Assembly: GCF_947623445.1 (NCBI RefSeq) | Contig: NC_135242.1 | Coordinates: forward strand, 23,746,001 to 23,810,000 | Direction: 5' to 3' | DNA length: 64,000 bases | Source of the DNA: Clavelina lepadiformis | Lineage: Eukaryota; Chordata; Ascidiacea; Aplousobranchia; Clavelinidae | Shown: in pieces, positions 1 through 64,000 of the stretch | Position numbering within the stretch: the stretch's first letter is position 1 | How the letters are laid out: every line of letters begins with the position of its first letter | Program-made: the position numbers and the translations under genes | The notes under the pieces: model-generated | What the model saw: the letters and a program-made list of their open reading frames with translations, nothing else | The model's database searches: none | Told to the model about the DNA's origin: nothing

Positions 1-74
1 TCAAAAAAATGTGTGTTAATCACCACAGTGAGAACATTTCAAAATGAATTAATCAACAATTTCAACATTGCTCC

Positions 75-700
75 CCTTTACTTGTTTGTATTATTTCCGC
101 CCATATGAATTTACTTCAGGAGCCTCATTGCTTCCTCCTGTACGGCGAACTTAACCAAAAAAAGCTTCCAAAAGTTCTTTGTTGATGCTGCGAGTACAAA
201 CATACGAACCAGGACTAGTTGAGAGCAAGTACTGTACAAGTTCTGACATAGCTTTCGATGCCATTACTAGGCCTGCATATGTCTGTTTTGACAGAAATTG
301 TTTTTCTTTTTCTAATTCATTTTTACCTTTTGTACTTCCTTTCCAGTTGTCAAGCTCGTTAATAAAAGTGTCAGACAGCCACATCAAGCGGGGATCATGA
401 ACATCCTTATAGCGAATCAAATCTTTGTTGTAACCATTTATTCATGAGGTTTGCAAGCCATGCACTTCGCTCCATTTTCTCTCCACCCCTTTTCTTCATA
501 AGCTTACTTACAGACTTGGACAAAAGCTGTGCTGCATAACAAACTCTTATTTTCGAATAGCTATGCAAATTAAAATGGGCATTTATAAGTTCACAGCAAC
601 GCAATTCTTTACTGTCAAATAATCTCGGCACACTACAAAAATGTTCCAATCCCAATCTCCCAATCTTTATCCTAAATATATAAACCTCAAAAGAAAACAC
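75..700 (-). pseudogene. P-element/THAP9-like transposase fragment, decayed
   Basis: Two minus-strand reading frames (about 700 to 407, then 420 to 151) carry consecutive pieces of a P-element/THAP9-type transposase. The first contains a stretch reading KIRVCYAAQLLSKSVSKLM, like the family's conserved 'MrV..AaQ..S.sV' segment. The second contains LSKQTYAGLVMASKAM and ends in ELLEAFFG, like the family's 'LS.qT..Gl' and 'LE.fFG' motifs. After FFG there is a stop codon, and the same frame then continues VRRTGGSNEAPEVNSYGRK, the usual downstream sequence. There is therefore at least one frame change near 410-420 and one internal stop near 151. N-terminal THAP domain and catalytic regions are not seen. 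This is a dead fragment of a plain DNA transposon; family assignment is from remembered motifs. Confidence 0.6.
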
Positions 701-776
701 GAAGAAGACAAAGTTAGATCAGAGTCAACCACCTATGAAGTCACTCAAAAAGCATTAACAAAAGCTTGACTCAAAT

Positions 777-1183
777 CAGCGCACGAGTGCGGTCAGAAAT
801 ATGCTCGTGGATGAGCTGAGACACGGCTATAAAACAAAAAAACAACGTTGGATTGTTCGAGTAAGTTACCACATTATTCTTTCATGTAGAAAAGTTTTAA
901 AAAAAGGATTTTCTTAATGCAGGTGCAAGATCACAAAACATCTGCCACATACGGCGATGCCACAATCGTCATGCCCGGATGGCTGAAGGAAGGACTGGAC
1001 AACCTTGTCCAGTTCAACGGCGGTACTTGTGAGATACCTCATCAAGGAAAGGCTCTTACAAGTTCCGCCGCAGCTAAAGTTCTTCAGCGGGTCTGGAAGT
1101 TGGCCGGAGGTCGCGGAAAATTCACAGCGACCTCAAACAGAAAACATTCGGCGACACTAGTAATTGATCTTTTCTGTAATTAG
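777..1183 (+). pseudogene. Tyrosine-recombinase-like domain fragment (two putative exons)
   Basis: A frame through the ATG at 801 ends at a GTAAGT donor at 861. An AG acceptor at 921-922 opens a second exon running to a stop at 1183. Joined, it reads ...MLVDELRHGY...WIVR/VQDHKTSATYGDATIVMPGW... and later WKLAGGRGKFTATSNRKHSA. This resembles the 'V.dHKT...yG.a.iv' and 'W...g..g..T...RKh..T' pattern of metazoan proteins related to tyrosine recombinases (Crypton-like or domesticated). The N-terminus and the C-terminal catalytic residues are not visible. It may be a remnant or part of a gene with undetected exons. Recognition is by motif only. Confidence 0.35.
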
Positions 1184-1435
1184 ACCTAGCAAGATAATTA
1201 AACGTTTGAAGAACTTCAAGCAACCGAAAGTAATTCAATGGTTTCCAAATAAACATTTGTACAGCTCTATTCTGTTCTTTGAAACGGATATTGCTTCGGC
1301 AGCACAAAAAGGGCGAGTTTTAGGGCAAAAATTTACACTTGTAGCTTTTCCTGGCATTGAACCACTGAAACGTTGATGAGTTGCCGAATAAGCAGCCTTA
1401 ATTTTATGTATTTACAGGCCAGGAAAAGCCAAAAC

Positions 1436-1500
1436 GAGGGAATACCACCGCACTCTGGCCCGTTTTATTGGGCGGAAAGTAGACAATGGGGTGGTGTGAC
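1436..1500 (-). mobile_element. Fragment of the foldback MITE also found in the array spacers
   Basis: The reverse complement (CACCCCATT, GTCTACTTTCCGCCCA, then a GCCAGAGTGCGG-like stretch) matches the left arm of the 377-bp foldback element at 30016-30392 with a few substitutions. Only about 65 bp are recognisable here, so it is an end fragment of the same non-autonomous family outside the array. Confidence 0.6.
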
Positions 1501-1864
1501 AAACTTGGTAACCGGGCTCGAGCTATGAGAAATTATCACACAAGTCATGCAAAGGCTTTCCTTAGTCCGAGGATAAAGATTACCATACCAATTTTCACAA
1601 GTTTTTTCCTTTTGTAACCTGGTAATGGTTTATAAACTTGCATAGCTCATAACTTAACAACAAGTTATGGCTACGTACGCATGCTTGTTGTGGTACAGTA
1701 GATATGCAGGAATTTCTGTGAGATTTTCAGTATTTTTTTCAAGTGTGAGGTGCAATGACATTTCTTCAAGCGTGTCAAAATAACAAAATACGTCTTGAGG
1801 TAGCGATCCAACAGACTATCACTCAAGGTTTTGACATCCGGGTTAAATCAGTCTTTGTAGAATC

Positions 1865-2080
1865 GTGTTTGTGACCATTGTGCTTATGATGAATACAAAA
1901 GTTATGCAAAACACGATAGAACCTGCCAACAAAGCCGAGTTAGCTGTCCACACATGGAAGTTGGTCATAATTCCTGATATGATCGACATAATTGTTTCGT
2001 TTCTTAAGAATACATTTGTAATAATGAATCGAAATCCATACAGAAATGGCTTCCGACCTTATCTTGATCACTGAACTGTA
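1865..2080 (+). pseudogene. Decayed piggyBac-like transposase N-terminal piece
   Basis: The frame contains EPANKAELAVHTWKLVIIPD followed by MIDIIVSF. This resembles the piggyBac/PGBD segment just upstream of the catalytic core (family pattern 'TP.EaW.lFiT.dmid.Iv..TN'). The TN dipeptide expected after IIVSF is lost and the frame then runs into repeat sequence. A related form occurs at about 4330-4400 and 5950-6033, where the DNA can encode PDVIDVIVTFTNK in one frame. This is a plain DNA-transposon relic; the family call is moderate to weak. Confidence 0.4.
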
Positions 2081-2698
2081 AATGGAGTTCCACTTTTACC
2101 AGAACGAATAAAAACATTTCTTGTTAGATTCGTTTTCTTTTTGTAAGATGCAACTCTTAGCACCGCAGCATCTTCCCACATAGAAATTGTATGTATTAAG
2201 CCAAATAAGCCAGTAAAATATGGAATGAGACATTGACGCAACGGAGGCGAAACTGCTCGGCGCAACTGACGCTATGCTAGGCTGCCTACAAGGTACTGCT
2301 CTGTTCCGGCAAAGAAGAGCCAGTAACTTGAAACACCCGCAGGATGCGCTTGTGCTTGACAAGCAGGCGAAACTTGTAAGCGGGCAAAAGTCAAATATTC
2401 CAGTAAACCGATTCTGTCAAGAATACGTCTTGGCAGAAATACAAATAAGTTTCGACATCGTCTTAATGGTCGATGAGAACACCAAACGTGGACATTGGCA
2501 AAAAGCAATCGTTGAGCTCTTTAATAAACCACTGTTACTCTTGCAAAAGTTAAATGCATTGTTTCCAGAACTGGCAGAGATAATTGAATCTTTCAAGATC
2601 AAAATATTGTAACGCCATTGTTTAGGCAGAAATCATTTGAACACCCCTGCACTGTACCATCTATGAAAGTGAGATATGATTGTCCGATAGTGAGCTTT
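2004..2698 (+). repeat. Direct repeat copy 1 of a decayed piggyBac-like block (pair with 4644-5369)
   Basis: About 700 bp are nearly identical to 4644-5369, with small insertions and deletions. The block starts TTAAGAATACATTTGTAATA and ends near GTCCGATAGTGAGCTTT. Within it, the plus strand at about 2193-2230 can encode KPNKPVKYGMRH, which resembles the 'nKPaKYG' motif of piggyBac transposases. The open frame 2274-2612 (112 aa) inside it is not recognised as a protein and differs from its twin by indels, so it is not called as a gene. Confidence 0.7.
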
Positions 2699-3733
2699 CA
2701 CTCAACGGTATGGTCGGCGTCACAGAGATCACCGAAAAAATTCAACAAAATAAAAAAAATTTTGTCTTGTACATTCTGATTGACAACCAATACTTAACTA
2801 ATTCGTTCCTTAGTGAATAGCCCACAGGAATAGCAATACACAAACCTACACCTCTTTCAGACGGTGTGGTGGGGAAGGTGTTCGTTCTGAGATTGATTGC
2901 TGTAGCTAAACAATTTTTTACAAAAAATCAGCCAATATTCCAAAACATCATAAAAACGTCCACAAGAAAACTGCTTTCACGAAAGAAAACATGTCTCAGC
3001 ATCATCAAAACTACCAAAAAGTATCCTGGACATGGAGATAATCACAACAAATGAGCTTGAGGAAGAACAATTCTTTAAGAATTACCCACAGTACAACTTG
3101 AGCACTGCTTGTTTTAACTTTGCTGAGGTGATGAACCAACACATTGATCAGTGGATTTGGAATCCGTATAAGATTCAGTGATTTGTGAAAGAAATAAATG
3201 ATCAAACATCACATCTTTTACCTGTCCAGTTATTGTCCTTGGGTTTGTGACGTAAGGGTTTTCTAATGACTTGGGATATGAAGAGACAAACATTGCACAC
3301 CATGACGTGCCGCTGCACTGCCAGGTTATTAATTACATAACGGTTCTTCTTTGCAGGACAAGGCAAAGCATGCTCTAAAAATGGAGGATAAAAAATGCTG
3401 ACTAAGGACCTGCAGCGGGTCGAGATCGATGTGGACAACGACTCGCTAAGTTTTTTTGAAGCAAACAGTGGTAAGTGACGCGCATGAAACTCGACAAGAA
3501 CCGTAGCGGTGAAATCCCGAACGAAGTTTGCATTGGAGTGTCAAAGCAGACCTATTGCTGAACACAAAGCCTGCATATCAAAACACGGAATGATATAAAT
3601 GCAATTTACCGCTGCTGAGGACCTGCTAGGCTGCCTACAAGGTACGGTTGTAAAATTTGTCTGTCGCAGAAAAGAGCAGCAACTTGGGACAACCGCAGGG
3701 TGCAACTCGTGTTTTCTTGATTAGCAATGAAAA

Positions 3734-4402
3734 CTACATGTAAGCGGGCAATGGCCAAATACTTATGAACCACTTCCGTCAAGAAATTGTGAACAAGTTG
3801 AAGTTTCACAACGTGTTCAAAAAACGATCTTGGTGGTGGCATGTGTATCTTTTTCAGGCGTTTTCCAGCACATTGTACATAACGATACTGCCCAGCTTCT
3901 GTTGGACGAGCAATTTCTCAAGTTCAACTTTCTAGGTAGAGACTGGGAAGAAATGAAAGACGAAGTAGATCTAGTGATTCCGGTGAAAGCACTGAGGATG
4001 GAGAAAAATCGTTAAGGCTCCTTCGAGGCAGATTAATTAATGGCTTAATTTTTCCAAGTTTCTCGGAAAAGATGCTCCAGGGCGATCAAACATCGAGGAT
4101 GAAAAAGAATCGCTAAGGCCCCGTCTAAGGAGATTGATGACGCTTTTGACCCAGAAAATTATGACTTAGTTTGGCAGTTGAAGATAACAAGACCATAAAC
4201 CTTCCTGACAACTTTATTACGTGGAACACAGCAACACCCGTAGCTGCTGAACGCCAACTGCGAACTGACGTGATAAATGAGCAACCAAGTTCCGTATGGT
4301 GTTAAAGATTCTGCTAGCAATGCCCAGACAGCTGTGGGTGCATGGCACTTTCATAACGCCTGATGTGATCGACGTCATCGTTACGTTCACCAACAAAACA
4401 AT
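3734..4402 (+). repeat. Direct repeat copy 1 of a second decayed block (pair with 5369-6033)
   Basis: About 670 bp from ACATGTAAGCGGGCAATGGC to CACCAACAAAACAA recur at 5369-6033 with scattered substitutions and small indels. The sequence just left of it (3627-3733) is a diverged copy of 2275-2400 and 4934-5060, sharing TGCTAGGCTGCCTACAAGGT. The whole 2-6 kb stretch is therefore a mosaic of duplicated transposon debris. The 3' end (about 4330-4400) resembles the N-terminal part of a piggyBac-like transposase. Confidence 0.65.
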
Positions 4403-4643
4403 GTGATGATACACAATGTGCAAGGGTACAATTGTACCCATACCGCCTGTTAAGGGTGTAAAAACAACTCGACCCTAAATCTCGGTAACGTGCAAAGATT
4501 TTTTGCCGACATTTAGTCTGCATAATCTAACACAGAAATGTAGAGATGTCAGGAAGTTTCAGGTCTCTCGGGTTTCTAGAAAAAAGACTGTCGTATTTTA
4601 AAATTGGAATGGGTACAATTGTACCCATGCAGCCGGACGAAGG

Positions 4644-5369
4644 TTAAGAATACATTTGTAATAATGAATCGAAATCCATACAGAAATGGCTTCCGACCTT
4701 ATGAGATGGTTTGTTTAGCAGCTTGATCACTGAACTGTAAATGGAGTTCCACTTTTACCAGAACGAATGAAAACATTTCTTGTTAGATTCGTTTTCTTTT
4801 TGTAAGATGCAACTCTTAGCACCGCAGCATCTTCCCACATAGAAATTGTATGTATTAAGCCAAATAAGCCAGTAAAATATGGAATGAGACATTGACGCAA
4901 CGGAGGCGAAACTGCTCGGCGCAACTGACGCTATGCTAGGCTGCCTACAAGGTACTGCTCTGTTTCGGCAAAGAAGAGCCAGTTACTTGAAACACCCGCA
5001 GGATACGCTTGTGCTTGACGAGCAGGCGAAACTTGTAAGCGGGCAAAAGTCAAATATTCCAGTAAACCGATTCTGTCAAGAATACAAGTTTGAAAGTGTT
5101 AACGCTACACTGTCAAAGACTTGCCAAAAGGTCGACATTGTCTTAATGGTCGATGAGAACACCAAACGTGGACATTGGCTCGTTGAGCTCTTAAGTAAAC
5201 CACTGTTACTCTTGCAAAAGTTAAATGCATTGTTTCCAGAACTGGCAGAGATAATTGAATCTTTCAAGATCAAAATATTGCAACGCCATTGTTTAGGCAG
5301 AAATCATTTGAACACCCCTGCACTGTACCATCTATGAAAGTGAGCTATGATTGTCCGATAGTGAGCTTT
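4644..5369 (+). repeat. Direct repeat copy 2 (pair with 2004-2698)
   Basis: Near-identical to 2004-2698. It differs by a short extra stretch near 4705, single-base changes, and a different piece near 5090-5130. It is followed immediately by copy 2 of the second block at 5369, whereas copy 1 is separated from its partner by about 1 kb. The order suggests a later duplication or deletion that brought the blocks together. Confidence 0.7.
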
Positions 5370-6033
5370 ACATGTAAGCGGGCAATGGCCAAATACTTAT
5401 GAACCACTTCCGTCAAGAAATTGTGAACAAGTTGAAGTTTCACAACGTGTTAAAAAAAATGATCTTGGTGGTGGCCATTAAATCATCATATGTCTATCTT
5501 TTTCAAGTGTTTTCCAGGACATTGTTCATAAGGATACTACTGCGCAGCTGGACGAGCAATTTCTCAAGTTCAACTTTCTAGGTAGAGACTGGGAACATAT
5601 GAAAGACGAAGTAGATCTAGTGATTCCGGTGAAAGCACTCTGAGGATGGAGAAAAATCGTTAAGGCTCCTTCGAGGCAGATAAATTAATGGCTTAATTTT
5701 TCCAAGTTTCTCGGAAAAGATGCTCCAGGTCGATGAAACATCGAGGATGAAAAAGAATCGCTAAGGCCCCGTCTAAGGAGATTGATGACGCTTTTGACCC
5801 AGAAATGGCAGTTGAAGATAATAAGACCATAAACCTTCCTGACAACTTTATTACGTGGAACACAGCAACACCCGTAGCTGCTGAACGCCAACTCCGAACT
5901 GTCGTGATAAATGAGCAACCAAGTTCCGTATGGTGTTAAAGATTCTGCTAGCAATGCCCAGACAGCTGTGGGTGCATGGCACTTTAATAACGCCTGATGT
6001 GATCGACGTCATCGTTACGTTCACCAACAAAAC
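5369..6033 (+). repeat. Direct repeat copy 2 (pair with 3734-4402)
   Basis: Near-identical to 3734-4402. It ends in CACCAACAAAACAAA and then runs into unrelated sequence at 6034. No intact reading frame is present. Confidence 0.65.
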
Positions 6034-6358
6034 AAATCGAAATGTAAACCTAAGGTCAGAGATTCTTCGCTTTTGAGCTACAAAAATTGTGAGTTGAGAC
6101 GAAATCCTGGCGTTGATTGGTCTCATACACACGAGAGGTATTTCGAATTTTGGTCACACGCATAATTTTGAATTATTTCATGAAACCATGGGCCATGCTG
6201 TTTTTGGTTGCTGTAGGCCTATGTCTAAAAATCGCTTGAACTTTTTGCTATCGTGTACTTCGTTTTCGACAAGTGACAAATCTACCAAGCATTTTGCTTG
6301 GGATAACGATGGCTTTGCCGATTGAGTTTTAATGTTAATTGTGCGAAGCAATTAATTC

Positions 6359-6583
6359 CAGACGATTGACGAAACGTTGTATCCCACAAGATTACGTTCT
6401 GTTTTTGAACAATTAAACCGAAACAAGCCAGCAAAATATGGAATTTTATTCAAGTCTTTAATGCATGCAGATATCCATACACTGTTGTTTCCATTCCATA
6501 CGCAGGAATGCCGGGTAAAGAGCCAAATGAACATTACTATGACAGTGTTCAAAGGACCAAGAGGTCACACCAAACGACTTTAA
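6359..6583 (+). pseudogene. piggyBac-like transposase fragment (DDE core start)
   Basis: The plus-strand frame reads QTIDETLYPTR, then LNRNKPAKYGILFKSLMHA. This closely follows the conserved piggyBac/PGBD core 'iDEtl.p.R...f.qyn.nKPaKYGilfKsl.dA', in which the Asp of DE is a catalytic residue. About 75 codons remain before a stop at 6581-6583. No terminal repeats could be tied to it. It is a dead fragment; the motif match is good, but the element's borders are unknown. Confidence 0.6.
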
Positions 6584-7529
6584 TTCTTTTGTGACACTTG
6601 TCAGAGGAAACCTGGACTTCATCCGGGATGTTTCAAAAAAATATCACACCCTGGTGAACTGTAAAGACTGACTTCAGCCTGGGCGTATGAAACTTTTGCT
6701 TGTGTACAAATACAAACTGCATTTGTGTTTGAATATACATCAGAAGTGCTTGAAAGTTGTGATACCTTTTGTCTAGAAAACCCATGATGCAAATAATTAT
6801 GGAAAAGTAGCCGTTATAAACATGCTAAAAAATAAATAAAATTGGACCTGTGATGACTGAAACGGTAAAAAAAAGTGGACCGCAAACAGAGTTAAAAAGT
6901 AAATGTCGTTATCAATAACAGTCGTTCAAAACTTCGTTACCAACACAAAATCCGGAAACGTTCAACACCCTCACGAGCAAACACAAGCATCGGGGACAAA
7001 CAATTTCCAATGGCATTGATCTTTTCGAAAATGAACGTTGACCTGAACCAGTTCAACCACGAAATTAGACATGGCCATGAAAGTTCTCATTCACTTGAAC
7101 GACCAGATAACAACAAACCAGGCCATTTTCCGGTTGAACCGCCTGTACAAAAATTTGCGTACCGTACATCACAGCATATTCTTCGTAGTTTCTTCTAGAA
7201 TTCCTCTAAGCCTACATATTCGCAGACTGTACAGACGTTCAAACCCCAATAATTCTGCAAACCATTGTTCAAGAAACAAACACGTACAACCGTACGCTAT
7301 GGCGACTTGTAACGAATGACTTCATGGCGAGTGACTTCGAGGGCGACTGGGCGAGGCAACGAGGTTTTGTATGGTCCAATCAGAACACCAGCGTTTCTCT
7401 GTTTATCATGCGTTACATGCGTGGCCCACGCGTGATAAATCACGCGTGAAGGCGTGTTGGACAAAGAAAACGTTTGTCTGGGGCAAATGCCAGTCTAACA
7501 AAAATTAGCGTTTCTCTGTTTAACTAATA
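6584..7529. other. No gene recognised; short palindrome near 7430
   Basis: Only short frames without recognisable protein motifs occur here. Near 7429-7450 there is an inverted repeat CACGCGTGAT/ATCACGCGTG separated by two bases. The word GCGTTTCTCTGTTTA occurs twice (about 7392 and 7508). Confidence 0.4.
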
Positions 7530-8317
7530 CAGTAAAATTCGCCTATAGTGACACCTGAAGGGACCGCGGAAAAAGTGTCACTATAAGCGAAGTGTCACTA
7601 CAGTATAGACGAAGTCAAGGTAAAATGGCCGCAGATGACTACGGTAGAACTCGCATATAACGGACCAGTCGGGACCAGCGAAATTCGTCCGTTATATACG
7701 ATATCGGTTATATACGAGGTATATTACATTGTTTTCCTCAAAGGGACTGTGGAATTAGTCCGTTGTATACGGTTATCCGTTATATACGTGTCCATCATAT
7801 GCAAGTTCTACTGTACATAGCGATTGTTGAATCAGCTACTTCAGTATGGTACAATACAAAACTATACAATAGGCTACTGTCAGAATATACTGTGTAGTGT
7901 ACAAACCCAAACCAGTAAACAATCAAAACAAGCCATTTATTACAATCAACACATCAAATAAAGTTACCTTTTAAAAAAATACGAAATTGTTGTTTGCTTA
8001 GATTTTGATAGACATTTCTCATTTTATTACATCACAATTATGAAGCCTGCTCATAAACCTTTTCTATCATCTTGCTTGCGCATGGATGAAGTATATATTA
8101 TTGCATCACAAACTAACGAGTGTCCTTATACGGAATTTTTTGAGCCCAAGGGACAGAAATGTGGTGTCACTGTAAGCAAAGTGTTCTTATACACGAAGTC
8201 ACTATAAGCGAAGTCATTTCTATGCAAAACATATGGTTTGCAAACGGAACTTTGCAACAGGTGTCACTATAGGCGAAGTGTCACTATAGCCAAAGTCACT
8301 ATATGCGAATTCTACTG
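7530..8317. mobile_element. TA-flanked MITE (Tc1/mariner-like ends) with a second MITE nested inside
   Basis: The left end is TA then CAGTAAAATTCGCCTATAGT. The right end, read on the other strand, is TA then CAGTAGAATTCGCATATAGT, an imperfect inverted repeat of about 25 bp with TA target duplication. The motif GTCACTATAGGCGAAGTGT recurs internally at 7590, 8190 and 8260, so the ends are themselves repetitive. No transposase frame is present, so it is non-autonomous. Confidence 0.65.
7642..7813. mobile_element. Nested TA-flanked MITE of about 172 bp
   Basis: Its ends are CGGTAGAACTCGCATATAAC and, on the other strand, CAGTAGAACTTGCATATGAT, flanked by TA on both sides. The ends resemble the outer element's ends but the interior differs (GTTATATACG motifs), so a related family member appears to have inserted into the 7530-8317 element. 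Confidence 0.55.
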
Positions 8318-11106
8318 TAGCAGATTTGCACTATTGCATAGGCTGCCATTGGTAATGTGTCTTGTTACACTTTCAATTTGAATGATGCGGGACTATACAT
8401 ACGTTCACAAACTATCATTGTTCTCTTTTACTGACCTACTGACAATACCTAAAAAAGCATTAATAAAGCATCAATTTTACCTGCACAAAGCAAGTCAAGT
8501 GAACAAGTGTTGCCTTGACCAATCGCCTTATTTAATGAAAACTTAACATGTAGGCCTAATGTGACTTACTGATTATAATGCTAGGAGTCTCCTTAGCATG
8601 GGGATTAGGTAAGCTTCCGCGAATTATCAAACAAAGAACTACAGGGTGAATGATTCGCAGCGAACAGTGATTTTCACTACGACGTCTAATACTGCCATGA
8701 GAAGCATAATGAAATTTCTGCTTCGCCAAGTAGTTACAATAAGGTGGCTGTTTTAACACATTAATGATGTACACTACGATAATTAATTACTATTCACCTG
8801 ATGAGCTTAATTTTGCTTTTTTGCTTGGTAAGCAGAAACGCTGCTCTTTTGTTCATTGTGGGGTGACTGAAGAATTTTAAAAGATTGCAGGAATGGAGTT
8901 GAATGAACCTTAGTATTACCACCAGTTCTTACGCTATCAAGATCTTGCTGCCAATAAACTAAAGCGTCCGCATATTGATGCAGAAATGCATGTCGAAAAA
9001 TATGGCACAAGTCTGTATATATGGACGTGTTAATTTTTGATAAATTGTTGTTATGGCGTTTAGTTAATGTGTGTTAGAGGTTTTTGAATGCTTTTTTGAA
9101 AAATGGAAGGATAGTGAATTTGCCTGAAATACCGCATTAATTTCTTTTATCCTATATCACAAACACTCAACTAGGTGACCGGGTTCGTTTACTAGTGAAT
9201 ACAGTTTGCATTGCTTAACATAGCCCAACAGCTCAATCTGGTAGACCATTAAATTTAAAACAAGCAACTTTCAAAAACAAAGCTTTAAAATAAATCACCG
9301 ACAATGTTAGAGAACATGACCTCTATAAACTATATCTTACAACAAAGTAGTTGTCTCCTTGTTTGTGTTAAATTTTGGAACTATTTGGGTTTGGCGGACA
9401 TGCTAACCTACGATCAATTACATTATTGCTATCTTGCATGTTTTTTAAGCCTTTGGGTTTTGAGTATGTGTTTTATTGTGCTATAACTACAACGGGTAGC
9501 ACCGTAATTTTAGCTCCTCCTCATGGAGGCATAGTTACTGGCGAAAAATAAATAACATAACACAATGCAGTTATGATATGGCATTCTGGGTAAAACAACC
9601 AAAGTTGCTAGACTTTAGACTAGCCTAGATTTATTAAATAATAAATAACAGTAACCACTTCAATTTGTAGGAATCTACAATGTACCTTTACCGTGGTGCC
9701 TCACGTTGGTAGGCTACAAAAATCCCCGAATGTAAACCACCTATTTTATCTTTTTAAAACTGGGGTTTAGGAACAGAGTTCCACGAATCTCTTGAGGAGC
9801 CGACCTACAATTTCAAAAATTTATTCGCCTATGCAAAGCTTTGCAAGTTTCATGTCAGCTTGAAAGCGGTGCGCTTGGCTTTGAATAATGTGGTCCCAGT
9901 TCGACATCCAAGTGGTGCTAACGTTGTAGTGCCTTTGGTAAAAGGATTACAAACGCTCGCACCTGTATGTATTTTTCTTAGTGAATAGTTCCGATTCGGG
10001 GTATGGAGCAAAAAAATCATATGCTAGTTTAAGTAAAACTGTGTGTGCTATCGGAACTTGTACATAGACGAGGCTATAGCTCAATTATCGGGGCTCTAGC
10101 AGTGAAAAATCAACAACGAAGTACCACAGCCATCGGGTAATACCGCTATTCAACAACCCAGTATGCTTTCTGTGTTGTATTCTTAGAGATATAGGCCTAA
10201 CACTTCAAACAAGGATTCTTAGTTGGTTCATACAATTCGGAATCCGAAAGTATTAGCAACAGTAAGGTTGCAAGGGCCTCTGACTATCCCAAATTTCAAA
10301 GCTATTTTTCACAGTTTCTTGTTAACCTGGCTTAAATTTTGTAACTTGAACCTAACCTAAATCTACTTTGTAAAACCAAATTTTTTCAAACCTAGGCTAT
10401 TCTCCTAACCGTCTATCTTTAACCACAGGCTCTGTGACGTATAGGCCTACATACTGTGAAATAATCACTTTTTCACTTTGTTGTATTAATTAAGCTAAAA
10501 AGTGGACAACTAATAAGTCCACCTTGGTTGCCAGATTTTGATTTTAATAGACTACAGTTTTATTAAGGGATGCAACTAGATCAGAGTCTGCAAAACAACT
10601 CCTGACCAACATGGTAAAATGCCTCCAGGCTGCCAGTTGTTTATTTAACGAAGAAACATTGTTTGAAAATGTTTTTCTCTTTTGACAGCATCAATCATAG
10701 CCCACAATTCTTTATCGTATAATGCTTGTGGTAATAAGTTCGATTTAATATACAGCCAGTAATCACCTGGTACAATAAAGTAATCTAACTTGTAACTTTA
10801 ACATACGCACATAATAATTGAAAGTGGGTTGATAATGTGGATTTTCGATCTATTAACGGGAGATGGGACAAGGTATTTTGAATAGCAACATTTCATTTCT
10901 GCTCTCAGGCAAAGTGGAATTCATAAAAGATTCTACCTATTTAACCTAATTATTGATTAAGCCTATTAATAAAAGACAATTTTCAGAACCAACCGTTTTT
11001 CCACTAGGCGTCAGAATTTCGTGTAATGGCGTAACACAACTGCTTGAGCTCGTGGGAAAAATTGTTTTAATTATATATTAAATGTTGGACAAAATTAACA
11101 TATAAC
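8318..11106. other. Intergenic DNA, no gene recognised
   Basis: Several 60-70 codon frames exist on both strands (for example 8556-8774 and 8807-9010 on the minus strand) but none shows a known motif or plausible exon borders. No tRNA or rRNA gene was seen. The promoter of the WD40 gene must lie at the right end; no TATA box is obvious there. Confidence 0.4.
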
Positions 11107-14100
11107 ATGGATGGTAAAGATCGAAGTTACCCAGTCGTAGACATGGATGCTTCTTTAAAAGCGATCCGGAAGTACAGAAAGAAGTTACGACAGATCGAAC
11201 GATTGGAGGCTGGCGGAAAAGAGTTAACGGATGAAGAAAAAATCAAGGTTAATTTAAACTAACTTAAGCTTGGTCATGTGTAAAAGATGGACTTGTAGTG
11301 ATACTTTTTTTTTCAATGTACGCTTACAATTATTATATGACTAATTAGTATTATCACCAAGTAGGATAGGCGATTTCTGAAGCCAAGATTTCTTAGCTAA
11401 AGGTCTCTGCTACTATAAGTAGTCGTTAAGACTAATTATTATTACATGCAAAATTATTTCTTATTGCTAAGAATCTTGGTGAATTATTTATTTTAAATTT
11501 GTTTTAAGTAGCAGATGAATTTTCATGTGCCACTCCTGTTATCATTTTGGTAATGAAACAATCAAGTATTAAAATGACAATCAGAACAGCACACTTTTGA
11601 GTAATGATTTCGATTGTCTAAATTTCCTAAAATAGCTTGCAATCCAATTTTTTTGTGCAGTCTCAACTCTCATCTGATAGTCCTAATTTATAATGTATAT
11701 CTATTATATAAATAATGACTTCGAAATGTAATTTTTGTGTGCGACTGTTTATAAGATTAGAATGAGTGATAACCAGCCAGACAACCCAACACGGCAGTCT
11801 TTCTAATGGCATCGGGCTATCCTCTTCTATTATCACTAAATAACTTCAATGATAACTGTTTTTTATTTGATGTACAGTGAGACCTCGTTAATCCAAACAA
11901 CCAGAATCCCTGTTATCCGACACAAAACTGCCGGGAACAGATTTCTTCCTTTGCTTTTTACCCCTTTAATCTGAAAACCCCACTGTCCGACTCCAATGCA
12001 AAAGTTTTGTAACAAATGTGCTAAATAAATAGCAATAAAATCCGATAAACCGCATTATTAAGAGTCAGGGGAAAAGGATTCATTATTGTCCTAGATACAT
12101 TAGTTTGTTGCCGAACGCAATAGCCGATTAGCTACGTATAATAATATTGCTATTTCACTCTTTAAACTCCTACGCATACTTTGAATTGGAGTAAGGTGCG
12201 TACTGCTTTTTGAACACAGTGCTACATTTGCAAAATTGATTGATTTGTCGCTTTCCAATAATCCCGATATCCCGTTAAATCGACATTTTATGACGAAATC
12301 AAGTGGTCTGGATTAATAAGGTCTGACTGTATTTGCTAAGATTCAGAAGATTATAAACCATGATTCAAACGATGGGCTTACTGAGTATGCTTTGTCTAAA
12401 AAATAATGTAAATTGTAAATAGAAATGTTGTTGAAGTTCTTTGCATTTATACAGTTGTCCTCAAAAGTAGATCTAAGAGCAAGATTGCAAGGAATCTTGT
12501 CAAGCATAAATCGCAAAGAAGAATCTTTCAACTCCACGTTAGAAGTTGAAGAGGAATCCGCGAGTGATGAGGAGATTATGCCACCAAGTGAGTGCTATGT
12601 AAAAGTTTTAGTTATTTAGTTTTTTCATTATAGTAATTTATTTGGTCATATGACATAATACTTGCTACTTAATATGTGTGCCTTTATCTTTTCTTTGAAA
12701 TTTTTTCTCGAAAACATGGCAGGTGGTGATATGGCACTTGGAGATGAAGCTAAGGCACCAACACTTGTTACCAGTGAATGTAAGTTTTTTTCAAGTCACT
12801 TTTCTTAGAAAAATGAATTTGTGCCTTTTTGTTTTCTATTGCTTGTGACTGTTGTAAGTGTTGTTGTATTTAAATGGTGAACATATTTTATCTTGCTGCA
12901 GTAAAAGATGGTGATGAAAAGTCAAGTAAAGAATTGGATGATGAAATTTCTGGTGAATCCCCTGTAAAAGAACCTCCTTTAAAGAAGCAAATTTTATCAA
13001 CTCGGATCGATGAAAAAAAAACTATGAAAATTTATGGCAAAGAAGCGGTAAAAGGTTTGCCAGGAAGTTATGTTATGTTTGAGTTTTGTTCATTTCTCTT
13101 AACTTCAACGTAAAACACATTAGTACTATGTTTTATACACCTTAACAGTGATTGGGTTTCAATTACTTGGTTAAATTAAACTACTTTTATTTAATTTGCC
13201 AGAAAGGAAAGACAAGCCAAGATCAAAACTTCGAAAGCTTTGGAGAAACAAAATCTATGAAGTAACTACGCTTGACGGCCATAACGACGCGATATGTTGT
13301 GTTGATGCACAGAATGACTGGATTGTTAGTGGAAGGTATAATTTTTATATATAAACTATGATATTCACATTTAAAGGTTAATCATGATAAATGAAGAAAG
13401 GACCAATATATGTAAATTACATGAAATTTGAGATAAAATTTTTTTTAAATAATTATATATTCTATGAATATTGGAGGACAGGTTATAGCTTATACTGTGC
13501 TTGCACACAAAGTAATTTTAATGATACCGGTTTTGTAAACAGCCGTGACACTTCAGTAAAGTTGTGGAAACGATCGACTCGAAGTGAAGTAAGAAACTTG
13601 TCTAGTCATAGTGGAGTCGTAACTTCCATCTCAATCATAGACACCTTAGAAAGCAATCGACTAAGTTAGTCTTGAAATAATCCATTTCTCTTCTTAGTGT
13701 TTTGGACAAAAATTGAATGCTCGTTTTTTTTCAAATACCAAAACTTTCACTTTTCTGTTTCGAAGGAACTCTTGTGACATCAGAAGCAAATGAGCTTGTT
13801 TATGACATCAGTGTCAAAGTGTCTGAGGAGGAGCATTTGTTGATCACGGCATCGACGGATTGTTCAATAAAGCTCTGGCTGATCCCTCAAGGATATCTCA
13901 TTAAATCGATATACAACTATTCCCCTGTCACGGCAATATTACGATGTTTCAACACTGTGTTTGCAGGTATAATGCTTATCATGCTTTGTAACTCTTGACA
14001 TGGCAATGTGCCTGGCCATGTTGTTGGTTGAATCAGGTGTGTTATGTTTCTGAATTTGCCAGAGTGGGTTATTTGTGCATGCTGCCAACGCAGAGTATTT

Positions 14101-16581
14101 AAGTGTAAGTTGATAGCAATAAGTACTCTGTAGCAATCTGCAGACCTCATTGGACGTGCACTGTTAGTTTCCAGTTGCAACCTTGGTAAATAAATTGTGA
14201 TATATGATGCACTAAATACTAAATTACTTCTTAACGTGACAATATTTTTTGCAAAGCTAGAACAACCTATGCATCACATGCGGTCATCATTTTACAGACG
14301 CCAGTTCACATTTACATATTAAAGCTACAAATAAGTGGAGGCCAGATGTGCTTCCAGTGCCTAGTGTGGTACTTTGAAACAAACAGCCCAGTACCAGAAA
14401 GCTGTTAATGTCAGCTGCGAAATTAATTGTTTGCATTCTGCTTCAATGTATAATTAATAAGTTTTGTGTGTTTTAACCTTTGTTTTGTTTTTCACAGGAT
14501 CAGACTCAGGTAAGTTGACCGCATATGACATTATCTCCGGTCAGCAGATCTGTGATGTCATTATACACAATGACACTGTAACCAGCATAAAGGTATTAAG
14601 TGTTGCTGCATTTGGTACATTATGATAATTACAGTATCATTATAATGGAACTGATTATCATTGCGAGGTGATCAACTAATTACAAAACTAATTTGAATAA
14701 TAAAACCATTTTTATTAACGTAAGTGCCAATATGGCGTTAAGCAGCAATCTTTTTTGTATTTTAGCAAAATGGAGACCAGCTTGTTACAACTTCAATAGA
14801 CGGAGAGTTAAAGTTATGGGATGTCTATGACGCATCTTCAAAAAAAATCTCACTGGAAAAAGTTTCTGGTGAGATTGAAATAAAGATGATGTCGTCGTTG
14901 GAGAATTATTCCCATTACATCGAAGGCCGACAGATTCTGTCTTGTTGCTGTAATGATGAATTTGTCTTGTATGGTGATGATGGGGTTAATATTAAAGTTA
15001 TAAACTTAACCACAGGTACCTAATCAAGATAATTTTTGTTTGCAGCTTCACAGATATGATAGTTTTAGGATATTCATTCATAAACACCATATGTAGTATT
15101 TTCTCTTTTTTAACGAGAGATGAATTACACGCTTGTGTAGTAATAAGGCTTTGTATGTGTAGGTGCCATTTCAAAATATTCCAACCACAAACCGTCAGCT
15201 CCAGGCTTCACAGATTGTTTGTTCATTTCCAACAACCTTCTCTTTTCTACTTCCTACGATCTTGACTCCGGACAGGGAAGCTTGAATAGTACGACTCATT
15301 TTTATAAATAAAACAGAGAATAGATAGCACTAAATAATATCAGAGTCTTTAACTTTAAAAAATACATCATATTTTTTTGAATTTAGCTAATAAAGTTGTT
15401 TTGTCTGATCTAAATATAAGGTACGTTCCGCAAATGGCGTTACTGATATTAATGGAATAAGAGATCACACATTTTTATATTCAATTATTTTTTAGTACGT
15501 TCAGTGAAAGATGAAAATGCCTTCACATACGTTGCCACTTTCACCCACTCGGATTTAACCAGACTGACTTGTACGATGATGATTGAGCGTTCTATTATTA
15601 CGGGAGGGTCCCAACTTCTTTTATGGGAGGAATATGTTGGTGGGAAGATGGACTTGTAAGTGAAATGGGATTCTTGTGAAAATCGTTTGTGATAAAACAT
15701 TAGCGATCATCGTAGAGGTTTATATGGTGTGTGGTATGTCAAATGAACGAACCAAAATGGTAAGAAAACTTATCAGATTACAGATTTTTATTGAAACAGC
15801 AGAAATTGCTGTGACTTCATTTTCAATTGAAACATGTCTGCTTCCACACACCCTGACTTTTTTGGTTTTCAACTAAAAGTAACTTTGAAAGCAACTTGGT
15901 AAAGTGGCTTGTTTTTTTGACAGCAACAGCTCATTAGAAGATGGAAGGATTTTCATCAAAGGAAGAAACGTGTCTGAAATCAACAAAATTTCGATGCCAT
16001 CGGACGTAGAGTCGGATTATACAGAAGATGAAACAAATGAAACCGGATCTTGGTGGTGGTCTAAACCAGCTGAAACCAGTTTAAAGCAGTCACAGCTGGT
16101 TGATAATAATGATTCGGATAGCGATATCAGTCAGCAATCTATTGAGGAGCTGCCTCAAGAGAATGGATGGAAAACTTGGTGCTCTTTGGTATAATTTCCA
16201 CTTGCACATTGCTGCAAATACTAAGCCGCAATTGTTCACTGCATGTTGCGATTGCTTTTGTAGCGTTTGAATTGTGAGGAGCGAGTGCAGGATGATATGA
16301 TTTCAAAAAGTAAAAACGTTGCTGTGCCGATTTCCTTTTCAAGCAATCGTTGTATTTATGTTGTCGACAGTTACACCGTGACCTTCTTTAAAGCCTATGC
16401 AGACTGCTTCCAACAACTTTCATGTCAGATCTTATATTTATTCGTCGTAAATCTTTGTCAGTATGAAAATGTGCCAGAAAAATTGCTGCTTACCATGCAG
16501 TTCGACTGTATACAGATTTTTGAACTTTTTTTTCGCCTAAGATTTTATGAAAATATATCGTACTGCTTGTCGCAAAATTAG
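11107..16581 (+). CDS. WD40-repeat protein with basic helical N-terminus, 13 exons
   Basis: Exons by GT-AG borders with every phase matching: 11107-11247, 12455-12587, 12723-12779, 12902-13054, 13203-13335, 13543-13664, 13766-13966, 14498-14592, 14766-15015, 15163-15288, 15496-15655, 15924-16188, 16264-16581. The total is 2154 nt, 717 aa. Residues about 15-60 (ASLKAIRKYRKKLRQIERLE, then a Gly-containing turn and DEEKIK) form a basic helical motif like those seen in PYM-type RNA-binding proteins. Residues about 60-160 are acidic and low in complexity. WD40 blades follow: LDGHNDAICCV...WIVSGSRDTSVKLW near 180-218, LLITASTDCSIKLW, GKLTAYDIISG, SIDGELKLWDVYD, and SIITGGSQLLLWEE. A Ser/Asp-rich loop (about 535-610) precedes the last blade. 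WD40 proteins are scaffolds; no orthologue is named. The last about 60 residues are weakly WD40-like, so the 3' end could contain a missed intron. Confidence 0.8.
11875..12329. mobile_element. pogo/Tigger-like MITE in intron 1 of the WD40 gene
   Basis: TA-flanked, 455 bp. The left end is CAGTGAGACCTCGTTAATCC and the right end, read on the other strand, is CAGTCAGACCTTATTAATCC. This is the CAG(T)..G.CCT..TTAATCC form typical of pogo/Tigger-type terminal repeats. There is no coding capacity. It lies wholly within the first intron (11248-12454). Confidence 0.7.
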
Positions 16582-16875
16582 GCCCATGACTGTGACAATG
16601 CCGGCTTTAGCTTGTTCATTGCAATATACATATATGCACTTTTCCATCAACTCACTCATGTTTGTGTTATGTTTATTGATCTTTTGGCTCAACTGTCACT
16701 AATGTGTATTGCGTTTGAACTGTAGAAAACCAAAGGACATACTGCATGGTTGTTCAGAGTCATGTTGATTTGAGAATGATTGCATTGTAATTGTTTGAAC
16801 GTCCTGCTCGTTTTTTATATTACGACTCTTTCCCTATCGAGCATTCAGGTTAATTAGCAGACAAATGTTGTAGGA
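16582..16875 (+). other. Short gap between the WD40 gene and DPH7; possible operon spacer or missed intron
   Basis: Only 294 bp separate the WD40 stop codon from the DPH7 start. I see no AATAAA or ATTAAA signal in it. A pyrimidine-rich run ending in an AG at 16847-16848 and a second AG at 16872-16873, two bases before the DPH7 ATG, could serve as splice acceptors. Tunicates use spliced-leader trans-splicing and operons, which would fit. An ordinary cis-spliced 5' UTR or a weak poly(A) signal is equally possible. Confidence 0.4.
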
Positions 16876-17937
16876 ATGTGTGAGATAAAATCCTGGCAAA
16901 CCCTGGACACTAAACTCCATGCTGACTCGGTGGAATGGTGTCCCGTACAATCCCGCTCTTCCATATTGGTCGGTGGCACTTATCAACTCCAGAGCAAAGA
17001 GGTAAAAAGTGATGAAACAGACGTCCGCATAGGCCACCTCCAGTTATATGAATTAGTATCAACTCCGGAGTCCAAATCGTTAAAAGAACTACATCAAGTG
17101 AAAACTGCTGGCGTACTCGATGCCAAATGGTGTCATCACACATTGCTAGAAGGCACTCCTTGTTTAGCGAGTGCTGATGCAGATGGTTGTTTAAATCTAT
17201 ACAACCTCGCCACTAGTAATGAGCTGCAACAAATACAAACACTTAAACATGCGCGAAATTGCATTGCGTTGTCGCTTGATTGGTCGTCATGTATAGACAG
17301 TTCAGAGCATGTAATATCAACAAGTTTTTCCAACGGTGAAGTGGAATTAACAAAAGTGGGAAATGGTTTGGACAGGCTAAGGTCCTGGAAGGCTCATGAT
17401 TATGAAGCCTGGATCACTGCATTCAACTACCATGACACATCTCTTGTCTATTCCGGTGGTGATGATTGTTTATTCAAAGGCTGGGACAGAAGAACAGATT
17501 CAGCCACGTTCGTTAATCGAACACATGAAATGGGAGTGTGCAGCATTCACTGTAGCCCACAAAGCGAACACAACCTTGCAACCGGCAGCTACGACGAATA
17601 CGTTCGAATATGGGACACAAGAGCAATTAAAAAACGACCCCTGTCCAGTATAAACGTAGGAGGTGGTGTGTGGAGATTGAAATGGAGGCCGTTTACAGGG
17701 AACTATCTTCTTGCTGCGTGCATGCACAACGGATTCGCAATAATCAAGTGCGATGGTGTCACGGATGATGCACTGAGTATTGTTGCAAGATACGACGGGC
17801 ACGAGTCACTGGCTTATGGGGCTGACTGGCATCGTTTGGAACAATTTGAAGGCATAACACCTACAAATAATTTAATATCTACCTGTTCATTTTATGACCA
17901 TAAGTTGTGTTTATGGGAATGCAATGATATTAAATAA
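16876..17937 (+). CDS. DPH7: Diphthine methyltransferase DPH7 (WDR85)
   Basis: Single-exon frame of 353 aa. DPH7 removes the methyl ester from the diphthine intermediate on elongation factor 2 so that amidation to diphthamide can follow; it acts in the cytosol. Residues 8-22 (TLDTKLHADSVEWCP) match the family's N-terminal 'vDTel.ADsVEWCP'. Later segments are equally diagnostic: AKWCH near 84, ALSLDWSS near 133, AWITAFNY near 177 then YSGGDDCLFKGWD, ATGSYDEYVRIWDTR near 235, GGVWRLKWRP near 262 then AACMHNGF, and STCSFYDHKLCLWEC at the C-terminus. The human protein is about 450 aa; this one lacks the long low-complexity insert before the final blade. The start is the first ATG after a candidate splice acceptor. 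It follows the WD40 gene on the same strand and is convergent with UBE4B. Confidence 0.95.
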   Translation: MCEIKSWQTLDTKLHADSVEWCPVQSRSSILVGGTYQLQSKEVKSDETDVRIGHLQLYELVSTPESKSLKELHQVKTAGVLDAKWCHHTLLEGTPCLASADADGCLNLYNLATSNELQQIQTLKHARNCIALSLDWSSCIDSSEHVISTSFSNGEVELTKVGNGLDRLRSWKAHDYEAWITAFNYHDTSLVYSGGDDCLFKGWDRRTDSATFVNRTHEMGVCSIHCSPQSEHNLATGSYDEYVRIWDTRAIKKRPLSSINVGGGVWRLKWRPFTGNYLLAACMHNGFAIIKCDGVTDDALSIVARYDGHESLAYGADWHRLEQFEGITPTNNLISTCSFYDHKLCLWECNDIK

Positions 17938-17938
17938 A
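17933..17938 (+). terminator. Poly(A) signal overlapping the DPH7 stop codon
   Basis: AATAAA overlaps the TAA stop (17935-17937) and a second AATAAA follows at 17937-17942. The 3' UTR is therefore expected to be very short. Confidence 0.6.
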
Positions 17939-18474
17939 TAAAAATAATCTAAACCTATGTCTTTACCAGCATCAAAATATTCATGTTTGGTCTGTTATAT
18001 TCTTGCAATCAGTTAAGCAAAAAAAAAGTAACTTACTAGTACAATGAACTTTTGGATTCGAAATAGAACTTATACACATAAATTTACAACGCGGAAATAT
18101 TACATTTGCTGTACTAAATTAAATTCATTGTTGAAATCAATAAACGAAAGGTAACAACTTAGACATTTCCAGATACAATTGCAAAATTAAACGTATGTCG
18201 AATAAACTTTTAAGCAACCTGTTTCTTTACACTTCTTGTGCAAATGCCGGATATAAATTGTATACCACAGTTTACAGTTATACACATTACCAGAGCATAG
18301 CCTAGTCCCTGCAAGCAACATTTTGTCTTGAAATGCACTTCACTGAACGGAAAGACAATAGATAACATTATGATAGTAATTCTGTGCAAAAGCAGCAGAC
18401 AGTTTGGACAAAATACACACGTTAAACATCAGCCTAGCAAAACACAGGTTATCAGCATTTTAACAGTGAATAAA
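17939..18474. other. Convergent intergenic region DPH7 / UBE4B
   Basis: About 530 bp of AT-rich sequence hold the 3' ends of both genes. No other gene or repeat was recognised. Confidence 0.5.
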
Positions 18475-18480
18475 TTTATT
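18475..18480 (-). terminator. Poly(A) signal of UBE4B
   Basis: TTTATT on the plus strand reads AATAAA on the minus strand, about 75 bp beyond the UBE4B stop codon. Confidence 0.6.
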
Positions 18481-18555
18481 TATACAAACAGACAGACGCG
18501 TTGAGAATTTGTAAACGTTTCTAAATTGTGAGGTAAATTAATAATTAAATTTAGG

Positions 18556-21500
18556 TTACATTTCTTTATTTTTAATCCATTTCTCAATTTTCTGTTTCAA
18601 TTCGGTTACGGGCTGCAGCATTTCTACCTTCAGTTCCTGTCGATTAAATGGATCAGTTGAAGAATTTAAGAGATGCCTCATGATGATACTTCTATCCATA
18701 ATGTTGCCACTGGTCGGCAGAAGAACGGGATCCGTCATGAGCGTGTCCATTAATGGATCTCGAAACTCGTCAGGGATGTCACCGTAGTCCACTTCAGCTT
18801 TGTTTAGCTTGATACGACACGCTTCTACTTTCTCAGCAAGATGACGAAATTGTTCCAGATCTGTTGATGATTTGACGGCTGATTTTTCCATCCTAGCAAT
18901 GGCAGTTTGGTAAAGCTCCTTGTTATAAGATCTTTCATCACTCGCTAGATAGTGAGCAAACTCATCACAGTCCAAGTGCAAGTATAAGTCACTCAAGCAT
19001 TCAAGCAGCTTCCTAGGTTCAAAACCGTACTTTTCAGGTTCCTTGACTTTCAAGTCTTTACATTTTGGGCCACAAAGTTGCTTCAGGTTAAAGTTGAACA
19101 TGGCGGCCAGCCTATCAGCGATTTCCGGTCTCAGAAACGGCTTTTGCACAAGTTTTGTGAGATAATGCAGCATCCCGAGTGTTTCATTTGTAAGTGTGAG
19201 GTAGGACTTACACTGCCTCTCATCCTGCCGCAAGTTGCGCTCTCGAGACGTTCTCGTCTCTGGGGTTAATGCTTGCCATGTTGTTTGATTTTTCATTGCT
19301 TCTTGGACTTCGTGGATGCGTTTCAAGGAGTCCAGACTCTCGTCAAGGAGAAAGGTGGTGTCATTAATCAGCATATTCACAAATTGCACAAATTGACGAC
19401 CTGAACGGCTCTCTTCAATGATCACGTCTTGATACTGCGGGTTCAACCACAAGCTCTTGAATATGATGGAAATATGATAACGGATGCTGAATTTGTCGTA
19501 AAACTCATTATCACTTCCAGTGGTCTCAACATCAGTGTAAAATTTCATTAAAGCATAAGCAAGGTGTTTCACAGCCAAAGGATGACCCTCAACCATTTCG
19601 TAAAGTGATCTCGTTAGCTGTTGAGTGTTAGGATTGATAACAAACAAAACTTCTACGAGCTTTGCAACAAGGTACGGGTTTTTAAAATAGTGAGCGGAAG
19701 AAATGAATACAATTAGGAATAGAGCTATATTCTTGGCAGTGGTGTCTTCCAACACAGCAGGTGCATATTGAGTGACAAAGAGAAGATGCTCAGCAATGTC
19801 TTCCACATAAAACTCTGGTAACACTGCAAATAAATCTGGGGCCTCTGATGCCAAAGGGAGTGAGATTTCTTCCTGGTTTGGGCAAACAATACCGAAAAGA
19901 AACTCGATGAAAGAATTGTAAAATTGAATGGACTGATTTAGAACAATCTCATCCAAAAGCCCAATCATTGAACAAGTCTTGTGTTCCACCAAGTGAGTAA
20001 GCTGATGTTTGCATCTCTTCAGCATTGCTGAGTTCCTACTTTCAGCTGGCGTACCCTTCCATTGTGATTGGGATGATTCTAAATCCTCGATCATGGAACG
20101 TAGCTCACTCATCCCTCTTTGCCGTCGCAAGAAAAGACGTGCTATAGGAACAATGGACAAGTGATGGGCATGCATCGTTAAGAAAAAACATTCCGTAGGA
20201 AAGTTTGGATTTTGTTGCTGCCAGGAGCTTTGGTTTTTCTCTATCCAGAGACTGGCCTCATCTTTAGTCGCTTTTATTCGAGTTTCGGATTGAATATCGA
20301 GTCGGCTTGTGCCATAAAAAATGTAAAGTGGATCAACTTTGTCAACTTTAACCTTAACACAAAGTTGTTGCAAGCAAATAAGAATGTTCATCATAAAACC
20401 TGCTTTTGCAACCAATGCATCTTCAAGATGCATATTAGACCACTTGCTATTGTGATGCAGCACATTTTCTAAGAAATTTAGTACTAAGTCCCGAGATTTA
20501 ACATTGAGCAGCAAAGTTTTAAAAACCAGAAACATTTCCTCTCGGGCCTTTGCAAGTTGTTGTTGCAAAACACTCTTGACGTATTGTACGTTGTCTTGAA
20601 TCGAAGTTGAGCTGGAAAAATATTTCTTGATAATCTTTGGATCATCTTCGGCAAACACAGAAAGGCTTAAAAATGGACCAAGAAATGAAAGAAACTGCAT
20701 TTCTTGACCTTTTGCTTTGGTAATTATTGGAGGCATAAATTCAAACATTTCCACTATTGCTGTGCAGAACGGCCGATCTTTGGAGTTTTTACAGCTGGTA
20801 ATTTGTGAAAGTTCTCGCAAAGCTGTAATGGGTTGCAAGAAGTCTTCATTTGCAAGTGATGTTTCAACAGCAGCTTCGCGGAGTTCTAGTAAAAGTTTGC
20901 ACATGACAGTTTCAAATATTCCCTCCCTTTCTGTTGCATGGACCAAATCAACGACAAATCCAAATGGCAGCTTATTTTGTAAGATGCCTTTGCACAGAGA
21001 GCTCACTATTGGAGAAAAACCACCCTTTGAAATGAAACCTTTCAGCAGCAAAACTGAGTACGATACGCATTGGTTGCGTATTTCGTTTATGATAGCTTTT
21101 GCCTGCTTGCTATCTTGTTTCAAACTATCGCAATCTTCATTGCCACTTCTCACGTAGCAGGATGATAAATATGACAATTTTAATTGTGAAGAATCATTCT
21201 TTTCTAAATTCTTGCCATCTGACACAACAATTTTTATGTTAGGTTCATTTGAGGTTTGCTTTTGAGGAAATTGGGTGGTCTTCTTGTCAAATGACAACAT
21301 AACTTCCATGAAACACTGTCCGATTAGATCACAGTAATCTTCCTCTGATGCGTCATTCCACTTTTTCTCTAAAAAATTCTGTGGCAATTCTATTTTTATG
21401 ACATCATCGAAATATAAGTTGTGTTTCCACCCGACATTCAACATTCTGCTAATCGAAAGAAGAAGCTGATTTTCAAGCCCAACACTAACACCATTTCCTA

Positions 21501-21804
21501 TTTCACATGATCTTCGTTTCGGCAATGGCACGTCTAACGCATTCTCTGAATCCATTACACCAGAAGATATACTGTCAACATCCATAGTTTGCGATTCACC
21601 GGTGCTTTGCGAGTCCAGGTGATGTTTGACGCTAGATGATGAACTCTTTTCTCCATGGTACCCACTGTCAACTGAATTTGCCGCATCTAGACTAGACTGC
21701 GTAACTTTTTGTTGAGAACTTGATGAGTTAGAAGGTTTATCTTTTGCAAAACGAGCCAGCCGGCGTTGGCGGATTTGTTCTGGTGTGAGCTCATTTTCAT
21801 TCAT
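18556..21804 (-). CDS. UBE4B: Ubiquitin conjugation factor E4 B (Ufd2 family, U-box), intronless coding sequence
   Basis: A 1082-aa uninterrupted frame. UBE4B/Ufd2 is a U-box E3/E4 ligase that extends ubiquitin chains with an E2 enzyme and works with the p97/VCP pathway. The N-terminus ([20 protein letters not shown]) matches the 'ELs.deIRrRRLArLa' start of UBE4B. Residues about 20-105 are Ser-rich and disordered, including [10 protein letters not shown], like the vertebrate 'SMDiDgvS' segment. Residues about 250-1000 form the Ufd2 core. The U-box is at about 1010-1080: [20 protein letters not shown], then [14 protein letters not shown], then DPFNRQEL. Vertebrate UBE4B is 1173-1302 aa, so this is slightly short in the N-terminal linker. 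Vertebrate orthologues have over 20 introns; none is needed here. The first 16 codons and the 5' flank are repeated in every unit of the downstream array. Confidence 0.96.
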
Positions 21805-23096
21805 ATTTCACCTAATTTGTACAAGTCCAAGCAGCTCAAAACAAATCTGTAAAATGTAATTACAAATTTTTCACAATTAATAGCTTATTTTTTAACTAAA
21901 ATTTCGATTGATTTGTTTTTTGTTCAGATTTTTCTACAAAATTAGCCAAAAAAAACGCATTCTCCTCATTCTATCACCAGCTTTGGCACACTGACTTTTT
22001 CAGTGTACAACTGCTCATCAAAATGTTTTTCTGCACACCCAAGATCTTGGTGAAAACTACCAGATTCTACAGTGCGGGAAAACTGGAGAACTAGGCTATA
22101 GCCTACTTCAAAGTCTCAAACTGACACTGGTGGTGGTAAGGTAATACCTAATACAAACATAGGGCGAGAATTGTCTACATGCAAACAATGCAATTGCCAT
22201 CCAACAGACAAAGAAAAACTACACCAAGCGTTTCTGGAATACAAATGCTTTGCAGAAACCGTCGTATTACAAATATGCTGTGCAATTTCCATGTATAAAT
22301 CATGCCAGAACCATTCATTGGACAAAGTTATAGCGCACAAAGCATTTTGCTTCATCATGTGGGGAATTTTTTTTGATATGTTGGCAACGGTTTTATATCA
22401 TATAACCCGGTTTATTAAACATAGTATTAAAAATTGTTTTTACAAGATTTTGTGAAAATTTTTGCTTTAGAAACGTTTCTGCTTATGCGAAATGCTAAAT
22501 TTGGAAGGATTTTTTTTTACATGTCAAAGTTTACCGATAATTGTAACGTAACTCGTACTTGCCAAACTTTTCTGACTGAAAGAGCTGACTGGGTTCCATG
22601 ATATTGTCTACGTAGAATGTAGATCGTTTCAGTTGCAATTTGTGTCGAGTGGTTCACATCTTTTAGATTTTGCCTTTGCGGTGCATAAAGAACAACAAGA
22701 AAAAAAACTTATTTAGTAACAAAGCATTAATTGCTAGTATTAATCAAACAAACTGGTCAAAGAATTTTTCAAATGTTTCAACAATGTTTCTCAACTTTTT
22801 CGCCTTATCTCATTCACCAGAAAAGAGTTGGATGTCACAGAATCACGATGTTAACATTTCGCTTGATTTAGTAAGGTAACTATCAAACGTTTCTGCTTGA
22901 TGGACTACTTTCATCAAAAGAAAGGTTATCGTAAAATAGTAGCTAAGTAAGCCAATTTCTGTAACTTGTTTCACACACGGTTTTAGACACTTCAAAGTGC
23001 GGTGTTTACCGTCAAATGGCACTATCCCTTTAAATTTTCGGATTTCTTGTCGCATTCCTCACATGTAATTATCATCATTGGGCGTGCTATGTAAAT
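21805..23096. other. UBE4B 5' flank and left spacer of unit A
   Basis: This holds the UBE4B 5' UTR/promoter and sequence repeated in all units. It includes a 14-bp perfect palindrome TAGGCTATAGCCTA at about 22093. Frames of 60-94 codons on both strands (for example + 22171-22455 and - 22116-22358) have no recognised motif. The plus frame is cut by a TGA in units B-F (TGTGCAATTT here, TGAGCAATTT there). No gene is called. Confidence 0.45.
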
Positions 23097-23615
23097 GAGG
23101 GTTAACGTATTTAATAATGCACAATCCCTGACAAATTTACCTCAGTTGCATTGACTAACTTTAGAATATTACCAAAGTACATTGCCGCCATTGCTTTTTT
23201 ATGATAAACACGAAACAATACAAAAACATCAAAGAAATGTTGTATTGCAATACACGAATGCAATTTTTCTTTTAAACAGTAACATTTATGAAAAAAAAAT
23301 TAGCACAAAGGTTTTACGAAATACGTTCCAACGTAATTACAAGCAACAGCATTAAGTCGAACCTTAATGTTGTTCATCTTAAAAGTTAGTCAACAACTTA
23401 CGTCATAAATGAGTTGCAGACTGTTTAAACGAGTTGAGAATGTTTGCGACCTAGAAAAAGTTGGAAAAAGTTGGCAACCTAAAAAAACTTGGAATAAAAT
23501 ACAATTTAAAAAAATTCCGGACTTTTAAGCACATTTTAGCATTTCTCCCTGACGCAAACTAGAATACAAAAATTTCCGGACATGTCAGGGAGAATCCTGA
23601 TGTATGGTAACTCTA
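23097..23615. mobile_element. hAT element, internally deleted copy (unit A)
   Basis: Flanked by the 8-bp direct repeat ATGTAAAT (23089-23096 and 23616-23623). The ends are GAGGGTTAACGTATTTAATA and, on the other strand, TAGAGTTACCATACATCAGG, a diverged form of TAGGGTTACCATA. The right part is homologous to the transposase-bearing part of the copies in units B-F, but only 519 bp remain. The same target site in every unit shows the insertion is older than the array. Confidence 0.75.
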
Positions 23616-23790
23616 ATGTAAATGCTTCTGCTCACCCAATGTGCCAGAAAGTGTTGTGATGCATTAGTTCGAATAAACATTTTAGTTTGTGATTTTACCC
23701 GACAGTTTGTCTGCAATTAGTGATAGCAGCGAAGGACATGTAGCCTTCATGGAAGGTAGGTCAAGCAAAGTTTTTTGATGCAGACACGTG

Positions 23791-23996
23791 ACCTACAAAT
23801 CAGAAATCGCTGCAACAACAACGATGAACGACTTGTCAGTGTTTTCTTTTTCATCAAACTCGAAAGCGCATCGCCGCAATTGCGTAAACTTAACTTACAA
23901 ATCAGAAATCGCTGCAAGTCCCAACAACGATGAGCGACTTGTCAGTTTTGCTTTCTCTTCTTCTCTTCTCGTATCGCCGCAATTGCGTAAACTTAA
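23791..23996. repeat. Tandem duplication of about 103 bp upstream of gene A
   Basis: Two adjacent units (23791-23892 and 23893-23996) share TACAAATCAGAAATCGCTGC at the start and CGCCGCAATTGCGTAAACTT at the end. Units D (48363-48575) and E (55634-55842) also have two; units B, C and F have one. Confidence 0.8.
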
Positions 23997-24440
23997 ATAA
24001 ACAACAATAAGATGTAAAACTCGGTTCTTAATAAAGTTTGATGATGAAGTTACTTTCTGATTGCGAGCGAATTAATTATTTCCATATACGTCATACGTCC
24101 TTTTGATGACACGCACGCGATGCAAGTGGTCGAATTAATGCGTAGTCTGCGGTTGCGATGACGTTTGTGGAAAGTCTTTGCTTGAAAACAAACAAGTGAC
24201 AACGTCAATGACGATGAACTGGAGTTTTTCACAACACAAACGTAACGTTCGCTGCAAATTTGTACGGTGATTGGCGCCTAAACTTCATCAATTCTTACTT
24301 TCTTTTTCCTCTCTCGGTGGTGGCGGTTCAGACGAAATACTTCCTCAAAAAGGTGTTTTTCTTAGGCAAAATAATTAAGGCAAAATGAAAATATTTTCGC
24401 GGTTGCATCACATTATTTCCAAAGAAGGCGTCAAGTCTGT

Positions 24441-24448
24441 TATATAAA
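24441..24448 (+). promoter_or_regulatory. TATA box of FReD gene A
   Basis: TATATAAA lies 46 bp before the start codon, followed by GAGCGCG. Transcription would start near 24470, giving a 5' UTR of only about 15-20 nt. The box is present with the same spacing at genes B-E. Confidence 0.7.
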
Positions 24449-24486
24449 GAGCGCGTATCCGTTGTGGACTTTATATCTCGAGATTC

Positions 24487-26103
24487 ATGAAAAGATCTTC
24501 AAAGTCAACAATGGAAAGAAGAATGATACTTTTGCTACTTGTAGTTTGTTACGTCACAATGACCTACTCGCAACAATGTCGTCAAGTCATGACTACTGTT
24601 TGTGATGATGAGGTCTCCAACTCCAGGATGCAGAAAGGAGACAAAGGTGATACCGGAAGATCAGGTAAAGCCGGAAGTCCGGAAGTCAACGGGGAAGTCG
24701 GAGAGAAGGGGATGCAAGGTGATTCGTGCGCTCTGGGGTCGCTTGGAACTGACATAATCTCCAGACTGGCAAGTAAGTTTATATGAGTTGAAAGTCGTTT
24801 TAACCGACTTCACTTTTAATGAGAAAAATCATTTCCAGAAATCGAGAAACTTCTTTCACCTCCCAGCACCACGACAACGACTACCACTATTGTTGCCACG
24901 ACATCAGCATCAAGAGTTACGTCATGTGCTACGTCATCAAGCAACGGAGACCAAGTTTTGACGAGTGGGGTTGAAGTTTATTGCGAGGATGGATGGACGG
25001 TGAGTGAAGATATTTTTACTGTTTGAAGAAAGTTTAAGATTTGAAACATTTTCGAACGTTAAAAAATGGAAATTTTATGTTTTATTACGTTATACTTAGT
25101 AATCAAAACCCCAAACTTTATTCTTTGAATTTCATTGCATGAGATAACTGAGTTTGCATCACTGTTAGCCAATGGTAACGAACGGTAGTTTTTTGACCAA
25201 CACTCGATTTGTAACAGGTTTTTCAAAGACGAATCGATGGAACTGTTAGTTTCCAACGAGGATGGGACGACTACGCGAACGGTTTTGGGCAGGTTGATGG
25301 GGAATTTTGGTTGGGTGAGTCGATTAAAAGTTGTTTCGAAAATATTTCTTACCTCAATGCAAACTGCTCAGGACTTCACAACATCCACGAGATGACGCGA
25401 GGAGGAGGATGCAGACTCAAGATAGAGCTGTGGGACTTCGATGGAAACCAACGTCACGCAAATTATAGGTTAAGTATTAGGCCTACTTCGATGTTGTAAC
25501 CTGCATCGTTGGTATTCGTCTGGAATTGTATTGAGTTCGATGAAACGAACGTAATCATATCCAAACTCATTTTTGTTTCAGTTCATTTTCTGTCGATTCT
25601 GCTGAAAAATCATATCGGCTTCTTATTTCCGGTTATAGCGGAAACGCTGGAGATGGTATGTCGTATCATAATAATAAACCATTTTCTGCGTGGGACAGGG
25701 ACAATGATTTGCAGTAAGCTTATTATTCTTTTCCTTTAATTATGATAAAATGTGACAAAAGATCTGCGTGTTATGTTATCTGTACATCGGTATGCTTCGA
25801 TGTGTTCCGTAACGATGTAACGTTTCCATGTAACCGAGCTTTCATGGATGAGGTCACAGTTCTTAGCTTTTTTTTCAAAAGACATTAAATTTTTTTGTTG
25901 TTAACAGTCGTACACTTAACTGCGCATCACACTATGGCGGAAATCAAGGTTGGTGGTTTGGAGATTGTCTCGCCAGCAGTTCTGCATTGAACGGTGTATG
26001 GATGCGCGAATCAACAGGAACAGCTCATGGCGTCGTCTGGGAACTTTGGAAAGGTTGGCACGAGCCACTAAAGGCCACCAACATGAAATTTCGTTGTGAT
26101 TAA
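24487..26103 (+). CDS. Ficolin-like secreted fibrinogen-domain protein, copy A (6 exons, 322 aa)
   Basis: Exons 24487-24772, 24839-24999, 25218-25314, 25372-25468, 25582-25713, 25908-26103; all GT-AG, all in phase. Signal peptide about residues 1-28 (hydrophobic MILLLLVVCYV, likely cut before QQC). Residues 51-79 are about ten Gly-X-Y triplets broken once by EVN. A Thr-rich linker (STTTTTTTIVATTS) follows. The fibrinogen domain starts near SCATSSS: VEVYCEDGWTVFQRRIDG, GFGQVDGEFWLG, ELWDFDGN, GNAGDGMSYHNNKPFS, the calcium-loop-like DRDNDLHRTLNCA, GGNQGWWFGDCL, and WKGWHEPLKATNMKFRC. Ficolins are oligomeric lectins binding acetylated sugars in innate immunity; this role is inferred. The first subdomain is shortened and extra Cys occur (GGGC, C-terminal RC). 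AATAAA at 26228-26233. This copy has VYC and ELWDF. Confidence 0.9.
25315..25371 (+). other. 57-bp in-frame, stop-free intron 3 of FReD gene A (possible exitron)
   Basis: It starts GTGAGT and ends GCTCAG. Its removal restores the family sequence GEFWLG-LHNIHEMT. Its length is a multiple of three and it has no stop, so retention would add 19 residues including two cysteines. The same sequence is kept in copies B-E (33101, 41445, 49896, 57162). Confidence 0.7.
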
Positions 26104-26233
26104 ACAAAACACAATCGGTTTAATGCCATGTGATGTATATATAGAATAAGCATACCAAACGCAAGTAAATCAACAACTTGTATTGCATCAATAACTATAA
26201 CTGATATCAAGTTTTTGTGGCGCTTGTAATAAA

Positions 26234-28309
26234 TCAGTGTTCTTTGCAATGTAATACTCTTTGAAAAGGCAAATATATCAAGCGTTTTCATTGTCATTCG
26301 CACTGTTCTGTCAAAAGCAATTAAGTTTTATAAGCAAGAGAATATATCCGTGGTTATACTATGCAGGCGGAAGACGCACAAGTCAATTAACGGTTGAGAA
26401 AGCACTTCTCAATTTATATAAAACCAATAACATAAAGCCAATACATGGGACCGAATCCCATCAGAGTATTCCGGAGAAATTTGGCCCGGAACGAGCAGAC
26501 AGTAGTGATTGGTTGCTGCAGGAGAGAGCTGTAATTCGAGTAATGGCGCCCATGTTCAAGAATCATAGCCCAGTATCAATCATACCGTACATACCATTAA
26601 CGCGTACATTATTATCGTTTATTGGAAGATATTGTTGAGATTATAACAATTCTTATAAAGTAAAACCAGCTATCTAATTCCATTCAGCGGTGCAAGTTCG
26701 TTAAGTAAACCAGCAGTTGCATTTTATCAAGTGTAGAGCAGGAAATTAGCTATGAAATTAGTGGTAGTTCGTTCACTTGCCTGAGAACTATATTGGAATG
26801 TGTGCGATAGGGAAAACCAATTTTTCAAGTGCACGGAACTAAACGTGAAACAGCATTGGTCTTGAATGTTCAGTATTCATTTACACATTTGTATCTGATT
26901 ACTCCGAAGACCATTGACCGATTCTCATAATTTAATCATACCAGGTTGTGAGTGAATAATCATGCAGTTTGTTTTGTACTGAAAGACATACTACCATATT
27001 ATACAGTAGCAACCGTGCTGCTTACACGATCTGCTCTGAGAAAATATGCGGGGGACGCTAATTGCCACTTAGGTCCTAGGGGTAGCGATGTAAGACGTCA
27101 AAAGAGATAGACTAAAAATCTATGTACATATGAATAGGTAAAGAAATGCGGCAGCACGTGAGCAAACATTAGAAAATCTGACGAGCATACATACGAATAA
27201 TACAATGCACAGCGTAAATAAAAACAGAAGTTGACGCACACATTGGACTAAATTAACCTACAAGAGTGGTGCGAACAAACAGTGTAAAATGTGAACAATT
27301 GACTCCCTAATTGGGTAATTAAAATGCAGTCTATCTAAAACAGGTGACAACTCACACCGTAAACAAGTGACTCACAAATTTGATGACGTAATGTTAAAAT
27401 GTGTTGGTTCTAGAACGGGTTTGTGAAAAATATTCTCGTGACATCTCCCCCAGGTCCAATACTTTTCCGTCCGTGTTATATAACATTTCCTTTCGTATTT
27501 TCTTCCATATAATATTCCATAACGACCTGTAGAAATGTTTGATATCGTAAGTTATGTCAGTACTTATTACAACGTAACCTTTGTAGTCTGTAGTAAGTCG
27601 TTTTTCCTGTTGCAAATATAAAGCTTTCCTTAAACTTGATTGAAATTTTGTTCATGCAATGTGCTATTAATATTACATTGGCGCTTAATGCAATATTTAA
27701 TTCATCGGTGACTCTCTTGTGATGCTCGTCACGTGGTGGTGTAGGTACCACATTGGCAAAAGTGCATTCAAGCGACTGTTTGGTAGCTTTGTTCGCCTCG
27801 GCATGTAAACAGTCAAGTCAGAATGGTTCGTAAATACACCGCCAATGTACCGCCAATTACGAAGATATTTCGGGAAGAAATACTAGGAAAGGATTTGGTC
27901 GTGTCAGTCGAGTATTTAGCCAGAGATGGAACGCAATTAGGTATAGTGTAAAGAGACAAAATTATGGCGCGTTATCAGCCATTTTTTTTCGGTGCATCCG
28001 CATATCCAGTAAAATTAAATCAGAAGGTTTTCCAAATTTTACGCATTGGCTTCTTGCTTTAATTATCTTACAACTGATAATAACAAAAAACATTAGATTA
28101 ACAGATGAACAAAAACTCTTGGGATTTCAGTATAATTCGTAACTTTCAGATCAGTTGGAGTCCGATAAGCCTGTCAGTTATATACTGTACAATGTACATA
28201 AAGACCATAAAACTGCCTTTTTTATTGTAGCATCCATATATTGTAACGCGATCGTTTAAAAAAGTCTGGCACATGAACAAACTCCATACACGTACAGCGG
28301 CCGCACATA
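26234..28309. other. 3' spacer of unit A, no gene recognised
   Basis: It holds frames of 125 codons (+ 26261-26638) and 64-73 codons (minus, 27394-27751) that persist in all copies. Because the copies are nearly identical, that persistence is not evidence of coding. A 42-codon frame starting MVRKYTANVPPITK lies at about 27823-27951. None has a recognised motif. The unit ends in GCGGCCGC-containing sequence at the junction with unit B. Equivalent spacers follow genes B-E. Confidence 0.45.
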
Positions 28310-28357
28310 CAGCCGGCGTTGGCGGATTTGTTCTGGTGTGAGCTCATTTTCATTCAT
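28310..28357 (-). pseudogene. UBE4B 5' fragment (16 codons plus 5' flank), unit B
   Basis: The minus strand from 28357 reads the first 16 codons of UBE4B without change ([16 protein letters not shown]), then leaves the gene into spacer sequence. The frame stays open for about 17 more codons to a TAA. Plus-strand sequence right of 28357 matches the UBE4B 5' flank, so each unit carries an orphan UBE4B promoter copy. The same is seen at 36654-36701 (unit C) and 44998-45045 (unit D). Confidence 0.85.
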
Positions 28358-29912
28358 ATTTCACCTAATTTGTCCCAAGTCCAAGCAGCTTAAAACAAAT
28401 CTGTAAAATGGAATAAAAATTTTTCAAAATAAATAGCTTATTTTTGACGAAAAGTTTGTTTGATTTTGATTGATTTGTTTTTTTGTTCGTATTTTTCTAC
28501 TAAAATTAGCTTTAAAAAAACGCATTCTCCTCATGCTATTACCAGCTTTGGCACACTGACTTTTTCAGTGTACAGCTGCTCAACAAACTCTTTTTCTGCA
28601 CACCCAAAATCTTGGTGAAAACTGCCAGATTCTGCAATGTGGGAAAACTGGAGAACTAGGCTATAGCCTACCGCAAATCCCAAACTGACACTGGTGGTGG
28701 TAAGGTAATACCTAATACAAACATAAGCCAAGCATTGTCTACATGCAAACAATGCAACTGCCATCCAACAGACAAAGAAAAACTACACCAAGCGTTTCTC
28801 GAATACAAATGCTTTGCAGAAACTGTCGTATTACAAATATGCTGAGCAATTTCCATGTATAAATCATGCCAGAACCATTCATTGGACAAAGTTATAGCGC
28901 ACAAAGCGTTTTTCTTCATCATGTGGGGAATTTTTTTTGATATGTTGGCAACGGTTTTATATCATATAACCCGGTTTATTAAAGATGGTATTAAAAATTA
29001 TTTTTTGCAAATTTTTGAGAAAATTTCTGCTTTAGAAACGCTTATGCGAAATGCTAAGCTCGGAAGGATTTTTTTATATGCCAAAGCTTACCGACAATTG
29101 TAACGTAACTCGTACTTCCCAAACTTTTTTGACTGAAAGAGCTGACTGGGTTCCATGATATTGTCTGTGTAGATCGTTTCGGTTGCAATTTGTGTCGAGT
29201 AGTTCACATCTTTTAGTTTTTGCCTTTGCGGTCCATAAAGAGGAAGAATAACAAGTAAAAAACTTGTGTAGTAACAAAGTATTATTTGCCAATATTAATC
29301 AAACAAACTGGTCGAAGAATTTTGAAAATTTCGCCGTATCTAATTCACCAGAAAAGAGCTTGATGTCACAAAATCACGATCTGTAACATGTCGCTTGTTC
29401 AGTAAGGTAACTGGCACACGCTCCTGCATGATGGACTACTTTTCATCAAAAGAAAGGTTATGGTAAAAAATTAGCTTTTTTAAACCACTTTCTGTAACTC
29501 TACTCATGCGCGGTTGCAGACATTTCAGGCTGGCGTTGAGCGTCATATGGCACTATCCCTTTAAATTATCAGATTTCTCAGCGCATTCCTCACATATAAT
29601 TATCATCATTGGGCGTGCTATGTAAATTAGGGTTACCATATTTGATAATGCGCAATCCCTGACAAATTTACCTCAGTTGCATTGATTAACTTTAGACTAT
29701 TACCAAAGTACATTGCCGCCATTGCATTTTTATGATAAACACGAAACAATACAAAAACAGCAAAGAATTGTTGCACTGCAATACACGAATGCAAGTTTTC
29801 TTTTAAACAGTAACATTTATGAAAACGAAAATTAGCACAGAATTTTTATGAAATACGCTCTAAGGTAATTACAAGTAATGAACGTATAGCAGTTTATAAA
29901 TGATACTCTACT

Positions 29913-30851
29913 TAGGGTTGCCATACGTCCGGATTTCCCCGGACATGTCCGGAATTTTAGTGTTCAAAGTGCGTCCGGGGGGAAATGCTAAAATATGCTT
30001 AAATGTCCGGAATTTCACCCCATTCGTCTACTTTCCGCCCATTAAAATGGTCCAGAGTACGGGAATTTCTTCCCATGGTAATGGTTGAAAGTATGCCTTT
30101 CTAACCCTAGAGTAAGATATATGCCTTTGGAATGGGGAGAATTTTACTTCGGCACAAGTATGGTTTGTGAACGCCATTAGTCTATTTTTCCGCCCATTAA
30201 AATGGACCTGCTTTCAGCAACGGGGTTTCCCACAAACGATATTTCTGCCGAAGTAAACATCTCCCCATTCCAAATGCACATTTCTTACTCTATAGTCAGA
30301 AAGGCATACTTCCTGCCATTCGAATGGGAAAATATTACCGCATTTCCACCCGCATTTCCATTTTAATTGGCGGAGAGCAGACGAATCGGGTGGGAATTTT
30401 TTTAAATTGTTTGTTGCGTTACGGGTAATAATTTAATTGTTACGTCATAAAGGACAATACAGCGCTGTATTTGGAATACAATGATCATGGATGAGTGGAG
30501 CTGGGCTAGTAGCTGAAGGCCTTATATCTTGGTCGATATTGCAAAATTTAGAACATGTCTGAAACGATAAGATACGATATTCGCTGAAAAAAATTATAAA
30601 GCAGTGAAAGTAGTAGAAAAATAGCTCAACAAGAAGTCTGTTGCAGACCAAATTAGAATACCAAGGAAATTGTCGTTTGTTTAATTCTTAATGATTTCGA
30701 AGTGGGCCGCGGGTTTTGTTCGCACCGTCAAGGTGGGGCATTGCTAGTGTGACGTCATATTGACAGACAATGTGTTCATAACTCATTTTAAAAACCGCTA
30801 GTGGGCACCAAAGAGTGTCGGGATTTTAGGCCCCGAAAATATGGTAACCCT
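29913..30851. mobile_element. 939-bp hAT-type MITE nested in the hAT element, unit B
   Basis: Flanked by ACTCTACT on both sides (29905-29912 and 30852-30859). The ends are TAGGGTTGCCATACGTCCGG and, on the other strand, AGGGTTACCATATTTTCGGG, related to the ends of the host hAT. The empty site is preserved in unit E (ACTCTACTCTCCCTCAT near 54811). Copies also lie at 38257-39195 (C), 46602-47542 (D, left end altered) and 61728-62666 (F). The 68-codon frame 30445-30651 within it is not a gene. Confidence 0.75.
30016..30392. mobile_element. 377-bp foldback MITE nested in the 939-bp MITE, unit B
   Basis: Most of the element is a long inverted repeat. The ends are CACCCCATTCGTCTACTTTC and, on the other strand, CACCCGATTCGTCTGCTCTC. 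Inner arms include CTTTGGAATGGGGAGAATTT against its complement near 30265. GGAATTT flanks both sides (30009-30015 and 30393-30399). Copies lie at 38360-38736, 46707-47083 and 61831-62207; a fragment is at 1436-1500. Confidence 0.7.
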
Positions 30852-32226
30852 ACTCTACTCCCCCTCATACCAATCGTTCTTTTCCGAAGATCTGATTGTT
30901 TTTTTCAACAAGCTCTTGTTGGACTTCAAAAACACATAAAATTTCCCACAAGACATGCTTTTGAAGTTGTACTGAAGTGTTAAAATGTCTTTCATTGTTT
31001 CAATGATCATCTTATTTCTTTCTTTTTTCCACTAAACCCGCATCAGTGAAAACACCCGCTTAACATTTCCGTTGTATGGCGCCACAACAAAGAAAAACTG
31101 GGCAACCCTTAGTAATTCTGAGTGACATTCAGCGTTTTTTGACTTTTGAAAATACCTGCACCATTTATTATGTGTTGGCAGTGCAGTAAATTCTTCGTCA
31201 CTGATGTAACATTCCAAAACGACTTCAATGACTAGAATAAGCCAAACCTTAACGCTGTTCATCTTAAAAGGTAGTAAACAACTTACGTCATAAACGAGTT
31301 GCAGACTGTTTTGACGAGCTGAGAATGTTTGCAACCTAGAAAAAGCTGGCAACCTAGAAAAACTTGGAATAAAATACAATTTAAAAAAATTCCGGACTTT
31401 TAGGCACATTTTACCATTTCTCCCTGACGCAGATTAGAACACAAAAATTTTATGACAAGTCAGGGAAAATCCTGACGTATGGTAATCCTAATGTAAATGC
31501 TTCTGCTGATTGCTCACCCAATGTGCCAGAAAGTGTTGTGAAGCATTAGTTCGAATAAACATTTTAGTTTGTGATTTTACCCTACAGTTTGTCTGCAATT
31601 AGTGATAGCAGAGAAGGACATGTAGCCTTCATGGAAGGTAGGTCAAGCAGAGTTAGTTGATGCAGACACTTAACTTACAAATCAGAAATCGCTGCAAGTC
31701 CCAACAACGATGAGCGGACTTGTCAGTTTTGCTTTGCTTTCTCTTCTTCTCTTCTCGTATCGCCGCAATTGCGTAAACTTAAATAAACAACAATAAGATG
31801 TAAAACTCGGTTCTTAATAAAGATTGATGATGAACTTGCTTCCTGGTTGCGAACGAGCTAATTATTTCCATATACGTCATACGTCCTTTTGATGACACGC
31901 ACGCGATGCAAGTGGTCGAATTAATGCGTAGTCTGCGGTTGCGATGACGTTTGTGGAAATTCTTTGCTTGAAAACAAACAAGTGACAACGTCAATGACGA
32001 TGAACTGGAGTTTTTCACAACACAAACGTAACGTTCGCTGCAAATTTGTACGGTGATTGGCGCCTAAACTTCATCAATTCTTACTTTCTTTTTCCTCTCT
32101 CGGTGGTGGCGGTTCAGACGAAATACTTCCTCAAAAAGGTGTTTTTCTTAGGCAAAATAATTAAGGTAAAATGAAAATATTTTCGCGGTTGCATCACATT
32201 ATTTCCAAAGAAGGCGTCAAGTCTGT

Positions 32227-32234
32227 TATATAAA
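32227..32234 (+). promoter_or_regulatory. TATA box of FReD gene B
   Basis: TATATAAA, 46 bp before the start codon, as in copy A. Confidence 0.7.
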
Positions 32235-32272
32235 GAGCGCGTATCCGTTGTGGACTTTATATCTCGAGATTC

Positions 32273-33889
32273 ATGAAAAGATCTTCAAAGTCAACAATGG
32301 AAAGAAGAATGATACTTTTGCTACTTGTAGTTTGTTACGTCACAATGACCTACTCGCAACAATGTCGTCAAGTCATGACTACTGTTTGTGATGATGAGGT
32401 CTCCAACTCCAGGATGCAGAAAGGAGACAAAGGTGATACCGGAAGATCAGGTAAAGCCGGAAGTCCGGAAGTCAACGGGGAAGTCGGAGAGAAGGGGATG
32501 CAAGGTGATTCGTGCGCTCTGGGGTCGCTAGGGACCGACATAATCTCCAGACTGGCAAGTGAGTTTATATGAGTTGAAAGTCGTTTTAACCGACTTCACT
32601 TTTATTGAGAAAAATCATTTCCAGAAATCGAGAAACTTCTTTCACCTCCCAGCACCACGACAACGACTACCACTATTGTTGCCACGACATCAGCATCAAG
32701 AGTTACGTCATGTGCTACGTCATCAAGCAACGGAGACCAAGTTTTGACGAGTGGGGTTGAAGTTTGTTGCGAGGATGGATGGACGGTGAGTGAAGATATT
32801 TTTACTGTTTGAAGAAAGTTTAAGATTTGAAACATTTTCGAACGTTAAAAAATGGAAATTTTATGTTTTATTACGTTATACTTAGTAATCAAAACCCCAA
32901 ACTTTATTCTTTGAATTTCATTGCATGAGATAACTGAGTTTGCATCACTGTTAGCCAATGGTAACGAACGGTAGTTTTTTGACCAACACTCGATTTGTCA
33001 CAGGTTTTTCAAAGACGAATCGATGGAACTGTTAGTTTCCAACGAGGATGGGACGACTACGCGAACGGTTTTGGGCAGGTTGATGGGGAATTTTGGCTGG
33101 GTGAGTCGATTAAAAGTTGTTTCGAAAATATTTCTTACCTCAATGCAAACTGCTCAGGACTTCACAACATCCACGAAATGACGCGAGGAGGAGGATGCAG
33201 ACTCAAGATAGAGCTGAGGGACTTCGATGGAAACCAACGTCACGCAAATTATAGGTTAAGTATTAGGCCTACTTCGATGTTGTAACCTGCATCGTTGGTA
33301 TTCGTCTGGAATTGTATTGAGTTCGATGAAACGAACGTAATCATATCCAAACTCACTTTTGTTTCAGTTCATTTTCTGTCGATTCTGCTGAAAAATCATA
33401 TCGGCTTCTTATTTCCGGTTATAGCGGAAACGCTGGAGATGGTATGTCGTATCATAATAATAAACCATTTTCTGCGTGGGACAGGGACAATGATTTGCAG
33501 TAAGCTTATTATTCTTTTCCTTTAATTATGATAAAATGTGACAAAAGATCTGCGTGTTATGTTATCTGTACATCGGTATGCTTCGATGTGTTCCGTAACG
33601 ATGTAACGTTTCCATGTAACCGAGCTTTCATGGATGAGGTCACAGTTCTTAGCTTTTTTTTCAAAAGACATTAAATTTTTTTGTTGTTAACAGTCGTACA
33701 CTTAACTGCGCATCACACTATGGCGGAAATCAAGGTTGGTGGTTTGGAGATTGTCTCGCCAGCAGTTCTGCATTGAACGGTGTATGGATGCGCGAATCAA
33801 CAGGAACAGCTCATGGCGTCGTCTGGGAACTTTGGAAAGGTTGGCACGAGCCACTAAAGGCCACCAACATGAAATTTCGTTGTGATTAA
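32273..33889 (+). CDS. Ficolin-like fibrinogen-domain protein, copy B (6 exons, 322 aa)
   Basis: Exons 32273-32558, 32625-32785, 33004-33100, 33158-33254, 33368-33499, 33694-33889, all in phase. The domain order is as in copy A: signal peptide, interrupted Gly-X-Y stretch, Thr-rich linker, fibrinogen domain. Two visible residue differences from copy A: VEVCC instead of VEVYC just before EDGWTVFQRR, adding a cysteine next to the first conserved one, and ELRDF instead of ELWDF in exon 4. The calcium-loop-like DRDND and the NCA/DCL cysteines are kept. Poly(A) signal AATAAA at 34014-34019. It appears identical to copy C, so the two would encode the same protein. Secretion and lectin function are inferred from the family. 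Confidence 0.9.
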
Positions 33890-35887
33890 ACAAAACACAA
33901 TCGGTTTAATGCCATGTGATGTATATATAGAATAAGCATACCAAACGCAAGTAAATCAACAACTTGTATTGCATCAATAACTATAATTGATATCAAGTTT
34001 TTGTGGCGCTTGTAATAAATCAGTGTTCTTTGCAATGTAATACTCTTTGAAAAGGCAAATATATCAAGCGTTTTCATTGTCATTCGCACTGTTCTGTCAA
34101 AAGCAATTAAGTTTTATAAGCAAGAGAATATATCCGTGGTTATACTATGCAGGCGGAAGACGCACAAGTCAATTAACGGTTGAGAAAGCACTTCTCAATT
34201 TATATAAAACCAATAACATAAAGCCAATACATGGGACCGAATCCCATCAGAGTATTCCGGAGAAATTTGGCCCGGAACGAGCAGACAGTAGTGATTGGTT
34301 GCTGCAGGAGAGAGCTGTAATTCGAGTAATGGCGCCCATGTTCAAGAATCATAGCCCAATATCAATCATACCGTACATACCATTAACGCGTACATTATTA
34401 TCGTTTATTGGAAGATATTGTTGAGATTATAACAATTCTTATAAAGTAAAACCAGCTATCTAATTCCATTCAGCGGTGCAAGTTCGTTAAGTAAACCAGC
34501 AGTTGCATTTTATCAAGTGTAGAGCAGGAAATTAGCTATGAAATTAGTGGTAGTTCGTTCACTTGCCTGAGAACTATATTGGAATGTGTGCGATAGGGAA
34601 AACCAATTTTTCAAGTGCACGGAACTAAACGTGAAACAGCATTGGTCTTGAATGTTCAGTATTCATTTACACATTTGTATCTGATTACTCCTAAGACCAT
34701 TGACCCATTCTCATAATTTAATCATACCAGGTTGTGAGTGAATAATCATGCAGTTTGTTTTGTACTGAAAGACATACTACCATATTATACAGTAGCAACC
34801 GTGCTGCTTACACGATCTGCTCTGAGAAAATATGCGGGGGACGCTAATTGCCACTTAGGTCCTAGGGGTAGCGATGTAAGACGTCAAAAGAGATAGACTA
34901 AAAATCTATGTACATATGAATAGGTAAAGAAATGCGGCAGCACGTGAGCAAACATTAGAAAATCTGACGAGCATACATACGAATAATACAATGCACAGCG
35001 TAAATAAAAACAGAAGTTGACGCACACATTGGACTAAATTAACCTACAAGAGTGGTGCGAACAAACAGTGTAAAATGTGAACAATTGACTCCCTAATTGG
35101 GTAATTAAAATGCAGTCTATCTAAAACAGGTGACAACTCACACCGTAAACAAGTGACTCACAAATTTGATGACGTAATGTTAAAATGTGTTGGTTCTAGA
35201 ACGGGTTTGTGAAAAATATTCTCGTGACATCTCCCCCAGGTCCAATACTTTTCCGTCCGTGTTATATAACATTTCCTTTCGTATTTTCTTCCATATAATA
35301 TTCCATAACGACCTGTAGAAATGTTTGATATCGTAAGTTATGTCAGTACTTAGTACAACGTAACCTTTGTAGTCTGTAGTAAGTCGTTTTTCCTGTTGCA
35401 AATATAAAGCTTTCCTTAAACTTGATTGAAATTTTGTTCATGCAATGTGCTATTAATATTACATTGGCGCTTAATGCAATATTTAATTCATCGGTGACTC
35501 TCTTGTGATGCTCGTCACGTGGTGGTGTAGGTACCACATTGGCAAAAGTGCATTCAAGCGACTGTTTGGTAGCTTTGTTCGCCTCGGCATGTAAACAGTC
35601 AAGTCAGAATGGTTCGTAAATACACCGCCAATGTACCGCCAATTACGAAGATATTTCGGGAAGAAATACTAGGAAAGGATTTGGTCGTGTCAGTCGAGTA
35701 TTTAGCCAGAGATGGAACGCAATTAGGTATAGTGTAAAGAGACAAAATTATGGCGCGTTATCAGCCATTTTTTTTCGGTGCATCCGCATATCCAGTAAAA
35801 TTAAATCAGAAGGTTTTCCAAATTTTACGCATTGGCTTCTTGCTTTAATTATCTTACAACTGATAATAACAAAAAACATTAGATTAA

Positions 35888-36441
35888 CCCTATTCTAACT
35901 AGGCTTGGCTTCTCCCGCACACTGTCATAGCAAAACGTGGCGTACAGTTGCATTGTTTGCTGTAGAAACTTGAAGTTTCGTGACTTTTCCTAAAAAATGT
36001 TCAGCTATCTGTCCATGTTTGTTTGATAAAGTTGGATTTTGTAATTTTTAAGATATTGCGATATTTTCATAATTTTCCTCTGCTTTGCTCTGCTCTCCGC
36101 ATTGAAGCGTATTACTCATTTACGCACCACTAACTCGACTAACTATTCTCTTTCGTTCTCTTCTCGCGGTCAGCTGGTTTTCCGCACAGCGGGAGCGCGG
36201 CGTAACAAGAAGAATTTCTAGAAATGTGTCACTTTTAGAAATACTTAATTTACACTAAATTCACTTTCTTTAGTTTTACATTGATGATGTATACAGGAAG
36301 CCAGATGATTTTTCTACAAACCTGTAAAAATCCGATCAGTTTACGACGTATAGTTTTCTAGTAATTAACGATTGAAAATGTGTGTGCGGGGTCGGCCATA
36401 CCTAGTTTTTTAGTAAACTCGCGAGCCTGGTTAGGATAGGG
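35888..36441. mobile_element. 554-bp piggyBac-type MITE, unit B
   Basis: TTAA on both sides (35884-35887 and 36442-36445). The ends are CCCTATTCTAACTAGGCTTG and, on the other strand, CCCTATCCTAACCAGGCTCG. The TTAA target and CCCT ends are the piggyBac signature. The empty site ATTAGATTAACAGATG survives in units A (near 28093), D (near 52679) and E (near 59945). Element plus one TTAA is 558 bp, exactly the gene-to-gene spacing difference between A-B and B-C. Confidence 0.85.
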
Positions 36442-37971
36442 TTAACAGATGAACAAAAACTCTTGGGATTTCAGTATAATTCGTAACTTTCAGATCAGTT
36501 GGAGTCCGATAAGCCTGTCAGTTATATACTGTACAATGTACATAAAGACCATAAAACTGCCTTTTTTATTGTAGCATCCATATATTGTAACGCGATCGTT
36601 TAAAAAAGTCTGGCACATGAACAAACTCCATACACGTACAGCGGCCGCACATACAGCCGGCGTTGGCGGATTTGTTCTGGTGTGAGCTCATTTTCATTCA
36701 TATTTCACCTAATTTGTCCCAAGTCCAAGCAGCTTAAAACAAATCTGTAAAATGGAATAAAAATTTTTCAAAATAAATAGCTTATTTTTGACGAAAAGTT
36801 TGTTTGATTTTGATTGATTTGTTTTTTTGTTCGTATTTTTCTACTAAAATTAGCTTTAAAAAAACGCATTCTCCTCATGCTATTACCAGCTTTGGCACAC
36901 TGACTTTTTCAGTGTACAGCTGCTCAACAAACTCTTTTTCTGCACACCCAAAATCTTGGTGAAAACTGCCAGATTCTGCAATGTGGGAAAACTGGAGAAC
37001 TAGGCTATAGCCTACCGCAAATCCCAAACTGACACTGGTGGTGGTAAGGTAATACCTAATACAAACATAAGCCAAGCATTGTCTACATGCAAACAATGCA
37101 ACTGCCATCCAACAGACAAAGAAAAACTACACCAAGCGTTTCTCGAATACAAATGCTTTGCAGAAACTGTCGTATTACAAATATGCTGAGCAATTTCCAT
37201 GTATAAATCATGCCAGAACCATTCATTGGACAAAGTTATAGCGCACAAAGCGTTTTTCTTCATCATGTGGGGAATTTTTTTTGATATGTTGGCAACGGTT
37301 TTATATCATATAACCCGGTTTATTAAAGATGGTATTAAAAATTATTTTTTGCAAATTTTTGAGAAAATTTCTGCTTTAGAAACGCTTATGCGAAATGCTA
37401 AGCTCGGAAGGATTTTTTTATATGCCAAAGCTTACCGACAATTGTAACGTAACTCGTACTTCCCAAACTTTTTTGACTGAAAGAGCTGACTGGGTTCCAT
37501 GATATTGTCTGTGTAGATCGTTTCGGTTGCAATTTGTGTCGAGTAGTTCACATCTTTTAGTTTTTGCCTTTGCGGTCCATAAAGAGGAAGAATAACAAGT
37601 AAAAAACTTGTGTAGTAACAAAGTATTATTTGCCAATATTAATCAAACAAACTGGTCGAAGAATTTTGAAAATTTCGCCGTATCTAATTCACCAGAAAAG
37701 AGCTTGATGTCACAAAATCACGATCTGTAACATGTCGCTTGTTCAGTAAGGTAACTGGCACACGCTCCTGCATGATGGACTACTTTTCATCAAAAGAAAG
37801 GTTATGGTAAAAAATTAGCTTTTTTAAACCACTTTCTGTAACTCTACTCATGCGCGGTTGCAGACATTTCAGGCTGGCGTTGAGCGTCATATGGCACTAT
37901 CCCTTTAAATTATCAGATTTCTCAGCGCATTCCTCACATATAATTATCATCATTGGGCGTGCTATGTAAAT

Positions 37972-39834
37972 TAGGGTTACCATATTTGATAATGCGCAAT
38001 CCCTGACAAATTTACCTCAGTTGCATTGATTAACTTTAGACTATTACCAAAGTACATTGCCGCCATTGCATTTTTATGATAAACACGAAACAATACAAAA
38101 ACAGCAAAGAATTGTTGCACTGCAATACACGAATGCAAGTTTTCTTTTAAACAGTAACATTTATGAAAACGAAAATTAGCACAGAATTTTTATGAAATAC
38201 GCTCTAAGGTAATTACAAGTAATGAACGTATAGCAGTTTATAAATGATACTCTACTTAGGGTTGCCATACGTCCGGATTTCCCCGGACATGTCCGGAATT
38301 TTAGTGTTCAAAGTGCGTCCGGGGGGAAATGCTAAAATATGCTTAAATGTCCGGAATTTCACCCCATTCGTCTACTTTCCGCCCATTAAAATGGTCCAGA
38401 GTACGGGAATTTCTTCCCATGGTAATGGTTGAAAGTATGCCTTTCTAACCCTAGAGTAAGATATATGCCTTTGGAATGGGGAGAATTTTACTTCGGCACA
38501 AGTATGGTTTGTGAACGCCATTAGTCTATTTTTCCGCCCATTAAAATGGACCTGCTTTCAGCAACGGGGTTTCCCACAAACGATATTTCTGCCGAAGTAA
38601 ACATCTCCCCATTCCAAATGCACATTTCTTACTCTATAGTCAGAAAGGCATACTTCCTGCCATTCGAATGGGAAAATATTACCGCATTTCCACCCGCATT
38701 TCCATTTTAATTGGCGGAGAGCAGACGAATCGGGTGGGAATTTTTTTAAATTGTTTGTTGCGTTACGGGTAATAATTTAATTGTTACGTCATAAAGGACA
38801 ATACAGCGCTGTATTTGGAATACAATGATCATGGATGAGTGGAGCTGGGCTAGTAGCTGAAGGCCTTATATCTTGGTCGATATTGCAAAATTTAGAACAT
38901 GTCTGAAACGATAAGATACGATATTCGCTGAAAAAAATTATAAAGCAGTGAAAGTAGTAGAAAAATAGCTCAACAAGAAGTCTGTTGCAGACCAAATTAG
39001 AATACCAAGGAAATTGTCGTTTGTTTAATTCTTAATGATTTCGAAGTGGGCCGCGGGTTTTGTTCGCACCGTCAAGGTGGGGCATTGCTAGTGTGACGTC
39101 ATATTGACAGACAATGTGTTCATAACTCATTTTAAAAACCGCTAGTGGGCACCAAAGAGTGTCGGGATTTTAGGCCCCGAAAATATGGTAACCCTACTCT
39201 ACTCCCCCTCATACCAATCGTTCTTTTCCGAAGATCTGATTGTTTTTTTCAACAAGCTCTTGTTGGACTTCAAAAACACATAAAATTTCCCACAAGACAT
39301 GCTTTTGAAGTTGTACTGAAGTGTTAAAATGTCTTTCATTGTTTCAATGATCATCTTATTTCTTTCTTTTTTCCACTAAACCCGCATCAGTGAAAACACC
39401 CGCTTAACATTTCCGTTGTATGGCGCCACAACAAAGAAAAACTGGGCAACCCTTAGTAATTCTGAGTGACATTCAGCGTTTTTTGACTTTTGAAAATACC
39501 TGCACCATTTATTATGTGTTGGCAGTGCAGTAAATTCTTCGTCACTGATGTAACATTCCAAAACGACTTCAATGACTAGAATAAGCCAAACCTTAACGCT
39601 GTTCATCTTAAAAGGTAGTAAACAACTTACGTCATAAACGAGTTGCAGACTGTTTTGACGAGCTGAGAATGTTTGCAACCTAGAAAAAGCTGGCAACCTA
39701 GAAAAACTTGGAATAAAATACAATTTAAAAAAATTCCGGACTTTTAGGCACATTTTACCATTTCTCCCTGACGCAGATTAGAACACAAAAATTTTATGAC
39801 AAGTCAGGGAAAATCCTGACGTATGGTAATCCTA
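37972..39834 (-). mobile_element. hAT relic with nested 939-bp and 377-bp MITEs, unit C
   Basis: Same borders and ATGTAAAT target duplication as in unit B. Nested elements are at 38257-39195 and 38360-38736. The hAT transposase C-terminal remnant is the minus frame 39753-39376. Confidence 0.75.
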
Positions 39835-40570
39835 ATGTAAATGCTTCTGCTGATTGCTCACCCAATGTGCCAGAAAGTGTTGTGAAGCATTAGTTCGAAT
39901 AAACATTTTAGTTTGTGATTTTACCCTACAGTTTGTCTGCAATTAGTGATAGCAGAGAAGGACATGTAGCCTTCATGGAAGGTAGGTCAAGCAGAGTTAG
40001 TTGATGCAGACACTTAACTTACAAATCAGAAATCGCTGCAAGTCCCAACAACGATGAGCGGACTTGTCAGTTTTGCTTTGCTTTCTCTTCTTCTCTTCTC
40101 GTATCGCCGCAATTGCGTAAACTTAAATAAACAACAATAAGATGTAAAACTCGGTTCTTAATAAAGATTGATGATGAACTTGCTTCCTGGTTGCGAACGA
40201 GCTAATTATTTCCATATACGTCATACGTCCTTTTGATGACACGCACGCGATGCAAGTGGTCGAATTAATGCGTAGTCTGCGGTTGCGATGACGTTTGTGG
40301 AAATTCTTTGCTTGAAAACAAACAAGTGACAACGTCAATGACGATGAACTGGAGTTTTTCACAACACAAACGTAACGTTCGCTGCAAATTTGTACGGTGA
40401 TTGGCGCCTAAACTTCATCAATTCTTACTTTCTTTTTCCTCTCTCGGTGGTGGCGGTTCAGACGAAATACTTCCTCAAAAAGGTGTTTTTCTTAGGCAAA
40501 ATAATTAAGGTAAAATGAAAATATTTTCGCGGTTGCATCACATTATTTCCAAAGAAGGCGTCAAGTCTGT

Positions 40571-40578
40571 TATATAAA
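40571..40578 (+). promoter_or_regulatory. TATA box of FReD gene C
   Basis: TATATAAA, 46 bp before the start codon. Confidence 0.7.
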
Positions 40579-40616
40579 GAGCGCGTATCCGTTGTGGACT
40601 TTATATCTCGAGATTC

Positions 40617-42233
40617 ATGAAAAGATCTTCAAAGTCAACAATGGAAAGAAGAATGATACTTTTGCTACTTGTAGTTTGTTACGTCACAATGACCTACTCG
40701 CAACAATGTCGTCAAGTCATGACTACTGTTTGTGATGATGAGGTCTCCAACTCCAGGATGCAGAAAGGAGACAAAGGTGATACCGGAAGATCAGGTAAAG
40801 CCGGAAGTCCGGAAGTCAACGGGGAAGTCGGAGAGAAGGGGATGCAAGGTGATTCGTGCGCTCTGGGGTCGCTAGGGACCGACATAATCTCCAGACTGGC
40901 AAGTGAGTTTATATGAGTTGAAAGTCGTTTTAACCGACTTCACTTTTATTGAGAAAAATCATTTCCAGAAATCGAGAAACTTCTTTCACCTCCCAGCACC
41001 ACGACAACGACTACCACTATTGTTGCCACGACATCAGCATCAAGAGTTACGTCATGTGCTACGTCATCAAGCAACGGAGACCAAGTTTTGACGAGTGGGG
41101 TTGAAGTTTGTTGCGAGGATGGATGGACGGTGAGTGAAGATATTTTTACTGTTTGAAGAAAGTTTAAGATTTGAAACATTTTCGAACGTTAAAAAATGGA
41201 AATTTTATGTTTTATTACGTTATACTTAGTAATCAAAACCCCAAACTTTATTCTTTGAATTTCATTGCATGAGATAACTGAGTTTGCATCACTGTTAGCC
41301 AATGGTAACGAACGGTAGTTTTTTGACCAACACTCGATTTGTCACAGGTTTTTCAAAGACGAATCGATGGAACTGTTAGTTTCCAACGAGGATGGGACGA
41401 CTACGCGAACGGTTTTGGGCAGGTTGATGGGGAATTTTGGCTGGGTGAGTCGATTAAAAGTTGTTTCGAAAATATTTCTTACCTCAATGCAAACTGCTCA
41501 GGACTTCACAACATCCACGAAATGACGCGAGGAGGAGGATGCAGACTCAAGATAGAGCTGAGGGACTTCGATGGAAACCAACGTCACGCAAATTATAGGT
41601 TAAGTATTAGGCCTACTTCGATGTTGTAACCTGCATCGTTGGTATTCGTCTGGAATTGTATTGAGTTCGATGAAACGAACGTAATCATATCCAAACTCAC
41701 TTTTGTTTCAGTTCATTTTCTGTCGATTCTGCTGAAAAATCATATCGGCTTCTTATTTCCGGTTATAGCGGAAACGCTGGAGATGGTATGTCGTATCATA
41801 ATAATAAACCATTTTCTGCGTGGGACAGGGACAATGATTTGCAGTAAGCTTATTATTCTTTTCCTTTAATTATGATAAAATGTGACAAAAGATCTGCGTG
41901 TTATGTTATCTGTACATCGGTATGCTTCGATGTGTTCCGTAACGATGTAACGTTTCCATGTAACCGAGCTTTCATGGATGAGGTCACAGTTCTTAGCTTT
42001 TTTTTCAAAAGACATTAAATTTTTTTGTTGTTAACAGTCGTACACTTAACTGCGCATCACACTATGGCGGAAATCAAGGTTGGTGGTTTGGAGATTGTCT
42101 CGCCAGCAGTTCTGCATTGAACGGTGTATGGATGCGCGAATCAACAGGAACAGCTCATGGCGTCGTCTGGGAACTTTGGAAAGGTTGGCACGAGCCACTA
42201 AAGGCCACCAACATGAAATTTCGTTGTGATTAA
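40617..42233 (+). CDS. Ficolin-like fibrinogen-domain protein, copy C (6 exons, 322 aa)
   Basis: Exons 40617-40902, 40969-41129, 41348-41444, 41502-41598, 41712-41843, 42038-42233, all in phase. The predicted protein appears the same as copy B (VEVCC, ELRDF variants), with the signal peptide, short collagen-like stretch, Thr-rich linker and complete fibrinogen domain ending KFRCD. AATAAA at 42358-42363. Being identical to copy B across coding and noncoding sequence, it is either a very recent duplicate or an assembly duplication. Confidence 0.88.
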
Positions 42234-44231
42234 ACAAAACACAATCGGTTTAATGCCATGTGATGTATATATAGAATAAGCATACCAAACGCAAGTAAAT
42301 CAACAACTTGTATTGCATCAATAACTATAATTGATATCAAGTTTTTGTGGCGCTTGTAATAAATCAGTGTTCTTTGCAATGTAATACTCTTTGAAAAGGC
42401 AAATATATCAAGCGTTTTCATTGTCATTCGCACTGTTCTGTCAAAAGCAATTAAGTTTTATAAGCAAGAGAATATATCCGTGGTTATACTATGCAGGCGG
42501 AAGACGCACAAGTCAATTAACGGTTGAGAAAGCACTTCTCAATTTATATAAAACCAATAACATAAAGCCAATACATGGGACCGAATCCCATCAGAGTATT
42601 CCGGAGAAATTTGGCCCGGAACGAGCAGACAGTAGTGATTGGTTGCTGCAGGAGAGAGCTGTAATTCGAGTAATGGCGCCCATGTTCAAGAATCATAGCC
42701 CAATATCAATCATACCGTACATACCATTAACGCGTACATTATTATCGTTTATTGGAAGATATTGTTGAGATTATAACAATTCTTATAAAGTAAAACCAGC
42801 TATCTAATTCCATTCAGCGGTGCAAGTTCGTTAAGTAAACCAGCAGTTGCATTTTATCAAGTGTAGAGCAGGAAATTAGCTATGAAATTAGTGGTAGTTC
42901 GTTCACTTGCCTGAGAACTATATTGGAATGTGTGCGATAGGGAAAACCAATTTTTCAAGTGCACGGAACTAAACGTGAAACAGCATTGGTCTTGAATGTT
43001 CAGTATTCATTTACACATTTGTATCTGATTACTCCTAAGACCATTGACCCATTCTCATAATTTAATCATACCAGGTTGTGAGTGAATAATCATGCAGTTT
43101 GTTTTGTACTGAAAGACATACTACCATATTATACAGTAGCAACCGTGCTGCTTACACGATCTGCTCTGAGAAAATATGCGGGGGACGCTAATTGCCACTT
43201 AGGTCCTAGGGGTAGCGATGTAAGACGTCAAAAGAGATAGACTAAAAATCTATGTACATATGAATAGGTAAAGAAATGCGGCAGCACGTGAGCAAACATT
43301 AGAAAATCTGACGAGCATACATACGAATAATACAATGCACAGCGTAAATAAAAACAGAAGTTGACGCACACATTGGACTAAATTAACCTACAAGAGTGGT
43401 GCGAACAAACAGTGTAAAATGTGAACAATTGACTCCCTAATTGGGTAATTAAAATGCAGTCTATCTAAAACAGGTGACAACTCACACCGTAAACAAGTGA
43501 CTCACAAATTTGATGACGTAATGTTAAAATGTGTTGGTTCTAGAACGGGTTTGTGAAAAATATTCTCGTGACATCTCCCCCAGGTCCAATACTTTTCCGT
43601 CCGTGTTATATAACATTTCCTTTCGTATTTTCTTCCATATAATATTCCATAACGACCTGTAGAAATGTTTGATATCGTAAGTTATGTCAGTACTTAGTAC
43701 AACGTAACCTTTGTAGTCTGTAGTAAGTCGTTTTTCCTGTTGCAAATATAAAGCTTTCCTTAAACTTGATTGAAATTTTGTTCATGCAATGTGCTATTAA
43801 TATTACATTGGCGCTTAATGCAATATTTAATTCATCGGTGACTCTCTTGTGATGCTCGTCACGTGGTGGTGTAGGTACCACATTGGCAAAAGTGCATTCA
43901 AGCGACTGTTTGGTAGCTTTGTTCGCCTCGGCATGTAAACAGTCAAGTCAGAATGGTTCGTAAATACACCGCCAATGTACCGCCAATTACGAAGATATTT
44001 CGGGAAGAAATACTAGGAAAGGATTTGGTCGTGTCAGTCGAGTATTTAGCCAGAGATGGAACGCAATTAGGTATAGTGTAAAGAGACAAAATTATGGCGC
44101 GTTATCAGCCATTTTTTTTCGGTGCATCCGCATATCCAGTAAAATTAAATCAGAAGGTTTTCCAAATTTTACGCATTGGCTTCTTGCTTTAATTATCTTA
44201 CAACTGATAATAACAAAAAACATTAGATTAA

Positions 44232-44785
44232 CCCTATTCTAACTAGGCTTGGCTTCTCCCGCACACTGTCATAGCAAAACGTGGCGTACAGTTGCATTGT
44301 TTGCTGTAGAAACTTGAAGTTTCGTGACTTTTCCTAAAAAATGTTCAGCTATCTGTCCATGTTTGTTTGATAAAGTTGGATTTTGTAATTTTTAAGATAT
44401 TGCGATATTTTCATAATTTTCCTCTGCTTTGCTCTGCTCTCCGCATTGAAGCGTATTACTCATTTACGCACCACTAACTCGACTAACTATTCTCTTTCGT
44501 TCTCTTCTCGCGGTCAGCTGGTTTTCCGCACAGCGGGAGCGCGGCGTAACAAGAAGAATTTCTAGAAATGTGTCACTTTTAGAAATACTTAATTTACACT
44601 AAATTCACTTTCTTTAGTTTTACATTGATGATGTATACAGGAAGCCAGATGATTTTTCTACAAACCTGTAAAAATCCGATCAGTTTACGACGTATAGTTT
44701 TCTAGTAATTAACGATTGAAAATGTGTGTGCGGGGTCGGCCATACCTAGTTTTTTAGTAAACTCGCGAGCCTGGTTAGGATAGGG
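44232..44785. mobile_element. 554-bp piggyBac-type MITE, unit C
   Basis: Same sequence, TTAA flanks and position as the unit B copy. It was carried along by duplication, not inserted twice. Confidence 0.85.
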
Positions 44786-46316
44786 TTAACAGATGAACAA
44801 AAACTCTTGGGATTTCAGTATAATTCGTAACTTTCAGATCAGTTGGAGTCCGATAAGCCTGTCAGTTATATACTGTACAATGTACATAAAGACCATAAAA
44901 CTGCCTTTTTTATTGTAGCATCCATATATTGTAACGCGATCGTTTAAAAAAGTCTGGCACATGAACAAACTCCATACACGTACAGCGGCCGCACATACAG
45001 CCGGCGTTGGCGGATTTGTTCTGGTGTGAGCTCATTTTCATTCATATTTCACCTAATTTGTCCCAAGTCCAAGCAGCTTAAAACAAATCTGTAAAATGGA
45101 ATAAAAATTTTTCAAAATAAATAGCTTATTTTTGACGAAAAGTTTGTTTGATTTTGATTGATTTGTTTTTTTGTTCGTATTTTTCTACTAAAATTAGCTT
45201 TAAAAAAACGCATTCTCCTCATGCTATTACCAGCTTTGGCACACTGACTTTTTCAGTGTACAGCTGCTCAACAAACTCTTTTTCTGCACACCCAAAATCT
45301 TGGTGAAAACTGCCAGATTCTGCAATGTGGGAAAACTGGAGAACTAGGCTATAGCCTACCGCAAATCCCAAACTGACACTGGTGGTGGTAAGGTAATACC
45401 TAATACAAACATAAGCCAAGCATTGTCTACATGCAAACAATGCAACTGCCATCCAACAGACAAAGAAAAACTACACCAAGCGTTTCTCGAATACAAATGC
45501 TTTGCAGAAACTGTCGTATTACAAATATGCTGAGCAATTTCCATGTATAAATCTTGCCAGAACCATTCATTGGACAAAGTTATAGCGCACAAAGCGTTTT
45601 TCTTCATCATGTGGGGAATTTTTTTTGATATGTTGGCAACGGTTTTATATCATATAACCCGGTTTATTAAAGATGGTATTAAAAATTATTTTTTGCAAAT
45701 TTTTGAGAAAATTTCTGCTTTAGAAACGCTTATGCGAAATGCTAAGCTCGGAAGGATTTTTTTATATGCCAAAGCTTACCGACAATTGTAACGTAACTCG
45801 TACTTCCCAAACTTTTTTGACTGAAAGAGCTGACTGGGTTCCATGATATTGTCTGTGTAGATCGTTTCGGTTGCAATTTGTGTCGAGTAGTTCACATCTT
45901 TTAGTTTTTGCCTTTGCGGTCCATAAAGAGGAAGAATAACAAGTAAAAAACTTGTGTAGTAACAAAGTATTATTTGCCAATATTAATCAAACAAACTGGT
46001 CGAAGAATTTTGAAAATTTCGCCGTATCGAATTCACCAGAAAAGAGCTTGATGTCACAAAATCACGATCTGTAACATGTCGCTTGTTCAGTAAGGTAACT
46101 GGCTCACGCTCCTGCATGATGGACTACTTTTCATCAAAACAAAGGTTATGGTAAAAAAATTAGCTTTTTTAAACCACTTTCTGTAACTCTACTCATGCGC
46201 GGTTGCAGACATTTCAGGCTGGCGTTGAGCGTCATATGGCACTATCCCTTTAAATTATCAGATTTCTCAGCGCATTCCTCACATATAATTATCATCATTG
46301 GGCGTGCTATGTAAAT

Positions 46317-48180
46317 TAGGGTTACCATATTTGATAATGCGCAATCCCTGACAAATTTACCTCAGTTGCATTGATTAACTTTAGACTATTACCAAAGTAC
46401 ATTGCCGCCATTGCATTTTTATGATAAACACGAAACAATACAAAAACAGCAAAGAATTGTTGCACTGCAATACACGAATGCAAGTTTTCTTTTAAACAGT
46501 AACATTTATGAAAACGAAAATTAGCACAGAATTTTTATGAAATACGCTCTAAGGTAATTACAAGTAATGAACGTATAGCAGTTTATAAATGATACTCTAC
46601 TGAATGGGTTGCCATACGTCCGGATTTCCCCGGACATGTCCGGAATTTTAGTGTTCAAAGTGCGTCCGGGGGGAAATGCTAAAATATGCTTAAATGTCCG
46701 GAATTTCACCCCATTCGTCTACTTTCCGCCCATTAAAATGGTCCAGAGTACGGGAATTTCTTCCCATGGTAATGGTTGAAAGTATGCCTTTCTAACCCTA
46801 GAGTAAGATATATGCCTTTGGAATGGGGAGAATTTTACTTCGGCACAAGTATGGTTTGTGAACGCCATTAGTCTATTTTTCCGCCCATTAAAATGGACCT
46901 GCTTTCAGCAACGGGGTTTCCCACAAACGATATTTCTGCCGAAGTAAACATCTCCCCATTCCAAATGCACATTTCTTACTCTATAGTCAGAAAGGCATAC
47001 TTCCTGCCATTCGAATGGGAAAATATTACCGCATTTCCACCCGCATTTCCATTTTAATGGGCGGAGAGCAGACGAATCGGGTGGGAATTTTTTTAAATTG
47101 TTTGTTGCGTTACGGGTAATAATTTAATTGTTACGTCATAAAGGACAATACAGCGCTGTATTTGGAATACAATGATCATGGATGAGTGGAGCTGGGCTAG
47201 TAGCTGAAGGCCTTATATCTTGGTCGATATTGCAAAATTTAGAACATGTCTGAAACGATAAGATACGATATTCGCTGAAGAAAATTATAAAGCAGTGAAA
47301 GTAGTAGAAAAATAGCTCAACAAGAAGTCTGTTGCAGACCAAATTAGAATACCAAGGAAATTGTCGTTTGTTTAATTCTTAATGATTTCGAAGTGGGCCG
47401 CGGGTTTTGTTCGCACCGTCAAGGTGGGGCATTGCTAGTGTGACGTCATATTGACAGACAATGTGTTTATAACTCATTTTAAAAACCGCTAGTGGGCACC
47501 AAAGAGTGTCCGGATTTTAGGCCCCGAAAATATGGTAACCCTACTCTACTCCCCCTCATACCAATCGTTCTTTTCCGAAAATCTGATTTTTTTTTCAACA
47601 AGCTCTTGTTGGACTTCAAAAACACATAAAATTTCCCACAAGACATGCTTTTGAAGTTGTACTGAAGTGTTAAAATGTCTTTCATTGTTTCAATGATCAT
47701 CTTATTTCTTTCTTTTGTCCACTTACTCTGCACCAGTGAAAACACCCGCTCAACATTTGCGTTGTATGGCGCCACAGCAAAGATAAACTGGGCAACCCTT
47801 AGTAATTCTGAGTGACATTCAGCGTTTTTTGACTTTTGAAAATACCTGCACCATTTATTATGTGTTGGCAGTGCAGTAAATTCTTCGTCACTGATGTAAC
47901 ATTCCAAAACGACTTCAATGACTAGAATAAGCCAAACCTTAACGCTGTTCATCTTAAAAGGTAGTAAACAACTTACGTCATAAACGAGTTGCAGACTGTT
48001 TTGACGAGCTGAGAATGTTTGCAACCTAGAAAAAGCTGGCAACCTAGAAAAACTTGGAATAAAATACAATTTAAAAAAATTCCGGACTTTTAGGCACATT
48101 TTACCATTTCTCCCTGACGCAGATTAGAACACAAAAATTTTATGACAAGTCAGGGAAAATCCTGACGTATGGTAATCCTA
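46317..48180 (-). mobile_element. hAT relic with longest open transposase remnant, unit D
   Basis: ATGTAAAT flanks at 46309-46316 and 48181-48188. Nested elements at 46602-47542 and 46707-47083. A 206-codon minus frame (48099-47479) includes the hAT dimerisation region (NVERVFSLVQSKWTKERNKM, then ILTLQYNFKS). It reads on into the nested MITE, so its last residues are not transposase. The copies in B, C and F have a stop after FSLM. Confidence 0.75.
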
Positions 48181-49021
48181 ATGTAAATGCTTCTGCTGAT
48201 TGCTCACCCAATGTGCCAGAAAGTGTTGTGATGCATTAGTTCGAATAAACATTTTAGTTTGTGATTTTACCCTACAGTTTGTCTGCAATTAGTGATAGCA
48301 GAGAAGGACATGTAGCCTTCATGGAAGGTAGGTCAAGCAGAGTTAGTTGATGCAGACACGTGACTTACAAATCAGAAATCGCTGCAAGTCCCAACAACGA
48401 TGAGCGACTTGTCAGTGTTTTCTTTTTCATCAAACTGGAAAGCGCATCGCCGCAATTGCGTAAACTTAACTTACAAATCAGAAATCGCTGCAAGTCCCAA
48501 CAACGATGAGCGACTTGTCAGTTTTGCTTTGCTTTCTCTTCTTCTCTTCTCGTATCGCCGCAATTGCGTAAACTTAAATAAACAACAATAAGATGTAAAA
48601 CTCGGTTCTTAATAAAGATTGATGATGAACTTGCTTCCTGGTTGCGAACGAGCTAATTATTTCCATATACGTCATACGTCCTTTTGATGACACGCACGCG
48701 ATGCAAGTGGTCGAATTAATGCGTAGTCTGCGGTTGCGATGACGTTTGTGGAAAGTCTTTGCTTGAAAACAAACAAGTGATAACGTCAATGACGATGAAC
48801 TGGAGTTTTTCACAACACAAACGTAACGTTCGCTGCAAATTTGTACGGTGATTGGCGCCTAAACTTCATCAATTCTTACTTTCTTTTTCCTCTCTCGGTG
48901 GTGGCGGTTCAGACGAAATACTTCCTCAAAAAGGTGTTTTTCTTCGGCAAAATAATTAAGGTAAAATGAAAATATTTTCGCGGTTGCATCACATTATTTC
49001 CAAAGAAGGCGTCAAGTCTGT

Positions 49022-49029
49022 TATATAAA
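49022..49029 (+). promoter_or_regulatory. TATA box of FReD copy D
   Basis: TATATAAA, 46 bp before the start codon; the promoter appears intact although the gene has a nonsense codon. Confidence 0.65.
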
Positions 49030-49067
49030 GAGCGCGTATCCGTTGTGGACTTTATATCTCGAGATTC

Positions 49068-50684
49068 ATGAAAAGATCTTCAAAGTCAACAATGGAAAGA
49101 AGAATGATACTTTTGCTACTTGTAGTTTGTTACGTCACAATGACCTACTCGCAACAATGTCGTCAAGTCATGACTACTGTTTGTGATGATGAGGTCTCCA
49201 ACTCCAGGATGCAGAAAGGAGACAAAGGTGATACCGGAAGATCAGGTAAAGCCGGAAGTCCGGAAGTCAACGGGGAAGTCGGAGAGAAGGGGATGCAAGG
49301 TGATTCGTGCGCTCTGGGGTCGCTTGGAACTGACATAATCTCCAGACTGGCAAGTAAGTTTATATGAGTTGAAAGTCGTTTTAACCGACTTCACTTTTAA
49401 TGAGAAAAATCATTTCCAGAAATCGAGAACCTTCTTTCACCTCCCAGCACCACGACAACGACTACCACTATTGTTGCCACGACATCAGCATGAAGAGTAA
49501 CGTCATGTGCTACGTCATCAAGCAACGGAGACCAAGTTTTGACGAGTGGGGTTGAAGTTTATTGCGAGGATGGATGGACGGTGAGTGAAGATATTTTTAC
49601 TGTTTGAAGAAAGTTTAAGATTTGAAACATTTTCGAACGTTAAAAAATGGAAATTTTATGTTTTATTACGTCATACTTAGTAATCAAAACCCCAAACTTT
49701 ATTCTTTGAATTTCATTGCATGAGATAACTGATTTTGCATCACTGTTAGCCAATGGTAACGAACGGTAGTTTTTTGACCAACACTCGATTTGTAACAGGT
49801 TTTTCAAAGACGAATCGATGGAACTGTTAGTTTCCAACGAGGATGGGACGACTACGCGAACGGTTTTGGGCAGGTTGATGGGGAATTTTGGCTGGGTGAG
49901 TCGATTAAAAGTTGTTTCGAAAATATTTCTTACCTCAATGCAAACTGCTCAGGACTTGACAACATCCACGAGATGACGCGAGGAGGAGGATGCAGACTCA
50001 AGATAGAGCTGTGGGACTTCGATGGAAACCAACGTCACGCAAATTATAGGTTAAGTATTAGGCCTACTTCGATGTTGTAACCTGCATCGTTGGTATTCGT
50101 CTGGAATTGTATTGAGTTCGATGAAACGAACGTAATCATATCCAAACTCATTTTTGTTTCAGTTCATTTTCTGTCGATTCTGCTGAAAAATCATATCAGC
50201 TTCTTATTTCCGGTTATAGCGGAAACGCTGGAGATGGTATGTCGTATCATAATAATAAACCATTTTCTGCGTGGGACAGGGACAATGATTTGCAGTAAGC
50301 TAATTATTCTTTTCCTTTAATTATGATAAAATGTGACAAAAGATCTGCGTGTTATGTTATCTGTACATCGGTATGCTTCGATGTGTTTCGTAACGATGTA
50401 ACGTTTCCATGTAACCGAGCTTTCATGGATGAGGTCACATTTCTTAGCTTTTTTTTCAAAGGACATTAAATTTTTTTGTTGTTAACAGTCGTACACTTAA
50501 CTGCGCATCACACTATGGCGGAAATCAAGGTTGGTGGTTTGGAGATTGTCTCGCCAGCAGTTCTGCATTGAACGGTGTATGGATGCGCGAATCAACAGGA
50601 ACAGCTCATGGCGTCGTCTGGGAAGTTTGGAAAGGTTGGCACGAGCCACTTAAAGCCACCAACATGAAATTTCGTTGTGATTAA
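49068..50684 (+). pseudogene. Ficolin-like gene copy D with nonsense codon in exon 2
   Basis: Exons as in the other copies: 49068-49353, 49420-49580, 49799-49895, 49953-50049, 50163-50294, 50489-50684; splice sites and phases are intact. In exon 2 the serine codon TCA of the Thr/Ser linker is TGA at 49491-49493, which would stop the protein before the fibrinogen domain and leave signal peptide, collagen-like part and linker only. Other changes: KIENLL for KIEKLL, LDNIH for LHNIH (closer to the family consensus), YQLL for YRLL, WEVW for WELW. Like copy A it has VYC and ELWDF. AATAAA at 50809-50814. Skipping exon 2 (161 nt) would shift the frame, so it would not rescue the domain. Confidence 0.85.
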
Positions 50685-52880
50685 ACAAAACACAATCGGT
50701 TTAATGCCATGTGATGTATATATGGAATAAGCATACCAAACGCAAGTAAATCAACAACTTGTATTGCATCAATAACTATAATTGATATCAAGTTTTTGTG
50801 GCGCTTGTAATAAATCAGTGTTCTTTGCGATGTAATACTCTTTGAAAAGGCAAATATATCAACCGTTTTCATTGTCATTCGCACTGTTCTGTCAAAAGCA
50901 ATTAAGTTTTATAAGCAAGAGAATATATCCGTGGTTATACTATGCAGGCAGAAGACGCCCAAGTCAATTAACGGTTGAGAAAGCACTTCTCAATTTATAT
51001 AAAACCAATAACATAAAGCCAATACATGGGACCGAATCCCATCAGAGTATTCCGGAGAAATTTGGCCCGGATCGAGCAGACAGTAGTGATTGGTTGCTGC
51101 AGGAGAGAGCTGTAATTCGAGTAATGGCCCCCATGTTCAAGAATCATAGCCCAATATCAATCATACCGTACATACCATTAACGCGTACATTATTATCGTT
51201 TATTGGAAGATATTGTTGAGATTATAACAATTCTTATAACGTAACACCAGCTATCTAGTTCCATTCAGCGGTGCAAGTTCGTTAAGTAAACCAGCAGTTG
51301 CATTTTATCAAGTGTAGAGCAGGAAATTAGCTATGAAATTAGTGGTAGTTCGTTCACTTGCCTGAGAACTATATTGGAAATTGGAATGTATGCGATATGG
51401 AAAACCAATTTTTCAAGTGCACGGAACTAAACGTGAAACAGCATTGGTCTTGAATGTTCAGTATTGATTTACACATTTGTATCTGATTACTCCGAAGACC
51501 ATTGACCGATTCTCATAATTTAATCATACCAGGTTGTGAGTGAATAATCATGCAGTTTGTTTTGTACTGAAAGACATACTACCATATTATACAGTAGCAA
51601 CCGTGCTGCTTACACGATCTGCTCTGAGAAAATATGCGGGGGACGCTAATTGCCACTTAGGTCCTAGGGGTAGCGATGTAAGACGTCAAAAGAGATAGAC
51701 TAAAAATCTATGTACATATGAATAGGTAAAGAAATGCGGCAGCACGTGAGCAAACATTAGAAAATCTGACGAGCATACATACGAATAATACAATGCACAG
51801 CGTAAATAAAAACAGAAGTTGACGCACACATTGGACTAAATTAACCTACAAGAGTGGTGCGAACGAACAGTGTAAAATGTGAACAATTGACTCCCTAATT
51901 GGGTAATTAAAATGCAGTCTATCTAAAACAGGTGACAACTCACACCGTAAACAAGTGACTCGCAAATTTGATGACGTAATGTTAAAATGTGTTGGTTCTA
52001 GAACGGGTTTGTGAAAAATATTCTCGTGACATCTCCCCCAGGTCCAATACTATTCCGTCCGTGTTATATAACATTTCCTTTCGTATTTTCTTCCATATAA
52101 TATTCCATAACGACCTGTAGAAATGTTTGATATCGTAAGTTATGTCAGTACTTATTACAACGTAACCTTTGTAGTCTGTAGTAAGTCGTTTTTCATGTTG
52201 CAAATATAAAGCTTTCCTTAAACTTGATTGAAATTTTGTTCATGCAATGTGCTATTAATATTACATTGGCGCTTAATGCAATATTTAATTCATCGGTGAC
52301 TCTCTTGTGATGCTCGTCACGTGGTGGTGTAGGTACCACATTGGCAAAAGTGTATTCAAGCGACTGTTTGGTAGCTTTGTTCGCCTCGGCATGTAAACAG
52401 TCAAGTCAGAATGGTTCGTAAATAGACCGCCAATGTACCGCCAATTACGAAGATATTTCGGGAAGAAATACTAGGAAAGGATTTGGTCGTGTCAGTCGAG
52501 TATTTAGCCAGAGATGGAACGCAATTAGGTATAGTGTAAAGAGACAAAATTATGGCGCGTTATCAGCCATTTTTTTCGGTGCATCCGCATATCCAGTAAA
52601 ATTAAATCAGAAGGTTTTCCAAATTTTACGCATTGGCTTCTTGCTTTAATTATCTTACAACTGATAATAACAAAAAACATTAGATTAACAGATGAACAAA
52701 AACTCTTGGGATTTCAGTATAATTCGTAACTTTCAGATCAGTTGGAGTCCGATAAGCCTGTCAGTTATATACTGTACAATGTACATAAAGACCATAAAAC
52801 TGCCTTTTTTATTGTAGCATCCATATATTGTAACGCGATCGTTTAAAAAAGTCTGGCACATGAACAAACTCCATACACGT

Positions 52881-52905
52881 CTGGTGTGAGCTCATTTTCA
52901 TTCAT
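52881..52905 (-). pseudogene. Shorter UBE4B 5' fragment (8 codons), unit E
   Basis: The minus strand reads MNENELTP and then joins spacer sequence (DVYGV...) in the same frame as the longer junction peptide of units B-D. An identical junction lies at 60147-60171 (unit F). This defines a second junction class in the array. Confidence 0.8.
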
Positions 52906-54176
52906 ATTTCACCTAATTTGTCCCAAGTCCAAGCAGCTTAAAACAAATCTGTAAAATGGAATAAAAATTTTTCAAAATAAATAGCTTATTTTTGACGAAA
53001 AGTTTATTTGATTTTGATTGATTCGTTTTTTTGTTCGTATTTTTCTACTAAAATTAGCCTTAAAAAAACGCATTCTCCTCATGCTATTACCAGCTTTGGC
53101 ACACTGACTTTTTCAGTGTACAGCTGCTCAACAAACTCTTTTTCTGCACACCCAAAATCTTGGTGAAAACTGCCAGATTCTGCAATGTGGGAAAACTGGA
53201 GAACTAGGCTATAGCCTACCGCAAATCCCAAACTGACACTGGTGGTGGTAAGGTAATACCTAATACAAACATAAGCCAAGCATTGTCTACATGCAAACAA
53301 TGCAACTGCCATCCAACAGACAAAGAAAAACTACACCAAGCGTTTCTCGAATACAAATGCTTTGCAGAAACTGTCGTATTACAAATATGCTGAGCAATTT
53401 CCATGTATAAACCTTGCCAGAACCATTCATTGGACAAAGTTATAACGCACAAAGCATTTTGCTTCATTATGCAGGGAATTTTTTTTGATATGTTGGCAAC
53501 GGTTTTATATCATATAACCCGGTTTATTAATGATGGTATTAAAAATTATTTTCTGCAAATTTTTGAGAAAATTTCTGCTTTAGAAACGCTTATGCGAAAT
53601 GCTAAGCTCGGAAGGATTTTTTTATATGCCAAAGCTTACCGACAATTGTAACGTAACTCGTACTTGCCAAACTTTTCTGACTGAAAGAGCTGACTGGGTT
53701 CCATGATATTGTCTACGTAGATCGTTTCAGTTGCAATTTGTGTCGAGTAGTTCACATCTTTTAGTTTTTGCCTTTGCGGTCCATAAAGAGGAAGAATAAC
53801 AAGTAAAAAACTTGTGTAGTAACAAAGTATTATTTGCCAATATTAATCAAACAAACTGGTCGAAGAATTTTGAAAATTTCGCCGTATCGAATTCACCAGA
53901 AAAGAGCTTGATGTCACAAAATCACGATCTGTAACATGTCGCTTGTTCAGTAAGGTAACTGGCACACGCTCCTGCATGATGGACTACTTTTCATCAAAAC
54001 AAAGGTTATGGTAAAAAAATTAGCTTTTTTAAACCACTTTCTGTAACTCTACTCATGCGCGGTTGCAGACATTTCAGGCTGGCATTGAGCGTCATATGGC
54101 ACTATCCCTTTAAATTATCAGATTTCTCAGCGCATTCCTCACATATAATTATCATCATTGGGCGTGCTATGTAAAT

Positions 54177-55451
54177 TAGGGTTAACATATTTGATAATGC
54201 GCAATCCCTGACAAATTTACCTCAGTTGCATTGATTAACTTTAGACTATTACCAAAGTACATTGCCGCCATTGCTTTTTTGTGATAAACATGAAACAATG
54301 CAGAAACAGCAAAGAAGTGTTGCACTGCAATGCACGAATGCCAGTTTTCTTTTAAACAGTAACATTTATGAAAACGAAAATTAGCACAGAATTTTTATGA
54401 AATACACTCTAAGGCAGGGGTTCCTAACCTTTTTATGTTCTCGTACCACTTAGCCACCACGGATTGTCAACACGTACCACTATTTTCAAAACAACTAATT
54501 TTATCCAATATTCGCACAGCAGCATTGTATTAATAACAATGACAGCAGGGAGCAAGATCGACAAAAGTAGCTTACTGAGTGAAGAGAATTTAGTACGGAA
54601 AGAAATAAAAGTGTTGTTCGCATATTTTAGCAACTCAAAATTGAATTGTTATAGGCCTACTACTATACTGTATATCGCATGCAACGGAAAGCTGCTCGCG
54701 TACCACCTAAAAAGCTCCCGCGTATCACTAGTGGTACGCGTACCACCGGTTGGGAACCCCTGCTCTAAGGTAATTACAAGTAATGAACGTATAGCAGTTT
54801 ATAAATGATACTCTACTCTCCCTCATAGGCTACCAATCGTTCTTTTCCGAAGATCTGATTTTTTTTCAACAAGCTCTTGTTGGACTTCAAAAACACATAA
54901 AATTTCCCACAAGACATGCTTTTGAAGTTGTACTGAAGTGTTAAAATGTCTTTCATTGTTTCAATGGTCATCTTATTTCTTTCTTTTGTCCACTGACCCC
55001 GCATCAGTGAAAACACCCGCTTAACATTTCCGTTGTGTGGCGCCACAACAAAGAAAAACTGGGCAACACTTAGTAATTCTGAGTGACATTCAGCGTTTTT
55101 TGACTTTTGAAAATACCTGCACCATTTATTATGTGTTGGCAGTGCAGTAAATTCTTCGTCACTGATGTAACATTCCAAAACGACTTCAATGACTAGAATA
55201 AGCCAAACCTTAACGCTGTTCATCTTAAAAGGTAGTAAACAACTTACGTCATAAACGAGTTGCAGACTGTTTTGACGAGCTGAGAATGTTTGCAACCTAG
55301 AAAAAGCTGGCAACCTAGAAAAACTTGGAATAAAATACAATTTAAAAAAATTCCGGACTTTTAGGCACATTTTACCATTTCTCCCTGACGCAGATTAGAA
55401 CACAAAAATTTTATGACAAGTCAGGGAAAATCCTGACGTATGGTAATCCTA
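54177..55451 (-). mobile_element. hAT relic without the 939-bp MITE, unit E
   Basis: ATGTAAAT flanks at 54169-54176 and 55452-55459. It keeps the empty target of the 939-bp MITE near 54811. The minus frame 55370-54813 (185 codons) covers the hAT transposase C-terminus, including RVFSLMRGQWTKERNKM and ILTLQYNFKS. Confidence 0.75.
54415..54762. mobile_element. 348-bp hAT-type MITE, unique to unit E
   Basis: 8-bp duplication CTCTAAGG at 54407-54414 and 54763-54770. The ends are CAGGGGTTCCTAACC and, on the other strand, CAGGGGTTCCCAACC, the classic hAT end. CGTACCAC motifs recur near both ends. The 114-codon frame over it is not a gene. Confidence 0.85.
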
Positions 55452-56046
55452 ATGTAAATGCTTCTGCTGATTGCTCACCCAATGTGCCAGAAAGTGTTGT
55501 GATGCATTAGTTCGAATAAACATTTTAGTTTGTGATTTTACCCTACAGTTTGTCTGCAATTAGTGATAGCAGAGAAGGACATGTAGCCTTCATGGAAGGT
55601 AGGTCAAGCAGAGTTAGTTGATGCAGACACGTGACTTACAAATCAGAAATCGCTGCAAGTCCCAACAACGATGAGCGACTTGTCAGTGTTTTCTTTTTCA
55701 TCAAACTGGAAAGCGCATCGCCGCAATTGCGTAAACTTAACTTACAAATCAGAAATCGCTGCAAGTCCCAACAACGATGAGCGACTTGTCAGTTTTGCTT
55801 TCTCTTCTTCTCTTCTCGTATCGCCGCAATTGCGTAAACTTAAACAAACAACAATAAGATGTAAAACTCGGTTCTTAATAAAGATTGATGATGAACTTGC
55901 TTCCTGGTTGCGAACGAGCTAATTGTTTCCATATACGTCATACGTTCTTTTGATGACACGCACGCGATGCAAGTGGTCGAATTAATGCGTAGTCTGCGGT
56001 TGCGATGACGTTTGTGGAAAGTCTTTGCTTGAAAACAAACAAGTGA

Positions 56047-56054
56047 TGACGTCA
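56047..56054. promoter_or_regulatory. Perfect CRE-like palindrome TGACGTCA upstream of gene E
   Basis: Copies A-D read GACAACGTCAATG or GATAACGTCAATG at this spot; copy E reads GATGACGTCAATA, creating the ATF/CREB consensus 280 bp before the start codon. Function is inferred only from the consensus. Confidence 0.4.
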
Positions 56055-56287
56055 ATAATGATGAGCTGGAGTTTTTCACAACACAAACGTAACGTTCGCT
56101 GCAAATTTGTACGGTGTTTGGCGCCTAAACTTCATCAATTCTTACTTTCTTTTTCCTCTCTCGGTGGTGGCGGTTCAGACGAAATACTTCCTCAAAAAGG
56201 TGTTTTTCTTAGGCAAAATAATTAAGGTAAAATGAAAATATTTTCGCGGTTGCATCACATTATTTCCAAAGAAGGCGTCAAGTCTGT

Positions 56288-56295
56288 TATATAAA
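56288..56295 (+). promoter_or_regulatory. TATA box of FReD gene E
   Basis: TATATAAA, 46 bp before the start codon. Confidence 0.7.
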
Positions 56296-56333
56296 GAGCG
56301 CGTATCCGTTGTGGACTTTATATCTCGAGATTC

Positions 56334-57950
56334 ATGAAAAGATCTTCAAAGTCAACAATGGAAAGAAGAATGATACTTTTGCTACTTGTAGTTTGTTACG
56401 TCACAATGACCTACTCGCAACAATGTCGTCAAGTCATGACTACTGTTTGTGATGATGAGGTCTCCAACTCCAGGATGCAGAAAGGAGACAAAGGTGATAC
56501 CGGAAGATCAGGTAAAGCCGGAAGTCCGGAAGTCAACGGGGAAGTCGGAGAGAAGGGGATGCAAGGTGATTCGTGCGCTCTGGGGTCGCTAGGGACCGAC
56601 ATAATCTCCAGACTGGCAAGTGAGTTTATATGAGTTGAAAGTCGTTTTAACCGACTTCACTTTTATTGAGAAAAATCATTTCCAGAAATCGAGAAACTTC
56701 TTTCACCTCCCAGCACCACGACAACGACTACCACTATTGTTGCCACGACATCAGCATCAAGAGTTACGTCATGTGCTACGTCATCAAGCAACGGAGACCA
56801 AGTTTTGACGAGTGGGGTTGAAGTTTGTTGCGAGGATGGATGGACGGTGAGTGAAGATATTTTTACTGTTTGAAGAAAGTTTAAGATTTGAAACATTTTC
56901 GAACGTTAAAAAATGGAAATTTTATGTTTTATTACGTTATACTTAGTAATCAAAACCCCAAACTTTATTCTTTGAATTTCATTGCATGAGATAACTGAGT
57001 TTGCATCACTGTTAGCCAATGGTAACGAACGGTAGTTTTTTGACCAACACTCGATTTGTCACAGGTTTTTCAAAGACGAATCGATGGAACTGTTAGTTTC
57101 CAACGAGGATGGGACGACTACGCGAACGGTTTTGGGCAGGTTGATGGGGAATTTTGGCTGGGTGAGTCGATTAAAAGTTGTTTCGAAAATATTTCTTACC
57201 TCAATGCAAACTGCTCAGGACTTCACAACATCCACGAAATGACGCGAGGAGGAGGATGCAGACTCAAGATAGAGCTGAGGGACTTCGATGGAAAACAACG
57301 TCACGCAAATTATAGGTTAAGTATTAGGCCTACTTCGATGTTGTAACCTGCATCGTTGGTATTCGTCTGGAATTGTATTGAGTTCGATGAAACGAACGTA
57401 ATCATATCCAAACTCATTTTTGTTTCAGTTCATTTTCTGTCGATTCTGCTGAAAAATCATATCAGCTTCTTATTTCCGGTTATAGCGGAAACGCTGGAGA
57501 TGGTATGTCGTATCATAATAATAAACCATTTTCTGCGTGGGACAGGGACAATGATTTGCAGTAAGCTAATTATTCTTTTCCTTTAATTATGATAAAATGT
57601 GACAAAAGATCTGCGTGTTATGTTATCTGTACATCGGTATGCTTCGATGTGTTTCGTAACGATGTAACGTTTCCATGTAACCGAGCTTTCATGGATGAGG
57701 TCACATTTCTTAGCTTTTTTTTCAAAGGACATTAAATTTTTTTGTTGTTAACAGTCGTACACTTAACTGCGCATCACACTATGGCGGAAATCAAGGTTGG
57801 TGGTTTGGAGATTGTCTCGCCAGCAGTTCTGCATTGAACGGTGTATGGATGCGCGAATCAACAGGAACAGCTCATGGCGTCGTCTGGGAAGTTTGGAAAG
57901 GTTGGCACGAGCCACTTAAAGCCACCAACATGAAATTTCGTTGTGATTAA
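56334..57950 (+). CDS. Ficolin-like fibrinogen-domain protein, copy E (6 exons, 322 aa), mosaic
   Basis: Exons 56334-56619, 56686-56846, 57065-57161, 57219-57315, 57429-57560, 57755-57950, all in phase, no stop. From the end of exon 1 to exon 4 it carries the B/C variants (silent CTAGGGACC, VEVCC, ELRDF). It has its own change DFDGKQ for DFDGNQ. From intron 4 onward it carries the D variants (SYQLL, WEVW). AATAAA at 58075-58080. It is therefore a recombinant allele type, and the protein it predicts differs from A and from B/C. Domain content and likely secretion are as for copy A. Confidence 0.9.
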
Positions 57951-60146
57951 ACAAAACACAATCGGTTTAATGCCATGTGATGTATATATGGAATAAGCAT
58001 ACCAAACGCAAGTAAATCAACAACTTGTATTGCATCAATAACTATAATTGATATCAAGTTTTTGTGGCGCTTGTAATAAATCAGTGTTCTTTGCGATGTA
58101 ATACTCTTTGAAAAGGCAAATATATCAACCGTTTTCATTGTCATTCGCACTGTTCTGTCAAAAGCAATTAAGTTTTATAAGCAAGAGAATATATCCGTGG
58201 TTATACTATGCAGGCAGAAGACGCCCAAGTCAATTAACGGTTGAGAAAGCACTTCTCAATTTATATAAAACCAATAACATAAAGCCAATACATGGGACCG
58301 AATCCCATCAGAGTATTCCGGAGAAATTTGGCCCGGAACGAGCAGACAGTAGTGATTGGTTGCTGCAGGAGAGAGCTGTAATTCGAGTAATGGCCCCCAT
58401 GTTCAAGAATCATAGCCCAATATCAATCATACCGTACATACCATTAACGCGTACATTATTATCGTTTATTGGAAGATATTGTTGAGATTATAACAATTCT
58501 TATAACGTAACACCAGCTATCTAGTTCCATTCAGCGGTGCAAGTTCGTTAAGTAAACCAGCAGTTGCATTTTATCAAGTGTAGAGCAGGAAATTAGCTAT
58601 GAAATTAGTGGTAGTTCGTTCACTTGCCTGAGAACTATATTGGAAATTGGAATGTATGCGATATGGAAAACCAATTTTTCAAGTGCACGGAACTAAACGT
58701 GAAACAGCATTGGTCTTGAATGTTCAGTATTGATTTACACATTTGTATCTGATTACTCCGAAGACCATTGACCGATTCTCATAATTTAATCATACCAGGT
58801 TGTGAGTGAATAATCATGCAGTTTGTTTTGTACTGAAAGACATACTACCATATTATACAGTAGCAACCGTGCTGCTTACACGATCTGCTCTGAGAAAATA
58901 TGCGGGGGACGCTAATTGCCACTTAGGTCCTAGGGGTAGCGATGTAAGACGTCAAAAGAGATAGACTAAAAATCTATGTACATATGAATAGGTAAAGAAA
59001 TGCGGCAGCACGTGAGCAAACATTAGAAAATCTGACGAGCATACATACGAATAATACAATGCACAGCGTAAATAAAAACAGAAGTTGACGCACACATTGG
59101 ACTAAATTAACCTACAAGAGTGGTGCGAACGAACAGTGTAAAATGTGAACAATTGACTCCCTAATTGGGTAATTAAAATGCAGTCTATCTAAAACAGGTG
59201 ACAACTCACACCGTAAACAAGTGACTCGCAAATTTGATGACGTAATGTTAAAATGTGTTGGTTCTAGAACGGGTTTGTGAAAAATATTCTCGTGACATCT
59301 CCCCCAGGTCCAATACTATTCCGTCCGTGTTATATAACATTTCCTTTCGTATTTTCTTCCATATAATATTCCATAACGACCTGTAGAAATGTTTGATATC
59401 GTAAGTTATGTCAGTACTTATTACAACGTAACCTTTGTAGTCTGTAGTAAGTCGTTTTTCATGTTGCAAATATAAAGCTTTCCTTAAACTTGATTGAAAT
59501 TTTGTTCATGCAATGTGCTATTAATATTACATTGGCGCTTAATGCAATATTTAATTCATCGGTGACTCTCTTGTGATGCTCGTCACGTGGTGGTGTAGGT
59601 ACCACATTGGCAAAAGTGTATTCAAGCGACTGTTTGGTAGCTTTGTTCGCCTCGGCATGTAAACAGTCAAGTCAGAATGGTTCGTAAATAGACCGCCAAT
59701 GTACCGCCAATTACGAAGATATTTCGGGAAGAAATACTAGGAAAGGATTTGGTCGTGTCAGTCGAGTATTTAGCCAGAGATGGAACGCAATTAGGTATAG
59801 TGTAAAGAGACAAAATTATGGCGCGTTATCAGCCATTTTTTTCGGTGCATCCGCATATCCAGTAAAATTAAATCAGAAGGTTTTCCAAATTTTACGCATT
59901 GGCTTCTTGCTTTAATTATCTTACAACTGATAATAACAAAAAACATTAGATTAACAGATGAACAAAAACTCTTGGGATTTCAGTATAATTCGTAACTTTC
60001 AGATCAGTTGGAGTCCGATAAGCCTGTCAGTTATATACTGTACAATGTACATAAAGACCATAAAACTGCCTTTTTTATTGTAGCATCCATATATTGTAAC
60101 GCGATCGTTTAAAAAAGTCTGGCACATGAACAAACTCCATACACGT

Positions 60147-63100
60147 CTGGTGTGAGCTCATTTTCATTCATATTTCACCTAATTTGTCCCAAGTCCAAGC
60201 AGCTTAAAACAAATCTGTAAAATGGAATAAAAATTTTTCAAAATAAATAGCTTATTTTTGACGAAAAGTTTATTTGATTTTGATTGATTCGTTTTTTTGT
60301 TCGTATTTTTCTACTAAAATTAGCCTTAAAAAAACGCATTCTCCTCATGCTATTACCAGCTTTGGCACACTGACTTTTTCAGTGTACAGCTGCTCAACAA
60401 ACTCTTTTTCTGCACACCCAAAATCTTGGTGAAAACTGCCAGATTCTGCAATGTGGGAAAACTGGAGAACTAGGCTATAGCCTACCGCAAATCCCAAACT
60501 GACACTGGTGGTGGTAAGGTAATACCTAATACAAACATAAGCCAAGCATTGTCTACATGCAAACAATGCAACTGCCATCCAACAGACAAAGAAAAACTAC
60601 ACCAAGCGTTTCTCGAATACAAATGCTTTGCAGAAACTGTCGTATTACAAATATGCTGAGCAATTTCCATGTATAAACCTTGCCAGAACCATTCATTGGA
60701 CAAAGTTATAACGCACAAAGCATTTTGCTTCATTATGCAGGGAATTTTTTTTGATATGTTGGCAACGGTTTTATATCATATAACCCGGTTTATTAATGAT
60801 GGTATTAAAAATTATTTTCTGCAAATTTTTGAGAAAATTTCTGCTTTAGAAACGCTTATGCGAAATGCTAAGCTCGGAAGGATTTTTTTATATGCCAAAG
60901 CTTACCGACAATTGTAACGTAACTCGTACTTGCCAAACTTTTCTGACTGAAAGAGCTGACTGGGTTCCATGATATTGTCTACGTAGATCGTTTCAGTTGC
61001 AATTTGTGTCGAGTAGTTCACATCTTTTAGTTTTTGCCTTTGCGGTCCATAAAGAGGAAGAATAACAAGTAAAAAACTTGTGTAGTAACAAAGTATTATT
61101 TGCCAATATTAATCAAACAAACTGGTCGAAGAATTTTGAAAATTTCGCCGTATCGAATTCACCAGAAAAGAGCTTGATGTCACAAAATCACGATCTGTAA
61201 CATGTCGCTTGTTCAGTAAGGTAACTGGCACACGCTCCTGCATGATGGACTACTTTTCATCAAAACAAAGGTTATGGTAAAAAAATTAGCTTTTTTAAAC
61301 CACTTTCTGTAACTCTACTCATGCGCGGTTGCAGACATTTCAGGCTGGCGTTGAGCGTCATATGGCACTATCCCTTTAAATTATCAGATTTCTCAGCGCA
61401 TTCCTCACATATAATTATCATCATTGGGCGTGCTATGTAAATTAGGGTTACCATATTTGATAATGCGCAATCCCTGACAAATTTACCTCAGTTGCATTGA
61501 TTAACTTTAGACTATTACCAAAGTACATTGCCGCCATTGCATTTTTATGATAAACACGAAACAATACAAAAACAGCAAAGAATTGTTGCACTGCAATACA
61601 CGAATGCAAGTTTTCTTTTAAACAGTAACATTTATGAAAACGAAAATTAGCACAGAATTTTTATGAAATACGCTCTAAGGTAATTACAAGTAATGAACGT
61701 ATAGCAGTTTATAAATGATACTCTACTTAGGGTTGCCATACGTCCGGATTTCCCCGGACATGTCCGGAATTTTAGTGTTCAAAGTGCGTCCGGGGGGAAA
61801 TGCTAAAATATGCTTAAATGTCCGGAATTTCACCCCATTCGTCTACTTTCCGCCCATTAAAATGGTCCAGAGTACGGGAATTTCTTCCCATGGTAATGGT
61901 TGAAAGTATGCCTTTCTAACCCTAGAGTAAGATATATGCCTTTGGAATGGGGAGAATTTTACTTCGGCACAAGTATGGTTTGTGAACGCCATTAGTCTAT
62001 TTTTCCGCCCATTAAAATGGACCTGCTTTCAGCAACGGGGTTTCCCACAAACGATATTTCTGCCGAAGTAAACATCTCCCCATTCCAAATGCACATTTCT
62101 TACTCTATAGTCAGAAAGGCATACTTCCTGCCATTCGAATGGGAAAATATTACCGCATTTCCACCCGCATTTCCATTTTAATTGGCGGAGAGCAGACGAA
62201 TCGGGTGGGAATTTTTTTAAATTGTTTGTTGCGTTACGGGTAATAATTTAATTGTTACGTCATAAAGGACAATACAGCGCTGTATTTGGAATACAATGAT
62301 CATGGATGAGTGGAGCTGGGCTAGTAGCTGAAGGCCTTATATCTTGGTCGATATTGCAAAATTTAGAACATGTCTGAAACGATAAGATACGATATTCGCT
62401 GAAAAAAATTATAAAGCAGTGAAAGTAGTAGAAAAATAGCTCAACAAGAAGTCTGTTGCAGACCAAATTAGAATACCAAGGAAATTGTCGTTTGTTTAAT
62501 TCTTAATGATTTCGAAGTGGGCCGCGGGTTTTGTTCGCACCGTCAAGGTGGGGCATTGCTAGTGTGACGTCATATTGACAGACAATGTGTTCATAACTCA
62601 TTTTAAAAACCGCTAGTGGGCACCAAAGAGTGTCGGGATTTTAGGCCCCGAAAATATGGTAACCCTACTCTACTCCCCCTCATACCAATCGTTCTTTTCC
62701 GAAGATCTGATTGTTTTTTTCAACAAGCTCTTGTTGGACTTCAAAAACACATAAAATTTCCCACAAGACATGCTTTTGAAGTTGTACTGAAGTGTTAAAA
62801 TGTCTTTCATTGTTTCAATGATCATCTTATTTCTTTCTTTTTTCCACTAAACCCGCATCAGTGAAAACACCCGCTTAACATTTCCGTTGTATGGCGCCAC
62901 AACAAAGAAAAACTGGGCAACCCTTAGTAATTCTGAGTGACATTCAGCGTTTTTTGACTTTTGAAAATACCTGCACCATTTATTATGTGTTGGCAGTGCA
63001 GTAAATTCTTCGTCACTGATGTAACATTCCAAAACGACTTCAATGACTAGAATAAGCCAAACCTTAACGCTGTTCATCTTAAAAGGTAGTAAACAACTTA

Positions 63101-64000
63101 CGTCATAAACGAGTTGCAGACTGTTTTGACGAGCTGAGAATGTTTGCAACCTAGAAAAAGCTGGCAACCTAGAAAAACTTGGAATAAAATACAATTTAAA
63201 AAAATTCCGGACTTTTAGGCACATTTTACCATTTCTCCCTGACGCAGATTAGAACACAAAAATTTTATGACAAGTCAGGGAAAATCCTGACGTATGGTAA
63301 TCCTAATGTAAATGCTTCTGCTGATTGCTCACCCAATGTGCCAGAAAGTGTTGTGAAGCATTAGTTCGAATAAACATTTTAGTTTGTGATTTTACCCTAC
63401 AGTTTGTCTGCAATTAGTGATAGCAGAGAAGGACATGTAGCCTTCATGGAAGGTAGGTCAAGCAGAGTTAGTTGATGCAGACACTTAACTTACAAATCAG
63501 AAATCGCTGCAAGTCCCAACAACGATGAGCGGACTTGTCAGTTTTGCTTTGCTTTCTCTTCTTCTCTTCTCGTATCGCCGCAATTGCGTAAACTTAAATA
63601 AACAACAATAAGATGTAAAACTCGGTTCTTAATAAAGATTGATGATGAACTTGCTTCCTGGTTGCGAACGAGCTAATTATTTCCATATACGTCATACGTC
63701 CTTTTGATGACACGCACGCGATGCAAGTGGTCGAATTAATGCGTAGTCTGCGGTTGCGATGACGTTTGTGGAAATTCTTTGCTTGAAAACAAACAAGTGA
63801 CAACGTCAATGACGATGAACTGGAGTTTTTCACAACACAAACGTAACGTTCGCTGCAAATTTGTACGGTGATTGGCGCCTAAACTTCATCAATTCTTACT
63901 TTCTTTTTCCTCTCTCGGTGGTGGCGGTTCAGACGAAATACTTCCTCAAAAAGGTGTTTTTCTTAGGCAAAATAATTAAGGTAAAATGAAAATATTTTCG
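60147..64000 (+). repeat. Array unit F, cut by the window end
   Basis: UBE4B 8-codon fragment 60147-60171, left spacer like unit E, hAT 61443-63305 with nested MITEs like units B/C, single 103-bp repeat. By the spacing in unit B, the start codon of FReD gene F should lie at about 64088, just outside. No coding exon is in the window. Confidence 0.85.
61443..63305 (-). mobile_element. hAT relic with nested 939-bp and 377-bp MITEs, unit F
   Basis: Same borders and length (1863 bp) as in units B and C, ATGTAAAT at 61435-61442 and 63306-63313. Nested elements at 61728-62666 and 61831-62207. Transposase remnant on the minus frame 63224-62847. Confidence 0.75.

Follow-up and report, generated by a model that had tools for sequence, protein, structure and literature searches.

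How does a run of ficolin-like genes come to start inside UBE4B, and what history do its copies record? We addressed this question in the ascidian Clavelina lepadiformis, in a window of 64,000 nucleotides on chromosome 3 (C3; NC_135242.1, positions 23,746,001 to 23,810,000), numbered here from its first base. The locus is, in our judgement, likely to be a tandem sub-array of ficolin-like lectin genes that formed recently within a large ascidian cluster of fibrinogen-domain genes, with a history of duplication, patching and exon 1 exchange.

Units of the array and their UBE4B border

Tandem units of 6.55–8.34 kb, measured as distances between repeat starts, adjoin UBE4B on C3 and follow one another head to tail. 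Self-alignment gave direct repeats spanning 21757–64000 at 86.4–99.6% identity (matches longer than 250 bp), with 28098–40126 matching 36442–48469 at 99.6%, and thus recovered the tandem array proposed in the initial annotation. All units are on the forward strand: U1 (21757..28309, 6553 bp), which starts inside UBE4B, U2 (28310..36653, 8344 bp), U3 (36654..44997, 8344 bp), U4 (44998..52879, 7882 bp), U5 (52880..60145, 7266 bp) and U6 (60146..67891, 7746 bp), half of which lies beyond the window (60146..64000 being inside). The earlier count of six units holds in that there are six near-identical gene copies, but only five of these are in the window, the sixth starting at 64112, and a seventh, terminal and divergent unit (U7) begins at window coordinate 67892, outside the window.

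The units differ in their inserts and upstream DNA. A 1.36-kb insert, at 29879..31238 in U2 and with a palindromic element inside it (30016–30392), is also present in U3, U4 and U6 and partly in U5, and is absent from U1 and U7. A hAT-like protein in the insert, suggested by its letters alone, was considered and set aside; Pfam gave no family for 47479–48123 or 54813–55394. A second insert, of 553 bp (35889..36441), occurs in U2 and U3 only and has related copies elsewhere on C3; at its site, the insert-free units show a 5-bp overlap of the flanks, which looks like a target-site duplication. The upstream DNA of U1 (class I) and that of U7 are 98% alike, and both are 86–88% identical to U2–U6.

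At the left border of the array, UBE4B, a housekeeping gene, is encoded on the reverse strand in a single frame of 1082 amino acids (18556..21804), with Pfam matches to Ufd2P_core (2e-206) and U-box (1.5e-27). Remnants beginning at the UBE4B ATG, likewise on the reverse strand, are found in the later units. Sixteen codons are kept in U2 (28310..28357), U3 (36654..36701) and U4 (44998..45045), and eight in U5 (52882..52905), U6 (60148..60171) and U7; the frame stays open for 33 codons in the U2 remnant and for 20 in that of U5. Units were originally said to start at UBE4B codon 8–16; they do so at either codon 16 or codon 8, and the stubs confirm a breakpoint inside UBE4B. When the genome was searched as DNA with the UBE4B-5′ segment of U2, the best 40 of 118 candidates comprised seven long matches, all at the array and one of them UBE4B itself, and 33 that covered only a ~250-bp repeat at the distal end of that segment. 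We therefore rejected the idea that the segment is a dispersed element, since among these 40 it matches only in the array beyond its last ~250 bp.

The ficolin-like gene and its copies

The fibrinogen-domain gene is complete, with six exons and GT-AG introns, and the copy in U1 occupies 24511..26103 on the forward strand (exons 24511–24772, 24839–24999, 25218–25314, 25372–25468, 25582–25713 and 25908–26103). The TATA box attributed to each gene (24441..24448, forward strand, in U1; TATATAAA) precedes all six copies with identical sequence. The frame has 322 residues, or 314 from its second ATG (M9), which we take as the start. The first ATG was rejected because a TAG was found in 34 of the 40 exon 1 matches outside the six copies that start at query residues 1–5; a search from M9 gave 91 of 97 rows without a stop. 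Given that some of the first-ATG matches run into the intron, seven cluster genes, including that of U7, were also read directly. All seven have an ATG at M9, and four have an in-frame stop at most two codons before it; none stands so near in U7, G24252 or G24092.

The protein consists of a hydrophobic start, a short collagen-like stretch and a fibrinogen domain, with two cysteines after the hydrophobic N-terminus when the translation is read by eye. It was annotated as ficolin-like, and the domain searches bear this out: Pfam Fibrinogen_C (PF00147) matches at 7.6e-51 and the best solved-structure match is human ficolin-2 (2.7e-41). The Pfam Collagen match, at 19.9 bits, is below the cut-off of 27.2, over nine G-X-Y triplets with one break. 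The DxDND loop is kept, DRDND aligning with DQDND of ficolin-2, and both late cysteines align as well; we take these to be the calcium loop and the late disulphide of the ficolin domain. Ficolins bind acetylated sugars and MASP. The C. lepadiformis protein is probably secreted and probably an immune, sugar-binding protein; its targets would be acetylated sugars on microbes, and it would assemble by means of its N-terminal cysteines together with the collagen-like stretch.

The copies, all on the forward strand, are not equally intact. The U2 gene (32297..33889) carries Y143C and W202R, and the U3 gene (40641..42233) has the same coding sequence; both changes are common to U2, U3, U5 and U6 and absent from seven other cluster genes read. 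The U4 gene (49092..50684) has a TGA stop at 49491–49493 in exon 2, where a second search also gave TGA, and is probably a pseudogene. With these two replacements in four of the six copies and a stop in another, the array may be partly decaying. The U5 gene (56358..57950) is of U2 type through exon 4 and of U4 type from exon 5. Between 24744 and 25431 (U1 coordinates), nine of 16 variable columns group U4 with U1 and U5 with U2, U3 and U6, the other seven being private to one copy, while between 25617 and 26378, 13 of 14 group U5 with U4. These single-base differences show that the units have been patched from one another, by gene conversion or unequal crossing-over.

The mosaic end gene and the chromosome 3 cluster

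The gene of U7 is a mosaic with its joint inside exon 1: the upstream DNA and signal-peptide region are those of the array, and the fibrinogen gene body that follows is much more divergent and collagen-less. In steps of 100 columns, U7 is 89–100% identical to U1 up to ~24565 and 44–81% identical thereafter, introns included. Compared like for like, exons 1–4 of U1 are 62–92% identical to those of six other cluster genes (78–92% without exon 1 of G939), and those of U7 are 54–87% identical to the same six and 64–85% identical to U1, indicating that U7 combines an outsider body with upstream DNA of the array. Local matches of unequal length suggested that this body has closer relatives among the other cluster genes than in the array, but this was not upheld by the exon-by-exon comparison; no donor was found, the array being as near to the body, exon by exon, as any of the other genes read. 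Positive selection on exons alone was discarded as the cause, since the introns are equally diverged and ~2.8 kb of upstream DNA is not. A somewhat unlikely alternative is that the body of U7 is native to the array, old and unusually fast-evolving, with its upstream DNA kept U1-like by gene conversion. This would fit the ten-gene tree, in which U7 has a long branch attached at an open fork, and its roughly equal distance from all genes read; however, its introns are as divergent as its exons, and in exons 2–4 U1 resembles genes elsewhere in the cluster more closely than it does U7.

Of the 91 merged exon 1 loci found, 58 lie in C3:23.07–25.12 Mb, and the array is a recent sub-array inside this much larger cluster of fibrinogen-domain genes. 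Given that it is a small part of ~2 Mb, UBE4B, which the initial annotation placed at the left border, does border this sub-array but not the gene family. Among the papers listed, mainly open-access and judged by titles and abstract openings, none describes the cluster. Neither tandem arrays of fibrinogen genes nor ascidian ficolins are new in kind; what is unusual about the locus is the UBE4B stub carried by every later unit, together with the mosaic gene at its end. Ficolins of Halocynthia roretzi, Botryllus schlosseri and Botrylloides leachii and ficolin-like proteins of Ciona are described as combining a collagen-like stretch with a fibrinogen domain, as the protein here probably does, in an ascidian host (PMC5465252, PMC11312191), unlike which there is here a six-copy array with UBE4B stubs; a tree legend in PMC11312191, which is not a census, has two ficolin-like proteins of Ciona against the 58 exon 1 loci here. 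In the sea cucumber Apostichopus japonicus, fibrinogen-domain genes have also expanded in tandem, with 21 of them clustered on a single scaffold, but excerpts of their description link them to regeneration and mention no collagen class or neighbour-gene stub (PMC5638244). The fibrinogen-domain FREPs of the snail Biomphalaria glabrata are reported as immune proteins that owe their diversity to gene conversion and point mutation, and differ in having immunoglobulin domains and in that variants were recovered within a single snail (PMC7588048).

C. lepadiformis is a colonial hermaphrodite, which would suit genes for self/non-self recognition, at fertilisation or colony contact, rather than for defence; we consider such a role, like that of v-Themis in Ciona, unlikely. 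The v-Themis proteins are also ascidian and fibrinogen-like, multi-allelic, and encoded with s-Themis-B in a pair whose copy number is reported to vary between individuals (PMC7018956). However, they are described as located on the vitelline coat and encoded in the first intron of polycystin-1-like s-Themis genes (PMC7018956), and no such partner was recognised by Pfam in the 8 of 102 window ORFs scanned; the probable collagen-like stretch of the array genes is, moreover, as in ficolins.

Copy number, proposed history and significance

U2 and U3 are 100% identical across 8344 bp, so that the copy number may be wrong if the assembler erred. That the array is partly an assembly artefact with fewer or more true units, U2 and U3 being one unit drawn twice or a longer run collapsed, is nevertheless quite improbable. 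After shearing, the DNA fragments used for the genome averaged 12–20 kb (PMC10884593), and few reads would therefore cover both units. Against an artefact, U1, U4, U5, U6 and U7 are each distinguished by private differences or inserts, there are no Ns within the 258 kb read, and the assembly is reported with 117-fold HiFi coverage, a QV of 67.4 and removal of haplotypic duplications (PMC10884593).

On the reading of a young sub-array, a duplication would have had its left break at UBE4B codon 16 and its right break ~2.2 kb past the fibrinogen-domain gene, leaving UBE4B whole at the left and a stub wherever later units meet. The codon 8 form of the stub would have arisen when 38 bp were lost from the junction, and unequal crossing-over and gene conversion would then have multiplied and patched the units. 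At the right end, an exchange broken inside exon 1 would have joined the upstream DNA and signal-peptide region to the divergent body. The order and direction of these events are what we infer from the copies.

The stubs are taken here as passengers; that they are working leftward promoters, regulating the array through antisense RNA into the preceding gene or a peptide of 20 or 33 residues, is very unlikely, for although each keeps the ATG and ~0.7 kb of upstream DNA (92.7–94.3% identical to the UBE4B copy) with a short open frame of 33 or 20 codons, and the one measured, in U2, points towards the 3′ end of the gene before it, ~2.2 kb away, the upstream DNA of U2–U6 has drifted further out to ~87% of the UBE4B copy and recent duplication alone accounts for identical stubs.

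The stubs provide a clean marker for each later unit, so that PCR or read depth could readily give the copy number across natural populations. A broader, speculative and rather unlikely view is that the C3 cluster is a recombining lectin repertoire with exon 1 (promoter and signal-peptide region) as the exchange point, where crossovers cap collagen-bearing or collagen-less fibrinogen bodies with a shared control cassette, the UBE4B-derived one being a single spreading cap. If this were true, individuals would differ in copy number and in combinations, which might have a role in recognition. With ~58 or more ficolin-like loci and visible patchwork, the cluster would be well suited to studying how germline lectin repertoires expand and are shuffled.

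Array layout and UBE4B stubs

The genome searched comprised 209,060,895 bases, of which 25,734,561 belong to chromosome 3 (C3), where the window spans 23746001-23810000; the genome note for the ascidian Clavelina lepadiformis gives a span of 210.1 Mb, with 25.74 Mb for chromosome 3 (PMC10884593). UBE4B occupies one open frame on the minus strand (18556-21804), carrying Ufd2P_core and U-box domains (Pfam). In self-alignment, repeat units U1-U6 extend rightward starting at the 16th UBE4B codon, and a seventh unit (U7) starts at window coordinate 67892, beyond the window. At the start of each unit after U1, a stub of UBE4B is retained: its ATG and 16 codons in U2-U4, where the frame is open for 33 codons, and its ATG and 8 codons in U5-U7, where it is open for 20. 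Match coordinates put the difference between these two junction forms at 38 bp. The ficolin-like tandem array beside UBE4B reported in the initial annotation is borne out. Most simply, the stubs are passengers of the breakpoint. A genome search with the UBE4B-5' segment of U2 returned at least 40 matches (40 of 118 first-look candidates scored); among the matches listed, 7 were long, all at the array locus, and 33 corresponded to a ~250 bp repeat in the segment's distal part.

A WD40-repeat frame of 359 codons (16858-17937), presumably DPH7-like, adjoins the 3' end of UBE4B. Further left, direct repeats ~91% identical pair 2004-2698 with 4644-5369 and 3735-4401 with 5369-6035; the frames 890-1183 and 2229-2612 matched no Pfam family.

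The array gene and its copies

The array gene has 6 exons with GT-AG introns and a frame of 322 residues, or 314 counted from the second ATG. The latter is our preferred candidate start codon because all seven further cluster genes examined, among them U7, have it, because an in-frame stop lies at most 2 codons before it in four of the seven, and because U7 lacks the first ATG. A TATATAAA box lies upstream of all six array copies, and U7 has TACATAAA at that position. The protein starts with a hydrophobic segment and two early cysteines; next come nine Gly-X-Y triplets, interrupted once (Pfam Collagen score under cut-off), a linker rich in Thr and a fibrinogen domain (Pfam 7.6e-51). Its top solved-structure matches were human ficolin-2, FIBCD1 and ficolin-1.

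The coding sequences of U2, U3 and U6 are identical, and U1 differs from U2 by 7 nucleotides and 2 residues, Y143C and W202R, both changes being common to U2, U3, U5 and U6. U4 contains a stop at residue 120 (TGA at 49491) and is probably dead. Residue 202 is W in all seven other cluster genes read, including U7; at residue 143, six of them have Y and U7 has F. Thus, among the six near-identical copies, U1 is the ordinary one and four have changed. The replacements may or may not harm the protein; in structure-match alignments, the position of W202 is occupied by E in human FIBCD1 and by V in human ficolin-2.

The stretch that begins 480 bp ahead of the first ATG and ends ~2 kb beyond the gene has 111 alignment columns at which U1-U6 differ, gap columns counted. 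Within columns 24744-25431, 9 of 16 variable columns group U4 and U1 against U5, U2, U3 and U6, while each of the other 7 is unique to a single copy; within 25617-26378, 13 of 14 group U5 with U4. A single column (25570) separates U2, U3 and U6 across 24007-26488, past which U6 has many private differences. Judged from the alignment, these groupings point to units having exchanged sequence by gene conversion or unequal crossing-over. The upstream DNA falls into two classes, U1 with U7 (98.1% identical over U2 positions 701-1318) and U2-U6, the latter 86.1-87.6% identical to the former. Over the 678 bp adjoining the UBE4B ATG, U7 is 98.2% identical to U2 and 94.3% to U1. A 1.36-kb insert is present in U2-U4 and U6, partly in U5, and absent from U1 and U7; a 553-bp insert is common to U2 and U3. 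Within the 1.36-kb insert lies a palindromic element (30016-30392, plus copies), which matches its own copies at ~71% in opposite orientation.

The mosaic end gene

Aligned in 100-column steps, U1 and U7 are 89-100% identical from 21779 to ~24565, a stretch that takes in the stub, upstream DNA, 5' leader and signal-peptide region. Past ~24565, identity is 44-81%, in introns as in exons, and the U7 body has no run of collagen triplets. Across the 258-kb region and ten other loci that were compared (L001-L008, L029, L030), the U1 5'-flank matched the seven units only.

A closer kinship of the U7 body with cluster genes outside the array than with the array itself was not borne out by exon-by-exon comparison, in which U7 was about equidistant from U1 and from six such genes (exon 2, 64% to U1 and 54-64% to the six; exon 4, 85% and 84-87%). 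Across exons 2-4, these six genes are nearer to U1 than U7 is; U1 exon 3 is 83-88% identical to them versus 69% to U7. The U7 body therefore diverged before the split between the array body and cluster genes lying elsewhere. Because this early-split body nonetheless carries the array's upstream DNA, an exchange that broke within exon 1 would best explain U7. A ten-gene tree places U7 on a long branch at an open fork. With U7 exon 1 as query, four C3 loci outside the array (57-61% identity, E-values of 3e-23 to 4e-22) ranked just ahead of the array copies (59%, 6e-22); one of the four, the cluster gene G939 (C3:23938937), also lacks a collagen run. To the right of the mosaic gene, a putative mobile-element remnant with a CENP-B-like start was seen by eye at L010:5200-7560 (about window 73200-75560).

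The wider cluster and possible function

The 87-residue exon 1 of the array gene had at least 97 matches in the genome (128 candidates, all scored). Merging matches within 1 kb left at least 91 loci, at least 62 of them on C3 and at least 58 within C3:23.07-25.12 Mb, the array's seven counted; for this large family, these counts are lower bounds. Some of the 91 loci are weak (E up to 4e-4) and 6 of the 97 matches contain a stop; pseudogenes may be among the loci. The C3:23.07-25.12 Mb loci form long single-orientation runs in the chromosome's last 2.7 Mb. On the C3 minus strand, the exon-1 search also outlined a putative second tandem array, with two exon-1 types occurring three times each (one at 23397860, 23415973 and 23434308, the other at 23405209, 23423485 and 23441784) at a period of 18.1-18.3 kb. 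In pairwise comparison of eight cluster genes, G939 and G24258 are 90% identical in exons 3-6 and 72-82% before, while G24252 and G24258 are 93% identical in exons 1-4 and 76-88% after, steps that indicate block changes elsewhere in the cluster also. No description of the C3 cluster appeared among the papers that our literature search listed.

Fibrinogen_C had at least 170 matches in the genome (150 of 521 candidates scored), with other groups on C2, C4, C5, C6 and C9. In those at C5:22.46-24.39 Mb, C9:12.92-13.27 Mb and C2:21.85-24.73 Mb, many domains are encoded within one open frame of ~230-266 codons (392 in one case) and so apparently lack introns, in contrast to the array genes with their six exons.

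In ascidians, ficolins have been described as haemocyte components of the lectin pathway (PMC5465252). One account traces collagen-bearing ficolins to urochordates, with loss of collagen in cephalochordates, although its introduction names amphioxus too (PMC11312191). By resemblance to ascidian ficolins, the array proteins would be secreted oligomeric lectins. The main functional rival is that the array genes act in gamete or colony recognition, for which v-Themis offers a precedent (PMC7018956). The expanding immune locus proposed in the initial annotation is plausible but unproven. Tandem gene arrays of this kind are already known; the unusual features here are the housekeeping-gene stub that every later unit carries and the mosaic end gene, within a large cluster.
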